DNA of 64,000 nucleotides from Hondaea fermentalgiana. Lineage: Eukaryota; Sar; Bigyra; Thraustochytrida; Thraustochytriidae. Shown piece after piece: positions 1-64,000 of this stretch (position 1 is the first letter of the stretch; each line of letters opens with the position of its first letter). Below the pieces are notes generated by a model, which did not search any database, was not told where the DNA came from, and was given only the letters and a program-made list of their open reading frames with translations. Position numbers and translations under genes: made by a program. The stretch spans positions 93,734 to 157,733 of the forward strand of contig NPFB01000063.1 of assembly GCA_014084085.1 (NCBI GenBank), read 5' to 3'.

Positions 1-2352
1 AAAACGGGAACTTTGACAGAGAACAAAATGACCGTGATGCGTGCCATCATTGGCGGTGAATCATACGCTTACAAGTCGGGCGACAAGGATGTCTCAAGCC
101 TCGCGGACGTCTTGAAGCGCGAAAAGGTATCCAAGCCGCTTCTTCGTCTCTTTGGGGAAATCTCCATCCTCGACTCTGCATCAACTTCCCGTGCCAAGTG
201 CAATAACGGCGAGTGGGAGTACGAGGGCAATCCTACCGAGTGTGCTCTGCTCAAGCTCTCAGCACAACTTGGTGATGACGCCTCACAGCTTCGCTCATCG
301 TACGCCGAGGAAGGCTCCGACTTGGACTGGGGTGTCTCATCGGTCCCTTTCAGTTCGGAACGCAAAATGATGTCCTGGATTGTACGCCTCAAGTCGCCTG
401 CAAGCAATGGCAGCAAGTACCGCCTCTTCACCAAGGGCGCCCCGGCGCAGATTATGGCCGTCTGCAACAAGGAAGCCATGCAAAAGGGTGAAGAATTCGA
501 AGCCAAGTCGCTTGACGACAGTGCTCGCAAGGAGTACGACACCACCGTGGAGGAATACCAAAAGGCTGGTATGCGGACGCTGGCCCTCGCCTATCGTGAC
601 ATCAAGGACAAGCCCAGCGGCGGTTGGTCCGATTCCAAATCGGGCGATCTCGAAAAAGACCTCACGCTCGTGTCCCTTGTGGGCATCGAAGACCCCCTGC
701 GCGAGTCTGTGCCGGGCGCCATCGAGACCTGCCGCCGCGCCGGCATTGATGTGCGTATGTGCACTGGCGATGCTCTCACGACTGCGGTTGCGATCGCGCG
801 CCAATGTGGCATCCTTCGCGAAAAGGACTTTGAATCAGAAAACAAGCCCAAACCTAATTTCGCCATGACCGGCGCCGAGTTCGACGAGCGCGTGCACATC
901 AAGGACTCCAAGAAGGAAAATGTACGCCGCAGAGTCTTTGATTTTGAAAAGCACGAGGCTACCGAGGCCATGGCTCCGCCGTTCAAGCTCGACAAATCGG
1001 GCAACAAGATCATGGATCAGAAAAAATTCGACGAGCTCTGGCCCACACTTCGCGTCCTGGCGCGCTGCCAGCCCGAGGACAAACTTGCTCTCGTGCGCGG
1101 GCTGCGTGCCAGTCGTGTGTTTGCCGACAAGGCTCGCTGCAACCGTCTCGTACGCGAGCACGACATTCACATCTTTCCGGATTATCAGGTAGTTGCCGTC
1201 ACGGGCGACGGCACAAACGATGCTCCTGCTCTCAAGAGCGCTGACGTCGGGTTTGCCATGGGCATTGGCACCGAAACGGCCAAACAGGCATGTGATATCA
1301 TTCTCCTCTCTTCGAGTTTCGATGCCATCGTCGCTGCAGTATCCTGGGGGCGCAACGTTTTTGACTCAATCGCCAAGTTCATCCAGTTCCAGCTCACTGT
1401 GAACCTCGCTGCCATCATTCTTGCCGTTGTCGGTGCCCTCAGCTATAACGAAAGCCCGCTCAGCGCCGTGCAAATGCTTTGGATCAATCTCATCATGGAC
1501 AGTCTCGCATCTCTGGCTTTGGCGACCGAGCTACCGACCCCGGAGCTTCTCGAGCGCCCGCCCTACGGAAAGCACCGCGGCGTCATTTCGCGCGTCATGA
1601 TTTTCAACATTTGCGGACAGGGCCTCTACCAGATTGCAATTCAGCTGACGGTTCTCTACTTTCCGCAAGTTCTCCCCATGACGCCCCCTATCGAGTACGA
1701 GCCCAAGTCCGCCTCAATGCATTGGACCGTCTTCTTTAACATCTTTGTCATGCTCACCTTTTTCAACGAGCTCAACGCGCGTCGTCTTCAGTCGGTCGAA
1801 ATGCTTCGTACTACATGGTCCGAGTGGAATGTCTTTTCTGGCATTTTCAAGAATCCTCTGTTTGTTGGTATCGTCGCCACCACCGTCGTCGCCCAGGTCG
1901 TCATTGTCCAGTTTGGCGGCCTCGCCGTCAATCTTGCCAGTGGCGGTCTCTCTTGGCAGCAATGGCTCGTTTGCGTCGCCATTGGTGCTGGTAGTCTTGT
2001 GTGGCAGCTCCTCATCAACCTTTTGCTCGTGCTCACGACCTCCAAGGAGGAGGACGAGAACGAGAACGAGTCTGCCAACGACACCGACTCGCGTTACGAT
2101 CGCTCCGCCTCGGAGATCCATCGTGATGCCCTCAATGCCTGGGACCGCGTGCGCATGGACATGCGCTACGGCCGCATCTACGCCCGGGCATTTAGTCTTC
2201 CTCTTTCCAAGGGCGTCAATCTGCGTTCTCTGCAGAGTAATCGGCACAACCGCAAGCACCGCCTCTTTGCCACGAGCAAGTCTTCCGAGGCTCTCCACGA
2301 GAGCTATCGCCGCATCGCACGCCAGCTTTCCTTCGAGTTCTCCTCCAGCTAA
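1..2352 (+). CDS. Plasma-membrane-type Ca2+-transporting P-type ATPase (P2B), 5' partial
   Basis: This gene pumps Ca2+ across a membrane at the cost of ATP. The window opens inside the phosphorylation motif: the first codons read KTGTLTENKM, so the phosphorylated Asp codon lies just upstream, and the actuator domain and M1-M4 are missing. Using window residue numbers (783 codons), the nucleotide-binding KGA is near 145, TGD at 255-257, and the hinge motif TGDGTNDAPALKSAD at 401-415. Six membrane segments follow: M5 about 455-480, M6 about 490-510 with WINLIMDSLASLALATE, M7 533-560, M8 574-592, M9 618-640 and M10 653-680. M6 keeps the Asn and Asp expected for Ca2+ ligation, and WGRNVFDSI plus the M6 text fit P2B (PMCA) better than SERCA. 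The roughly 100-residue basic tail after M10 is where a calmodulin-binding autoinhibitory segment would lie, but I cannot show one. Two charged insertions break the P domain (about residues 285-345 and 368-392). No intron is needed. It ends with TAA at 2350-2352. Confidence 0.93.
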   Translation, partial: KTGTLTENKMTVMRAIIGGESYAYKSGDKDVSSLADVLKREKVSKPLLRLFGEISILDSASTSRAKCNNGEWEYEGNPTECALLKLSAQLGDDASQLRSSYAEEGSDLDWGVSSVPFSSERKMMSWIVRLKSPASNGSKYRLFTKGAPAQIMAVCNKEAMQKGEEFEAKSLDDSARKEYDTTVEEYQKAGMRTLALAYRDIKDKPSGGWSDSKSGDLEKDLTLVSLVGIEDPLRESVPGAIETCRRAGIDVRMCTGDALTTAVAIARQCGILREKDFESENKPKPNFAMTGAEFDERVHIKDSKKENVRRRVFDFEKHEATEAMAPPFKLDKSGNKIMDQKKFDELWPTLRVLARCQPEDKLALVRGLRASRVFADKARCNRLVREHDIHIFPDYQVVAVTGDGTNDAPALKSADVGFAMGIGTETAKQACDIILLSSSFDAIVAAVSWGRNVFDSIAKFIQFQLTVNLAAIILAVVGALSYNESPLSAVQMLWINLIMDSLASLALATELPTPELLERPPYGKHRGVISRVMIFNICGQGLYQIAIQLTVLYFPQVLPMTPPIEYEPKSASMHWTVFFNIFVMLTFFNELNARRLQSVEMLRTTWSEWNVFSGIFKNPLFVGIVATTVVAQVVIVQFGGLAVNLASGGLSWQQWLVCVAIGAGSLVWQLLINLLLVLTTSKEEDENENESANDTDSRYDRSASEIHRDALNAWDRVRMDMRYGRIYARAFSLPLSKGVNLRSLQSNRHNRKHRLFATSKSSEALHESYRRIARQLSFEFSSS

Positions 2353-2804
2353 GTCCTGTTACACAAGCAAGCACCTTTAGTAACCATCTTTTCCATCAAC
2401 ATGTTCAAGCACCCACCACTTCTTCCTCTACGGCCACCGCCGTTGCGTTTCCTCGCGCGCGAACTCTTCTTTCGTACGTACCTCGACTGCTCTCAGAGTG
2501 TGCGCTGGCACGACGGCACCTGGCAGTCTTCCTCTTCCGCGGCCTCGTGATCGTGCCACCCGCCCGGGTCATTCGCCCCGCGAGCAATGAAATCTCGCGC
2601 AAAACCCCAACCCGCCTCGGCCGCCGCCCACGCGACGCGCGGAGACTCGGGGTGATCGTCACCTGCGCCGCGCGTGCAGCGCTAGCGACGGCGGCAGAAG
2701 CTGCGCGGGTGAGCGAGTGGGCGCCCGCATCGCATTGCATCGCATTGCATTGCGAGGGCCCAAGCCGTTCTTGTCAGAACGCGCGGGACGAGACGACCCA
2801 AGCC
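2353..2804. other. Intergenic spacer / leader between Ca2+-ATPase and GH36 gene
   Basis: About 450 bp. An in-frame ATG at 2547 would add 86 Arg/Ala-rich residues to the GH36 protein. That stretch has no hydrophobic signal and contains a GCATC/GCATT microrepeat at about 2727-2756, so I treat it as leader. No RNA gene was recognised. Confidence 0.45.
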
Positions 2805-5276
2805 ATGGAGACGTGCTCGCCTGCGCGCCTGCACGCCGGGCCGGAGGGCTTCGCGAGGGTCGTCTTCGACGCGCCGGCGGAGAAGACGGTCTCGCTGTTC
2901 GTCGAGGCATTCGTGACGCGCCAAGACGGGGACTCGGGCGTCGTCTCCACGGCGCGACTCGGCGAGGTCGAACAAGCAAGCGAGGGGGGCGTCGAGTTTC
3001 GGGCAAAGGACGGCGATGACACGGGCGACCTGCTCAAACTCGACCCTGACCGCGGCCTGGAGGTCTGCACAGCCGGCACCAATAGAATCCGACGCGTTGA
3101 ATTGCGAATTCGGGAGGCCTCCTCGCTCGAGGAGCATGAGATGGGAATCAGCGACAGCAACTTGACAATGTCCAAGGTTTTCACGCAGGGCTACCAGACG
3201 TGGAACCTGAGTGCAGCGCATCCTGTAGATGGAACGCGGCAGAAATCAATTGCGAGCAAGTTCGGGCTCTCTGGCATGTTCCAGGATACAGACAATGAAG
3301 CATGGCGCCAAAAGGGCAGAGGTGTCGAGTCACATGGCTTTCTTGTCGTGCAAAGCGAACAAGCAAACGCAACGTCAGACGACACGTCGGCCACTCCTCC
3401 CGCTCTTTGGCTCATTGGAGGAACATCGTGCAGACGGGGCGTCGTCTCTTTTTGGGTAAGTCAACAATGGCCCGGCACGGGCAGAGAGTCCCAGAATCAG
3501 GTCAGATGCTTTGTCGACTTTGGCATTCCCGGCGTTCAAAGCAGCGCGCAGGAGGATTTTTGGATGGCTTCTGCCGGCACAACGCAGGCTCTTGTCGAGG
3601 AGTTTGCGCAACGCGTCCAGCTCGTCCAGGACACGGCTGCAGGAGACGCAGCGCTCGAGCTTGCTTCCCCCCTTCGCGAGCTCGGGCGCGCTCCTGTAGG
3701 CTGGGGAAGCTGGTACGAGTACTACGAAAACGTCACCAGCGCAGATGTGGACACGGTACTCACTGCAATTACTTCTGATGAGGCCGTCGCTCGATCAATC
3801 GACGTCTTCCAGCTCGATGATGGCTTCCAGCTCAATACGGGCGACTGGCTACAAACGCGAGCGGCTTTTGGCGAAGAAGAGATTGCCCGTGTCGCGCAGC
3901 GAATTCGTAGCGCAGGATTCGCCCCGGGACTCTGGATTGCCCCGTTTCTCGTGTCCAAGACATCGCTCGTCTACCGGGAGCACCCGGACTGGGTCTTGCG
4001 TAATGTCAAATCTGGTAAACCTGTCGTCGGTCACGTCAATCCGGCCTGGAAACGTCGCAAAAACGGTAGCTGCAAGAGTTCGATCGCGAGCATGGTCATG
4101 TACATTCTTGACCTCAGTATTCCCGAGGTCCTCGAGCATCTGACCAAGACCTTTCAAGAGCTTGCCAAAAATTGGGCCTTTTTTAAAATCGATTTCTTGG
4201 CAGCGGGCATGCGCGAAGGTCGAAGAAGGTATGCAGCCGACCAGACGCGGGTAGAAAGTTATATTGCAGGAGTCAAAGCGATCCGTCGCGGGATTGGCCC
4301 ACAGTCGTACCTTCTTGGCTGCGGTGCGCCTCTTCTTCCCTCGGCGCAATCGGGCGTCTTCGACGCCATGCGCGTCTCGTGCGATACCGCAGAACGATGG
4401 CTTCCGGGTCGCGAGCGATACCTTGTGTCTGACTGGGCCATTCCGTGCTGCCGGAATGCACTTTGGGGCAGCATGACGCGCTACTTCATGCATGGAACAC
4501 TATGGAAACACAGCGATCCAGATTGCCTTGTGCTTCGGCGGGCCGGCAGCGTCATCACGGAGGATCAAGTGCGGACTCAGGTGACGATTCTCGGTCTTAC
4601 GGGCGGCCTTCTCCTCTTTACAGACAACATGTCGACCTTGGAGACGGACCGCAAGGATCTTGCACTAGGTGTTTTGCCTGCGACACCGCTACGAGGTGCT
4701 CCAGTCGGAGATGTCATGATGCCTGGTCTTCCGCCACGGGCTTTTGCGGTGAATGATCCTTTGAACCCGGCACTCCATGTTGCTACAGCCTTTGTCAACT
4801 GGACAACTTCTCGAGCCAAAATTACAGCCAAGCGTGACATGTTTGATTTCTGGCACTTGCGTCGCTATCGTGTTGGAGATGTTACCGAGCTCCGTCCTCA
4901 CGGCGTCTGCGCTGGCCAGATGGCAGCCGACGGTGCTTTTTTTATCGGCACAACCATACATCTCACTGCGCTCGCAGACGGACGCATTGTTCAGGAGGTC
5001 ATTGACGATCAAGCGTGGCGAATCTCAGGTACAGACCAATTCGCACGTAAATCGGGCCTCCTTATTTTCGAAGGTACACCCGAAACGCTCTCCATCTCAG
5101 ATTACTCTGGCCTTGAGATTTCAAAGGATATCTTTGCAATAGCAGACACGAATGGAAGCACAAGCGCCGTAGAAATTTGCATTGTGTCGGAGACGTGGAC
5201 TCTTGACATCATTCAAGAGGGCTCAGTCCTGAAGAAAGAAAGATTGTCGCCTACTGCGTCTTCGCAGTCGCTCTAG
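2805..5276 (+). CDS. GH36-family alpha-galactosidase (melibiase/RafA-like)
   Basis: A retaining glycoside hydrolase predicted to remove alpha-1,6-galactose from melibiose or raffinose-type sugars. From the Met at 2805 it is 823 residues. An N-terminal beta-sandwich-like region (about 1-330) contains the GYQTWN segment typical of the family, followed by the (beta/alpha)8 barrel: VFQLDDGFQ, PGLWIAPFLVSK, then FKIDF with the predicted nucleophile Asp at about 463, and LLGCGAPLLPSAQSGVFDAM followed by RVSCD with the predicted acid/base Asp at about 527. A C-terminal beta domain closes the protein. Both catalytic carboxylates are present. No signal peptide is visible at either candidate start, so a cytosolic location is likely. 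The gene could instead use the ATG at 2547 (909 residues). A raffinose-synthase (seed-imbibition) function is possible within GH36, but the KIDF motif resembles bacterial-type alpha-galactosidases more. The stop at 5274-5276 lies inside the convergent PIG-W gene. Confidence 0.88.
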   Translation: METCSPARLHAGPEGFARVVFDAPAEKTVSLFVEAFVTRQDGDSGVVSTARLGEVEQASEGGVEFRAKDGDDTGDLLKLDPDRGLEVCTAGTNRIRRVELRIREASSLEEHEMGISDSNLTMSKVFTQGYQTWNLSAAHPVDGTRQKSIASKFGLSGMFQDTDNEAWRQKGRGVESHGFLVVQSEQANATSDDTSATPPALWLIGGTSCRRGVVSFWVSQQWPGTGRESQNQVRCFVDFGIPGVQSSAQEDFWMASAGTTQALVEEFAQRVQLVQDTAAGDAALELASPLRELGRAPVGWGSWYEYYENVTSADVDTVLTAITSDEAVARSIDVFQLDDGFQLNTGDWLQTRAAFGEEEIARVAQRIRSAGFAPGLWIAPFLVSKTSLVYREHPDWVLRNVKSGKPVVGHVNPAWKRRKNGSCKSSIASMVMYILDLSIPEVLEHLTKTFQELAKNWAFFKIDFLAAGMREGRRRYAADQTRVESYIAGVKAIRRGIGPQSYLLGCGAPLLPSAQSGVFDAMRVSCDTAERWLPGRERYLVSDWAIPCCRNALWGSMTRYFMHGTLWKHSDPDCLVLRRAGSVITEDQVRTQVTILGLTGGLLLFTDNMSTLETDRKDLALGVLPATPLRGAPVGDVMMPGLPPRAFAVNDPLNPALHVATAFVNWTTSRAKITAKRDMFDFWHLRRYRVGDVTELRPHGVCAGQMAADGAFFIGTTIHLTALADGRIVQEVIDDQAWRISGTDQFARKSGLLIFEGTPETLSISDYSGLEISKDIFAIADTNGSTSAVEICIVSETWTLDIIQEGSVLKKERLSPTASSQSL

Positions 5277-6717
5277 CTTCGCGAGAGACCAAAAATCGCA
5301 ACGCATGCGCTGGTTTGACACGTTGACGCAGGCAATAGAGACCATACGCCACAGCAATTACCGTAAAGAGATAAAGGAACAGAATGTTCACCGCAAGCTC
5401 GTTCTCGGTGTCGAGAGTCCGTACACCAAGGTTGCAGGCGCCTGTGAGAAGATTTGCCAAGAGAAAAACGGCAATCTGGTTGTAGTTGATGGCTTCCGCA
5501 ATGAGTCCCGGGCTCGATCCGAGGCACAGAGGAGGCGGCAAAGCGACTTGCAGCAAGAGCACTTGCGCGAGAAGCTGCTGCGAAAGAGCAAGTGTCCACA
5601 ACACATACCCAGCATTCGCAAGCCGTCTCGATACGGGTCCTAGCCATGCGGTCGAACATAGCGTTCCCGCGTAGAGTGACGCGGCGCACCAGAGGTGATA
5701 CGAGATGAGCGCGCCAGGGGTACTGTGAGCATTTCCTCCCTTTGGCGATGCATGAAAGCGGCCCAACTCAATGCCCAGAGAAAAAAGTGAAAGGTATCCG
5801 ATCACGCTCGTCAGACCCTCCTTGTTCTGCGACAAGAGATTGTCGCGCGAGGAATGCAAGACCCATGCTTCGAGGCCGCCTTGCGATAGTAGCACTTGAT
5901 GGAGCCCGAGAAGCATCAATCCGACCAAACCTGGACGCCGCACCAAACAACGAGGCAAACATGCACCATAAAGGACGCTACTTCCGAGAGAGACAGCTGC
6001 TAGCGTGAAGAAAAAGTTCCAATGCAAGCCATATTCCGAAGCGTGTTCTTGATAGTCTACGCTTTTCGTAAGGGCCAAACGCGCAAGACCAATCGTCACT
6101 AAGACTCCAGTTGAAGAGATTGCGCGCCACATCGTTAGCTTGAGCGTCTCGTACGAGCCATCAAGACCAAGAACGATTGCATTGGAGACAACGAAACCCC
6201 CGACACCAACGTCCATGAGTCCCGTCCCATAGGTTTCCGTCTTGGCGAAACGTCGTGGAAAGACAGGAAAGTCGACGGCTAGAATTGCAGTGCATGTCAT
6301 GAGCAAAAGGCCTGAGCGGAATGCAGTCACGTGTCCGGCAGCATGCTCCGTGTCCGGCGCCTCCTTTTCTGTTTCAAGCTTGCGCCAGCGGAGGAGCACA
6401 CCTGAGGCGACCGTTGCAACAACGAGGCCCAAATGATCTACGAATTTACTTGATAAGGCTCTGGTCTCCAGCGTCATGCTCAATAGGAGCGGTGTGACAA
6501 GGCAGCAGAACTCCACGAGGAGTCTTGCTATCGACTTGCTTCCTCGCAGCTGAAGCGCCCGCACCGCAAGGTCTGCGAGCCAAAGTCCCACTGGAACTAC
6601 GGTCACGACCAGAGCTACTTCGAGCATCGATGTCCCTTCGAGTCCGCTGACAAAGGCCTCTTTCCGCGCGCGATAGCTTAGGCCGTCCTCAATCATCGGC
6701 GCGCCCTCGGCCTCCAT
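5251..6717 (-). CDS. PIGW: GPI-anchor inositol acyltransferase (PIG-W / GWT1)
   Basis: An ER membrane enzyme that acylates the inositol of GlcN-PI, an early step of GPI-anchor synthesis. The 488-residue length matches the family (about 450-505). Diagnostic motifs are the N-terminal ARKEAFVSGLEGTS (about 17-30), AVDFPVFPRRFAKTE followed by YGTGLMDVGVGGFV (about 145-175), HASEYGLHWNFFF (about 223-235) and FLLANLLTG followed by CNLGV (about 415-432). These are the most conserved blocks of eukaryotic PIG-W. Around a dozen hydrophobic segments spread over the whole length agree with a polytopic ER protein. The start at 6717 places the family N-terminal motif at the expected distance. The 3' end overlaps the GH36 coding end by 26 bp on the opposite strand, so the two 3' UTRs must be antisense to each other. 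Confidence 0.95.
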   Translation of the reverse strand: MEAEGAPMIEDGLSYRARKEAFVSGLEGTSMLEVALVVTVVPVGLWLADLAVRALQLRGSKSIARLLVEFCCLVTPLLLSMTLETRALSSKFVDHLGLVVATVASGVLLRWRKLETEKEAPDTEHAAGHVTAFRSGLLLMTCTAILAVDFPVFPRRFAKTETYGTGLMDVGVGGFVVSNAIVLGLDGSYETLKLTMWRAISSTGVLVTIGLARLALTKSVDYQEHASEYGLHWNFFFTLAAVSLGSSVLYGACLPRCLVRRPGLVGLMLLGLHQVLLSQGGLEAWVLHSSRDNLLSQNKEGLTSVIGYLSLFSLGIELGRFHASPKGGNAHSTPGALISYHLWCAASLYAGTLCSTAWLGPVSRRLANAGYVLWTLALSQQLLAQVLLLQVALPPPLCLGSSPGLIAEAINYNQIAVFLLANLLTGACNLGVRTLDTENELAVNILFLYLFTVIAVAYGLYCLRQRVKPAHALRFLVSREARATAKTQ

Positions 6718-7351
6718 GGTGTACGCGGCCCTGCGCGCAGTCTACTTCGTGAACCGGAATGCTCTGTGGTCAAGCACGAAAGTTCAAGTTTTGCCATCCG
6801 CAACCGGATCCGATTCCACCGACCACGATCAATTATAAATAGAAAAGAAGAAACCGGAGCCAGTAGGCTGTGTTGTGCGAACGATACAGGGAAGCGAAAA
6901 GAAACTCGTGCACGTGCGAAACACAGACGCGACGATGAATGTTTTTAATGGGTTTTACAAGCAGTGGTTCTAAGCCATTCCGCGTGTCGGCCCAGGGGCG
7001 CTTGGTGATTTCGACTCTGCTTGCCTGGTGCGCGTGCGCGAGGAAGCCAAGCAGAGAGCCGGTGGGCCTGCAGTAGGTGGGCTTTTGACTGACCTCCTGG
7101 TCACAAATGATTACCCTTTCGGTGTGCGACCATTCTGATTATCCGACCCAAGACGCATGGCGCTTGCTTGCTTGATGAACAACGTGCGACGAAACTACGA
7201 CGCGGAGTTGCGATGATGCAACATGGCTCAGCAGCCGGTATACAATCTTGATCGTTTTTGTACACAACACATCTATCCGCAGATTTCATCTGCCTCTGAG
7301 GCTCTCAGGAATGAGACAACTAAAGAGTAGAATATCTTGCAGAAAGGACGA
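6718..7351. other. Intergenic spacer: PIG-W 5' flank and BEACH-gene 3' flank
   Basis: About 630 bp between two minus-strand genes. It should hold the PIG-W promoter (near 6718) and the BEACH-gene polyadenylation region (near 7352). A TATAAAT-like string lies at about 6834-6840 on the + strand. No ORF of note, tRNA or repeat array was seen. Confidence 0.4.
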
Positions 7352-10300
7352 TCAAAATTGCTTAGAGTCACCAACATGAAGAACGCCAAAACTGCCATCA
7401 CCAAAAGACACAAGAAAGCGATGCAGTGGCGCTGCGTCCAGCGCTGTGATAGACGTCGGTTTTTGCGCGGACGGCGCGGTTTCCTGAAGAAGCTCCATCG
7501 AGTGCGCCCTAAGCACCAAGACCGTGGACCTCTCTGTCACACAAACGAGTAGTTCGCCATCGAGGGAAAATGTAAAGTAGAGCAAATTCACCGGCGAGAC
7601 ATAATCGCCAAGTTTCCGCCCATTCACAGAATAAGATATTAGCGACTGCGTCGGCGCATGCCATACACAGATGGAAGGGGTCAGCGAAGGCGCGATACCC
7701 ACCCACAGCGCAGAAGTCTTGTCCACGACCACGGCTGGGCCGTTGCCATCACCCGATGGATCACTGGCCGAGCTTCCCGCAGGAAAGTCTTTGTCGACAT
7801 TGTCCCCATCAGCAGCTTTCGGCGCTGTGAATCCCAAAGAACGCACGTAGTTGGCCTGCTCAAGCGTATGCACGATGCATGTCCCGTCGAGGCTCGCTGA
7901 CACCACGAGGTCTAACGCAGCGCTCACGGCGATGCTCGTCACCGCGTCATCATGCCCGAGCAAAACGTTGTCGAGGACCAAGGTCTCGCGGTGCACTCTC
8001 CACACAAAGACGCAGCAGTCTGCTGATCCTGTCAATACGTAAGCACCGTCCTCCGAAGCAACAACGCACGTCGTCAAGTCCGTATGCATTTTGAAGACTT
8101 CATCCTGACTCAACTTGCTGTCTTGACGGCGCACAAAAGGATGCCGAGGAGGAAGCGAGCCAAAGAGCACGCTCCCATCAGCGGTCGGTGCCCAATCAAA
8201 CGTTGACACACGGAACGAATTGTCGTATGAGCCAACAGCCATCATTCGTAAGAGATTGCGTGCGTCCGCTGGAATCTCCGATGCTCCAACAAGTGCTTTG
8301 ACGGGCCCGGAAACGCCCGCAGACGTGTGACTGGACGACATCATATTCACTGCTGGCAAAGGCGACAGCAGCGTCGCGTCTGCGGACGCAGCTCCTGCCA
8401 TCGACGATGACGTCGCGCTTACAGAACTAAGTGTTACGGACGCCGTCGAGGGTGAAGTTCCAGGGAGCGAAGGCGAGGTGGAAAGTGATGATGGTGAAGG
8501 CGAAGAAGAAGACGAAGAGGAAGACCCCGTTGCCCCATTCATTTCACCGTAAAATGCTGGCGCTGCACCTGGGGACGCAGACAGCATCGCTCGTGTGTGC
8601 TTGGAAAGCCGCGCACTCTTACCTGGTGTGTGAGGCCCCAGCCCTTGGTGGCCTTCACGCGTCCCACCATCAACAGAGATTGCGGCTGCAACGGCGCCAG
8701 CTACACCGTGCACGCTAGGGGTCACTCGACGCCCATCCAAAAGACCACGATCAATGAGACCTGCGTGAGTGACTTTGTCCCTGCAGAGACCCGGAAGACA
8801 AACAAAGCCTCCCCACTGCCGCGCAGCGCCGAACGTAAGCTGGTATCGCTCAGCACGGAGGCCCCCGACTTGGCCCAGGGTCTCCCAGGTCGTGAAGATC
8901 TTTGCTGGATTCGCAAACTCCCGTTTTGCAGAAATAATGTACACCATGACTGCAATTTGACGTTGTGTGACCATGAGAACATGTCGCACGTCATATTGCC
9001 GACCCAAATGCTCAATGAGCTCGTAGCGCTTGTTGCCTCCTAAACCGAATGGTATGAGCGAGGACACAACGCCAATATTAAAGACGGGCGAAGACCATTC
9101 AATTGGATCGTCTTTGAAGGATGGTTGCCGAATTAAAGTCTGAACCCAATGTGCACTATTGCACTTGGCTGCAGTAGGAACGTCGCCGTTGCTGATGCCG
9201 CGATACATTGGCAAGCGCTTGCGCCGTTGCGAGTGGGGGCGATCAAAGAGCACGGGCGGACTTTGACCGTATTCCTCTACCATTCGCTGCACCGTGCGAT
9301 GCAAGTCCGGTCGCACCCGTTCAAGATAGTCGAGATCGACCGCACCTTCATACATGAGGTGAAAGTATACATTGACCGCCTCCACGGCCTCTGGGCCTTG
9401 CTGCTTGTTACCGAACGTGAGATCGATCCAATGATGCAAGTGAGACGAAACGTGAGTGCTTTCCAAAGCGTCGCGATTCTTTCGAATAAAGTCTTCTGGG
9501 GTTTTCGCCCATGGCGGCAGAATGACATCGTCGATGCGGGTGCCGTCCTGCTTGGTGCCCAAGTCGAAACCAGCGCTGTTGCGAAGGAACTCGGGATTGC
9601 AAAAGAACTCTGGCAGCAACTCTCGAGGACTCACTCGCGTTGCAAAGTCGAACGCCATGGCAATAGAATCGAACTGACGATCTGCATGGTCGAAGCGACC
9701 GCCTTGGAGCTGAATGTGCAACGTTGTAAAGGGTTCTAGACGCAACAGATACCATAGCACGGATCCGCGTGAAGAATAGTGGCTTCCAAAGTGCCATGGT
9801 GGGCCTTGAAGAACATTCACGTCGCCATGTTTTTGTTCCTGCAGTTGGCGATCCTCAGCGCTGCTCAACAATGGCCAGCGAAATAGACCCCCTTGGGAAG
9901 AGGTTACCGGCGAGATATTGCGGTAATCTCGCGTCGAGTCTTCGAACTTGCTGCGGAGCTCACTTCGCTTTGCCTCGGTTTGTGCACCAATGGGAAAACG
10001 AAGGTCTCGAAAGGATTCTGGTTTCTCGAGATCAATCTTTTCCGACGTATAGTCTGCCAGAACCCAAGGCAGGACCGGATATTGGGCCAAGTCAGAGTAT
10101 GATCTTCCTGCAAAGTCGTTAAGGATCATCAGGTACTCGAGGTTGGAAAGTCGGCCCTCGATCCAGGCCTCCTGTGCACCCGAACGCGCGGCGCGCTCTG
10201 ATGGTGTCCACGATGCGTCTTCCTGCTCAATAAGCCGACCTAGGTGCTTGGCGGCCACGTTGCAGCGGTCCGACCCGCTGCTAAAGTCGAAAAGGTAGCT

Positions 10301-13300
10301 TTTGCGCTCCGTCGTGCCCGTGAATATCTCGAGGCCGGTCCAGCGCATATTTACGCGCCGCCGCTGTACTCGGCGGACCTGCGACAGAAACCAGCGCTTG
10401 CCCACGCCCACAGCGCCATCCGCTCGGTGTTCGCTCTGGTCGCGCATGAAACGAATAAATGTATTGAAAATTTCAAGCCGTCCAGGCACCGATCCCATCG
10501 GGGCAATCAAACATACGTCGTCATGGAAGAGAGCTTCCCCAGCCGAGGCGCGACGCTGATGGCCCACGGGCCGTCTCGGAGGTGTCTTGGGTGCCTCGAG
10601 ACTTCGTGTCGACGTTTCATCGAGGGCATGCGTATGCTTCAGATCGGACGAGCTGTGTTCAAGCGGGCGTTTTGCAAGTGCCCCACTCGACACCGTGACA
10701 CCAATAGCACGCGCTTCTTGAAGTTCACGAAAGAGATTCAGCCTCGAACCGGCCTCAGACTCGTTCCGCTCGTGCATTGCATGGCGCTCGCCGCCCGCAT
10801 CCTGGCTTGAGGCTGAACCAGCATCCTGGCCACTCTTGTTGCTGTCAGGGACAGCCTTGGATTTGGCCTTATCCATGAGACGCGACGGCCGAGATCTTGA
10901 GGAGGCCTCGCGATGATCATTGGCACTTGGATTAGCCCGAATTTTAAGGCGAAGTCGCGTATGGGAGGTCTCGCAGACGTCGAGCTTGCTGAAGCGAACA
11001 TCGCTCGAACGGCCTTCGCCCCACGTTCCTCGTTCGTGCGCCACCTGCCGGAGGACGTTGGACCACGTTGCAAGAGCGTGCTTCTCCCGCGTTTTCGAGA
11101 TGACACTTTTCTTCTCACGCTGGCGGATTTCTCTCCGACGCAATTGCGCCGTATCAGCACGAAGCTGCCGCAACCACCGCGCAACATCGCGATCTGGGCG
11201 ATACGTTCCGGAGCCTAGCGCTTGAATTGACACGCGCGAGAGCCTGCGCGCGAGCATGGAAGCTGGCGTTTCACCTGTTGGGCCACCGCCAATGAGCGCA
11301 AGCGCATTCTCCTCACGCTGCATCCGAGCCTTGCAGCGCGCGGCAAAACGAGACACTACATCAGGCACGTCGATTCGCGAGCTCAGGTCGGGGCGAGGGT
11401 TCGCAGTAAGGGATTCCTTCAAGGCGTCCATTTCCAAAGCCATGTACCGCAAGGAGTCTACCGTTAGCGAAGCCTCATGGTCGAGCAAAAGGGAAAGAGC
11501 CGATAGTGCGCGCTCCAGCTCAACGCGAGCGGGAACTTGGGTGCCCTGTGGCGCTCGCAAGCATGCTGCAGGAACTGCAAGCAACATAGTAATGACTGGT
11601 GCCTGTAACTCGAGACGAAGCACACAGCACTTGCAACGGCAATTCGTAGGATTGTGAACGACAGCTCTCCGGGTCGGCTTCCCCGAGCCGGACTTGTCGT
11701 TCTGTCCTGCGCGTAAAGTGGGTCCGCTTGACGCCCCTCCATAAAGATTCGCATCGTGTGCTCTCGGCCCAAACGACAGAGGCGAGACGTCGAGGTCATC
11801 CAAGACCGCCAAAAGAGTGTAAAACGCTTGCATCCAGAGATCCTCGGGACCAACCTCGCCCGCGCCGGCACCACCATATTGCATTCCTGCAAAGGGATGC
11901 GGTCCCTCCGGAAAGGGTGCCATGGATGCAGCAACGACCCTGGAAAGGAGGGTGACCATATTATGCCCAATCGTCAGCTTGTCGTCGGAAGACATGGCCC
12001 GGAGCCTCTCTCTGGATTTTGCAACGGCGCCGAGGCTAACAAGAGCACCAAGGTGCCGCCTCACAACGGACGAGGTTTCCGCAGCGTCCAGCGCGCGAAA
12101 TATCTCGAGCGTTCCCTCCAGCGCAGTGGGCCCTGCAAGAATTGTCGCCTTGGACAAAGGCCTGCGTGCTGCGTCCGTCGCAATTTGCAAAAGATCTTTG
12201 CAATGCACAAAGTCAAAGATGGTTGCCACACGCGCAAAACACGCACAAGGGCTGCCATCGTTACACCTTGAAATGGTGGAACAGACAGCCTCAACCAAAT
12301 GCATTTGCCAGTGTGGTACTTGCAAGAATGCCTTCCAGTTATCTTGTGATTGAACGAGTCCCCAGAGCTCATTGAGGCCGTGCTGCTTGCGGGGCCCGCA
12401 AGACAGCCGCGCAACGACCCCAGAGAGGAGAACTTGAAGGGCTTTAGGGAAGCCCAAGCTTCGCTCTTGACCACGCCATACCACTGCAAGATCGGCAGTC
12501 TTTACGAGAAGAGCATTCAAGCTTTCCTCGTGGTGTTCCCACGCGAGGTCTCGTGAGGCCACCGAGCCTGCCAGAACGGAGGCCATTGCAGTCCAAGTGG
12601 ACGCTAGTTGCTGTGTTTGAAGGGCCTGTCGGGAGCGTAAGATACGAAAGAGTTCCAGAGCCGCAAGCACTGTGGCCCGGTCTTGCGAGGCCATCAGCGC
12701 AATAAGAACGTCCGCGGCAACATTACGTACGCGTGCGGGCGAGCCTTCTTCCCAACCCGAAGAAATCGAGGACTGCGAGTTCGCCGAGGCCACAGAAGAG
12801 GCCTCGTCGGCGCTTTCTCCGAGACCATCATCCTCAACGGGAATTTCTATGTTAAAGCATTGGACCACAAATTTAGCCTCGATCCTTGACAATACGCAAA
12901 AGCTATTGAGCAAGGGGGCGAGCAATGGGGCGTCCAAATGGACGCTGCACATGAGCGAAACGAGTGCCATGATTTCGCCGCCACTCGCTCGCAATACACG
13001 CATATTTTCCACGGCCTGATGCAGCATATTAGTCAGCTCCAGAGAGGTTTCCGTGCCGAGTCGCCTCTCCATTGCACCTGCGTCCAATACAGACGTCATA
13101 TCTGTCCATAACGCCCGCGCCTTGTCGCGCGCAGAGGCTCCAACGAAGAAGCTTTCGCCGCCGTGGCTAGCGGAGACATCACCGCTCGCTCCCGAAGAAT
13201 GCCGGTCTGGGACGACCGGAGGCAGCGAGGGCAAACTCGACGCAGGAAAGGCGAGTGCATTCCCCTCTTCATCTATGACAGGGCTCGATTGCAAACCTTG

Positions 13301-16300
13301 CAGACCTGGCGTCAAGGGGCTCACAGGTTCCAGAGCCATACCTGCGAGCGAAACCTCGGAAATTGGGTCAAAGATGACGCTACGTGACATTTTCGATCCC
13401 AAGCGCTCTGCCGGGGTCTGCTTCCGGGCGTCTCCGTCGCTCGATGTCTGATTCGAAGGCTGCGAGGCTACGCCTACCACCACAGGCCGGGACCTACCGA
13501 CAAGTTCATCAACAATGAATGCAACGCCAATAAGCGAACGAAAGATCTCGGGTCGGTTCGTGCAAGCGCGACGGGCCGCCTCCACCATGGGGCCTGCGAG
13601 ATTTGTTGTATCTGATTTTGCCCAAATATCTGCGCAGAGAATGACCTGACGGACACCTTGTTTAAGAAGGACCGGGTCGTTCTCGAGCCTGCCCACCAGG
13701 TACTCGGCGCCAAGCAAGGTGTCTGGGCCAATGCAATCGGCAGAAAGGCGGCGTAACAAATAAGAAACAACTGCGAGGCCGTCCGAGAGCAGCGAGCGTG
13801 CGGCGACCGACGCGCGCCCGACAGATACGAGCTTGCCAAGAAGATGCAGAGCACAACCGGCAAGCGTGGGCCCACCCTCAAGGGCTAACAAGGGGAAAAC
13901 AGCTTGCATCCCCCCAATGGAAAGCATGGCTTTGCGCGCGCCTCGTTGCAGGCAAACACGGACGCCCTCGTCCGCAGTCTGTGCTGCAAAGGGGCGCCTA
14001 CCCAGAAAGAGTGAGGAAGCATGCCGACTCACATCCATGAATACTTTGCCTTCGCGCGCCGAGGCCCGCTCGTCTAACTCCAGAGCAACATGATTGTGCC
14101 GCACGGAAGCCAGCTTGCCCGTGTAGAGAGCTTGGATGTCTGAACTCGAAAGCGCGGCAGCCCAGAATTTGATTGCGCTCAAGCACCCATGCAAGGTGCA
14201 ACCCATGTCTGCGTTTGTACCGATTGTCCACGAAGACAGCCCAACGCTTCCGAGCGGGATGCCGCAACGCCCTTCCTGGCGCAGCCGAGGTTTGCCATTT
14301 ATGAAAATGGAGGCATAGTCCTGCGCACTGCCGGCGAACAGCCCCGTTGGCTTCTCTCGCGATAATACGAGGGCCACATGATACCAGCGCGCAGGCTGAA
14401 TCTCAGAAGCAGCGGGATAACTCCGTGTTTGCCCCCGTGTGCGAATAGCTACAGTCAGCGTGCCATGGTCCACGTAAAATCCCACGCCCTCCTTGCGAGA
14501 TCGACTGCAGATTTCGAAAAGAGTCGCGTTCGAGTCTGTTCCATGCAAAAGGATCCACGCCGAGAAGCTGAGACTGTCCTTGCTGGGCCAGGGTGGAGAG
14601 AATGAAGCATCTGCGGACGGAGACGTGTCCGCGTCAACATCAGGATTGTGCTCAAGATCAAGGCTTCCTGCACCTGGAAGGGACATTGAAAAGTTCACAC
14701 GAAGGCCGCTCTGCACTCCTGCAAAGTAAAAGAAAGAGCGCCCACGCTCAAAGACAGAGTTTACAGTACGTGCAAGGTCAGCGACGAGGTTCGGCTGCTC
14801 GGACACGGTCCAAATTTTCCGGAACAGAGCCTTGAGCTGGCGCACCGAGGTTTGTGCGCAAGCGAGAGCGGCCATGATCTGCAGAGCATAAAGTCGAGAT
14901 TCGCTGTCCATGCGCTCGATGCGCGCGAGTAAATGCAGTACGAGAGGCTGCTGCAGAATAACGAGCGCCGAGGCATTTACGCCGGACTCGATATAGTCAA
15001 AGGGGTCCATCTCGGCGACCTGGGCGTCGACGCCGCCATCTTTGAGTGCAAATTCCGGAAGATGGAATCGTGTACCCGGACTTTCATCTTCGTCATACAG
15101 AGTGCTGATTTCTGATTCGCTGCTGTTCTGCAGCAAGCCCTGATCCACGCTAACGCGGCGACTTTGGAGTGCGCATACGAGTCCGCGCAGCACGATAAGA
15201 GTCGCGCGAAATAGGGTCGGATATAAATCTTGGGCGTGGAGAAGGACGACCACAACTACGTCCATGGCCTTGGCATTTAAAATCAGTTTGCTTCCCGCTG
15301 GAGGAAGGTGGGCAAAACGCCCAGTTTTGGCGTAATACGTGAAGGCTCGCTTCCCGTCAAACACCATTGCTAAGGCAGCGGAGAGCGCGCTTGCGACATC
15401 AGCCTCAGAGTGACAAGTTTTCACCAAGAGCGGCCCAAGGTCCGCGTACAAGGCAGCGGTTTGCGGACTCATACGAACGGTTCGGTTGTGCGCCAAAAGG
15501 CGAGTGAGGGTGCGCATCGTGTGAAGTGCAACTAAGCAACGCTGTTCCCGGTCTGGGCACGCGCTAGCAAAGTGAAGGAGGTCATCCACGAGACTGAACT
15601 CGGTCCATAACGTAGCGATTGTCATCGATGCCGCCATGGAGGCGAAAAGATCGTGGAAGAATTCGACCTTTGTTGCATACGCTTCTTGAGGTTTCGCTTT
15701 GTATTCGCGATCAATCTCGTCTCTGATGGCCCTCAAAAGCTGCCGAGCCTCTGCGTGATCGAGGAGGTGATGCCACAACACTTTGAAGATGTTTGCAAGC
15801 GCAGGACTCACGGCTGCGTCGTTACGAATGCCTCGCCGAGCAAGCATTGCAAAGAGATCGCCTCTGACAGCTTGACTCAGTGTGCCACTCGTACGAGCTT
15901 GGTGCAGAATAGCATCGAGGATGGCCCAGGCGCAACACTCCATCGCCCAGGGCAAGGGCGGAGACCTCTGCAGCCCGAGAATATCTAATAGCTGGCCGAT
16001 TCTCCGGTCGCCGAGCGTCGGTGCTTCGCCAATGAGCATGGTCGCCGTGAGAACGACGAGAGCCTCGCTGGATCCAACCTTGGAGCGCACGCGTTCGTGG
16101 AGCTCTGGCATGGTAGTGCACGCAGCATGAAAAAGATCGAGACGTGAATGGGCGTCGATCGACTTGAGCCACTGCTGTTTGATGGCTAAATCATCGCATT
16201 GCGACTCGAAGACAAAGCGGGGATATTGTACAAAGACTCTGTCCAAATTCGTGTCGAGGCGACGAAGTACGATAAAGAGAGCACGCTTGAGCTTGCAAGA

Positions 16301-17659
16301 AGACGTTGCAGTTAACTTCTCGACAATGTAATCAGTGGCGTGTTCCCGGAGAGTGGGATCCATTACATTCGAAATGAATCCTTGAGTCACAGCGAGGAGG
16401 CCTCGGTCATCGCGACGCGCTCTGGAGTCCAAAGCAAAGGTGCCGTCGACCGCGAAGCAAGTCATTGCGCCGACGCATACGTCTGGGACGGTGGCAACAT
16501 AGCGTGAACATGGGTCGTCATCCCAAGGATACGAAGAGAGTTCCTCGCAGAGCACACTGCAAACCTGGTGCACTGCAGTTTTGGTGAAGGCGCGCAGCAT
16601 AAACTTGCTCGAGTATAGCGTTGATACAGCGGCTGCCGAAATGACAATGTCAGCGTGGGCTCGAGCGATTGGGCTAGAAATGATGTCGACAATAGCGTGC
16701 GTCTCTGTCTCCATATCTTCAAAAATGCGTGCGAACACCGACGAGCAGCCGTGGAATTTGCGCGAAAGGTAAAGCGCGGCCCCGTTGGCCTGAAGAGCAG
16801 CATCGAGCGTGCACGAAAGCCAGGAAGAATCGGTGTTTAGCACGAGCAGATTCCACACACGATGGACAGTTTGAACAAGAACGGGAAGAAATTGTGATGT
16901 GAGCACCAAATAATAGTCTGCGCCTTCTGGTTGAAGATCTGGCTTGACGCTGGCGAGGTCGAGACATCGCCAGTCCCCTGGAAGGCAACTTGAGCAGCAA
17001 AGCTCGCACACGGCGAGAACTAGCGTGGCGGCTTCGCGCTGGCGAGCGACCGAACTAACCGGGAAGCCTTGGCGTTGGCTTGAGGTTGTTCTTGTTTTTG
17101 CTGCTCCTGCTGCTCCTGCTGCTGTTGACGAGGGAGAGTCGCCTACATTCGCAAAGCCATCTTTGAGAACAGCATCAAGAAAGAGCGAAGCCTCCTGTAA
17201 AAGGGAACCTCGAAGCATTTCGGGAACGGGCCATGAAAAGTGCAAAGCAATAGCGGTGGCGACCTGGCAGATACTTATCGTGTCCTCGGTCCCCTTGCTG
17301 CCTTTGAGCATTACAAGGAGAGCTTCTCCGAAGACAGCATGGACACCCACCTCACAGTCTAGCGTCGCGGCAGCGTTTTGCAATTCTTCTTGGAAAGCAA
17401 GCGATTCAATCCCAGACGCTTGCGCATGTTCAAGAAGTTTACGTGTCTTTTCGATGGCAAGGGATCTGTGGAAGGCCTCAATCTCTGAGAGCTTGGCCTC
17501 AGAGATCTGCTCGCGATTGCCGAACCCGTCGCGTCTCTGATGCTGCGAGCTCCCGCTCCCCCTGCGCGAGGATCTCCTACCGCTCCCGCCGCCGCTGGTG
17601 CCGTCGCTGGTGCTGCTGCCGCCAGCCCCAAGGTCGTCACGTGAGCGCCCCTGGCCCAT
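7352..17659 (-). CDS. Giant neurobeachin-type BEACH/WD40 protein
   Basis: One uninterrupted 3435-codon frame. BEACH proteins are large scaffolds for vesicle trafficking, lysosome or secretory-organelle biogenesis and receptor sorting. Order seen: a Ser/Gly/Arg-rich start; a long alpha-helical, armadillo-like region; a concanavalin/LamG-like domain (about 1025-1180, FSAWILLHG and RWYHVALVLS); more helical repeats; a charged linker (about 2180-2370); a PH-like pre-BEACH domain (about 2380-2475); the BEACH domain (about 2500-2800); and C-terminal WD40 repeats (about 2900-3435, for example VLTGSADCCVFVW). BEACH hallmarks are LPWVLADYTSEKIDLEKP, FRDLRFPIGA, RLEPFTTLHIQLQGGRFDHA, VDLDYL and DDVILPPWAK. 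LamG, PH, BEACH and WD40 in this order is the neurobeachin/LRBA layout. A Ser/Pro/Thr-rich insert splits the WD40 part (about 3030-3110). The N-terminus MGQGRS fits an N-myristoylation site. No FYVE domain was seen, and no intron is required. Confidence 0.95.
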   Translation of the reverse strand: MGQGRSRDDLGAGGSSTSDGTSGGGSGRRSSRRGSGSSQHQRRDGFGNREQISEAKLSEIEAFHRSLAIEKTRKLLEHAQASGIESLAFQEELQNAAATLDCEVGVHAVFGEALLVMLKGSKGTEDTISICQVATAIALHFSWPVPEMLRGSLLQEASLFLDAVLKDGFANVGDSPSSTAAGAAGAAKTRTTSSQRQGFPVSSVARQREAATLVLAVCELCCSSCLPGDWRCLDLASVKPDLQPEGADYYLVLTSQFLPVLVQTVHRVWNLLVLNTDSSWLSCTLDAALQANGAALYLSRKFHGCSSVFARIFEDMETETHAIVDIISSPIARAHADIVISAAAVSTLYSSKFMLRAFTKTAVHQVCSVLCEELSSYPWDDDPCSRYVATVPDVCVGAMTCFAVDGTFALDSRARRDDRGLLAVTQGFISNVMDPTLREHATDYIVEKLTATSSCKLKRALFIVLRRLDTNLDRVFVQYPRFVFESQCDDLAIKQQWLKSIDAHSRLDLFHAACTTMPELHERVRSKVGSSEALVVLTATMLIGEAPTLGDRRIGQLLDILGLQRSPPLPWAMECCAWAILDAILHQARTSGTLSQAVRGDLFAMLARRGIRNDAAVSPALANIFKVLWHHLLDHAEARQLLRAIRDEIDREYKAKPQEAYATKVEFFHDLFASMAASMTIATLWTEFSLVDDLLHFASACPDREQRCLVALHTMRTLTRLLAHNRTVRMSPQTAALYADLGPLLVKTCHSEADVASALSAALAMVFDGKRAFTYYAKTGRFAHLPPAGSKLILNAKAMDVVVVVLLHAQDLYPTLFRATLIVLRGLVCALQSRRVSVDQGLLQNSSESEISTLYDEDESPGTRFHLPEFALKDGGVDAQVAEMDPFDYIESGVNASALVILQQPLVLHLLARIERMDSESRLYALQIMAALACAQTSVRQLKALFRKIWTVSEQPNLVADLARTVNSVFERGRSFFYFAGVQSGLRVNFSMSLPGAGSLDLEHNPDVDADTSPSADASFSPPWPSKDSLSFSAWILLHGTDSNATLFEICSRSRKEGVGFYVDHGTLTVAIRTRGQTRSYPAASEIQPARWYHVALVLSREKPTGLFAGSAQDYASIFINGKPRLRQEGRCGIPLGSVGLSSWTIGTNADMGCTLHGCLSAIKFWAAALSSSDIQALYTGKLASVRHNHVALELDERASAREGKVFMDVSRHASSLFLGRRPFAAQTADEGVRVCLQRGARKAMLSIGGMQAVFPLLALEGGPTLAGCALHLLGKLVSVGRASVAARSLLSDGLAVVSYLLRRLSADCIGPDTLLGAEYLVGRLENDPVLLKQGVRQVILCADIWAKSDTTNLAGPMVEAARRACTNRPEIFRSLIGVAFIVDELVGRSRPVVVGVASQPSNQTSSDGDARKQTPAERLGSKMSRSVIFDPISEVSLAGMALEPVSPLTPGLQGLQSSPVIDEEGNALAFPASSLPSLPPVVPDRHSSGASGDVSASHGGESFFVGASARDKARALWTDMTSVLDAGAMERRLGTETSLELTNMLHQAVENMRVLRASGGEIMALVSLMCSVHLDAPLLAPLLNSFCVLSRIEAKFVVQCFNIEIPVEDDGLGESADEASSVASANSQSSISSGWEEGSPARVRNVAADVLIALMASQDRATVLAALELFRILRSRQALQTQQLASTWTAMASVLAGSVASRDLAWEHHEESLNALLVKTADLAVVWRGQERSLGFPKALQVLLSGVVARLSCGPRKQHGLNELWGLVQSQDNWKAFLQVPHWQMHLVEAVCSTISRCNDGSPCACFARVATIFDFVHCKDLLQIATDAARRPLSKATILAGPTALEGTLEIFRALDAAETSSVVRRHLGALVSLGAVAKSRERLRAMSSDDKLTIGHNMVTLLSRVVAASMAPFPEGPHPFAGMQYGGAGAGEVGPEDLWMQAFYTLLAVLDDLDVSPLSFGPRAHDANLYGGASSGPTLRAGQNDKSGSGKPTRRAVVHNPTNCRCKCCVLRLELQAPVITMLLAVPAACLRAPQGTQVPARVELERALSALSLLLDHEASLTVDSLRYMALEMDALKESLTANPRPDLSSRIDVPDVVSRFAARCKARMQREENALALIGGGPTGETPASMLARRLSRVSIQALGSGTYRPDRDVARWLRQLRADTAQLRRREIRQREKKSVISKTREKHALATWSNVLRQVAHERGTWGEGRSSDVRFSKLDVCETSHTRLRLKIRANPSANDHREASSRSRPSRLMDKAKSKAVPDSNKSGQDAGSASSQDAGGERHAMHERNESEAGSRLNLFRELQEARAIGVTVSSGALAKRPLEHSSSDLKHTHALDETSTRSLEAPKTPPRRPVGHQRRASAGEALFHDDVCLIAPMGSVPGRLEIFNTFIRFMRDQSEHRADGAVGVGKRWFLSQVRRVQRRRVNMRWTGLEIFTGTTERKSYLFDFSSGSDRCNVAAKHLGRLIEQEDASWTPSERAARSGAQEAWIEGRLSNLEYLMILNDFAGRSYSDLAQYPVLPWVLADYTSEKIDLEKPESFRDLRFPIGAQTEAKRSELRSKFEDSTRDYRNISPVTSSQGGLFRWPLLSSAEDRQLQEQKHGDVNVLQGPPWHFGSHYSSRGSVLWYLLRLEPFTTLHIQLQGGRFDHADRQFDSIAMAFDFATRVSPRELLPEFFCNPEFLRNSAGFDLGTKQDGTRIDDVILPPWAKTPEDFIRKNRDALESTHVSSHLHHWIDLTFGNKQQGPEAVEAVNVYFHLMYEGAVDLDYLERVRPDLHRTVQRMVEEYGQSPPVLFDRPHSQRRKRLPMYRGISNGDVPTAAKCNSAHWVQTLIRQPSFKDDPIEWSSPVFNIGVVSSLIPFGLGGNKRYELIEHLGRQYDVRHVLMVTQRQIAVMVYIISAKREFANPAKIFTTWETLGQVGGLRAERYQLTFGAARQWGGFVCLPGLCRDKVTHAGLIDRGLLDGRRVTPSVHGVAGAVAAAISVDGGTREGHQGLGPHTPGKSARLSKHTRAMLSASPGAAPAFYGEMNGATGSSSSSSSSPSPSSLSTSPSLPGTSPSTASVTLSSVSATSSSMAGAASADATLLSPLPAVNMMSSSHTSAGVSGPVKALVGASEIPADARNLLRMMAVGSYDNSFRVSTFDWAPTADGSVLFGSLPPRHPFVRRQDSKLSQDEVFKMHTDLTTCVVASEDGAYVLTGSADCCVFVWRVHRETLVLDNVLLGHDDAVTSIAVSAALDLVVSASLDGTCIVHTLEQANYVRSLGFTAPKAADGDNVDKDFPAGSSASDPSGDGNGPAVVVDKTSALWVGIAPSLTPSICVWHAPTQSLISYSVNGRKLGDYVSPVNLLYFTFSLDGELLVCVTERSTVLVLRAHSMELLQETAPSAQKPTSITALDAAPLHRFLVSFGDGSFGVLHVGDSKQF

Positions 17660-18707
17660 GTTTTTCCGTCAAGGGAAATAGGGATGGAGCGCGCCCTTTT
17701 CACGTAGCCCACCTTGGCGCGCCCACCCCCGCGGCAGGCGGCAGCCGCCGGCGAGCGAGAGAGGGTCTCGCCTACTCGCGACCACGGCCGAGCCTGCTGT
17801 GGCCCGGCCTCACGGAGCAGCCCGAGCCGCGCTCAGGGCTCGAGCCGAGTTCGGGTTCGCGCGTTTGTTTGTTTGTTGGTTGTTTGTTTGGTTGTTTGCT
17901 TGCTTCTTCGGTCGTTTGTTTCTTTGTAAGATTACCGCCCAAACAGTGGATAATCGCGGCAGAAAATGGGCAATGGATTGTTTGTCAATTTGGTGAAAGG
18001 ACTCTTCGACTCTTTTCTTTTGCTTTTACAACGGCGAAAGTCACGGCATGAGGAGGAGGGAGGAAGAAAAGGAGCCATCTAGAACTCGCGATCTTGAAGC
18101 GTGTAGCGGTGGTGGCGGGAGCACTCGCAAGGCAAAGAAGAAGACCAAGGCGCTCATGGATCTTATTATCCTTGCACACATATGCGCGGTAGTCTGACTC
18201 TGTTCGTTCTTTAACGAGCTCACCACCGCAACCTTCGAAAGCACCAGAAGAGTCAAGTTATCCTCGTGTCGCTCGCATGGACATCCTTTTTGCGGGAGAG
18301 GAATCGAACAAAGTACGAAGCTGATCCTACATGCTGCCTTATCTATCCCTGAGAATTTGGGCCAAATGTTGCTAAAACTGGGCCAAAGTGAAATAAGAGA
18401 TCCGTTGATGACCTCAAGTGCCACAGTGCAGTGCCAGCGCCAATAGCAGGGAGCCTGCGTCATATCATTCATCAATTGTCAGCATCATCATCCCTGCCCG
18501 GGGAGTGGCAGCGAGCGCCATTGCGCGCGAGTCTGACTCATTCTCACGCCATTACTGTAGTTGACAAACGTTGTCGTGCGACACAGTGAGCATGCTGGCT
18601 TGCTCATAGGCTCACCATTTGCGAACGAGAACACGCCGTCACAGAATCTATCTTACGCGCAAGAGCAGGGCGAAGAAGATTGAGGCGCGAGAAGCAATAA
18701 TACAGAG
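17660..18707. promoter_or_regulatory. Divergent intergenic region between BEACH gene and acidic coiled-coil gene
   Basis: About 1.05 kb separates two divergently transcribed genes, so both promoters should be here. It holds a GTTT-rich repeat (17862-17926). No TATA box or RNA gene could be assigned with confidence. Promoter function is inferred from gene orientation only. Confidence 0.4.
17862..17926. repeat. GTTT/GCTT-type imperfect tetranucleotide repeat
   Basis: A run of GTTT units with interspersed GGTT and GCTT variants, in the spacer about 200 bp upstream of the BEACH start codon. Confidence 0.8.
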
Positions 18708-20066
18708 ATGATTGGTGGTCTTTGGACTAGTGATGAAGATTTTGACGTCCGGGCCACCACAATGAACCCAAGAAAGGGCTTCGAAAAATATGGCGGTCGC
18801 CTCGACGAAGACAGCAGCAGCACCGACGAAGAGGAGTCGAAAGAAGCTGGTGCAGAGAACGTGAAGAAGTCTGGTCATATCGTAAGCATACTCAACGTTC
18901 TCAAGAACAATGCTCAGACTAAGCAGAAAGCACATACATTAAAATTGCATGCTGATACTGTCGCATTTGACAACAGCACAGCCAACGTCGAAGCTAAGAA
19001 CGAGGAGTTCAGCAAGGGAGTTCATGTATTTACAAAGGCCCCATCGATTATATCTTTTGCAGAGGAAGCTGACAGCGAAAACGATGCGGCGAGTACGCTG
19101 ATCCATGAACAAGAGGATGCAGAAATGAAAGAACCTGGTTCGAGGAGATGTTGGGAATACATTTACAACTCAAGCTCCAAGAAGCCACTGATTTCAAAAA
19201 GATCTCACGGTGCACCAACTGCATTGAGCGAGACGAAAATCGCAGACGAAGAGGACAGAATCTGGGCCCCTATTGGCGAAATGAGTCGTCTCATTCGTTT
19301 CAAACGAGATGGTACAATTGAGGTGCACGTGGAAAATCGCTATGGTGGACAGCGCGAGGAGAAGCAGAGCCACACTCCTGACGCGCAGTTGGCGTCTCGT
19401 CTTGCGGGTGCACGTCGATCAATTGAAGAACTCGAAGAGGACGTCGATGAGCCCCTTCGTATCATTCGCGAACAAGACGAGTATCAGCAAAAGTTGTTGG
19501 CCAAGATCCGAGCACGTCTCAGCGTACGAGGAAGTCCTTCCATGAGCGATGCAACGAAAAGCGATGGTGTTCAGGAAAAGGAAGCAGGAGAAAAAGAATC
19601 AGCAAGTGAGATCAAGGGAACATTGAGGCCGAAACCCTCTCCCGTAGACTTGGCTTCGCGTAGCGCCGAGGTTGCCATCGTAAACAAACCACAACGAGCG
19701 AAGGAGCGCGTTCTGCTCTTTGCCGATTGGCTCGCACGTGCAGACGCAGACGCAGACTCCAACACAGACGCAGACTCCAACACAGACACAGGTTCTCAAA
19801 CAGATGCGAACGTAGACTTGGACCAAGAAAGGGGGACGAAGAGCTCAGAGGATGAAGAGGAAAAGGCGATGAAGAGATTCGAACCTGAAGCTGAAGTGGA
19901 GGTTTTGCGCGCACAAGTCGAGCGTCTGCGCGCCAAGCTTCGTTCTCGAGCTCTTGAACTGCACGCGAGGCCCTTCAAAAACGGCGAGACTGTGGACGAG
20001 TTGCTGAGCGATGCCCAGCGTTTCGGACTTCGCGCCTTGCAGCGTTCTCGCCGCGCCAGTGCATGA
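18708..20066 (+). CDS. Unknown acidic protein with C-terminal coiled coil
   Basis: I do not recognise this 452-residue protein. It is rich in Glu, Asp, Lys and Ser and is probably mostly disordered. Visible parts are an acidic Ser/Glu patch at about 35-50; a moderately ordered stretch at about 180-275 (EMSRLIRFKRDGTIEVHVEN, then helical heptad-like residues ending in QQKLLAKIRARL); an Asp/Ala/Asn/Thr repeat at about 345-370 encoded by an 18-bp DNA repeat; and a strongly helical C-terminus (about 390-440) with leucine spacing typical of a coiled coil (VLRAQVERLRAKLRSRALEL). There is no signal peptide, membrane segment or catalytic motif. The start at 18708 is the first ATG of the frame, and the gene is divergent from the BEACH gene. 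A cytoskeletal or scaffold role would be a guess. Open frame length, charge pattern and lack of internal repeats outside one patch support a real gene. Confidence 0.72.
   Translation: MIGGLWTSDEDFDVRATTMNPRKGFEKYGGRLDEDSSSTDEEESKEAGAENVKKSGHIVSILNVLKNNAQTKQKAHTLKLHADTVAFDNSTANVEAKNEEFSKGVHVFTKAPSIISFAEEADSENDAASTLIHEQEDAEMKEPGSRRCWEYIYNSSSKKPLISKRSHGAPTALSETKIADEEDRIWAPIGEMSRLIRFKRDGTIEVHVENRYGGQREEKQSHTPDAQLASRLAGARRSIEELEEDVDEPLRIIREQDEYQQKLLAKIRARLSVRGSPSMSDATKSDGVQEKEAGEKESASEIKGTLRPKPSPVDLASRSAEVAIVNKPQRAKERVLLFADWLARADADADSNTDADSNTDTGSQTDANVDLDQERGTKSSEDEEEKAMKRFEPEAEVEVLRAQVERLRAKLRSRALELHARPFKNGETVDELLSDAQRFGLRALQRSRRASA
19738..19793 (+). repeat. Intragenic 18-bp repeat encoding (DADSNT)n
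   Basis: GCAGAC hexamers lead into two copies of an 18-bp unit (GACGCAGACTCCAACACA), which encode alternating Asp/Ala and Ser/Asn/Thr residues. The length is a multiple of three, so copy-number change would keep the frame. Confidence 0.8.
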
Positions 20067-20960
20067 CCGGAGTCGGTGAGCGAGCCCTCCGACGTTCTCT
20101 TTCCTCTATCACTCTGCTGCTGCTGGCATGCCCTGTGAATTGAAGGTATCGTTCGCATCGCTGTCGACCGACCGTCTCCCACTTCCACACCTCGCGGATT
20201 GCTTCGCTCGCTCACAGGGCGCGGGTTTCGCCTGCGTTTGCTCCTCATCCCGCCCCGCCTGGCGTTCCCTCGCGTTTCCGCGCCATGCCTGCCTCGCATT
20301 TCCGCGCCGCGCCGCGCAGGCCCGACCAGCCCGGCCCAGCGCAGCGCAGACTCGCGCAGACTCGCGCGGTCTCGCGCAGGGCAGGCTGCTGCTGCTCGCG
20401 GACGGCGGGCTCGCCGCCTTCGTCCGCGCGCGCGGGCTGTTCTCGCACCGCGCCGCAAGCAGTTTTGGTTCCTAGTTGCCGTGAGAGGAAGCGATTTGTG
20501 CGCTCCCGGCAGGCAGCGTATAGTATACTGTATTGTCGAGTGTAGCCTAGTATACCAGCTGCTTTGGGCCTACAGTGTATGCGTACATACATACATACTA
20601 CATTCATCCCATGGGCGGGTTCCTGGCCGCTGCGCCGCGCCAGGGAGGGAGGGAGGGGTCCCGGCGCAGACTCGGGCGCGGCTGTAGGCGCGCGGTAGGC
20701 CCGGCTAGGCCGCGAACGCGCAGAGCCCTCTGCTCTGCTCTGCTTTCTCTGCTCTGCTCTGCTCTGCTTTCTCTGCTTTCTCTGCTCTGCTTTCTCGGCT
20801 CTGCTCTGCGCCAAGAAAGAGTGCAGAGGAAAGCAAGGCGAGAAGCAAACCCGGAAGGACGGAGGCCCTGGCGAGCCACGAGCAGAGCTGCGAGCAGAGC
20901 AGAGCAGGGCAGAGCAGAGCAGACGCAGGGGAGCACGAGCGAGGAGAAGGAGGCGAGAAG
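20067..20960. other. Intergenic region upstream of DAO gene
   Basis: About 890 bp between two + strand genes: a GC-rich part (20200-20460), a CATA microrepeat (about 20583-20600), and a pentamer-based inverted repeat just upstream of the DAO start. It is probably the terminator of the acidic protein gene plus promoter and leader of DAO. Overlapping frames here are Arg/Ala/Pro-rich and not convincing. Confidence 0.45.
20728..20923. repeat. TCTGC/GCAGA inverted repeat in DAO 5' region
   Basis: The left arm (20728-20809) is built from CTCTG/CTTTCTCTG units. The right arm (20881-20923) is built from the complementary AGCAGAG units. About 70 bp separate them. Arms of this kind can pair, imperfectly but in many registers, in single-stranded DNA or in the RNA leader. 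The right arm ends 38 bp before the DAO start codon. Confidence 0.75.
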
Positions 20961-22049
20961 ATGCCGCGCGGGTGGAACGACTCGGGCAATGACTTCGTGA
21001 AGAAGCGCGCCGTGGTGATTGGCAACGGAGCGCAGGGCCTCGCGGCGGCGTGGAAGCTGCTGGACACAGGCATGTTCGAGGTGGAGGTCGTCGCCGACAA
21101 GGCCGGCCTCTCGCCGCCGAACGCGCTCTGGGAAATCCCGCCGTACAATGTGCAGCCCGAAGTCCTCGTCACCAAGTGGGCCAAGGCCACCTTTGGCGAG
21201 TACCTGTCGATGCGCGAAAGCTTTGGCGAGGATGTCGGCGTGTGCTACCCGGTGCCGCTGTACGCGCTGACGCGCAACGAGCTCCCGGGCGACCACCCGC
21301 AAAAGCACAACCTCGCAAACTACCGCCACGGCCCCGAGGTGCTCAAGGAGGAGATCCTCCAGCGCGCGACCGCAGGGACCGCCCACGAGATCTACAAGGA
21401 CGCCGAGGCCTATGATACCATCACGGTGAACACACGCAAGAACTTTGCGTGGCTGCGCAAGCGGATCCAAGAGCTTGGAGGACGGTTCTCGCGTGTCGAG
21501 CTCAAGGACCTTAGCGAGGCGTGGACGGTCGGTGACCGTGGCAAGGTCGATCTCGTGGTCAACTGCACGGGTATGGGTGCCTATGACCTCGCCAAAGACA
21601 AGGCCGTCAAGCCCATCAAGGGCCAAGTCGTGCACGTGTCCATGGATGAGGTGCGTTGTGCCATGTCTGATTACGAGTCGCGCTCGTACGCGATTCCTGC
21701 GGACGGGGAGTGGCTCGAAGTGGGCGGAACTTCCGAAGAGGGCGTGTGGGACCGTGCTCCGGACCAGGCCATTCTCGACGACTTGGTCAACCGCGCCTCT
21801 GAAATGCTTCCGCGTCTCAAGGAGGTCATGAAATCGGACGATGCGGACGTCTGGACGGGCTTGCGCCCGGGCCGCGAGGGTGGCGTTCGTTTCGGCATTG
21901 ACAAGTCGCGTGCCAAGGGCGAGCCTGTGGTCATTCATTGCTACGGCCACGGTGGTGCTGGTGTGATTACGAGTCTTGGCTGCGCCAACGACGTTGCCGC
22001 TCTGGCCATTGACGCCCTGCAGATTATCCAGTCCAAGTCCAAGCTTTAA
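20961..22049 (+). CDS. FAD-dependent D-amino-acid oxidase family protein with PTS1
   Basis: Predicted to oxidise a D-amino acid (or a related amine) to the 2-oxo acid with release of ammonia and H2O2. At 362 residues it is close to animal and fungal DAO/DASPO (about 340-370). An N-terminal Rossmann motif GNGAQG (21-26) binds FAD. VVNCTGMGAYD (about 195) matches the family's second FAD-contacting block. GLRPGR (about 300-305) supplies the predicted substrate-carboxylate arginine. IHCYGHGGAGVITSLGCA (about 325-342) is the DAO signature. The last three residues are SKL, a canonical peroxisomal targeting signal type 1, which agrees with an H2O2-producing oxidase. Substrate preference (neutral versus acidic D-amino acid) cannot be read here. 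The gene is convergent with an aminotransferase 251 bp downstream. Confidence 0.9.
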   Translation: MPRGWNDSGNDFVKKRAVVIGNGAQGLAAAWKLLDTGMFEVEVVADKAGLSPPNALWEIPPYNVQPEVLVTKWAKATFGEYLSMRESFGEDVGVCYPVPLYALTRNELPGDHPQKHNLANYRHGPEVLKEEILQRATAGTAHEIYKDAEAYDTITVNTRKNFAWLRKRIQELGGRFSRVELKDLSEAWTVGDRGKVDLVVNCTGMGAYDLAKDKAVKPIKGQVVHVSMDEVRCAMSDYESRSYAIPADGEWLEVGGTSEEGVWDRAPDQAILDDLVNRASEMLPRLKEVMKSDDADVWTGLRPGREGGVRFGIDKSRAKGEPVVIHCYGHGGAGVITSLGCANDVAALAIDALQIIQSKSKL

Positions 22050-22300
22050 TTAAGAGAACTGAATGATGATGTGACAAATGCACAAACGTCAATACAGATG
22101 GCAATAGTAAATAGTAAATGGCAAGAGGCTGCGACTCGAATCGCCCGTCGTGGAAAAGGACGGACTTTCTATGACCACTTTTGTTTCTCTCTCTCTCTCT
22201 CTCTCTCCGCGTCACCTCTTCCAAAATATAAATGACACACACACAAACAATCTTTCTTGTGATTTCTTTCTTTTTAGAGACGTATTTATTCAGGACGTGT
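22050..22300. other. Convergent 3' spacer with CT and AC microsatellites
   Basis: A 251-bp spacer between the stop codons of DAO and the aminotransferase. It contains a pure CT run (22186-22207) and a short AC run (22235-22245). It should carry both polyadenylation regions. Confidence 0.6.
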
Positions 22301-23581
22301 TTACAACTTTTTGCGTGCCAGCTCACAGAGAGCGCGAATTCCGCGCTCAATTTGCGGTCTCGAGGTCATTGCAACACTAAGGCGTACAGACGAGGCGCAG
22401 CGCGCCATCATTGTCTCGAGCTCTTGACGTACGGCCGAGGACGCGGGTGTCGCCACGTTCATGACGCAACGGTTGCCATGCACGAGAGAAAGGCCGAGCT
22501 CTTCGCTGGCACGAGCAAAGGCTGGCGACGATGTATCGGACCAGGGGCCTTGGAGCATTACAAAGTAACCACCTCGCGGGCGCTGCCAGAGACGCAGGTC
22601 CACGCCGGGACTGTTACTGACAGCTTCGTCAATACCCTCGACCAAAAGACTCATTCGCTCGCCCAGCTCCGTGCGCAGCTTGAGCAAGTGCGCGTCGACA
22701 AAGGCGCGATCGCGGAGTAGCTCCGTGACAAGCATGCTGCTCACAGGATTGACGCCTCCACCGCTGCGCACGCTGCCTGCCTTGGCAAAGACACTCTCGA
22801 GTACTTCTGGCGCGCCTTGGACCCAACCAAGACGCAAACCAGGTGCAAATATTTTGGAAAACGATACAAGGCTGAGCACTCTTGCACTCTCTGCTAATGA
22901 CGCGCCATGTGGCATGACAGCGGTGTTGCCAAAAGTCAATAAGTTGTATGGCTCGTCCAGAATGCAATGCGTCTCGTAGCGATCGGCAAGACTGCCGAGG
23001 CGACGCATCTGCTCTTGATCTAGTTCTGCCCCTGTTGGGTTGTGAAAAGTTGGCACCATGTAGATGAAGGCTGGCGGGGCAAGCCCATTTCGAGCGCGCG
23101 TCGCAAGTTCGTCCTCGATGAGATCCACGATGCCCTCTGCGCCGCGCGGAATGCCGACAACGTTGACGCAGCCAGCATCACGCAAAATGTCCTCTGCGAG
23201 AAAGTACGAGGGTACCTCCACAAGGCAATCGCGTCCTGCATCGCCGTGAAGGTCGACGTTGCGCCTGACAAAGGACTGCGCGAGCACCGCAAGAGCAGAG
23301 CTCGTCCCCGCGGTGGCCATCACCTCGAGAGGGCTCACGGGTACTCCCAGATATTCTGACGCAAAGGCCGCGACCTCTCTTCGCCAGGGTGAAGGCCCGC
23401 TGGAGAGCCCGTACTGCATTGCCATCGGCGTCGTGGCAATCACCCCAGCCGCCGCGCGCTGCACGGCCGCCGCGAGCTCCGCCCGGGGCAGCAGGCCTGC
23501 ATCGGGCTGGCCCACGGCGAAGGGGACCGCGGCGTCCGCCGCATCCACCACGCCCTCTCCAGACCAGAAGTCTGCCCGCAT
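22301..23581 (-). CDS. PLP-dependent class I/II aminotransferase
   Basis: A 426-residue fold-type-I aminotransferase that moves an amino group between an amino acid and a 2-oxo acid. Visible active-site elements: MQYGLSSG (55-62); HNPTG with the PLP-contacting Asn at 181; DEPYNLL with Asp209 and Tyr212; SFSKIFAPGLRLGW with the Schiff-base Lys at 243 and the phosphate-contacting Arg at 250; and VRLSVAMTS with the substrate-carboxylate Arg at 400. Spacing and the YGLSSG/NPTG/SFSK set resemble the 2-aminoadipate/kynurenine/MocR-like subgroup more than aspartate aminotransferases, but the natural substrate cannot be fixed. The C-terminus is KKL, which is at best a weak, non-canonical PTS1. No N-terminal presequence stands out. 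It converges on the DAO gene, and both act on amino acids; the functional link is inference only. Confidence 0.9.
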   Translation of the reverse strand: MRADFWSGEGVVDAADAAVPFAVGQPDAGLLPRAELAAAVQRAAAGVIATTPMAMQYGLSSGPSPWRREVAAFASEYLGVPVSPLEVMATAGTSSALAVLAQSFVRRNVDLHGDAGRDCLVEVPSYFLAEDILRDAGCVNVVGIPRGAEGIVDLIEDELATRARNGLAPPAFIYMVPTFHNPTGAELDQEQMRRLGSLADRYETHCILDEPYNLLTFGNTAVMPHGASLAESARVLSLVSFSKIFAPGLRLGWVQGAPEVLESVFAKAGSVRSGGGVNPVSSMLVTELLRDRAFVDAHLLKLRTELGERMSLLVEGIDEAVSNSPGVDLRLWQRPRGGYFVMLQGPWSDTSSPAFARASEELGLSLVHGNRCVMNVATPASSAVRQELETMMARCASSVRLSVAMTSRPQIERGIRALCELARKKL

Positions 23582-24539
23582 GCTGCCGCGGCCAGGCGCC
23601 GCCCCGCTCGCGTTCCCGCTCGCGTTCCCGCTCTGCGCGCAGCGCCGCGATGCCTTGATCGCGTCCCGCCCGGATCTCGCGCGCAGCCGTCCCGCGTCAT
23701 CTCCGTATTGTACTGCACGCGCGCAACGCGCGAAAGAGAGAGAGAGGGGGAGCGGAACGGTTGCGCCGGTGCGGTTTCGGCGGTTTCGATGCCTGCTCGC
23801 TTCCGAGCGGGGCTGGCCCTACCGTTCTGCGTAGCCGGCGTCTAGGCCGCGGCGCATAAATTTCCAGGGCGCCGGCTGGCTTGCTTGCGCGCACTTTCTC
23901 GCGCCGGAGAGACGGAGTCTGCGGCGCTTTGGCCCACTTGCGCGGGCGCCTAGCGCACTTGCGCGCGGTCTCGGCAAGTGGGCCAAACCTGCCTGGCAGG
24001 CGGGCGAGATGGAAAAGGAAAAGAAAGAAAGAAAGAAAGAAAGAAAGAAGGGAAGGAACAGAAGGCGAGAAAAGGAAAAGGAGGGAAGCCGAGGATGCAG
24101 AGAGGAAAGGAAACGGAGTCGGGGCGACGACGCGGAGAGCGCAGCGCCCGGCGCAGAGAGGCCGCACGCGGCGGGAACCTCGGGCTGCGTCTGCCTGCCT
24201 GTCGGTCGGTCTGCGTGCCTGCGTCACGCTCGCACTCGCCTCGGGCGGGATCTGTCGAGCTCGCGGCGCTGATCAATCAATCAAACACAACAACACACCT
24301 TTGCTGCCCGCGAGCCCGTACTGCGAGCACGCCAGCGAGCGAGCGCGCCGATCGCGAACGGAGCGGAGACGCGTCGTTGCATTCGGGTTCATCACCCTAG
24401 GAAAGAGACGGAAAAGGGGCCACGTTAGCTGACGGGCCGGCTGTCTGGGCCGCGGAGAAGGAGTTGAAATTCTGGCGCTCGAGCGAGCCTCGCCAAACTG
24501 GCCTTCACGAGCGGCTGGACGAGCAAGCATCGCGATGCG
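23582..24539. promoter_or_regulatory. Divergent intergenic region between aminotransferase and ATG2
   Basis: About 960 bp with promoters of two divergent genes inferred from orientation. Contents: repeated GCTCGCGTTCCC units (about 23607-23632), a GAAA repeat (24021-24049), a GTCGGTCGGT stretch near 24200, and an ATCAATCAATC run near 24270. No RNA gene was recognised. Confidence 0.4.
24021..24049. repeat. (GAAA)n microsatellite
   Basis: About seven uninterrupted AAAG/GAAA units in the aminotransferase-ATG2 spacer. The same unit is found at the first assembly gap. Confidence 0.9.
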
Positions 24540-27500
24540 ATGTTGCAAGCAGTTTTAAGCCCACTTCAACGGGTCTTTGATGTTCCCTTTAAGCGCGTTG
24601 TCACATTTGCACTCAAGTCTAGTCTGGGGAGGTTCCTCCAACATGATCTCCACTTTGAGCAGTTCTGTGTCAGCCTGAGCAGCGGACACGCAGAGCTGCA
24701 TGATCTCGAACTTGACACGGCAGAGATCTGTCGTGCCCTCGGCGCTGAAAACCTACCCTTTGAACTCGTCGCCGTTCGCGTGGCCTTGGTCCGTGTCGAA
24801 GCATTCGGCGGCGATGACGAGGGCCTCTTTGTGCATCTGTCCGGCGTCGAAATCCACATCAGCCCACGCAAAGCGACTAGCGCGAAGGTCCAAGCAAGCA
24901 GCGCAAAACATGGTCAAGAATCTATTGATAGCTCGGAAGGGGCATCCGATGCCGAAGCTGGTGTTAAGGCATCGAAACGACGGGAAGAAAAGGCCAGCGA
25001 CAACGCAAGCACTGCAGCGGCACCTGCAGGACCAGTAGCGACAAAAGCTCCTCCCGCCGATCTCGAACTCGAGGATCCGGACATCGACTACGACGATGCG
25101 CTGGAGACCCCTCGAGACTCTGAGCTCAGCCAGGCTGCGCTCGACGGTCTCAACACGCTTGGACGCTGGATTGAAGAGTACGCCGCGGGCCTCCGTATCG
25201 AAGCTGTGGAAGTCTCGGTCCATGTGAGCCTTGCGCCACCCTCTGACCACGTTGACGCAGCCAATAGACCTGCGCGCGTTATCGTGCGTTGTCCACGTTT
25301 GCTCTTTGGCGGCGCTGACCCGGGACACGGCGCCACCCAACTTGCGCCTCTTTCTCCGCAAGAAGACGGAGTAGAGCGTTCTGTCCGACTCGACGAGGCC
25401 TTTGTATATGTCCGCAACGAGAGCACAAAAGACGTCTCCAACACGGCCGACTCGTGTGACGAGACCTGCATCGCACGGATCAAGGAGGGCGCAACGGCGC
25501 TCTTACGAACAGGCAAGCAAAATGAAGTCAAACTCACAGTGCCTTCTGTTTTGGCCGTCGTCGATCCCACGGCGTGGGCCTCTCTTGTGGAAGTGTCTTC
25601 CGCATTCGGAGTCGAGCACGAGGAAGATACGTCTCCGATTGCTTCGCAGGAGAAAGTTGGCGCTAAAGCACCTTCAGCGCCACTGTCGTCGGAACAGGGC
25701 TCTGAAGATGATGATGCGGATTCTGCTTCCGATGGTCTCGAATTCTTTGACGCGGACGATGGCACAATGGTGTCACTTCCCGAAGATCTCGAGGCGAGAA
25801 ACGCCAAGGAGCGCGACGTTCTTGAGGGCTGGGACAGCACTACGGGTAAAGGCGCGAACAATAGTGCAGCGGCGATAGGAAGAGGAGGAGGCGCAATGTC
25901 AATGAGCGGAGAGTATGGCTCTCTCTCCATCAAGGTTGTTCTCAGCAAAGTGCAGATTGAGCTCTTGTATGGACGTGCACGGCCAGACATATTGGGCGAA
26001 AATCCGCTGCGGAGCGCTCTCAACCTCTGGCACCCCCAGAGTTCGGATGGAAGTTTGCAAACTTCGAGTTCAGACGCCCTGCTTTTGTCTCAAGTCAACG
26101 CGGCAATTGATCAGGATTGCGCGTTGACACCCTTTTCTGAGAGGCTCGTTGTGCGCGTGGAAAATTCACAATTTACGGCTGCCCTTGCAGAGCACGGGTC
26201 CAGCCTTCATGCAAACATAACTGTACAAAGCTTCCGTGCGCTCGAACTCTTGATGGACAATCCGCAGCGAGAGGTTTCCCGTGGCGTCTCAAGTTCTCGA
26301 GGAAAGGCGTCAAGATCAAGTGGCGGCTCTTGCTGCTTGCATTTGGTCCTGGACATGCAGCCTGCCGAAGACGAGGTTGCCTGTCACGTTGACCTTGTGC
26401 GGGGCAGCTCCATGGTTGTACAACTCTCTGCTTTGGCTCTGAGTTGGGATAATGGTATGGTTGCACACCGACTAGTGGACTATTTACCCGAGCAAGCTCA
26501 CAGGACCGAAGATGGGACAGGTGCAAATTCCGCCGAAGAGAAGACAGAATTCGGCGACACTGAGAACAAAGTCCAATCTAGCGAGCAAGAACTCGAAGCG
26601 GACGACTTCCATCTCCGCGTCGTGACGCCTCGGGCTCTCATCATCCTGCGCGTTCCCCATGCAGAGTCTCCGAGACCACATGCACCTGGTTCCCGGCGTT
26701 GGCTCTCCGAGGCCATGGTCCTGGACATGACGGACGTAAGCGTGCAAACCGGTGCTGCCGCGCGTCTGGAACTGCAGTCTGCGCCCTCTCTGCTCGAAGA
26801 TGGGACCGGCGGTGACGCGGGGGGCGAAGCGTTTTTCGAGCAGGTCGATGCTCTTCGAAGCATTGGATGGAGTCTCGTGTTTGACTTTTCGCGCGTGCGA
26901 GCTGTCGTGGACCGTGCTTCGCCCCAGGTTCTATCGTCCGAACTTGCTCCAGGGGAGGCAGCTCGTTTTCTCGGCAATGGTGGCATGAGTGGGACCAACG
27001 ATGATTACGAAACCGCCTGGGCTCTCGTCGTAGACGGTTCGCGAGAGGGCGTTCGGACGCCGCGTTTGACCATGAGTGTTCGACGTGCCTTTTCAAGCGC
27101 CTTGCAAGCCGAAGAAGCCGCATCGGGGGCCTTGCGACTCGCCCGCAAGTCACGACGCGCCTTTAAGCGACGCGTCCATCAGCGGCGTGCCCCAGGTGAA
27201 GAAGGTGGTGCTGCCGTGGATCCTGCTGGAGACCACGGTTTGGACAAGGACCAGGAACCACCCTTGTACGAGGTCATGGAAGCGGTGTCCACTCACGGAT
27301 TCTGCACGGCGGATACGGCAGTGCGTCTCGTCTGTCCCGATGCGCTCATGTCGATCGACAAGGTGCAGTACCACAGCTTGAACAATGTGCTACAGCTTGT
27401 GCTAGGTAGTGTGCCTTCATTCACACGAGCTGTTGCTGAAGATGATGCCGGTAGTGCCAGTGCACGTCCCGAGAAAAATGATGGGAAAAGCCCCAACCAT

Positions 27501-30500
27501 GAGCGCAAAGAAAATGTGCCCTCCCCACGTGTGCCTGAAGTGGCGGCAGCGCGTGAAGAAGAGTCGAGCGCACCTGTGCAAGACTTTTGGGGCGAAAGTC
27601 CCAGCGGCTTTACTGGAGACGCGTTTGATTCGAATCTGGGATCTGCTTGGAACCTGGATGATGATGCCGAAGCGCTCGGTCGTGCCGAAGTGTGCGGAGT
27701 GGTGCTCGGGTCATCTTCGAGCACATTTTTCCAGCTCTGCAGTCGCGGGGGCAAGGTCGCCTTGGTGGGTAGTAAGCATGCAGACTTTGAGCTCGAGTAC
27801 TCTGGACTCGAGCTTACCATGGTGGACTCTAAAACAATGGCGGAAGCTCAAGACGTGACGCTGCTCGAATCGGGAGAACCAATTGGATATGGCGAGGAAG
27901 CGCTACGGCCTATTTTACATAGCACCAAGTGGGGCCGGAGCGCGTCGTCGTCCCCGCTGTTACAAGTGTACATGGACGCTTCCTCTACCCAAAGCAAAGA
28001 AAAGGAAAGCAACGTCTTGCACGTTTGCGTGGACGGCCTCACGCTGCAGGTCTTACCTCAATCTACATGGCTTCGCAAACTTGCGGACTTTTTGACGAGC
28101 GCTCCACCTTCCAACGCTGTAGGAGCGGCTCATGTTGTTGGTGAAAAATCGGCAGCATGGGACGGCGGCGGCAGCGGCGGTGGGAGCGCGCCCGTCGTCA
28201 CATATACGGAGGTGACGGTGGAATTTTTCGATGCTGTTCTCGAGTACCACAGCGGAGAACGGCCACAAAACATGGCAATTGCAGGACTTGGCATGGTGCG
28301 CATGTCGTCCAACGTCGCCTCGCCGAGCGTGCAGGACCAGCTCTATCACCTGACTGCGCGTGATTTGGCGCTGTACATTTCCAACGAGGCCCCTGCGGAA
28401 GATCCGAATCAGTTTGCGTGCGGGGCAGATGCGACGAGCCCGTTTTCCTCGATTGAGGACTTTGTGGCCTCGATGCTTTTCGCCAAAGTGGCTTCGCTCG
28501 ATATGCTTGAGCTCTTCATCCGGAATCGATCCTCGGGCGGCACGACGCATGCGACACGTAAGCAACGTCCTACCTCTGCGGACCGCGATGTCAACCCTGA
28601 CATCGACTATGAGGTGTCGGTGCCCAATATGTCGCTGTATAGCTGCACAGATTCGTTTTGTACGTTGGAGGCTCTCGTGCATGATTTTGCCGTGGAGCTT
28701 AGTGGACGGTGCGGTGACGATCCAATGGATGACGAAGACGCTGTACCTCCGGGTGCAAGGGCACAAAAGGGTCTTGCAGGCGACAATGCAATTCTATTTG
28801 AGACAGGAGAGAGACCAAGGGTGGCAAGCGCAGAAGATGGCATCTCAGCCGCGCCGGCACCAACAGCAGCGCTGAAAAATTTTAGCGAGGACGTGACGAA
28901 ACCTTCGTCTGCGGGTACGTCCACATCAAGTGCGCATAGTCCTGCCCCTGCCCCAGCGACGAGCATGCGCGATGACGAACGTACTGCATCGGAGTTACGG
29001 AACTCATATTTGACGGATGGCGTTCCAGATGACCAATTATCGGGGCCTCAGCTGCGCAGCAGGCATGCGGATGGCCAGGATCCGGATCCTGACGCGATTT
29101 TCGTGGACGGTTTCTATGCTGTTGAGCAGGTGAATGTGATTTCGGCTGCATCGGCCGCCGCCAAGGAAGCCGCCAGCAAAGAAGAAGAGGAAGAAGCTGT
29201 CGGAGGTAGTCAGACGCGAGGTGGTGGCGCTTTGGGGCATCAGGAAGCCGCAGGAACGTGGTTTCATGTGGATGATGACGAGGAAGATGGTTTTACTGAA
29301 GCTACAGTCAGGGAAGGAAACAAGGGCTCGCTGACAGCGATGGGCGCCGAGTTGCTGATGTGGGGCGACCCGAACTCTGACAACCTCGAGGAGATGGAAC
29401 TCGATGAGTGGCCTTCGGGTCCCATGGGCGAGAAAACACGCGCGCAGTCATTCGAGGAAGAGGAAGCGGAAGAGCGTCTCGCAGAAGCACAAGTTGCAGA
29501 GGATACGAAGCGCGCGGTACGGGAACAAGAGGAGGCCATTGCGGACTATGCGAGTTTGTACAAGCGTGAGTTTCCCGACCAGGTCATTCATGCAAACAGC
29601 GATGCTGCAGTTCTCGAGACCAAGTCGGTGCGACAGCGTAGAGGAGCGAATGATTCAGCCGAAAGCGATGCATCGCAAAATGGATGGTACGAGGACACAG
29701 GGGTCGAAATGTATCCGCACTATATGGGTGTTCAATTTGAAGCCGGGCCGGGGTCTCACGTCCCAACTGCGGAGGCGCTCGCGGCGCGCATGGAAGGTCG
29801 TGCGAGTTTGCGTTCGCGGGTGGCCCGATGCACGTCACGAGTTGTTGTCCGCGACATGTCTGTTCGCTGGTGCTTGTTTGGCGGTTGTGACTGGAACTCG
29901 ACGGCAAGCACCGTGGCCGCTTCGCGTCTGGCACGTTCACGCCAGGCGCGTCGAAGGGCCGCGCTTCACCCAGGTCAAGCCGATAAGAGTGTTCATACGC
30001 ATGACAAATTTGGCGCAAGCAGTCGTGACGCAAGCGAAGGGATGCCAGCAGGCGAGAATTGCTCGGCTGAGGAGGAAGAGCAGCAGAAGCAGCAGCAACA
30101 AAAAGGAGCAATGCCAACGAGCTGGCGTCGTGAGCGTCATCGGCTTGCAGGGCGGCAGAACGATCGCAAGCTGGAAGTTGTTTTATCTCACGTGACAGCG
30201 CTGCTGACCGCATACGACGCGCAGGCCGTTGCGGGCCCTTGCATTGCACAAAGCGTGGCCATTGCCGTTCGCGACTTTAGCATTATTGATTTGCTTTCGA
30301 CTTCGGACATTCACACAATGGTCGGAGAGTGGATGTCGGATGCGCAGCACCCGCGCATTTCGGGATCTTCGATGCTTCGCGTGGCGCTCGACCACGTGGA
30401 GGGGGGTTCGCGCGACGCTCTCTGTGTCCGCGCAAGTATTCTACCTGTCAAGGCGAACCTGGACCAAGACTCGTTGGAGTTTCTTTTGGCCTACCTCGGC

Positions 30501-31589
30501 ATGCGGGTAGGTGCGGATGATGCAGCCTTTTCGCAGCCTCGCCGAGATGGCGTTGACCGCAGCGGGAACGAAGGCGATGCAGACGAGGATGCTTCATCCA
30601 GCTCAAGCGCTTTTTCTGAGGCTGGCCTGGATGAGGGTTTGATGCGGGGTCTGGACGGTGATTCGACGTCGTCAGAAGGCTGTCTGACCGGAGAGGATGC
30701 CGACATTGTGCTGGTGGAGAACACGGACTGGTTTATTGAAAGCGCAGACGTGCGCGCATTCAAAGTGAAGCTGGACTATCGGCCGAAGCGCTTCAATATG
30801 CAAGGACTAATGTCTGGCGATCGCTTGGCGCTTGTGAATCTTTTCGCTTACGAGGGGCTACAGGTGTCCTTGCGGCGCGTGGAACTGGAGTCGATTCGTG
30901 GTGGATGGCGTGAATTGTGGGAATACGTACAAGCGTCATGGTCGCGAGATGCGCAGCGGCAGCGACACCGATGTTTGGCAGGAGTCTCGTTTCCTCCCAT
31001 CAATAAGGTGGCGACCTTGGGCTCAGGGTTGACGAATCTTGTGCTGATGCCCTTGGAGCAGTACCAAAAGGACGGTCGTGTGGTGCATGGATTGCGACGC
31101 GGCACTGCTTCGTTTGTGCGTACGGTGGCCATCGAAGCGCTCGGGACATTTTCGATCGCGGCGCAGACGGCGCAGATGCTTTTGGAGCATGCGCGAGATG
31201 TTCTTTCGCCTCTGCCTCCGGGGGCCGAATTTGGCGGCCGACGCTTGGTCGCTCGCACTGGGGCGGAGCGCGAGGGTGGAGATGCGAGTGCAAGTGCAGT
31301 ACCGCCTCTGAATATGAAGGAGGGCCTGGAGCGTGGTGCAGACAGCTTTACGCGTGAGGTGAAGCGGGCTGCATTTGTCCTTGTTGCGCTTCCTTACGAC
31401 GAGCTTCAGCGCACGGGGCCGACAGCGGCTGTAAAGTCGGTTCTTCGGGGTGTCCCAATCGCTGTGATTCGGCCTTTGATTGGGGCCACTCAGGCCATGT
31501 CTAGCACATTAATGGGGATTCGCAATTCTGTGGATCCAGACGCACGTGCGGAGGAGGCGCAAAAGTACAAGTCGCATGCGAAGGGTTGA
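24540..31589 (+). CDS. ATG2: Autophagy-related protein 2 (bridge-like lipid transfer protein)
   Basis: A 2349-residue single-exon protein. ATG2 bridges the ER and the growing phagophore and moves phospholipids along a hydrophobic groove during autophagosome formation. The N-terminus (1-110) looks like a chorein/VPS13-type domain, with an amphipathic start and a segment reading SLSSGHAELHDLELD. Toward the C-terminus are conserved ATG2 blocks: DYRPKRFNMQGLMSGDRLAL (about 2079), the LVLMPLEQYQKDGRVVHGLR block (about 2160-2185), and RGVPIAVIRPLIGATQAMSS (about 2300-2320) before the end. VPS13-specific blocks (VAB, DH-L) were not noticed, which favours ATG2. The protein is longer than yeast or animal ATG2 (about 1600-2000 residues) because of acidic Ser/Ala/Glu-rich inserts at roughly 120-180, 360-460, 980-1030, 1410-1710 and 1990-2050, including a short Gln tract. 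It is convergent with the Q/N-rich gene. Confidence 0.9.
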   Translation: MLQAVLSPLQRVFDVPFKRVVTFALKSSLGRFLQHDLHFEQFCVSLSSGHAELHDLELDTAEICRALGAENLPFELVAVRVALVRVEAFGGDDEGLFVHLSGVEIHISPRKATSAKVQASSAKHGQESIDSSEGASDAEAGVKASKRREEKASDNASTAAAPAGPVATKAPPADLELEDPDIDYDDALETPRDSELSQAALDGLNTLGRWIEEYAAGLRIEAVEVSVHVSLAPPSDHVDAANRPARVIVRCPRLLFGGADPGHGATQLAPLSPQEDGVERSVRLDEAFVYVRNESTKDVSNTADSCDETCIARIKEGATALLRTGKQNEVKLTVPSVLAVVDPTAWASLVEVSSAFGVEHEEDTSPIASQEKVGAKAPSAPLSSEQGSEDDDADSASDGLEFFDADDGTMVSLPEDLEARNAKERDVLEGWDSTTGKGANNSAAAIGRGGGAMSMSGEYGSLSIKVVLSKVQIELLYGRARPDILGENPLRSALNLWHPQSSDGSLQTSSSDALLLSQVNAAIDQDCALTPFSERLVVRVENSQFTAALAEHGSSLHANITVQSFRALELLMDNPQREVSRGVSSSRGKASRSSGGSCCLHLVLDMQPAEDEVACHVDLVRGSSMVVQLSALALSWDNGMVAHRLVDYLPEQAHRTEDGTGANSAEEKTEFGDTENKVQSSEQELEADDFHLRVVTPRALIILRVPHAESPRPHAPGSRRWLSEAMVLDMTDVSVQTGAAARLELQSAPSLLEDGTGGDAGGEAFFEQVDALRSIGWSLVFDFSRVRAVVDRASPQVLSSELAPGEAARFLGNGGMSGTNDDYETAWALVVDGSREGVRTPRLTMSVRRAFSSALQAEEAASGALRLARKSRRAFKRRVHQRRAPGEEGGAAVDPAGDHGLDKDQEPPLYEVMEAVSTHGFCTADTAVRLVCPDALMSIDKVQYHSLNNVLQLVLGSVPSFTRAVAEDDAGSASARPEKNDGKSPNHERKENVPSPRVPEVAAAREEESSAPVQDFWGESPSGFTGDAFDSNLGSAWNLDDDAEALGRAEVCGVVLGSSSSTFFQLCSRGGKVALVGSKHADFELEYSGLELTMVDSKTMAEAQDVTLLESGEPIGYGEEALRPILHSTKWGRSASSSPLLQVYMDASSTQSKEKESNVLHVCVDGLTLQVLPQSTWLRKLADFLTSAPPSNAVGAAHVVGEKSAAWDGGGSGGGSAPVVTYTEVTVEFFDAVLEYHSGERPQNMAIAGLGMVRMSSNVASPSVQDQLYHLTARDLALYISNEAPAEDPNQFACGADATSPFSSIEDFVASMLFAKVASLDMLELFIRNRSSGGTTHATRKQRPTSADRDVNPDIDYEVSVPNMSLYSCTDSFCTLEALVHDFAVELSGRCGDDPMDDEDAVPPGARAQKGLAGDNAILFETGERPRVASAEDGISAAPAPTAALKNFSEDVTKPSSAGTSTSSAHSPAPAPATSMRDDERTASELRNSYLTDGVPDDQLSGPQLRSRHADGQDPDPDAIFVDGFYAVEQVNVISAASAAAKEAASKEEEEEAVGGSQTRGGGALGHQEAAGTWFHVDDDEEDGFTEATVREGNKGSLTAMGAELLMWGDPNSDNLEEMELDEWPSGPMGEKTRAQSFEEEEAEERLAEAQVAEDTKRAVREQEEAIADYASLYKREFPDQVIHANSDAAVLETKSVRQRRGANDSAESDASQNGWYEDTGVEMYPHYMGVQFEAGPGSHVPTAEALAARMEGRASLRSRVARCTSRVVVRDMSVRWCLFGGCDWNSTASTVAASRLARSRQARRRAALHPGQADKSVHTHDKFGASSRDASEGMPAGENCSAEEEEQQKQQQQKGAMPTSWRRERHRLAGRQNDRKLEVVLSHVTALLTAYDAQAVAGPCIAQSVAIAVRDFSIIDLLSTSDIHTMVGEWMSDAQHPRISGSSMLRVALDHVEGGSRDALCVRASILPVKANLDQDSLEFLLAYLGMRVGADDAAFSQPRRDGVDRSGNEGDADEDASSSSSAFSEAGLDEGLMRGLDGDSTSSEGCLTGEDADIVLVENTDWFIESADVRAFKVKLDYRPKRFNMQGLMSGDRLALVNLFAYEGLQVSLRRVELESIRGGWRELWEYVQASWSRDAQRQRHRCLAGVSFPPINKVATLGSGLTNLVLMPLEQYQKDGRVVHGLRRGTASFVRTVAIEALGTFSIAAQTAQMLLEHARDVLSPLPPGAEFGGRRLVARTGAEREGGDASASAVPPLNMKEGLERGADSFTREVKRAAFVLVALPYDELQRTGPTAAVKSVLRGVPIAVIRPLIGATQAMSSTLMGIRNSVDPDARAEEAQKYKSHAKG

Positions 31590-31917
31590 ATTTAAATTTT
31601 TCTAAAAGAATGCACGAAAGTATTTTCGATTCTGTGTTTCGTTTTCGTTTTGCATTTTGGGAACGTGTGACAATGGATCCAGGCTGAGTGGTTGCGAGGC
31701 AGGAATCAAGTGCTGAAGCGTTTACCTATTGAATGAAGTCTTTGAAAGTTGCACCGTATTGAGGTCAGTCAGGCAGTCAATCAGTCAATTAATCAGTGTT
31801 CAGATTCGTCTTTATATGCTTTTGGAGGTGTATGTGTAATGTATGTATGTATGTATGTATGTGCATGTGGCCGACGCGCGTCCGAGGTGAGAAATTTCTA
31901 GCGACTACGATGTGTGT
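31590..31917. other. Convergent 3' spacer with (ATGT)n
   Basis: A 328-bp spacer between the stop codons of ATG2 and the Q/N-rich gene. It contains TCAGTCAGGCAGTCAATCAG-type repeats (about 31762-31798) and a clean ATGT run (31837-31863). An AT-rich stretch follows the ATG2 stop and may carry its polyadenylation signal. No gene was seen. Confidence 0.55.
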
Positions 31918-34257
31918 TTAGTTGTTGTATGGCTGTTGCTGCTGTTGCATATTTGGCCACTGCGAAAGGAGGGCGGCCATTGCGTTTGCATTGAATGCTG
32001 GCGCGTTGGACCCGGTCGGGTTGCCAGAGAAATTTCCCTGAAGGCCAGCGAAGGAGGGGCTGTTGTTGTTATTGTTTTGATGCTGCTGAGCAAGAATTGC
32101 CTGCAGTTGCGTGAGAATTCCGTAGTTAGCCGCATTACCTGGTTGAGGCGAGGACTGCGCCCAGGGAAAAGAGGCGTTGTTGTTGTTGTTGTTACTGTTG
32201 TTGTTGTTGTTGTTGGACGCTTCGGTGCCGTTTGAGGGCTGGGACATGTTTTGAGCGCTAAATGACGCGAGAGCGGCTGCGCCTTGCTGCAGACCCGAGT
32301 TGCTGTTTCCGAAAGCAACAGCTTGTTGTTCATTGGTCGTTTTGCTGGATTCTCCGCGGGCCTTGGCAGCGTCCGCGGTCAAATCACCGGCAGTCTTGCG
32401 CGGAGGCGATCCCGAGGCAGACTTTGCATCGTTCGCATTCCTCTGCACTTGCATGTGCTGGAGAGATGCGAGGACTGGCGCTGGAATGGTACGCTCGTTC
32501 TTGTTGGCGTTGGAGGTCTTGTTGTTGTTGTTGGAGTTACTTGTCTCTTCGACGGTTGTCTGCATCGCACTGCCGGGGCGTTGCGAGGCAGGGAGCGAAG
32601 TCGGGGCAAAGTTGTTGGCCTTGTCGCTGTTGGAGAGGGAAACAAGAAAATCGCTGAGCATGGGATTGGCCTGGAAGGAAGGAGGTGTCTGGCCCTGCTG
32701 CTGGTGCGAGGATGCCGCTGCTGCCGCTGCGGCGACGGCCGCTGCTGCGGCCTGAGGGCCCGCCGCCAGCGAGTTAAAGTAGCCCCCGATGGGCTGCGCG
32801 GAGAAGTTACTCTGGAAAGATGAAGGGAAAAAGGGCTGCGAGACATTGTGCTGTGGGTTGGACTGCTGTTGTTGGCCGGAAGAAGCCAAGAACTGCTGAT
32901 AATTGGCCATTGCCGCTTGCGCGGCGTGCGCCTGCTGCTGCTGTTGATGCATGTGCGAGTTGAACTGCGACATCATAGCCATGGCCGAGTGTTCCGCGGA
33001 TGATCCGACAAAGGAGGACCTTCGCTGGTTGGGGAAGTTCTGCGCGGCGGCGAAGTGCTGCTGGGCAGAAGTGGACTCTGCGGGAGCGGACGATGTGGAT
33101 GCGCGGCGATGGAGCATGGGGTGCAGGGGGCGCGAGACGGTGTTGACGTCTTGGCGCCAGGCAGAGACGATGCGAAAGTGGGGCGAGTCCTTGATGTCAA
33201 CGCAAATGTTGCGGTCATCGAATACATAGGCCGTGAAGGCGTGGAGCTCCGAAGTGGTGTACTTGTTTTGCTCGCAATGATACCTCCACTTGCGTGGGGG
33301 CATAAAGTCGAAGACGGCCATGCCTTCGGCCTCGTTGTACTCTTGAAAGGATGCAAAGACGACGCGCGAGACGTCGAAGGAGGCCGTGGAGGACTTTGCG
33401 CCCATCTCAACGAGAGGCTTCTCCCTGACTTTGCGGAAGCGGCCCATGAGGTGGAGCTTGCGTGCGGCCTGGGCGTTGGGGCAGCGCAAAAAGACGGTGA
33501 TGGGGAGGCCGCAAAAGCTGCGTTCCTTGTGCTCGGGTGCGCAAAAGGGAAAGCAACGCAGGTTCTTGTGGCGGGTGCGGACGTAGGACGGGTGCCAGTT
33601 GGTTTCAAGGGCGAAGCGCATTTGGCTGTGTCCCTGGGGTCCGTTGCCGTGGTCCATGACGCGGGGCATGGAGTTGAGAAAGCTCTTGCTGGACTTGCGT
33701 GGCCTCCGCACGGTGGCGTCCGAGGCGGACTCTGCGTCGTCGCTCTTCTCATTTGCTAGCGTTTCCCCCCCGGGCGGGTCTGAGGAGGCGCGCTTGACGG
33801 CGCGGCGGTCGCCCTCCTCCTCCTCGTCGTCGTCCTCGTCTGCGCGCTCGTCGTCGTCCACCTCGGGCTTGCCGTCGCGCTTGCGGTGGGCGAGTTTGCG
33901 CTTGCGCGCATTAGGCTCTCCTGCCCCGCGCCGCTGCTGCTGCTGCAGCTCCTCCTCCTCCTCCTCCGAGCCTGAGCTGGACGCTGCCGACTCGTCGTCG
34001 CTGCCGGCCTTCTTGCTGCGCGCCGCGGCCGCCGCCGCCGCCACCGCCGCCATCGTGTCCATGGGGCCGGGGCTGCTCTGCTCCTTGCTCTCCTCCTCCT
34101 CCTCGGCCTCGCGCCACTTCTCGGCGGCGCCTTTCAGGTTCTGCGGGATGTTGATGTTCTGTGGTCCTTGCCGGGACTGCGCCGCCTGCTGCTGCGTCTG
34201 CTGCCTTTGTTCCTGCTGCTGGCTGCGCTCGTTCTTGAGGCTCGATACCACCGCCAT
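31918..34257 (-). CDS. Q/N-rich, probably nuclear protein with an unrecognised conserved-looking core
   Basis: 779 residues in three parts. The N-terminal 190 are disordered and charged, with Gln, Ala and Glu runs and basic/acidic alternation (KRKLAHRKRDGK, about 119-130) that fits a nuclear localisation signal. The core (about 200-381) is compositionally normal, rich in aromatic residues, Cys and His: RFALETNWHPSYV, CFPFCAPEHKERSFCG, PITVFLRCPNAQAARKLHLM, VVFASFQEYNEAEGMAVFDF, FRIVSAWRQDV. It looks like a globular domain, perhaps mostly beta, but I cannot name its family. The C-terminal 400 residues are Gln/Asn/Ala-rich with pure Asn runs (encoded by GTT repeats on the + strand near 32178-32216) and Gln runs, a prion-like composition. 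A transcription or RNA-regulatory factor is a reasonable guess, not shown. The start at 34257 is the first ATG after the pyrimidine-rich leader. Confidence 0.78.
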   Translation of the reverse strand: MAVVSSLKNERSQQQEQRQQTQQQAAQSRQGPQNINIPQNLKGAAEKWREAEEEEESKEQSSPGPMDTMAAVAAAAAAARSKKAGSDDESAASSSGSEEEEEELQQQQRRGAGEPNARKRKLAHRKRDGKPEVDDDERADEDDDEEEEGDRRAVKRASSDPPGGETLANEKSDDAESASDATVRRPRKSSKSFLNSMPRVMDHGNGPQGHSQMRFALETNWHPSYVRTRHKNLRCFPFCAPEHKERSFCGLPITVFLRCPNAQAARKLHLMGRFRKVREKPLVEMGAKSSTASFDVSRVVFASFQEYNEAEGMAVFDFMPPRKWRYHCEQNKYTTSELHAFTAYVFDDRNICVDIKDSPHFRIVSAWRQDVNTVSRPLHPMLHRRASTSSAPAESTSAQQHFAAAQNFPNQRRSSFVGSSAEHSAMAMMSQFNSHMHQQQQQAHAAQAAMANYQQFLASSGQQQQSNPQHNVSQPFFPSSFQSNFSAQPIGGYFNSLAAGPQAAAAAVAAAAAAASSHQQQGQTPPSFQANPMLSDFLVSLSNSDKANNFAPTSLPASQRPGSAMQTTVEETSNSNNNNKTSNANKNERTIPAPVLASLQHMQVQRNANDAKSASGSPPRKTAGDLTADAAKARGESSKTTNEQQAVAFGNSNSGLQQGAAALASFSAQNMSQPSNGTEASNNNNNNSNNNNNNASFPWAQSSPQPGNAANYGILTQLQAILAQQHQNNNNNSPSFAGLQGNFSGNPTGSNAPAFNANAMAALLSQWPNMQQQQQPYNN
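32178..32217 (-). repeat. Intragenic AAC trinucleotide runs encoding poly-Asn
   Basis: GTT repeats on the + strand, interrupted by one ACT, encode two Asn runs in the Q/N-rich protein. Confidence 0.85.
33931..34053 (-). repeat. Intragenic CAG, GAG and GCC/GCG runs (poly-Gln, poly-Glu, poly-Ala)
   Basis: Clustered trinucleotide runs in the first 110 codons of the Q/N-rich gene: CTG and CTC runs at 33931-33966 on the + strand give Gln and Glu, and GCC/GCG runs around 34020-34053 give Ala. Confidence 0.8.
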
Positions 34258-35205
34258 TCTGCGGCAAACGCTGCCTGCGCTGGTCCCTCGCGCTGCTGGC
34301 GCTGCCTGCTTCCGTGTCTGGCTGCCTGCCTTCCTGCCGGCCTGTCTGCCTGTCTACCTGCCTGTCTGTCTGCCTGCCTGCCTGCCTGCTTGTCTGTCTG
34401 TCTGCCCGCCTGGGAAGGTGGTTGCAGGTTTGTTGTTTGGTTGTTTTGGTGTTTGCTTCTTGGTCGTTTGCCTCTTTGGCTTTTTCTTTTCTTTTTCCTT
34501 TTTCTTTTTCTTTTTTCTTTTTCTTTTTTTTCTTTTTTTTTCTTTTTTCCTTTCTTCCTTTCTTTGGCCGCCGATGCGTCTGTCTGCTTTGTTTTTTTCT
34601 TTTGTCCTTTAATCGCCCGCCCGCTTGCCTGCCTCGGCTCGGCTGGGCTCGGCCCGACTCGGCTCCGCTCCGCGACCCGGTCGCACGCTCTGGCAGCGGC
34701 CCGCCCCTTTCTCCTGCTTTCTGCCCGCCCGCTCCCTGGCCGCGCGCTGCCGCTCCTCCAAAGCGCAGCGAAGGCGGTTTGCCGCCCCTCGCCCCGCCCT
34801 GCCGTCCCTCCTCTCCTCCCCTCGGGAGGGAGGAGGGAGGGAGCAGGAGGAGGAAGCGAGCCAAGGGGCAGCGCAGAAAAGGCAGGAGAGGGGGTTAAGA
34901 GAGAGGCGCCGGCTGCGGAGGCGGGGCGCAGAGATGGAAGCGCGCGCCGCGGCGGCGGATCAGCGAATCGAGTGAGGCAGGCGGGCAGGCAGCCAGGCAG
35001 AGACCGGGAGGGAGGGAGGGAGGAGGGAGGAAAGAGGCGGTTGCGGCGAGTGCAGCCCGTGCGGACGCGCGCGGGCGAGCCTGCAGCGAGGGCTGGGAGA
35101 GGAGGCGAAGGCGTGAGCAGGGGGAACCGTCCGTCGTCGCCGAGGGGCTGCGAATCATCATTCTCTCTCTCGCTCTCTCGCAACAGCAAGCAAGTGCCAG
35201 AGAAA
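34258..35205. other. 5' flank of the Q/N-rich gene: pyrimidine tract switching to purine tract
   Basis: On the + strand, 34315-34620 is dominated by CTGC/CTGT and then CTTTT pyrimidine runs. GC-rich sequence follows, and a local inverted repeat (34804-34843, CCTCC arm, CTCGGGAG centre, GGAGG arm) marks the switch to purine-rich GGGA/GGAG sequence. It is probably promoter and leader of the minus-strand gene ending at 34257. Confidence 0.55.
34325..34412. repeat. CTGC/CTGT imperfect tetranucleotide repeat
   Basis: About 20 CTGC, CTGT and CTTG units with few interruptions, immediately upstream of the Q/N-rich gene. Confidence 0.85.
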
Positions 35206-35207
35206 CA

Positions 35208-35259
<52 letters not shown>

Positions 35260-35360
35260 NNNNNNNNNNNNNNNNNNNNNNNNNNNNNNNNNNNNNNNNN
35301 NNNNNNNNNNNNNNNNNNNNNNNNNNNNNNNNNNNNNNNNNNNNNNNNNNNNNNNNNNNA

Positions 35361-35412
<52 letters not shown>
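35206..35412. repeat. (GAAA)n array interrupted by an assembly gap
   Basis: About 54 bases of pure AAAG units on the left (35206-35259) and 53 on the right (35360-35412) of the N stretch, in the same orientation. The true array is longer than shown. Confidence 0.95.
35260..35359. other. Assembly gap (100 N)
   Basis: Exactly 100 N, typical of a placeholder of unknown size, inside the GAAA array. Confidence 0.99.
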
Positions 35413-35566
35413 CGCACGTGGAAAAAAAAAATTCAACGCAAAGTCTCAAAAAAAAAAGAACAGCGTGCCAGACACTCGGAGAGAAAAAGAAATTGGTGAA
35501 AGAATGAAAGAAGTATCAAAAGTTGGAAGCCCTAAGCTGCGGGAAGGTGGACGCCCGTCCCGGGAG

Positions 35567-35650
35567 GACCGGAGAGAGCGTGAGCTGCTGGCCGTCTGTG
35601 GGAATGGCATGGTGGACCGGAGAAAGCGCGAGCTGCTGGCCGTCTGTGGG
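35567..35650. repeat. 48-bp tandem minisatellite, about 1.8 copies
   Basis: A unit starting GACCGGAGAGAGCGTGAGCT at 35567 recurs at 35615 with about two substitutions over 36 bp. Both copies contain GAGCTGCTGGCCGTCTGTGG. Confidence 0.9.
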
Positions 35651-35663
35651 GACGAGAATTCTG

Positions 35664-35960
35664 GCCTTTTCTTTCTTTTACTTTTTCCGGCGTTCTTTCC
35701 TTCATTCCTTCTTTCGTCCACTGGCGAGTCTTTCAGAGAAAGATGATTTTCGTTCGGCCGTCTCTCGCGCGTTCTCTCCTTCTCTCCTTGCTCCACTTCT
35801 GCCTCCTTCCTTCCTTCCTTCCTTCCTTCCTTCCATCCTTTCTTTCTTCCTTCGTTTCCACTGTAAAATGTATTCTCCCCTCTCTCCTCCCTCCCTCTCA
35901 CCTTCTCTCCCTCCGGTCGCGCGCGCGCACGCGCTCGCTCTGCTCCTCGCTCTTCCTGCT
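35664..35960. repeat. Pyrimidine-rich tract with (TTCC)n
   Basis: CTTT/CCTT-rich on the + strand, including an uninterrupted TTCC run at about 35804-35834. With the purine tract at 34810-35560 it makes a purine-to-pyrimidine switch. Confidence 0.8.
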
Positions 35961-36076
35961 CCGCTTGGCATGGCACGCTTTGGGACACGAGCCTGCCGCA
36001 AACGGTCTTCGCTCCCCTCTGGCCGCCGTTGAGCGCCCACCCGCTGGCCTGCTGAGGAGCGAGCGCCTCGTCAGCG

Positions 36077-36130
36077 CGCTGCACTGCGCTGCAGGCCCCG
36101 CGCTGCACTGCGCTGCAGGCCCCGCGCTGC
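36077..36130. repeat. 24-bp tandem repeat, two perfect copies
   Basis: CGCTGCACTGCGCTGCAGGC plus CCCG occurs at 36077-36100 and 36101-36124, followed by a partial third copy. An ACGC run follows at 36151-36176. Confidence 0.9.
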
Positions 36131-36460
36131 ACCGCCGACGCCTGTCGGACGCATGCACGCACGCACGCACGCACGCAATCCGCGAGTGGGGCCTCCCTCG
36201 CCTTGCCCTGCCTCGCCTTGCTTTGCTTGCTTGGGGTGCAGAGGAGCAGGGCAGTGCAGTGCACCGCAGGCGGCCGGCGGCAGCACGGCTAGCCCAGCGA
36301 GGGACTGATCTGTCCTGACCCGCCCCGCGAGCCGGCGAGTCGGCGAGCAGGCGAGCCGCTTCGCGCCGCCTTGGTGGCGTCTCTGTCTGTGTTCGTCCTC
36401 AAGACTCTAAGACGACCGCAGTCTACAGCTGGCATGGCTGTCAGACGCGCGACCATCAAA

Positions 36461-36483
36461 GCAAGCAAGCAAGCAAGCAAGCA
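36461..36483. repeat. (GCAA)n microsatellite
   Basis: Nearly six uninterrupted GCAA units. Confidence 0.85.
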
Positions 36484-36656
36484 GAGGCAGCCAAGCAGCC
36501 AAACAAGAGACAGACAAACAGACAGGCGGACACTCATTTGGGTGGTGTCCGTCCTCCTGGCAGTAGGTCACGGTGGCTGTCAAGAGTCGTCGCTCACATC
36601 TCTTGCAACGTTCCTCGGCTGCTCATCTCTATTCTTTTTCGCTCTCAAGCCAAGCT

Positions 36657-36689
36657 GGTTGGCTGGCTGGCTGGCTGGCTGGCTGGCTG
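36657..36689. repeat. (GGCT)n microsatellite
   Basis: About eight GGCT/GGTT units in a row. Confidence 0.9.
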
Positions 36690-39159
36690 TGGCGGCTGTG
36701 GCGGCTGTCCCAATCCTGGAGATCTTGGCGAGCAGTGCCAGCGCAACTCGCACCTAGGGTCGTCCCGGCCTCAAGAGTCCAGTCTCCTCTTCCTCCTCGT
36801 CCATCCAGCCACACAAGCTGCTCCTGCTGCCGCTGCCATGGCTGGTGCTGGTGCTGGCCGGTGAGTTCTCAGCCAGAGCCAGCGCAAACGCCAGCAAGCT
36901 AGGCACCCAGACAGCTAGCCTCCGACCGCGGCCAATCAGAAGCATTGCATGGGTTGCCTCTCCAAAACATACTATACACGAATGAAAAGGCGACAAAATG
37001 CCAGGCAGGCAGTCAGGCAATCAGCTGCTCCCCAACCAACCAGAAGAACGTGAGAGTGAATCAACCACCAACGAAATGACTGACCCTGCATGGACTGGGC
37101 GAATGCGTTTGTTCGGAGCCCACTCGCCACGACAGCCGCCACTGGCGCTTGAGACCTAAATTAGCTTCAGACATTGCTGTCACTCGACTCACTCTCACAA
37201 CTCGCGGCATAACCGATCGCCGCCATTCTTCTTTGGGTTCTTCTGTCCGAGCAAGCGGCAGCTAGCTGGCTGTTGTTGCGATCAACCTCGTAAATCCTGC
37301 CTTCCTGCCTGGCTTCTTCAATTTCGTCAGCCAGTCGCATCGCGCGCGCGCGATCTAGCTGCCTCAATGCATAGAAACAACGCGCAGCTGCAGCAACCCA
37401 CGTGTACTCGAGCGAGGCCCCTCTTGTCTTCTTCTACCGCAGTCTTTCTTTCCTTTGGGACAGATAAAAAGACTCTGCCTCTCAAAACAACTGGACAACT
37501 TGCATCATCCACGATCTTTCGCTCTTCCCTCTCATGCGCCGACACTCGCGCGGACCAGCCTAGCACGCGCGCCTTCGTGGGAAGGGAAGGCTTTTGAGGC
37601 TTCTGCGCTGCCGTTGGTTGGCATGGCGTGGCGCTTGTCGCTGTCCTGCGTTGGCGAGTCGCCCTGGAAGTTGGCCTGATCAGACGCTGTCTGCCAGCTG
37701 AGCTCTCTGGCCAAACGCGAGATCTGCTGCTGGTAGATGGATGGGCAGCTTCATTAGCTATCTATTTTACTTCCAGTTACTGTTAGCTGAAGAGGGCTCG
37801 CTGTCGCTGCAGCAGTGCAGCTGCAGCTGGCGGCGGCATCGCAAACGCGAGCCAAGCTGGCGAGACCAACGTCACCCGCCACGCGTTGCGCTCACTTCCC
37901 TTCTTTTCTTTCCTTTTTTCAATTCTTTTCAATTCTTTTCAATTCTTTTCATCTCATCTTATTCCAAGCAGCTGCAGCCTGACAGATTCCCTCCCTCGTG
38001 ATCAACCTATCGATCGGTCAATCGATCGATCTCCCGTCCATGATCCGCGCCCCAAGCTCGTGGCCTCCAGCCACCCACTCCACCCCACTCCTCTCCACCC
38101 CATTCAACTCCACGGTACTGCCGCCGCACCTGGCTGGCGGGCCGCCTGGCGATCTGCACCGCAGGTCAGGCCGCACCGAGCTAACTCACGCGCTCGCTGC
38201 GGCGCGCGCGCACTCGTTACGCGGTCTCTGCGACGCCTCACGCGCTCTCCGCGGCCTCACCTCTGCCTTCCTCCCCGCAGTTCGATTCGCATCGGTCTTT
38301 CAGACTCTCTCAGCGAGACTCGTTGTGTCTCTCTCTCGATGGGAGGCCTCCGCTCCCCTCTCCTTAGCTTCCTGTCCTGCCGCCGTTCGCTCGCTGTCCG
38401 CTTCTGATCTCTACAGTAACCCCCTCCCCTCCCCGCTCGCCAGACGAGAATGCGCAAGTTCCTCGCTCGCTCGCGGCGCGAAAGTTGGCCTGCACGCCGG
38501 TCAGCGCGCAGAAGGGCCCTCCCTCTCACCTTCCCTCTCTCCTTCGCATTTCGTCCATACATACATCCATCCATCCATCACGTCCATACATCCCTCTCTC
38601 CGTCCTGTCCTCCCTCCCTCGACGCCGCGTGCTACCCTCGCCAGGGCCGCGTGCGACGCAAGTTGCCATTGACATCTGCATCGTCAGCGCAAGCAAGCGA
38701 GGACCCGCCTACCCAGGCTCGGCTTTTCAGCCTCACTCACTCAGCGCTCGGCCCTGCCGACATGCGCGCGAGGCCTGGGTCGCGGGCCCGCGCCCGGCCT
38801 CGGAAACTTCTCCATCGGCCGAAGCCGCCGCGCCCGCGCTCGTCTGCTACTGCTACGTGCAGTACGCTGACGCGCGCAGCTGCCGCGCGCCCTCTGCGCT
38901 GCTGCTGCGTCTGCGAGAGAAAGCGAGAAAGCAACGAAGAATCGCCGCACGCACACGCACGGCGGCGTCTGCTCGTTTTGTTTGTCCCGGGACCTTCCCT
39001 CCCTACCGCTGCTGCACTGCCTGCAGCTGCAGCTGCTCGAGAGGAGGGGGTGAGGGAAGGGCCCCGCCGCGTTCGCAGGCCCGGCCGCCACGCTTTCCTC
39101 CTGGCTCGTGCGGTCCTGGGTCGGGGTCCCGGCCCGGACACGCCTTAGACACGCGCGGA
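36690..39159. other. Repeat-dense non-coding stretch
   Basis: Contains a perfect decamer triplicate (37921-37950), a GATC/ATCGAT cluster (about 38007-38033), and ATAC/ATCC runs (about 38558-38580). No gene was recognised. Confidence 0.5.
37921..37950. repeat. Decamer AATTCTTTTC, three perfect copies
   Basis: Three head-to-tail copies of a 10-bp unit. Confidence 0.95.
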
Positions 39160-39190
39160 GCAGCAGCAGCAGCAGCTGCTGCAGCAGCGG
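39160..39190. repeat. CAG/CTG self-complementary run
   Basis: Six CAG-type units followed by CTGCTG and CAGCAG, so part of the run is palindromic. Confidence 0.85.
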
Positions 39191-41199
39191 GCTCGCACGG
39201 CGGGTGAAGTGTCGTGAAGCCGGCCGAGTCGGCCTCTCTGTCGGCTAGCCGTGCCGGCCCTCCGCTGCCCGCTCGGACCCAGTACAGTGGAGCCACTCGT
39301 TCTCGCGGCCTCTAGCTAGGCCCGGCTGGGGCCTTGTCGTGGAGGTGGCATTGAGAGTGGGCTAGCTGTCGCTCGTCGCATCGCGCATTTCCGTCTCGAC
39401 TTGGAGAAGATAATCCCATGGCGACATGGCAGACTTCTCCTCCCTCGCTCGCTCGCTCGCTCCCTCTCCCCCTCCTCGTTCTGTCCCGTGCTGGGGCCCG
39501 AACGTCTATCTGCGCGCCCGTGCGAACACGAGAGGCGGCAGAGATTCATCATCACTCGCTCGTGTGGAGAGAGGCCTGGCTGGTGGACGCAAAGCCGTTG
39601 AACCCGCTCGCTGCGGTGCTGCTCCTGCTGCTGGTCGCGGTGGCTGGCTGGCTGATTAAGTTCGATCACCCGTGCATGGCGCTTCTGTGGCAGGCAGACA
39701 GGGGGACTGCAATCAAAGGCAGCGGCAGCGGAGGGTCGATCGCTCGGCACGCGCGGCTCGCAATCAGCGGCATAGTAACGATCGCTCTTGCTTGCTCACT
39801 TGCTTGCTCACTCGCTTGCTTTTCTCCGCCTCAGCTGGCAAGAGGGAGGGAGAGAAAAGGAAGGAGGATTCGACAACTCAACCTCTCTCGGCTCGTCTGT
39901 GTTTCCAGCTTCTCAACTTCTGCAGGAATGCAAAAGTGGCTCTCGAACCGCGCCAACGCCGTCGGGGAGAACCGCCGCTGACCCGCACGCAGATCAGCAC
40001 GCTTGCGCAGGGAGAGGCTCGTTGGCCAACGGCGCTTAGAATCCAACAGCTTAGAATCCAACAGATGTCGCCGACCGGCAGCAGCCCAGCCAGCAATCAT
40101 TGCAGATCGCCGCGCGCGGGCCGTGCCTTCCGCGCGGTGCGGCTTTCTGCGCCCCGCTACGAAGTGCGCAGGCGCGCGAGCGATGGCCGGGCGGGCGATG
40201 ACAAGATCAATGGACGGCAGCGGCGGCAGCTGCACTGCGATGCGATGCGCAAAAGCGCAGCTGGCTGCATGCAGCAGCAGCTGCAGATGCTGGCCGCGAG
40301 CGAGGAAGAAGACAAGGGACAACAAGAGGAGAGACCGCGAGCCTCCCCCGCTTTCTTTCCGTGGGGAAAGTGCGCGCCACAGCCGCAGGAGCCCGCAGTG
40401 CGAAGGGAACTGTGGTGCGCGGTGACACGCCCCCGCAGCCAGGCCAGAGCCAACTAAAATAACTTACGGGCATTTGCTTGGACGGAGCCCAGCCAGCTCG
40501 CGTCGGCTTGCCGTTCAGCCGTCCCGACAATTTTCTGCAGCTGCCTGCGCTTTTGCATTCCTGCCAGCCTTGCCCTCGCCGACCGCTGGCCGTTAACTAG
40601 CAGTTGGCAGGCAGGTAGGCGGAAGGGCAGAAGGGCAGAAGGGAGGGCAGGAGGACGGTTTGCGAACGCGGCGCGGCAGTTTGACGACTGACCTCTGGGT
40701 AAGAGCGCCCGCTGGTCCTCAGCTCGACCGGCCGCGGCTGCGGCCAGCCCTGCCATAAGCCGCAGCAGAGACTAACAGCAACCAACCGTTCATCCAGGCA
40801 TCCAGCCATCCAGCCATCCAGCCATCGATTGATCGATCGGCGAACCAGCCTTGTGCGTGCGTCGTCGCGCATCGTCGCGCAAGCAAGACATGAGCACACC
40901 ATCAAACACCGGCAGCTGACGTGACAGGACAAAAGGAATGGAGGAGATCAGAGAGTGATGAGGTCGGGGAAGGGGAGGGGAAGGGTGGGGGGGGGTCCGA
41001 AGAGGTTTCCAAATGTCGATGGGCAAGCGCACAATGCCAAGCGTTTGCGAGCGATGCCAGCCCTGGAGTTCTTTTCCGAACCAGAACCCCAGAAGTGGGC
41101 TGGCCCCATCGCACCACCCCTAACCCTTGCTTGCCCTGGCAATATGTCCAGATCAAGGAAGAAAGAATTCATCTGGCTGCTTCGTTTACCAGCTCAGGC
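39191..41199. other. GC-rich non-coding stretch
   Basis: Short CGCT run (about 39443-39466), ATCCAGCC repeats (40796-40827), and a G9 run (40987-40995). Open frames here are Arg/Ala/Ser-rich and overlap on both strands. No gene was recognised. Confidence 0.45.
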
Positions 41200-42160
41200 T
41201 AGTTAATTTAGGCCTCGGTAGAACCTACCCCGGGATCTGACACAAACAAAGCAACAATCGATTTGACCGATGAATGAAGCAAGAAAACGAAGCCTAAACT
41301 AACAATCGGTCCACCGGATTCTCAGTCGATGCAACCAACGCCGTGACGCATACCTCGGCTCGAATGCTTGATGCTGAAGCGGTCCTGACTGATACTTTTT
41401 TGAAGCGAACCACCGTTCTGTCCTGAACGAAGCCCTCTAGGCGCACAATTTGGATTCATTGACAACGGACATGGCCATTATTGGAAATTCGTGTGAAGAA
41501 AAAGCCAACGGCGTTGCAGCAGCCTGTAGCTACACTACAGCTGCTGTCGTGAAAGCCGCGAGAGCAGGAACTTGATTCTCTTGCCTGCTGCCAGCTTAGC
41601 TGTCAGGTCACCGCTGCTGCTCGCAGCCATTGCCGCTGCGAAACTTTGTTAGAAGGCCGCCGCAAGGGCTCTCTTGCGGCTTCTTTCTAACGATGACGGC
41701 GATCTCTGATGGACGTCGAAAATGATCGAATGGCGGGCAATCGAAAGTGTTGCTCAAGGATCGATTGCTCTTGCTTCCTTGAATCGAATGTCCTGCTCTT
41801 TGCTTTGAGCAATTTTAACAATCTTGACGGGCGCCAAAGTTAGCATGCTAAATTTCCCGGCTGGTGCGGCCACACGACGAATGGTCGACGTTCTTTTTTT
41901 CCATTTCCTCCCTCTCTCCCTCTCTGTGGTTTTGTAAGAGCCTCTCTAGTCTGATCGCCTGCCGAGCCCGCCCCACTGTTCTCAATCTCATGTCACTCAG
42001 ATAGCAGCTACTGCTAGTAGGAATCAGTAAAAGAATCGGTTGCGAACAGCGTCAACTGCATCCAGGACGTTCTTCAAACTCGCCTTGGCATCGCTGACCA
42101 TCTGACTGCACGTACAGGTCCTCGATTCTACGCACCTTTCGCGCTGCAGCATTCGCCTTC
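41200..42160. other. Base-balanced, repeat-poor island inside the gene-free block
   Basis: About 950 bp visibly less GC-rich and almost free of simple repeats compared with both sides. It has no frame of 60 codons or more, so stops are dense in all frames. I see nothing identifiable in it. Confidence 0.5.
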
Positions 42161-42169
42161 CCCACCACG

Positions 42170-42274
42170 CAGCCAGGCAGCCAGGCAGCCAGCAACGCCG
42201 AGCTGATTTTACAGGAGCGGATGAGAGAGTCAGTCAGCCAGCCAGTCAGTCAGCCAGCCAGCCAGCCACGCAGC
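42170..42274. repeat. GCAGCCAG and CAGTCAGC-type repeats
   Basis: Three AGGCAGCC units (42170-42193), then a mixed CAGT/CAGC run (42228-42274). Confidence 0.85.
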
Positions 42275-43053
42275 CCGCTACCGCTGGCTGGACGGAGCCT
42301 TGAGCAGCGCAGCCACCAACTCCACCGATGCTTCAATCGATCGACCGACCGAAAGATCGATCAAGTGCAGTCGACAGACCTCGTCGGCGCTTGCTTGCTT
42401 GCCTGCTTGCTTGCTTACTTGCTAGCTTTCATTTTTTACTTCGCGGAGTGAAGCTGCGCTGCCACTCGTACCTGCCTGCCTCTGAGGACGAGAGGCTGCG
42501 TGCAATGGTCAGGCTTCCAGCCGAGGCTTGCTTTCTTGCTAGCTAGCTTGCTTGCTTGCTCTTTTTTTCTTTCCTTTTTCTTCTCTTTTGGCTCTTCTCC
42601 TTCTTCTTCTTCTTTCTTTCATTGCTCGCGCATCCGCAAACAAGCGCAACTTGAGCCTGCGTAAACCACGCGCGCTTTGCCCTTGCGTCGCTGCGGGATC
42701 CCAGCAGGGCCTGCCTGCCGCCGCGGCCACTGAAGGAAGCTGCGAACGCGCGACAACGGCGAGCGGCTGCGGCGAACGGCGAGCGGCGAGCCCTCTTTTC
42801 TCGGTCTCGGCGATTCGCCTCGCTGCCGCTGCCGCTGCCTCGGCATCGCATTACATCACATCGCATCGCGTGGCGCGCGAATCGCACCGAATCGGGTCGA
42901 ATTCGAGTTGAGTGGGTCCGGAAGCCGGGCCCTGGGTCCGGGCCCGGGTTCGGACCCGGCGGGCCTTTGCTCCGCCGCCCTCAGCATCGTCGCGCACACC
43001 CCCGCCTGCGCGTCTTTCGCTTTCTGGTTAGCGTAAAGATCGACTTTACAATT

Positions 43054-43119
43054 GCGATCGATCAATCGATCGAGCGATCCTGGCTGGCGATCGATCAATC
43101 GATTGAGCGATCCTGGCTG
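43054..43119. repeat. 33-bp tandem duplication rich in ATCGAT
   Basis: Two adjacent 33-bp copies (43054-43086 and 43087-43119) differ at one base. Each contains GATCGATCAATCGAT and ends in TCCTGGCTG. Confidence 0.95.
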
Positions 43120-43291
43120 GCGGGGTGTGCTGGCAGTGGCAGTGGCTGGCTGCCTGCTTGGGGCGCTCGCGCCGCTGGCTGTGGCATGGCCGCCACTGTG
43201 GATCCCACCCTCCTCGCGCAGAGAAGGTGAGGTAACTTACATTACCTACTCCCGAGCCCCCATTCCATCTATTCATTAACTGTTAGACCTG

Positions 43292-43342
43292 TCCATCCAT
43301 CCATCCATCCATCCATCCATCCATCCATCCATCCATCCATCC
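43292..43342. repeat. (CCAT)n microsatellite
   Basis: About 12 uninterrupted CCAT units, continued by CCGT variants to about 43362. Confidence 0.97.
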
Positions 43343-44177
43343 GTCCGTCCGTTCGTCCATCCACGCACCTCTACCCCTCGCTGGCGCATGTCGCAGTTGC
43401 CATTGGTTGCACGCCACCACTGACCGACTGACTGGTTAACAGACAGACAGCAGCGAGATCGTCAAGACTCGGAACGGCGCTGGCGCGGGCTGTCTCGCTA
43501 CCTGGCTTGGCTGTAGCAGGAGGCGGAATGAAAAGCTCCAGCCGTGCATCTGCCGCGCCTTGCGGTGCGCTGCGATGCGCCCTGCAGCGCCCACTGCTGG
43601 CCAAGTGGGTCCGTAGGAGCGCGTGAACGGTTCCTCTGGCAGCCCAAAGAGAGCCGTGCACCACGCTCGTGGCCGGCCAGGCATTCTAGTCTCGCAACGT
43701 GCAATACGCAAGGCCAAAGGCGCAGGCGAGGCGAGGCGCAGGCGAGGCGAGGCGGGGCGGGGCGGGACGAGACAGACCCGGCCTTCCAGCCGTATCACGC
43801 CGTGACGGATCGCGCGAGCTCGACCGCCTGGGGCAAGCAAGCGCGCCCCACGAGGGCTCGCGGGCGCCGATCCCGAGGCGCAACACGAGTGGAGTGAGAG
43901 GAGGGCTCGGCTCCACGCCGCCTCTTTTCCTTGCCACTTCTTTTACTCTTTCCTGCTTCCTCTCCTTCCTCCTACAGCTCGCGCCGCCCACAGCCACACA
44001 CTCCCACTCACCTGCCACGCTAGGCCGGCCTTAGCACTGACTAGGTGAGACACCGTTGCGACGTTCACCCTCTCACATTCATTTCACACGACTTATGGAA
44101 GCGCCAGTGGCGGAATACCGTCCGTGAAAGAAGAGCGTGAGATAACCAGCCACCATTGGCCACGGGCGGCAGCGGCG

Positions 44178-44233
44178 AGCAAGCAAGTAAGCAATCAAGT
44201 AAGCAATCAAGCAAGCAAGCAAGCAAGCAAGCG
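44178..44233. repeat. GCAA/GTAA/TCAA imperfect tetranucleotide repeat
   Basis: Fourteen units ending in a clean GCAA run. Confidence 0.9.
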
Positions 44234-45512
44234 AGTACACTGCGGCCGGCGAGTGAGCGCAGCCGACCTGCCGCCTATGGACGCAACAACCGTAGCCGCA
44301 CCCCCGCTCCACCCGCTGCCGGCAGGAATCTATCTATTCATCATGCCACCCATCGCAGCCACCGCCTCTGTCGCCAACTTGGCTGTTGGCCTGCCTGCTC
44401 TTTTGTCGCTGCGGAGGTGCGGTGTGTGAGCTGCGGATGGCAGAAGAAGCAGCCGCCACAACTCGTACTCATTCCGTGCGGCCAGACACGCGCGGCGCCG
44501 CACCGTGCTGTGCTGTGCTGCGCTGCTCTGGTCTGCGCGGCGCTCCGTCGGTCGCATCGCGCACAGGCCGGCCAGCTCTGCGGTATCGCGGCGACGCTGG
44601 CGGAGCGGACGACATCACATTTACATCCGCCAGTAGCCGCTCCAACCCAGGCCGGGGCACGCGGCGTGACTCGACGTTCTCCTTGCTCGCGGCGTCATGC
44701 CACCAGCGTTTTGCCCGGCGTGGCTGCATCGTTTCGACGGAGCCTCCCTCGTTCACTCTCGTTCACTATCAGGCCCTGCGTTGCTCTTGCCTGCGAGGGA
44801 TCTCGCAACCTATCCGCGAGTCCTTGGCTCTGCCGGCATTGCTGCTGCTGCTGCTTCTCATTTTCATGTCAGCTGCCACTGCTGATCGTGCGTGAGCTAG
44901 CTGCACTGACCTCCGCCGTCACGTCTGCTTCGCCGAGCAGTCAAGAATAGGCGCCGCGGCCGAGGCGATGTCGAGTCAGCGTGACGTGGTGGCTCGCTCG
45001 GGTCCGCGGCGCCCGAGGTCCCGACGAGTCTTGTCCTGTTCCTGACCGGCTGACTGCCTTAGAATCCCCACTCACTGCGTGTAGCATTCATTGCGGTGCG
45101 GCAGCGGCTCGCTGCCTTGCCTGCCTAGGCTGGGTGATTGGCGGCGCAGTGGTCGAAGGAATGAACTTTATACGAATGAACGGCAACTTGCCAACCAGAA
45201 CGAAGATCGTCTGCAGCTGGCAGTGGCTGGTTGATTGTGTTGCTCGATGCGACGCGATGCGATGCGCAGGCGAAGCCAAATGACTGAACGAACTCATCCA
45301 AATGACTGGACGAACTCATCCGGCGGAGAGAGAGCGAGCTACCAAGTCTTCAACGCCTTGCTTCCGCGCGTAGATCGTGCGAACATCATGTGCCGCGCGA
45401 GGGGGCGGCCGTGTGTTCGAGACGAGCCCAGGGCTTCTACCAGCCGCCTCCCTCACGGGCTGGGGCGCTTGAGCCTCGCCTCTCCGCCCGCTGCGCCGCG
45501 CCGCGCCACGCT

Positions 45513-45545
<33 letters not shown>
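45513..45545. repeat. (CAG)11 trinucleotide repeat
   Basis: Eleven CAG units outside any recognised gene. The open frames over it (poly-Gln or poly-Leu) have no other protein-like features. Confidence 0.95.
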
Positions 45546-45546
<1 letters not shown>

Positions 45547-47010
45547 CTGTCCGTGCTCAGCCGCCGCGCGCCAGCAGCCAGCCTCCAGAGAGGAGGTGCC
45601 AGCCAGCCAGGCCGGGCGCGTATACAACAAGTTGGTAAAAACTTCTCCGCCCGCGGGAGGCGAGCCAAGGACGGGGCTCCTGCGTGGGGCCGGGTCGGTT
45701 CCGCGCAAGGAAGACGAACCCGGCCGCTGCGCGCGCGCCACAGCACAGACTGAGAGAATGAGAGAGGTGGCTGCGGCCAGCCCTCGCCCGCCCCGCCAGC
45801 GCTGTGAGCAGCTACTAGCGCTGTGAGCAGCCTGCGCTGCACTGGCCCCGGTGACTGGCGGGAGCAAACGCAGACGCAGACGCTGCGATGCCTTTGCGAG
45901 CTCTGAACGTCTATGTGTACATATCCTTGAAAGGATGCGAGCCCACGTCGAAGGCCCAGGGTCAACAGGGTTGGGGGGTGGGGCGAGTGGGGTTGGTCTT
46001 GCGTGCAAGCAAGCAAGCGAGAACGCAAGACTCGAACGCTCCGGATGATAGACTTTCTCCGGCGAGAGGACCAGGAAATTATCCCCAAAGAAGTGCGCCC
46101 CAGTCAGCCAGCCAGCCCAGCTGAACGGAGGTCCTTGCCTCCGCGTGCCTGGACGAGGCTGCTCTCTGCTGGTGCTGCTGCGTATTCTTCGAGTTCTTCC
46201 TTCCACCTTTCTTTCTTTTCTTCTTTCTTTCACGCTTTCACGCTTTCGCTTGCTTGCTCATACTTGGTTGCCCGGCCAGCGGCGGCTGTTTCTTTGTTTC
46301 TTTCTTTCATTCTTTGTCTTGACAAGCAAACGCAGCAACTGTGGCCCTGCCTGCCTTGGCCATTGCGGGAGCGGCGCGCGCCGGCGACCCAGGCTTGGCA
46401 TTCTTGCACGGAGGCCGCACACATAGGGGGCCGAGCACCTGCCCGGCCAAAGCTACGGACACAAACACACCCGAAGTCGCATCGCGTCGCATCTCGTCGC
46501 ATCGCGGGTCTTGAGCTCGCGCTCGAACGGCCGGTGGCTGCGCTGTGCTGGGCTTGCTGCTGCGCTGGGCCGGCCTTGACTCATTCGCGAGGCGGAGACG
46601 CGGCGCCGGCAGGCTGCGCTGGGGCCGGCCCCAAGGTGTCCACTGGCCCGTCCCACTGGCCTTCATGCAGGTGAGCATGGAAAGAAGAAGGGCCCGGCAC
46701 AGAAAGCCTGTTCGAGGCACGTGGCCGCGCCGGCCGCCTCCTGCGAGTCCTGCGAGTTCTGCGAGTCCGGCCTGCCTGCGTCTGTTTGCAGCACAGCTGC
46801 TCATCAGGCCTCGCCTGTCCGTCACGCGGCTGCCGCGCCGCATGCAGAACATACGCCGTGCAGGAGCGGGGCACGCGCGTGGCGCAGCGGCAGGCGTCTG
46901 CACGAGTACAGCCTCCCTCCTTGGGGCATCCCACATGCACGCGAGCCTGCTCGCGTCACATTAGCAGCAGCAGTAGCATCCACCTCGCATTCACCTCGCG
47001 TGCACATAGT

Positions 47011-47068
47011 AGCTAGCTAGTTAGCAAGCTAGCTAGTTAGCAAGCTAGCTAGTTAGCAAGCTAGCTTG
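47011..47068. repeat. 16-bp palindromic tandem repeat, about 3.5 copies
   Basis: The unit AGCTAGCTAGTTAGCA is repeated perfectly at 47011, 47027 and 47043, with a partial copy at 47059. Each unit contains the palindrome AGCTAGCT. Confidence 0.95.
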
Positions 47069-47615
47069 CTCCCTACTTACAGCTAGCAATGCGCTGCTGG
47101 GCGACGCGTCGCCCAGACTTTTTCCGTTTGAAGATCGCTCGTTCGAACTTTCGTTTCTCGCACCGAGCCCATCATCAGGGATCCTCGGCCGTTCGCCATT
47201 CCTTGCTTCCTCCCTCCCTCCTTCCCTTCCTTCCTTTCATTCGTTCATTCGTTCGTGCGTTTGCTCATTTGTCAATGCGTTCGCTGACTTGGCTTCGCCT
47301 CGCTATTGCTTGCATTCGATCCGATTGCTATGCATTGTAATGAAATGCGGTTCGTCCCACCCAGACACCGCGCGTCGCCTTGTCTTGCCCGCCCCGCGAT
47401 CCATGCATGCATGGCAGTAGCCGCTCCGGATAACGAAGCAAGAAAGGAAAAGAGGAAGGATATCCGTCCTCCTGCTGCTGTCGGCAGTCGTGCCGTCTCG
47501 TGCCGTGCCATGCCAGCACAGCGCGAGGAGACTTTCGCGCGGAGGAAGGGCGAGGTGGGCTCCGTCTGTGCAGTGCAGCGAGGTGCGCGTCGCGTGCGCC
47601 AGGACAGAGGGAGGA

Positions 47616-47806
47616 CCCCCCCCCCCCCAACCGACCTCCTCTCGCCTTGCCCTCCCGTGAAAGACGCTTGCTGGCCTTCTCCACGCCTGCTTCCCCAACT
47701 CGGCTTCCCCCTCACCTCCTTCCGATGTGGATGCCCTGGCCTTTTTCCAAGCCCCACAGACTCAAAGAAACAGTAAAAAGTGCAAACGCCCCCCCCCCCC
47801 CCCCCC
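47616..47806. repeat. Paired poly-C runs (C13 and C18)
   Basis: C13 at 47616-47628 and C18 at 47789-47806, about 160 bp apart on the same strand. Confidence 0.9.
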
Positions 47807-47990
47807 ACGGAAAATGTTCCCGCAGCGTAACTGCTTTATAAAATGAAAACATTTGTTTACACGGAAAAGACTGTTCTTTTCGTTCTTTTGCTTGGACAAA
47901 GTTTTCTTACATGATTTTTTTTAACCTTTCCATTTCATTTCTTTTCTTTTCTTTCCTTTTCTTTTCTTTCTAAAATTAGAAAATCTTGCA
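47807..47990. other. AT-rich segment with TTTTC runs
   Basis: About 180 bp that are clearly AT-rich in a GC-rich region, directly after the C18 run. It ends in repeated CTTTT units (47938-47970). No ORF. Confidence 0.7.
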
Positions 47991-50640
47991 AGCCGAGCCT
48001 TCTGTGGCCCACAGCTGCCTTCCCCGATCCGCCCCTCCGCAGGAGCCGCCGGCCGTGAACCAAATCAACTCATGGGCTCTCTCGCTCATTCATGAATTCA
48101 TCGTCCTGCACTACACGCCACCTAGCTGGCAGACAAGTGTATCATCTACATTCGTGCGGAGGCGATCAGACTTGCCAGGGTCGTTGGCAGTGCGACCTGT
48201 CGCGCTGCGCGCTTACTGTTAGGCCTGGGCTGCGCCAGGACGGGAGGCTACCGTTCGAGCCGCAGCCGCTTTCGCGCCCTCGGAGGAGGCCGAACTTCGA
48301 TCGCACCGCAGTGAACCAACCCACGCCCAGGCGGTGCTCAGTCAGAGTCGGTGGCCTCGTACCTAACCGAAGGAAGCTTATTGCGCGCCGACCAACGGCG
48401 GTGCAAGAGCGGCGGCAAGAGCAGTGGTAGTCAAACGTCTCAACGGCTCTGCCTCGCTCGTCCTCACCGTGTAAAAGAATGTCATCCACAGGAGTAAGAA
48501 AAACTTTTGCTAGGCCTACTCTTGAGAGTCTTTTTTCTTCGGCGAATCGCGACGGACCCTCCGTGCCGCCTGAACCTTGCTTGGCTGGCCATGGTGGTGG
48601 CTGCAGACAAGCCGTCCCGTCCCCCCGCGCGCGCCCCATTGACTGTCAATAGACAATTCCTTTGCAGCCCTGATGAGCCGCACCGGCCGGTAGCAACGGT
48701 GAAAGAGGGGAAAAGGAGGAAGGGGGGGGGGGCTAGCGTGGCTCCTTTCTCCTCTTCCTCTTTTCGAATTTCTTTTACCTGCCTGGTTTCCTTTCAAATT
48801 TCGCCTAGGCGCCTCCGGCAGGGCCTCGGCGCGCAGTAGAGATTCCCAGGTCCGTGCGTCGCACGCGCGGGGACCCTACCTACCTAACAGCCTGTAGGTC
48901 TTGCAGCCAGGTCCATCCCACTTTCGAGCGGCAGAAAACTGCACAGCACGCCCCACTGGTGACAGAGCGATTAAGCAAACAGGCGGGCAGGCTGGCAAGC
49001 GAGCGAACAAGCGATGGGGAAGAAGCAACGACAAATGGGGCCTCCCTCCAACCGTGGCTTACCAGCCAGTCAACCAGCCAGCCAGCCATGGCCCGGCCAG
49101 AAAATGAGCGAGCGTCCGAGCGAGCGAGTGGCCTGCTTGCCTACAGCTGCCTGGTCTGCTCTGCTCTGGTCTGGTCTGGTCTGCTCGTGGCCGTTACGCG
49201 GCCTGGCTGCCTAGGGACCGACGCAGACTGTCCCACCTCCGCCCGCCTGTTGAGCTCGCAGGTCTCGAGCGTGTCCGTCCGCAGGTCCTGCAGCGTGCGC
49301 GCCAGAGTACGACACCTCAGCTGCGCGCCTCTTCCCGACCGCAGCCGACCGGGCGGACGCCTTCCAAGGACCGTTCCGCCCTAAAGACGGCCGGCCTTCC
49401 CTGCCGGCTGTTGATGCGACTGCTCGATTGGTCTCACTGCTGTCATGGTGAAACCGACTCAAAAGGCAACGAACGTCTCACGGTCACCACGGTCGGCCAG
49501 CCAGCCAGCTCGTCAACTGCAACAGCTGCGGCCGCCCGGCACGATGCTTCGTGTCAAACGGCAAGAGCGAGAGCAGGGAGGAGGCACAAACAAACTCCAG
49601 CCAGCCTCGTGGTGCGCCAGCATCGCGATTGCACAGCTCGACGAAAAAAAAAAAACAATCGTGCGTGCCGCAGATGGTTGGTTTACCATGTTTTCGAAAA
49701 GCCTACTTACGGCAGGCAGGTCGGATTTGGGTAGCCAGTGGCCGTTTGGCAGCGGCGGTTGATCAAATGGCATCGATTGGTGAGTTGGCAAAGAGAGCTG
49801 GCCCGGCCTCTTTGATTTCCCCTTTCAGAAATTTTCTCCCCGGTCTCCCTCCCTGCTGCAGAAGAAAAGAAGAAAAAATCACCACGGAAGTGAAGCCGGG
49901 ACGCCACGTCGACGCGACGAAACCGCTGCACAGCACCCGGCCAACCCATACACCCCCTTCGCTCCCTCAGCTGCGGTTTGGCCGAGAGATGGAAAGGTGC
50001 AGGAAGTCAACGCGCGCGCGTCCCAGTCGGCGATTCGACCTTTTGTTTCCGAAAAAGAGGGAATTGATGATGACGCTGACGACGACGATGGAAACGGAGA
50101 AGACACAAGTTATTCTCTACTACTCTGTCTCCCCCTAATGAGAGTGGCGGTCCAGGTGTCTTGTAACGGGCAAAATGCCTTGCGTGGAGAGGGCCGACTG
50201 CGTACGATGATGGCTCGGCTCCGGCGTCCGGGCCACGGTCGAGCCACACCATCCACTGGCAGTTGCCTGCGGCAGCCTGCGCCCTGGCGTGACTCTTACG
50301 CTGCGATCAACCCTCGAAGCGCACCTTTGGTCTCCCGAACCCTCAGTCAACGGTAAAGATTTGATCAGATGGATCGCGGCATTTGATCGCCAATGAAAAG
50401 TCCCTGTCCTGACCAACGACTCTCTAGACATCGATCTGGAAGAGCGCGCGTCCGGCCTCCTTCCCATTCTCTCGGACAATTACCCAGTCAGCCCACTGGC
50501 CTACTGGCCGAACAGCGAAAATGGCCCTCTCCATCAACGTATGCGAACGAATGGGAAAAAGAAAACTGTCGAAATTGGCTTGGCTTGGCCCGCGGAACTT
50601 TGTTAAGACAATCGATTCTACGCCCTCCAAGTTTTCTTTT
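47991..50640. other. Non-coding stretch with few repeats
   Basis: Less repeat-dense than the rest of the block. Small frames are present, but none has domain-like content. Nothing was identified. Confidence 0.4.
48722..48732. repeat. G11 homopolymer
   Basis: Eleven G on the + strand. Confidence 0.9.
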
Positions 50641-52080
50641 TCATCCAGGTCCGCCCCAAGCTCCACATAGCAACTCACTTCCCAAGTGCGTTCAAGTATG
50701 CGGATTTTCCAGCCTTTTTACCCGTTACTCGAGACGGGATCATTGCCACGCCAAGTAACGGTCTATTGGAAAGCCGCCACGGTCGGTGCCTGGTCCGGCT
50801 GTGAGCAAGACAAGGCCCTCGTCTTGGGGGGACAGGAACTGTTGCGCGAAGTATTCTTTGGGCTTGAAAATGCCTCACAAACAAACTGCGCAAAGCAAAA
50901 TTTTCAAGCATGAGATTGTCTCGCAAACAACCTGCGCAAAGTACAATTTGAGTTTTCCAGATGCCACCATCATCAGTACAGACAAGTCGAAAGGTGGCAA
51001 CCTTTTCCATTCGTTTGATTGTCGTATGGCTTTCAAGACGACCATTTTATCTGAAGCTCTAAAAACGGAAAAAATAATCGTTTTGGGTCGCCCGCTGCTG
51101 CCTCGTCCAAGACGGCATCGGCTAGTGAGGATTAAGACGACTTCTTCCTAGGTCCAAAAAAGAGCTTGCTGGAGGTCTCTTTGAGCGTTTTACACGAAGC
51201 TCAGTTCTCCAAGGTGGTGATGGTGAATCGCTTGTCAAGTTTTCTAAATCATTCATCACGGTTGAAGCTCCGTTGATCGAAAATCTCGTCCCCTCGTGAT
51301 TCTTCCTATGGAATAAAAGAGCTGGCAAATCATTCTTTTTTTTTCTTACGTGCATGTTTTATATTAGATAAGGCTTTGAGATGGCGGACGATCTCAGATG
51401 AAGTGGTTCAGACACCTGACGAGCTTGTGAAAACGCCCCCCCCTACCCCCNNNNNNNNNNNNNNNNNNNNNNNNNNNNNNNNNNNNNNNNNNNNNNNNNN
51501 NNNNNNNNNNNNNNNNNNNNNNNNNNNNNNNNNNNNNNNNNNNNNNNNNNCCCCCCCCCCTTCCCATTTCCCCTCATCCTCCTCCGCATAAAATGCACCC
51601 GATGAGGCGCCAAGGCTTCCCGAGCCATCTTTCACGTTGGCAACCTAGGAAACTGCCTGCCCCAAGGCGCACATTGCTCGGTTGCTTTATTGTTTTCTTG
51701 ATGTGCGATAGAGCTGGGCACATTTTTTTTCCTGTCGTAGGCCTATACAACATAAAATGCTTTGAAACATTGTGAAATGTGTAAAATCTTTAAAATTGAA
51801 AAATTCTGCGGGAACTCGATGACTCCTCTCGCCGCGCGTTCTCGATAGAGGCGCCCTGGTCGCTCCAGCCACGAGGTTCCTGCCCCATGCGATAGAGATG
51901 GCACACCGCGACGGCAGTTTCGCGGTAGGCAATACATCCGTTGGCTTCCTGAGCCACTGTTCTATGTGCTCTGTACCGTTGGTGACACCCGAATGTTCAG
52001 CACGGCCAAAAGTTTTTCCGCAAGCAATGCTGCGATCCGTGGTGGCCAGCCGCCTTTCTTCAGTCAGTTGGAGCATCTAA
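50641..52080. other. Base-balanced segment around the second gap
   Basis: A less GC-rich part with a 46-bp-period imperfect duplication (50874 and 50920), a gap in a poly-C run, and AT-rich sequence at 51700-51810. No gene was recognised. Short frames at 51687-52076 (-) are too weak to call. Confidence 0.45.
51451..51550. other. Assembly gap (100 N) inside a poly-C tract
   Basis: Exactly 100 N, flanked by C8-TA-C5 on the left and C10 on the right. Confidence 0.99.
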
Positions 52081-53167
52081 CTGCCTGCAACTGCAAGCCA
52101 TCCTGCTGGGCAAACGACTGCAAAAAAAAACGAACGCGTTCCTCTTGTCGCCTGCAGCCAGACAGCCTGCTCGCTACTTAGCTCGCTGCAGCTGCTCCTT
52201 GTCGATGGAAAGAAAGCTTCTTCCTTCGGTTTTCTCCACTCCACCTTCTCTCCTCTTCTCTCCTCTCCATTCCACTCACTCCACGCTGCATCGACTCATG
52301 TGAACCAGTTTATTTACTTTACAGAATCTGCGAATCGCAAATCGAGTCGCGTCCAGGTCGGAGAGCCTGCCAGCTCGAGTCGAGGCCAACATGCTTCGCT
52401 TCAAGTCTAGTGGAGACGTATCGAGTTGCTCTCGAGGCCCGGGGAGACCGGGACAGGTCGGGGCCGTTGTGCTGCCTCGATTCGTGCCTCGTGAAGGCGA
52501 AATGAGTTGAACGCTCTCGTTTTGATTCAGTCGCGGCGTCTCGGACAAGCCCAAGTAACTGTTAGACAATTGTTTGGTCGGCGTCTCGTACCTCCAGCCG
52601 CGCGCCGCTTTGTTGTTATTGTTCTTCTTCTCCTTCTTCTTCATTACTCCGTTCGTTTCCAGCAGCCAACCAACTGACTGCTCGACCCAGGCTTTTCTTG
52701 AGGTGTCAAAGGAAGGAGATCGATTGATTATTTCTAGCCGCTCCTTCAGCTCGTCCTCAGCTGCAGCCCGCCCATTAGCTAAGCTTGAGGCTGCACATAA
52801 AAGGAGCTGCCGCAGGATCGCCAGTAGCGACGGCGGCCGGAACCGCGCCCAGCGCCGCTGCCGTGCGTGCGTGTCCTTGCTTTCCCCCCCCACAAATCGC
52901 CGCAGCACGCGCGCCTCCTCCACGTTGTCTCACAACTCGAACCCGACGTCGGCGAGTGCCGCTCTTCTCCACTTTTCCCCGGCCGCCGGCCGCCGCGGGC
53001 CGCCCCTCCTCGCCCGCCTCCGCGCGGCCGTTATCCGCAGCGCGGAGGCGGAGCGCGGCCGGGCCCCGCCACGGCCGCTGCAGCCGCCTCTGGCAGGCGC
53101 GGAGGAAGAGATAGATTGATAACTAGACAGGAGGCAGGCAGGCAGGCAGGCCGTCAGAGGCCGGGGG

Positions 53168-53186
53168 CTGCTGCTGCTGCTGCTGC
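53168..53186. repeat. (CTG)6 repeat
   Basis: Six CTG units followed by CAG, next to a GGCA run at about 53131-53149. Confidence 0.85.
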
Positions 53187-53818
53187 AGCGGTGCGCTGGA
53201 GTGAGGAGGGCGTGCCTCCGTGCGCGCGCGTGAGCGTGTGCGTGTGTGCGCGGGGAGAGGAGAGAGAGCAGCTGCGTCCTCTCTAGAAGTCGAAGTTCCG
53301 GCAGCCTGGCGCGCGGCTGTGCGCTCGACAGACCGCCCGCCCGCTGGCCGCTGCGACGGAGCTTCCCGGCCGCAGCCCGATCGATCTCTACTCGCCTCCC
53401 TTCACCGGTGGCCACTGCCACTGCCAGCAGCATCAGCAGCACAAGCACAAGCACGTGTGGCGGGAGTGTGGGAGCACATCCGGCCGGTGTGGGCCGGGAG
53501 GTGGTGGGTCGGCCCATTCATTCGCGCACACCCTCATTCGCTGTCCGTGTCAGTCAATCGAGTCTCGCCGCCCAGCCGCACGGGTTCGCGCCGCCGCACA
53601 ATTCGCACGTACGCACGCGCAACGCAACGGAGATCGCGCGTGACGAGGCGTGCATGCGTGATGCGCGCTGCGAGGCGGGGAGAGACCGTCCGCGTCGGCG
53701 ACTCTGCTCCGTGCATCCGAGTCCAGACGGTGACCCCGTGGCTCGGCTTTGCAGGCCTTGTCTTGTTTTGCTCGTTCTCCGCAGAGCAGCCTTGCGCCGC
53801 GTCGACCCACGCTGTCGT

Positions 53819-53859
53819 GCCTGCCTGCTTGCTTGCTTGCCTGCTTGCCTGCCTGCCCT
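53819..53859. repeat. GCCT/GCTT repeat
   Basis: Ten CTGC/TTGC units in a row. Confidence 0.85.
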
Positions 53860-53969
53860 GGCCGCTGCCTGTCTCTGTCTGTACACGGCACTCGCATCTC
53901 TGCACTCGCTCGCGCGCGCCAACGCCTCGCGCCTCCAGGTCTACATGTGCGCCGCCCGTCCGTCCAGAA

Positions 53970-54018
53970 GAACGAACGAACGAACGAACGAACGAACGAA
54001 CGAACGAACGAACGAACG
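53970..54018. repeat. (CGAA)12 microsatellite
   Basis: Twelve uninterrupted AACG units, among the longest pure arrays in the window. Confidence 0.97.
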
Positions 54019-55456
54019 GAGACGGAGGGAGCGGGCGGGGAAAGGGAAGCGGGAAAAGGAGGAGAAGCGAACCGCGCGCGACTCGAGTCCGCGCGGCGTT
54101 CATGTGCCGCTTCCAGGAGCCCGCGGGACGCCGGCCGCACAGACCCTGCGCAGCCACTAGCCCCGTCTCTGTGTGCCTGCCTCTGATCAGAGCCTTTCTT
54201 TCGCGGGCGAGGAACGCGGGCGAGGGAGGAAGCTACGGCCCCGCGCAGCGGCAGGCTGCTTGCAGTAAGTTGCGTGGCGCGGCCAATCATTGCAACACTA
54301 AGGCACGCAGTTGGAGGATCGAAGAGTCTGGTAGAGTCGCCGCGTCGGGAACAGCTAGCCGTCATGCTGGCCGTGTCACGGATGGCGATAGATTGAGGAA
54401 GATACTAAACGTTCGAAATAGAACCGATCGAATCAATCGATTGATTATCGAACGGTTTGGCCTTTCCCCCTCCGCGAGCGTGACATGACTGACTGGAGGA
54501 CCGAGCATTGAACCTTTCATTTTCAGCCCGCCGAGACGATGATTGTCGATGGCACTGTTAAGCCAGGCTGGCTGTCCTTCAGAGCCCAGCTGCAGGCTAT
54601 TTGTGACGCGGTCGGGCGGCCAATCGATGCTCACCATCGCCGTCAGCGAGCCGAACAATGCCCGCTAATAAGTATAGATAATGGGGTAAGAGTGGTGTGG
54701 GCAAGCTACGGCGGGGCAGCCCCAGCCGAGGCCAATTTATTGGCTAGGTCCTCGAAGCCCACGTTACACAAACCTACCGCAACGTCCCGCACTTTCGAGG
54801 CTCGCTCCAGTGGGGCCGCGCCGCTGTGGAGGGAGATGAAACGTGAACCGCGCGAAAGACACGCTTGGATACTCTATTTACTGTCACTACTTGCTTGTCT
54901 CGCTTGTTTGTCTGCCTCGCTGCTGCTTGCCTTCAACTCCTGGCCTGCCTTGGGACTTCGCCCGGCCCCAGGCTCTTGCGCGAACCCCTTCGCCCGGCCG
55001 CTGCCGCCATTGCGCAGCTGCTGCGCTGCTTGCATCGGCCGTCTGCAGCTGCGTGGCGGGACATGCAATCCCAGGGCAAGGCGTGACGCGCGCCCCACTC
55101 GTTAATTTGCGTAGTCCCGCTAGCCGCGAACGGACGCCGGGGCTACGCAAACCAACGAACGCGCGGGAAATGCAAGGAAGGCCAGTCAACTTGAGGGCTG
55201 TGGCCCACCGTGCCAAGCTGTGCCGCATTGCTAAGCCAGGGTTGAGAGGGTCGTGGACGCACAAGGCCTTTTTATCACTCTGCTGCTGCAGCTGCGTAGT
55301 AGGCCTACTATCGCACCAGCTCGGACGCCTTGCGTGCGGTTGGTTTTTCGCCGCGACGAGACAGGTCAACTTGAAGGAAAGGACTTTCCTGGCGGAAGCA
55401 GCCCGGACAGAGCTGTCCCAGCGCCGCGCTGTCTGTGCCTGTCTGTCGGTTGTGTG

Positions 55457-55506
55457 ACTGTCTGTCTGTCTGTCTGTCTGTCTGTCTGCCTGTCTGCCTG
55501 TCTGTC
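55457..55506. repeat. (CTGT)n microsatellite
   Basis: About 12 CTGT/CTGC units, preceded by a TGTGTGACTG lead-in. Confidence 0.95.
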
Positions 55507-55893
55507 GCCCCTGCCGGCTGCAAGCCAGCGTGAGCTGGCACACCTCCACGTCACCTCTCTCGCAGCCTACCGCTGCTGCCAGCTGCAGCACGAGCAGCGG
55601 CCAGCCCTTTCCCACTGGCGTGTTCATGTCGGTCAATGCACACACGAACTGAAGGGATCGTCCGAGTCGTGCTGGAGCGGCCTCTGAAAGGCCCGCGGGA
55701 CAGAACGGAGCCGGCGACGGAGGCACGGGCGGGGTCTTTTCCACCCTCGCTCCCTCCTCTCACTCTCGCTATCTCACGCGCTCCCTCTCTCGCGCTGGCC
55801 GGACCATCATGCCTGTATGCATGCGTGCGTGTGTGCATTGCGTGGAAGCTGCAGGCCCTCGCGGTTAGTGCTCGTCGCTCCGGGTTTCCAGGA

Positions 55894-55933
55894 GCTGCTG
55901 CTGCTGCTGCTGCTGCTGCAGTTGCAGCAGCAA
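55894..55933. repeat. (CTG)9 with CAG mirror
   Basis: Nine CTG units followed by CAGTTGCAGCAGCA, which can pair back to the run. Confidence 0.9.
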
Positions 55934-56045
55934 GAGGGCATGCGGTCGGTCGATCGGTTCGGTCTGCGTCACATTGGCGGTTGCGCCTCCTCGCTCTTGG
56001 GCAGGCAGGCACCCGGGCAGCCGCCAGCGTGCGTGCGACGGACGC

Positions 56046-56074
56046 ACGACGGACGGACGGACGGACGGACGGAC
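56046..56074. repeat. (GGAC)n microsatellite
   Basis: Seven ACGG/GGAC units. Confidence 0.9.
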
Positions 56075-57477
56075 GTCCAGCGTGACAAAACGCCGAGACG
56101 ACCCACACAGAGACCACGGCCGCGTTCTTCTTCGCCGCGTTCGCGCTCGTCTGTGCTCTCTCCACCGTGACTTTCATATTTGCCGCCACCGGTGGCCAGC
56201 GCAAGCCGCCAACTGCACAAGCAATCGTGCATGCTCGCATGCTGGAGTGGCCGAGGCATGAACACGGGACGGAGAGACGGCCCTTCCTGGCGCGACTACG
56301 AGCGTGGACAAGACGCGAATCGGCGCGGACGGCTCCACATGCGTCCGAGTGGCAGTGGTGACTGCAGCGGCGGTTCGCCCAGAAAGCGGAAGCGAACAAG
56401 AAATAGAATAGTGGAGCTCTCTGCACATGGAACGAAAAGGAGATCCCCCCCCCTCTCTCCTGAGAACAAAAGAGCCGCACAGTCAGGCAGTTAAACGCTG
56501 CGGGCACCACGCTGCAGCTGAGCGGAGACTAGCATCATACCTAGGCCTACGTAGGAGTGGTACGGAACACGCTTTCTACGCGCGATTCAAAGCTTGCGCA
56601 ACAGCATTACAAACGTCGATGCGCGTGCTCGATAGGAGATAAAATTTTAACTTTGATTCTCTTCCGTTATTCTGCGGGCTTGTCCGTGACGAGTCTGACT
56701 TGCCAGTGAGGCCCAAACCAGCCATGGCAGGTGCACCGAAAGAACTGTGGGTAGTCTCTCTTACTTTTCAAAAAAAGGTTGACCGAGGTTCAAACTGGCC
56801 GGCGGACAACACCAGGGACCGCGCCCTGTCGCTTTCAATTTCTGCTCCTCGGCCGAGTCCCGGGCTGCTCGCCAAGGTCGTCTGCGTCCGTCGTCGCCGT
56901 CCTTACGGCCAGATGCGGCCCCGCTCGGCCCGACTCGGTTGACCGCCGCCGGGAGCGGCCAGCGCGGCGGCTTTTTTGACGCGCTAGTGGAAGGAGGGAG
57001 TAGAGCCTCGCTAGCTTGTTCAGGCTTTACATTGGTTAGCCCAGCTGCCAGTGGCAATGATGGGGTGAGTGGATGGACCAACCGACGGCAACGAAAGCGC
57101 AAAGTTGCTACGGGCTCTACGCGAACCAAGCTTATCTTGCGAGCCCTGGATCGAAAGAACTTGTAGGACTCTCGTGACCTCGTAAACGTCACGAGTTTTT
57201 GGTTAAACTGCCGGTCCGCCTCAGCCTGGCAACGAGACGCCGCAGACGACCGACTTGCACAGCCTCTTTGCACGGTCGCCACGCGCTCACGGACACCCTC
57301 AAAGCAGCCCTTGGCCGGTGCACGAGGCAGGCACGGTCTGCAGAAGCGGCCAAGCGACGCAACCAAGCTTAGGGGGGTGGAATCGAAAACGAGGTAGCTG
57401 TGCGAGGGCCAGCCGTCGACGCAATTAAGCTCTCGACGCGAGTGAGCCGTCGACGTCGCTGGTCAAGACTCGCCTAC

Positions 57478-57515
57478 TGGCTGGCTGGCTTGCTGGCTGG
57501 CTTGCTTGCTGGCTG
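57478..57515. repeat. CTGG/CTTG repeat
   Basis: Nine tetranucleotide units mixing CTGG and CTTG. Confidence 0.85.
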
Positions 57516-58180
57516 AATCGGAGTCCTTCCGTGTTGATCATCCTGACTTACTGACTCCCGGATCCTCTTCAAGTTGCATGGTTGGTCGCAACAGGCAGCT
57601 GCAGCTTTTGAGAGGTAAAAATTCTGGCTGCGTTCTTCGTTTTTTCCATCTTTCGTTCGAGTTCTTTGTCGCGCGCACCAATCATCCAGTCAGCCAGACA
57701 AACAGACGCCAGAAGAAGCTACGCGCGCGCGGAGGGACGCTTCCGGCGCCACGACCGGCCGTGCAGAGAGACCAGAGAGCATGTAAGAGTATCCTTCCGC
57801 CCGAACGACCGACCGGCCGGCCGGCAAGCCACACGCACGCACGCACACACAAAGGGAGGAGCGAACAAACGAAAGAACCATCGACAGGATCGATCGAGCG
57901 AGGCCTGGCACGAAGCACTGCGACTGCGGGTTCGCTGAGGCCTCTGTGGGGCGCCCTGGCTGCGCGGGCTTCGAGTGTGCTGGTAATAACGAATAGTAGA
58001 GCCTCCACTGTAGCCGCCGCTCTCTGCACGCGCGCGGACTGACCTCGGAAAGATGACCGACAAACAATCAGTCAGTCAGACATACAGACGTACAGACAGA
58101 CGGAAGAATTTGCGCGCGCGCGGGCCGGCCTCGGCCTGACTTGCCCTAGGCGGCCCTGGCCGGCAAGCTGCAACCACGGT

Positions 58181-58236
58181 GGCTGGCCGGCTGGCTGACT
58201 GGCTGGCTGGCTGACTGGCTGGCTGGCTGGCTGGCA
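58181..58236. repeat. GGCT repeat with periodic GACT
   Basis: Fourteen units. GACT replaces GGCT at regular spacing, giving a higher-order period of about 20 bp. Confidence 0.9.
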
Positions 58237-58624
58237 GCTACGCACGCTCCGCGCTCTGTCGTCCTTCGACTTCCTGCCGTCTTCCCGACTCCCGCCTGCG
58301 CTCTTGTCTCTGGGCTGCTGTGGATGCTGTTGCCAGAGGCCAGCTGCTACCTTTCCAGTCACCACTCGCTCCTCTGCAGATCGAAGGCGGAACGAGCCCA
58401 TCCTCAGCATGGGGACGAAAAGAGGTCTAGGGAGGGGTGCGAATTGTGAAAGGGACAATGTTGAAGTATTTTCGCTGGCCATGAATAAGGGCCTCAGCGG
58501 AACAACGTGAGGCGGTTGTTCCGAGAACCAACGGAGTATCAGAACCTCGATCCGTTTCAAAACAGTCTCTCGGCTGCGGCGACATCATATGTTGAAACAG
58601 CTGACCAATGACACGACGACGTGC

Positions 58625-58626
<2 letters not shown>

Positions 58627-58661
<35 letters not shown>

Positions 58662-58664
58662 TTC
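58627..58664. repeat. (TTTC)n microsatellite
   Basis: About eight CTTT units. This is the complement of the GAAA array at the first gap. Confidence 0.93.
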
Positions 58665-59866
58665 CTTCTTTTTTTTCTTTCTTTCAACTTTGTCGTTGGA
58701 CGCCAACCTTTCTTTTCTCACTCTCCGAACTGCAGGTGTCTCCAACGTAAAATCGACACGCCCACTTCTACCCAACATGCACAAAATAATAATAATAAAT
58801 TGGAAACAGAAAGGACTGCAGGCGTTCTTACTTGCAAAAGAAAAGAAAGAAAAAGAATGAAACAAAAAATCAAAGGAAGAAAGTTTGGACGCGAACGCGT
58901 TCGCATTGCTCCCTGCTACCCACCCGTCCACCAAACCGACCGATCGATTCAATCAATCGTCCCCCGCCGCATGCACACGGGACGCGGGAAATAACAACGA
59001 CTCCCGGTTCTTTGCCAGACTGACTTGAAACTTCCCGCCTTCCCGAATCATGCATTCAAGCGTTCCCGGCCCGAGGCCAAGCATGACCTCCTCCTCCTCC
59101 TCCTCCTCGTGGTGCACCTTCGTTGTCCCATGAAGAGCGTTTGACGCTGCTCTTCAAATTATGTTGTACCATGGTGTACGATCGCAGCCGACAAAGGCTC
59201 ACAAAAAGAACAAAGCGAGCATTAGAAGGCGGGTAACTGCCGAGAAATCTTTTCCTTCTTCGAACAAACAACAGTGAAAAATCCCTAAAAGTTACGCGAA
59301 TGCAGCAAATGACTTGTTGAAATCGAAATACACGCCGCGTGGCGCCCTACGAGAGCTTCTTACGTGAAAACAATAAGCTCAATGGTCAGAGAAACAAAAT
59401 ATGTGCACGCTCTCCAGGAAGGCTTCGCGAATCATCCTTTCTTATCCGTTTCGTTTCGCAGTCGAGATTGTACGTGGCCTTCCGCTAATCTCCTTTCAGC
59501 ACTGTCATGGACCTAGCAGAAGTTGGCCGTCTTACGCCATCTTGGACTTACATCTTTCTCAAATTTTTCCGGCTCCATCCCTCTCTCCATACTCTCGGCA
59601 AATTCGGAACGGATGAGGTCATTGCGGAATGTGCAAGAGCACCGAAAACGGGAAACAAGCTTGTAAGTGCGGTTTCTTGAATGTCAGAAGATTGCAATTT
59701 ATAGGGTTTCACAGCACGCACAGCCTAGTCAGACCCAAGTACGCTTGTTTAGAACAAGCAGCATCGTCGTCGAGCCGTCGATGCAATGATGGTACGTGCT
59801 GCACCCTTTTCTCGTTGGCGTCTTCCCCGACCCTTAAGAAGCAACGAAAGAGCGATCTCACCGTTT

Positions 59867-61609
59867 TTAGACGGTGCGATGCCCAAAGGTAGCAAGATCC
59901 ACATCATTGGGCGAGCACACCAACTCATGAGCGTTGGAACCAGAACCTGGGTGCGGAGCCAGCTCTTGCTGACGCTGCTGAACACTCCAAGAGTCCCGAC
60001 GCGGGGCCCGCTCCCGAGTTAGCGATTGGCGCAAGCGTCTTGCCATACGCACAAATAGAGTCGCCAAAATGCCAAGCGCAAGCGCTCCGCCCACAGCGAT
60101 TGCAACAATAAAGACTATGCGCACAGCAGACGAAGTCTCCTCGCTTTCCGCCTCTGTTGTGGAACCAGAGTCTGTCGATGATTCACAAGGGTCACCCATC
60201 GTCACACGATACATGGGTGTCGTCCACGTGTCGCTCATAATATATATATAGTGCGGCTCTGCGACCACAACTCCATTTCCACACGTAACGCGTCCCTCAC
60301 TTGAGTCTACAAAGACTGACAAGGACGCAAGAGTATCCTCTGATGATGATCGCACCTCACACCAGAGCCTGGCCTCAGAAGAAAGACCTTGGACCGTTGC
60401 CGCCAGCTCACCGCCAAAGCTCGCCTTGACAGATACCAAAGAATCCTCTTTATTGGCGCACAAAGTCGTCAGCTCATAGTCTGCACATTCTGTGTCGTCA
60501 GCCGCAGGCATCGTCACTTTGTAATTGTCATGCAAGGTGCACCCATCTGTGCTCAAATCGAAAAACTTCAACGCCCAGTCCGCATCAGGCGGCGTTCCAT
60601 TAGCAGAAATCACGCACTCCATCGACGAACCATCTGCCAGCTCCGAGCAATTTGACGATACAGGACTGTACGAAGTCTCACCCGTATCTGAAAACGAGAC
60701 TTCTAGTCCTAGATTCGGAGAACTTGCGAGCTTGTGCTCCAGAACAACGCGAAAGTCCACGAGACCAGGGCAAAATGGGGTCCCTGTCTCGCTTACACCG
60801 ATTTCTAGCTTCGCAAGAATAGAACCCTCTGGGCAGGCCGTTGTGGGCACAGATGTTGGCGCCACAGTTCGAGAGACAGCTCCTAAAACAGTTGGACTCG
60901 CGCTTGGCTCTTTACTTGGGTACAAGGTTGGTAACTGCGTTGGATGTAGCGTTGGCACACGCGTTGGTCTCACTGTCGGGACAAAGGTTGGAAACTCTGT
61001 GGGATACGGCGTTGGTAGCTTTGTCGGTGCGGCACTGGGAAAGGTAGTCGTCGGTGCGTTTGTGTCCACAAAACTGCATACACTCACACGCACCTGTTTT
61101 GGCTCCGCACAAGAATGCAATTGCAAGGCTAGCGTCGACGAATCCTCTGTACTACTCGCCCGACATGATCCTGGAATACCCTCTCCTGACACCAGATTGT
61201 CCTGCACGGGGCAAGACTCCCACGCAGCCTCGCCTGCGAGCAAGTCGTCCTCTGATGAATACAATACAAAGTGCTTGCCCACGCCATAGTCCTCGGACTC
61301 TACGATCCAATTATATAACACTTGTTCCGTCACGTTCAGGCCTGCTTTGCTCTTTTCTTCTTTGAGATATGCAACGGCAACATCGTTTACCTCGTATCTC
61401 AAGATTTGGGTTGATTCGAAGAGCTCGTTGATTTCTGACGCATCCTTCAGAATCGACACCATACAGCCGTTGCTTCGCTCAAAGACTGTCACCCAATACG
61501 GGCAACATCGATTCTCGTACGAGCACGTCTCTCCTTGCGCACTCGCTAGGCGTACTGCAAGCACAGTGACAAGAGCGCACGCCACCTTGGCGGGACCCAG
61601 GCGAGGCAT
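59867..61609 (-). CDS. Type I membrane protein with PT-repeat stalk
   Basis: 580 residues, function unknown. It begins with a basic residue and a hydrophobic stretch ending in Ala-Ser-Ala (about 5-24), a good signal peptide. A cysteine-containing ectodomain (about 25-175) follows, then a stalk of Pro-Thr repeats (about 180-256, KLPTPYPTEFPTFVPT type). A second Cys-rich ectodomain part (about 260-480) precedes an acidic Ser/Thr/Glu juxtamembrane stretch, one transmembrane helix at about 496-521 (VFIVAIAVGGALALGILATL) and a basic cytoplasmic tail of about 60 residues. PTxxPT repeats like these are common in secreted and surface proteins of stramenopiles and are probably O-glycosylated. No lectin, protease or kinase motif was recognised. 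Likely a cell-surface protein. It is divergent from the WW-domain gene. Confidence 0.85.
   Translation of the reverse strand: MPRLGPAKVACALVTVLAVRLASAQGETCSYENRCCPYWVTVFERSNGCMVSILKDASEINELFESTQILRYEVNDVAVAYLKEEKSKAGLNVTEQVLYNWIVESEDYGVGKHFVLYSSEDDLLAGEAAWESCPVQDNLVSGEGIPGSCRASSTEDSSTLALQLHSCAEPKQVRVSVCSFVDTNAPTTTFPSAAPTKLPTPYPTEFPTFVPTVRPTRVPTLHPTQLPTLYPSKEPSASPTVLGAVSRTVAPTSVPTTACPEGSILAKLEIGVSETGTPFCPGLVDFRVVLEHKLASSPNLGLEVSFSDTGETSYSPVSSNCSELADGSSMECVISANGTPPDADWALKFFDLSTDGCTLHDNYKVTMPAADDTECADYELTTLCANKEDSLVSVKASFGGELAATVQGLSSEARLWCEVRSSSEDTLASLSVFVDSSEGRVTCGNGVVVAEPHYIYIMSDTWTTPMYRVTMGDPCESSTDSGSTTEAESEETSSAVRIVFIVAIAVGGALALGILATLFVRMARRLRQSLTRERAPRRDSWSVQQRQQELAPHPGSGSNAHELVCSPNDVDLATFGHRTV
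60840..61070 (-). repeat. Intragenic PTxxPT-encoding degenerate repeat
   Basis: A degenerate 12-bp periodicity encoding about a dozen Pro-Thr-X-X units. The GTTGG/GTCGG pattern is visible on the + strand. Confidence 0.85.
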
Positions 61610-62148
61610 CTTGCGCCGCTTCTGGCAATTTCACTCTTCCAAAGCAGGTTTGAGTTCTGCAGGTTTTTGAAGCCTTGACTTGCGCAGCGCATTCGCCCAC
61701 TTGCTCACTCACTTTCCAGTTTCCCTCTAAATGCAGAGCGGATTCTCCCTCGCGTCGCTCTAGGCTCTAGTCTTTGCGCACTCAAGGGATGCATAAAGTT
61801 CGAACGGTCAAGCGATCGAAAGAGCTCCCTCGCGGCCATGCCAAGTTCGTAGCGGCCCCAGCCGGTCGGAAGCTGCTGCAAGACAGAGACGCACGTATTC
61901 CGGGGCCGCCACGGATGGCTCCGACCGTGGTGGCAGCGGTCTCTTGACTCTCGAAACCTATTTCGAACTCGAACAGACTCACCGGATCTATTCTGGTATA
62001 GAGTGTGCCCGCACCAGATGTTGCGCAACGCATTTTGCCAAACAGCCACGTGAACAAGTTGCCGGCAGAAACCCTGCACGCTTGTCGAGCGCGCGCGCCT
62101 GGGCGCGCAGGCGCTCGCGTTTGTGACTGGGCGGCCCCGCCACCACCC
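61610..62148. promoter_or_regulatory. Divergent intergenic region between PT-repeat membrane protein and WW gene
   Basis: A 539-bp spacer between two divergent start codons, so both promoters are inferred here. No clear TATA box, RNA gene or repeat array was seen. A GCGCGCGCCTGGGCGCGC self-complementary stretch lies at about 62090-62108, just upstream of the WW gene start. Confidence 0.45.
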
Positions 62149-64000
62149 ATGACATCTTTTGAAAGGTATTTCGACGAAGACGCGCAGGTTGTTGTCAATG
62201 CTTCCCTGACTGGCGAACTCTGGGAAGAATACTATGACGAAAACGGTGCGCTCTACTATTATGAGCGCTCCTCGGGTGCTACTGCTTGGGAGCTGCCTGA
62301 TAATGCCGGTGCAGCAGCTTCTTCCGATGAAATTAATGCGCTTGATGCGGACTATCCGCTGTATTATGAACACGCCCAAGATCCAGGATACCCACAATAT
62401 CAAGAGTACGCGCCAGACGAAACGTACACTCAGGATCAGGAATACGTTCAACATCAAAACTACTCACAGGGCCAAGAGTATTCTCTCGACCAAGAATATT
62501 TACAGGATCAAGGGCTTTCTCCGGAGCAAGAGTATGACCAAGGACAAGATCATGTCAGGAATTCGCAGCTTCAGTCAACCACTGGCGTTGAGGGTCAAGA
62601 CGCGAACGAATATGCGTACCAGTACGATGATCCGACAGCAGCGACGGCGGCAGCGTACTACGATTCCAGCGCATATGATAATCTGGGCGCAGATCAAGCG
62701 TACGATTATACATTTGACGAAACAGCAAACTATGAAGAGCCAAATCCACCATACGCCGACACGGATCCAGATTACAATACAGTACACCCTGAGGCAACCG
62801 ACATTGGCGACGCTGGAATCACTTCGCCAATGGCTTTTGACGAAACCAACGCAACGTACTATCAAACTTTGGGGAATGACACATCAAGCGAATGGACGTC
62901 ATTTCAAGAACCCCAATGGGTTACATACTACGATGAGGAATCGCAGCTGCCATACTATGTTGACCTGACAACAGGTCAGAGCGCCTGGGAGCTACCTCCA
63001 GGGACCAACCCAATGCCCGACGCAGATCAGCTTGCTTGGGACACAGGGGACGACCAAGATCTCGCTTCCCCAGGTCAGACAAGAGATGATCTCGTCGATG
63101 CTTTAGATGCCACAGTGGCAGCAGCCACACATGAAGAAGCAGTCTCTTCTGGTCGAAATATTGACAGTCTGGATCATGTCGCCCATGCTGAGGACTCTAT
63201 CGAAGGACCAGAAGCAAAAGTGCAAACAGCCGACCAAGAACTAACAGTTTCACAAGTCACATCTGAAAGAATACAGGATGCTGATACAGACGATGAGGGA
63301 ATCAAGACCGAGAAAGGAGAAGGCGAAAACATTCTTCATGATGAGCAAATCTGCTCTTCAGACACAGCGCGCGAAGTCTCACTTGGAATGACGACTCCGT
63401 CGCGTGTAGAAGCGTCCGAGCTTGAGATACCAGCTACCCCTGAAGAGCTCTGTGCACAAGCAGAAAATTCAGAGGCTCGCGATATTGCGTGCACGGGTGG
63501 CGAAAGTCCTGCAAAACCAGTCACTCTCAAACCCGGTAGCGACGAAGTGTCGAAAGCTCCTGTCGAGCTTTCCAACTTCGATTCTGCAAAAGATCTTGAA
63601 GAGTCCGGGGCGAACGTGTCCGCCAAGGACCTTTTGCAGAGCATGACCAAAACAGCGACGGAGCCACCATCTCTAACATTCAGCGAGGGAGATTCCAATG
63701 ACAACCCGACTCGCGCCCAATTAAATGCTCCTACTGCGCGGAACCCTTCTGCAAAAGATGCTCAAGGACCCGGGGCAAACAGAAACGCAACGAACCTTTC
63801 ACAAAGCATGATAAAAACAGAGTCGGAGCCAACGTCTCTCACAGAGAGCGCGAACGGGTCCAACGACAGGCTGAATTGCGCTCAAGCGAATACTACGACT
63901 GCACAGAGCGCCACGCTTTCAAGGGAAAACGAGGTTCTTGAGGTCGCCGCAAGATCTACGAATGAAGCCCAACCCAAGCAGCAGCGACAGCAGCATGAAG
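62149..64000 (+). CDS. Tandem WW-domain protein, 3' partial
   Basis: An open frame from ATG 62149 to the window end (617 codons, no stop). Two WW domains are readable. WW1 has Trp25, the triple-Tyr strand YYYE, Trp47 and Pro50 (LWEEYYDENG, then AWELP). WW2 has Trp257, Trp280 and Pro283 (QWVTYYDEESQLPYYVD, then AWELP). WW domains bind proline-rich ligands in splicing factors, ubiquitin ligases and signalling adaptors. Between them (about 60-240) lies a Gln/Tyr/Asp-rich stretch with QEY(x)QxQEY-type repeats. After WW2 the protein is Glu/Ser/Thr/Ala-rich and disordered, with a 55-residue duplication starting at codons 479 and 534 (SAKD...GAN...QSM.KT..EP.SLT). No catalytic domain is seen before the window ends. 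Identity is open: a splicing-type (PRPF40/FNBP-like) protein or an adaptor are both possible. Confidence 0.85.
   Translation, partial: MTSFERYFDEDAQVVVNASLTGELWEEYYDENGALYYYERSSGATAWELPDNAGAAASSDEINALDADYPLYYEHAQDPGYPQYQEYAPDETYTQDQEYVQHQNYSQGQEYSLDQEYLQDQGLSPEQEYDQGQDHVRNSQLQSTTGVEGQDANEYAYQYDDPTAATAAAYYDSSAYDNLGADQAYDYTFDETANYEEPNPPYADTDPDYNTVHPEATDIGDAGITSPMAFDETNATYYQTLGNDTSSEWTSFQEPQWVTYYDEESQLPYYVDLTTGQSAWELPPGTNPMPDADQLAWDTGDDQDLASPGQTRDDLVDALDATVAAATHEEAVSSGRNIDSLDHVAHAEDSIEGPEAKVQTADQELTVSQVTSERIQDADTDDEGIKTEKGEGENILHDEQICSSDTAREVSLGMTTPSRVEASELEIPATPEELCAQAENSEARDIACTGGESPAKPVTLKPGSDEVSKAPVELSNFDSAKDLEESGANVSAKDLLQSMTKTATEPPSLTFSEGDSNDNPTRAQLNAPTARNPSAKDAQGPGANRNATNLSQSMIKTESEPTSLTESANGSNDRLNCAQANTTTAQSATLSRENEVLEVAARSTNEAQPKQQRQQHE
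63583..63900 (+). repeat. 165-bp intragenic duplication in the WW gene
   Basis: Two diverged copies start at 63583 and 63748 in the same frame (period 165 bp, 55 codons). Shared landmarks are SAKD, GAN, LxQSMxKT and EPxSLT. Confidence 0.8.

Follow-up and report, generated by a model that had tools for sequence, protein, structure and literature searches.

The locus analysed here raises the question of why 25.6 kb without genes should lie between two genes of an otherwise compact genome, and whether such a stretch could serve one of its neighbours. The window, the whole stretch of DNA that was analysed, comprises 64,000 nucleotides of Hondaea fermentalgiana (C198:93734-157733) and was taken from an assembly of 36.0 Mb in 238 contigs. 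Thraustochytrid genomes published so far range from 30 to 60 Mb, and the smaller ones are gene-dense, as stated in passages of PMC12258536. The genes of the window are eukaryotic and mostly long open frames, among them genes for GWT1, a BEACH protein, ATG2 and an aminotransferase. Among the database matches of the GWT1 protein, Aplanochytrium stocchinoi (40% identity) is the highest-ranking stramenopile with a species name; three proteins without such a name, two of them at 50% and 46%, and one assigned to Brassica (38%) are placed higher, and many further eukaryotes come after it. The non-coding block occupies positions 34258..59866 (C198:127991-153599), carries no coding signal and no Rfam match at cut-off, and occurs once in the genome if short matches at simple repeats are disregarded. 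It is bounded by the ATG of the left flanking gene at 34257 and by the stop codon of the right flanking gene, which ends at 59867; both genes are on the minus strand. The original prediction had placed the block at exactly these limits, and it agrees with the flanking ATG and stop. Its count of eight genes in the left part, with spacers of at most about 1 kb, had to be corrected: nine coding segments were found there, some of which may be exons of one gene, and the spacers reach 1,546 bases.

The length of the block was compared with that of other non-coding runs in a sample of 241,545 bases, corresponding to 0.7% of the genome and partly picked around relatives of the left flanking gene. Among 82 runs with a median of 610 bp, the block was the longest (25.9 kb, N included), followed by a run of 15.0 kb, 11.8 kb of which is N. 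The gap between genes is about 40 times the usual length in this sample; given how small the sample is and how it was picked, the figure is not a genome-wide rate. A candidate for a second desert at C27:85001-95000, picked for simple repeats on both sides, was rejected, as it is full of coding segments. The block is real and outsized, in an otherwise compact genome.

Two gaps of exactly 100 N, both already reported in the original prediction, interrupt the block, one within a single (AAAG)n microsatellite (35260..35359) and one within a poly-C run (51451..51550). Since both gaps lie inside simple repeats, 25.6 kb is the assembled length, from which the true length may differ. Runs of exactly 100 N are a common mark for a gap of unspecified size, and they speak for an assembly artefact in which the two flanks would not be true neighbours. 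This explanation is very improbable: the repeat resumes across each gap (AAAG to AAAG, poly-C to poly-C), which argues for true linkage of the flanks, and the sequence between the gaps (35360-51450) alone provides 16.1 kb of continuous DNA without genes, with no gap crossed. A similar gap of 100 N was seen within (TGTC)n at C198:80001-80100.

Coding content was assessed with a codon model trained on the window genes; for the null, the block was shuffled 30 times under an order-3 Markov model. The best segments of the block scored 10.7 and 10.2 (10.4 and 9.9 in another run), against a shuffle maximum of 10.8, obtained with a slightly different training set, and scores of 20 to 261 for the window genes. 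Weak coding-like signals within 49988-51088, which reach 10.7, were accordingly rejected as being at shuffle level. None of the 89 stop-to-stop open reading frames of at least 120 aa overlapping 34700-59866 matched Pfam at 1e-3, and the earlier statement that the block holds no credible coding frame was thus borne out. No Rfam match reached the gathering score anywhere in the window, and a tRNA search returned none. Known structured RNAs were rejected for the block, where five Rfam matches with E values of 0.06 to 0.39 were all far under the cut-offs; two of them fall on a poly-pyrimidine microsatellite and two on a single CT-rich inverted repeat. The original prediction had named a long non-coding RNA locus as one alternative; such a locus, or a transcribed leader of great length belonging to the left gene, is an improbable explanation of the block; the lack of an Rfam match at the cut-off counts against it, although this says little about RNAs of unknown kinds.

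Tandem arrays were identified with TRF and cover 1,932 of 25,409 known bases (7.6%), so that the block does not consist mainly of repeat arrays. The original description of a block made of mixed simple repeats was therefore overstated, while its inventory largely stood. TRF gives 11 tetranucleotide families where at least ten had been claimed, and several minisatellites are present, such as a 33-bp unit in 2.1 copies (43054..43122). Of the several CAG/CTG runs claimed, two arrays reach the TRF score used, (CAG)11 at 45513..45545 and (GCT)8.7 at 55894..55919. Further arrays are a degenerate CTGC array (34302..34412; 27.8 copies) close to the 5' end of the left gene, on its upstream side, and an AGCT-family array with a 16-bp higher-order unit (47010..47070). 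No continuous array is longer than 111 bp; the AAAG array is interrupted by one of the gaps of unspecified size.

In base composition the block resembles the other intergenic DNA of the genome and is of much the same kind. Its GC content is 0.595 compared with 0.589 in other non-coding DNA, and its CpG and TpA ratios are slightly lower. The hexamer CAGCTG occurs 1.57 times per kb in the block versus 0.48 times in other non-coding DNA; a special CAGCTG code was rejected, as the hexamer is not one of the 25 6-mers that rank highest when an order-3 Markov model is taken as the null.

Periodicity was measured after masking of arrays and homopolymers. Identity at distance 4 in the masked block was 0.313 versus 0.263 expected from an order-3 Markov model (z 16.8), and no other period from 2 to 16 was as strong as period 4. 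The excess of period 4 over neighbouring periods was positive in all 25 kilobase windows of the block, compared with 53 of 69 windows of other non-coding DNA and 43 of 125 coding windows. Because period 6 (0.295) is as strong as period 4 (0.291) in other non-coding DNA, a clear dominance of period 4 is confined to the block. Degraded tetranucleotide repeats thus pervade the block from end to end.

An origin from dispersed elements was examined by searching the genome with six pieces, each of at most 4.8 kb, that together cover the whole block, very common words being skipped. For three of the six pieces, 40 of 92, 106 and 60 candidates were scored. The block matched itself at 100%, and the other matches, none longer than 118 bases, fell on repeats that are simple or degraded; one further match corresponds to a self-complementary stretch of 91 bases (52987-53077). 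An origin from dispersed repeats or transposons was rejected on the basis of these short matches among the candidates scored and the absence of Pfam matches in the open reading frames. Neither dispersed copies nor transposon genes, as would mark transposon-rich heterochromatin, were found among the candidates scored.

The original prediction had also considered a centromere or heterochromatin domain, and had itself argued that the absence of one dominant satellite speaks against a classic satellite centromere. The latter argument was confirmed by TRF: with 11 tetranucleotide families, no single dominant satellite and arrays limited to the 7.6% given above, a satellite centromere was rejected. 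For diatoms, centromeres are described in passages of PMC12227449 by 100-bp windows with a GC content of at most 32% clustered within 3 kb, together with a 500-bp GC trough. The block is gene-free and lies in a stramenopile-like genome, as would suit a centromere of this type, but it lacks a low-GC core. Only 5 of 503 100-bp windows have a GC content of at most 32%, with a maximum of two per 3 kb (1-kb steps), and the lowest 500-bp value is 42.4% in a block with 59.5% GC overall; a low-GC centromere was rejected as well. Both sequence-defined forms of the centromere reading thus failed. A regional centromere or heterochromatin domain in the broader sense is highly unlikely. The block is gene-free and unique, like some epigenetic centromeres, and low-GC 100-bp windows are slightly more frequent in it (5/503) than elsewhere in the window (0/765); against this, it is GC-rich with a GC content like that of other intergenic DNA, and it is without a dominant satellite, dispersed copies among the candidates scored, or recognised transposable-element genes.

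The composition of the block suggests how it may have formed. It would represent a single very long intergenic region in a compact genome, lengthened by repeated slippage of tetranucleotides and subsequently altered by point mutation. Slippage and mutation together would explain why fresh microsatellites occur and why a background of period 4 runs through the whole block. From the pure microsatellites and the slippage periodicity, it is plausible that the block is fast-evolving, the third alternative of the original prediction. Growth by slippage alone is what the main rival explanation proposes: a functionless spacer, tolerated since no gene is interrupted. It is possible but rather unlikely. 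The pervasive period-4 signal, a GC content near that of other non-coding DNA, and the lack of clearly shared elements and, among the candidates scored, of dispersed copies are all in its favour. However, a run of 25.9 kb against a median of 0.6 kb suggests that something maintains the block, a point which is not decisive.

The block is non-coding and lies entirely 5' of the left flanking gene. This gene (31918..34257, minus strand) has its 5' end facing the block and encodes a lineage-specific protein of 779 aa, a possible regulator. A conserved domain with a predicted Ig-like beta-sandwich fold is encoded at 33109..33654 (minus strand), as indicated by AF2, fold searches and an alignment of 12 sequences. 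In this alignment Cys, Cys, His and Cys are invariant, arranged in the left protein as C-x3-C-x3-H-x5-C. The best structural matches of the domain were velvet by Z and p53 by Foldseek, with STAT and NFAT close; the match scores are middling, and unrelated folds score nearly as well. The protein had no match in Pfam at 1e-3, in NCBIfam at 0.1 (a prokaryote-oriented library), or in a profile-based sequence search of the PDB at 0.1. Its family comprises 16 loci in the genome, and the four members scanned had no recognised domain. JGI and MMETSP are the sources given for one database relative of the protein, and the relative P0004 shows 93% identity over the domain. Judged from the predicted fold, the left gene may encode a DNA-binding regulator or transcription factor of a lineage-specific family.

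On the other side, the right flanking gene (59867..61609, minus strand) turns its 3' end to the block. It encodes a protein of 580 aa with a Pro/Thr-rich repeat, for which all 13 database matches carry PF04886; a putative signal peptide and membrane segment were recognised by eye only. It is followed by a gene for a WW-domain protein (62149..64000, plus strand) that extends past the end of the window.

If long upstream regions were a trait of the regulator family, other members should have them too, and the upstream side was covered for 9 of the 16 loci. The three other members on C198 have upstream runs of 9,975, 3,968 and 3,968 bp, whereas the median for the 38 other segments is 997 (p 0.0046, window gene excluded; p 0.0012 with the window gene added). 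Two of the three members have one divergent interval in common, and counting of intervals once gave p 0.0072. The run of 9,975 bp consists largely of N and is shared with an RNase HII gene that is transcribed divergently. Downstream runs of the C198 members are ordinary. On other contigs, the upstream run measures 15.0 kb, mostly N, for the member on C62 and at most 6.2 kb for that on C125; the member on C134 has a 16.1-kb run of N, and those on C160 and C41 have at most about 1.4 and 1.8 kb. A tendency of the family towards long upstream regions is suggestive, not proven. The long runs on C198 count against the functionless spacer, again not decisively, and a run of 6.9 kb upstream of a metabolic gene (SIS and glutamine amidotransferase domains) counts for it. 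Comparison of the block with eight other upstream stretches revealed only short matches, mostly of simple repeats, and the idea of clearly shared elements was rejected.

The reading preferred here, held with moderate confidence, is that the block is a slippage-grown region upstream of a possible regulator, which it serves as an extended control region. Growth by slippage would account for the microsatellites and the periodic background, and a regulatory function is suggested by the location of the whole block 5' of the left gene, for which it would act as an extended upstream cis-regulatory region. A wider proposal is more doubtful, and is offered as tentative: that in a unicellular, stramenopile-like protist, despite its compact genome, upstream regulatory regions of tens of kb have arisen for an expanded Ig-fold (velvet/p53/STAT-like) transcription-factor family, with tetranucleotide slippage providing the raw DNA, as an independent counterpart of the developmental gene deserts of animals. 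No report of gene deserts in thraustochytrids was found in the open-access literature searched, which is weak evidence. A regulatory block would represent long-range upstream control in a protist group for which no such report was found in that literature. If it is neutral, it would provide a clean case of intergenic DNA that grows through tetranucleotide slippage and without the help of transposons. In both cases the locus draws attention to a family of possible regulators, which has 16 loci and no recognised domain in the four members scanned.

Two known kinds of DNA are comparable with the block. Cryptically simple intergenic DNA is formed by replication slippage, and the block shares with it the many microsatellite types and the degraded periodic background; it differs in that period 4 exceeds all others between 2 and 16 in the masked block, with an excess in each of its 25 kilobase windows. 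Transcription-factor genes of animals can have long upstream regulatory regions, termed gene deserts. Like these, the block is far longer than the usual spacer and lies 5' of a possible regulator. The present case, known from sequence alone, differs from the animal one in its compact genome of unicellular type, its slippage-rich sequence, and a regulator family that is lineage-specific.

The gene bordering the 25.6-kb non-coding block (window 34258-59866) on its left, which lies on the minus strand at window 31918-34257, belongs to a family expanded to 16 loci in the genome assembly of H. fermentalgiana. Four of the 16 members are carried by C198, the contig that holds the window (C198:31934, C198:37552, C198:41805 and C198:126863), three of them inside approximately 11 kb. 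The others were located at C125:444198, C160:113538, C159:335505, C62:70510, C1:458250, C41:17602, C91:229171, C80:154740, C195:53002, C134:16493, C23:85145 and C184:479528. A conserved stretch, KN[LI]RC[FY]PxC...H...FCG, is common to the family; scans of four members found no recognised domain. Three members have long N runs on their upstream side (C198:22618-31733, C134:17689-33797 and C62:75140-86904), separated from the conserved domain by approximately 0.2 to 4 kb; these runs may represent either unassembled repeat-rich DNA or withheld sequence.

A long open frame on the plus strand (window 33004-33759) runs antisense across the left gene. It equals the sense frame in score under a codon model trained on the window genes, and is probably a by-product of composition. 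Inside the block, several weak coding-like segments (window 49988-51088) were located in the lower-GC part, with scores at the level reached by shuffled block sequence; this stretch might be a decayed gene. A GC-rich self-complementary stretch of 91 bases (window 52987-53077; 77% match to its own reverse complement) could form a hairpin.

The protein encoded to the right of the block (window 59867-61609, minus strand) had 34 other matches in the same genome, 32 overlapping its Pro/Thr repeat and two overlapping the N-terminal part only.

Outside tandem arrays, periods 4 and 6 were in excess in sampled non-coding DNA of the genome, whereas period 4 was in deficit in coding DNA. Genome-wide, the two strands had 413 and 401 occurrences of the 12-mer AGCAGCTGCAGC, compared with 39 and 38 for the same letters in backward order. 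Contig C198 has another non-coding run, 6.9 kb long (C198:75131-82050), in which a (TGTC)n repeat is interrupted by a gap of 100 N. This run is located upstream of a gene whose product carries glutamine amidotransferase and SIS domains and resembles glutamine-fructose-6-phosphate transaminase.
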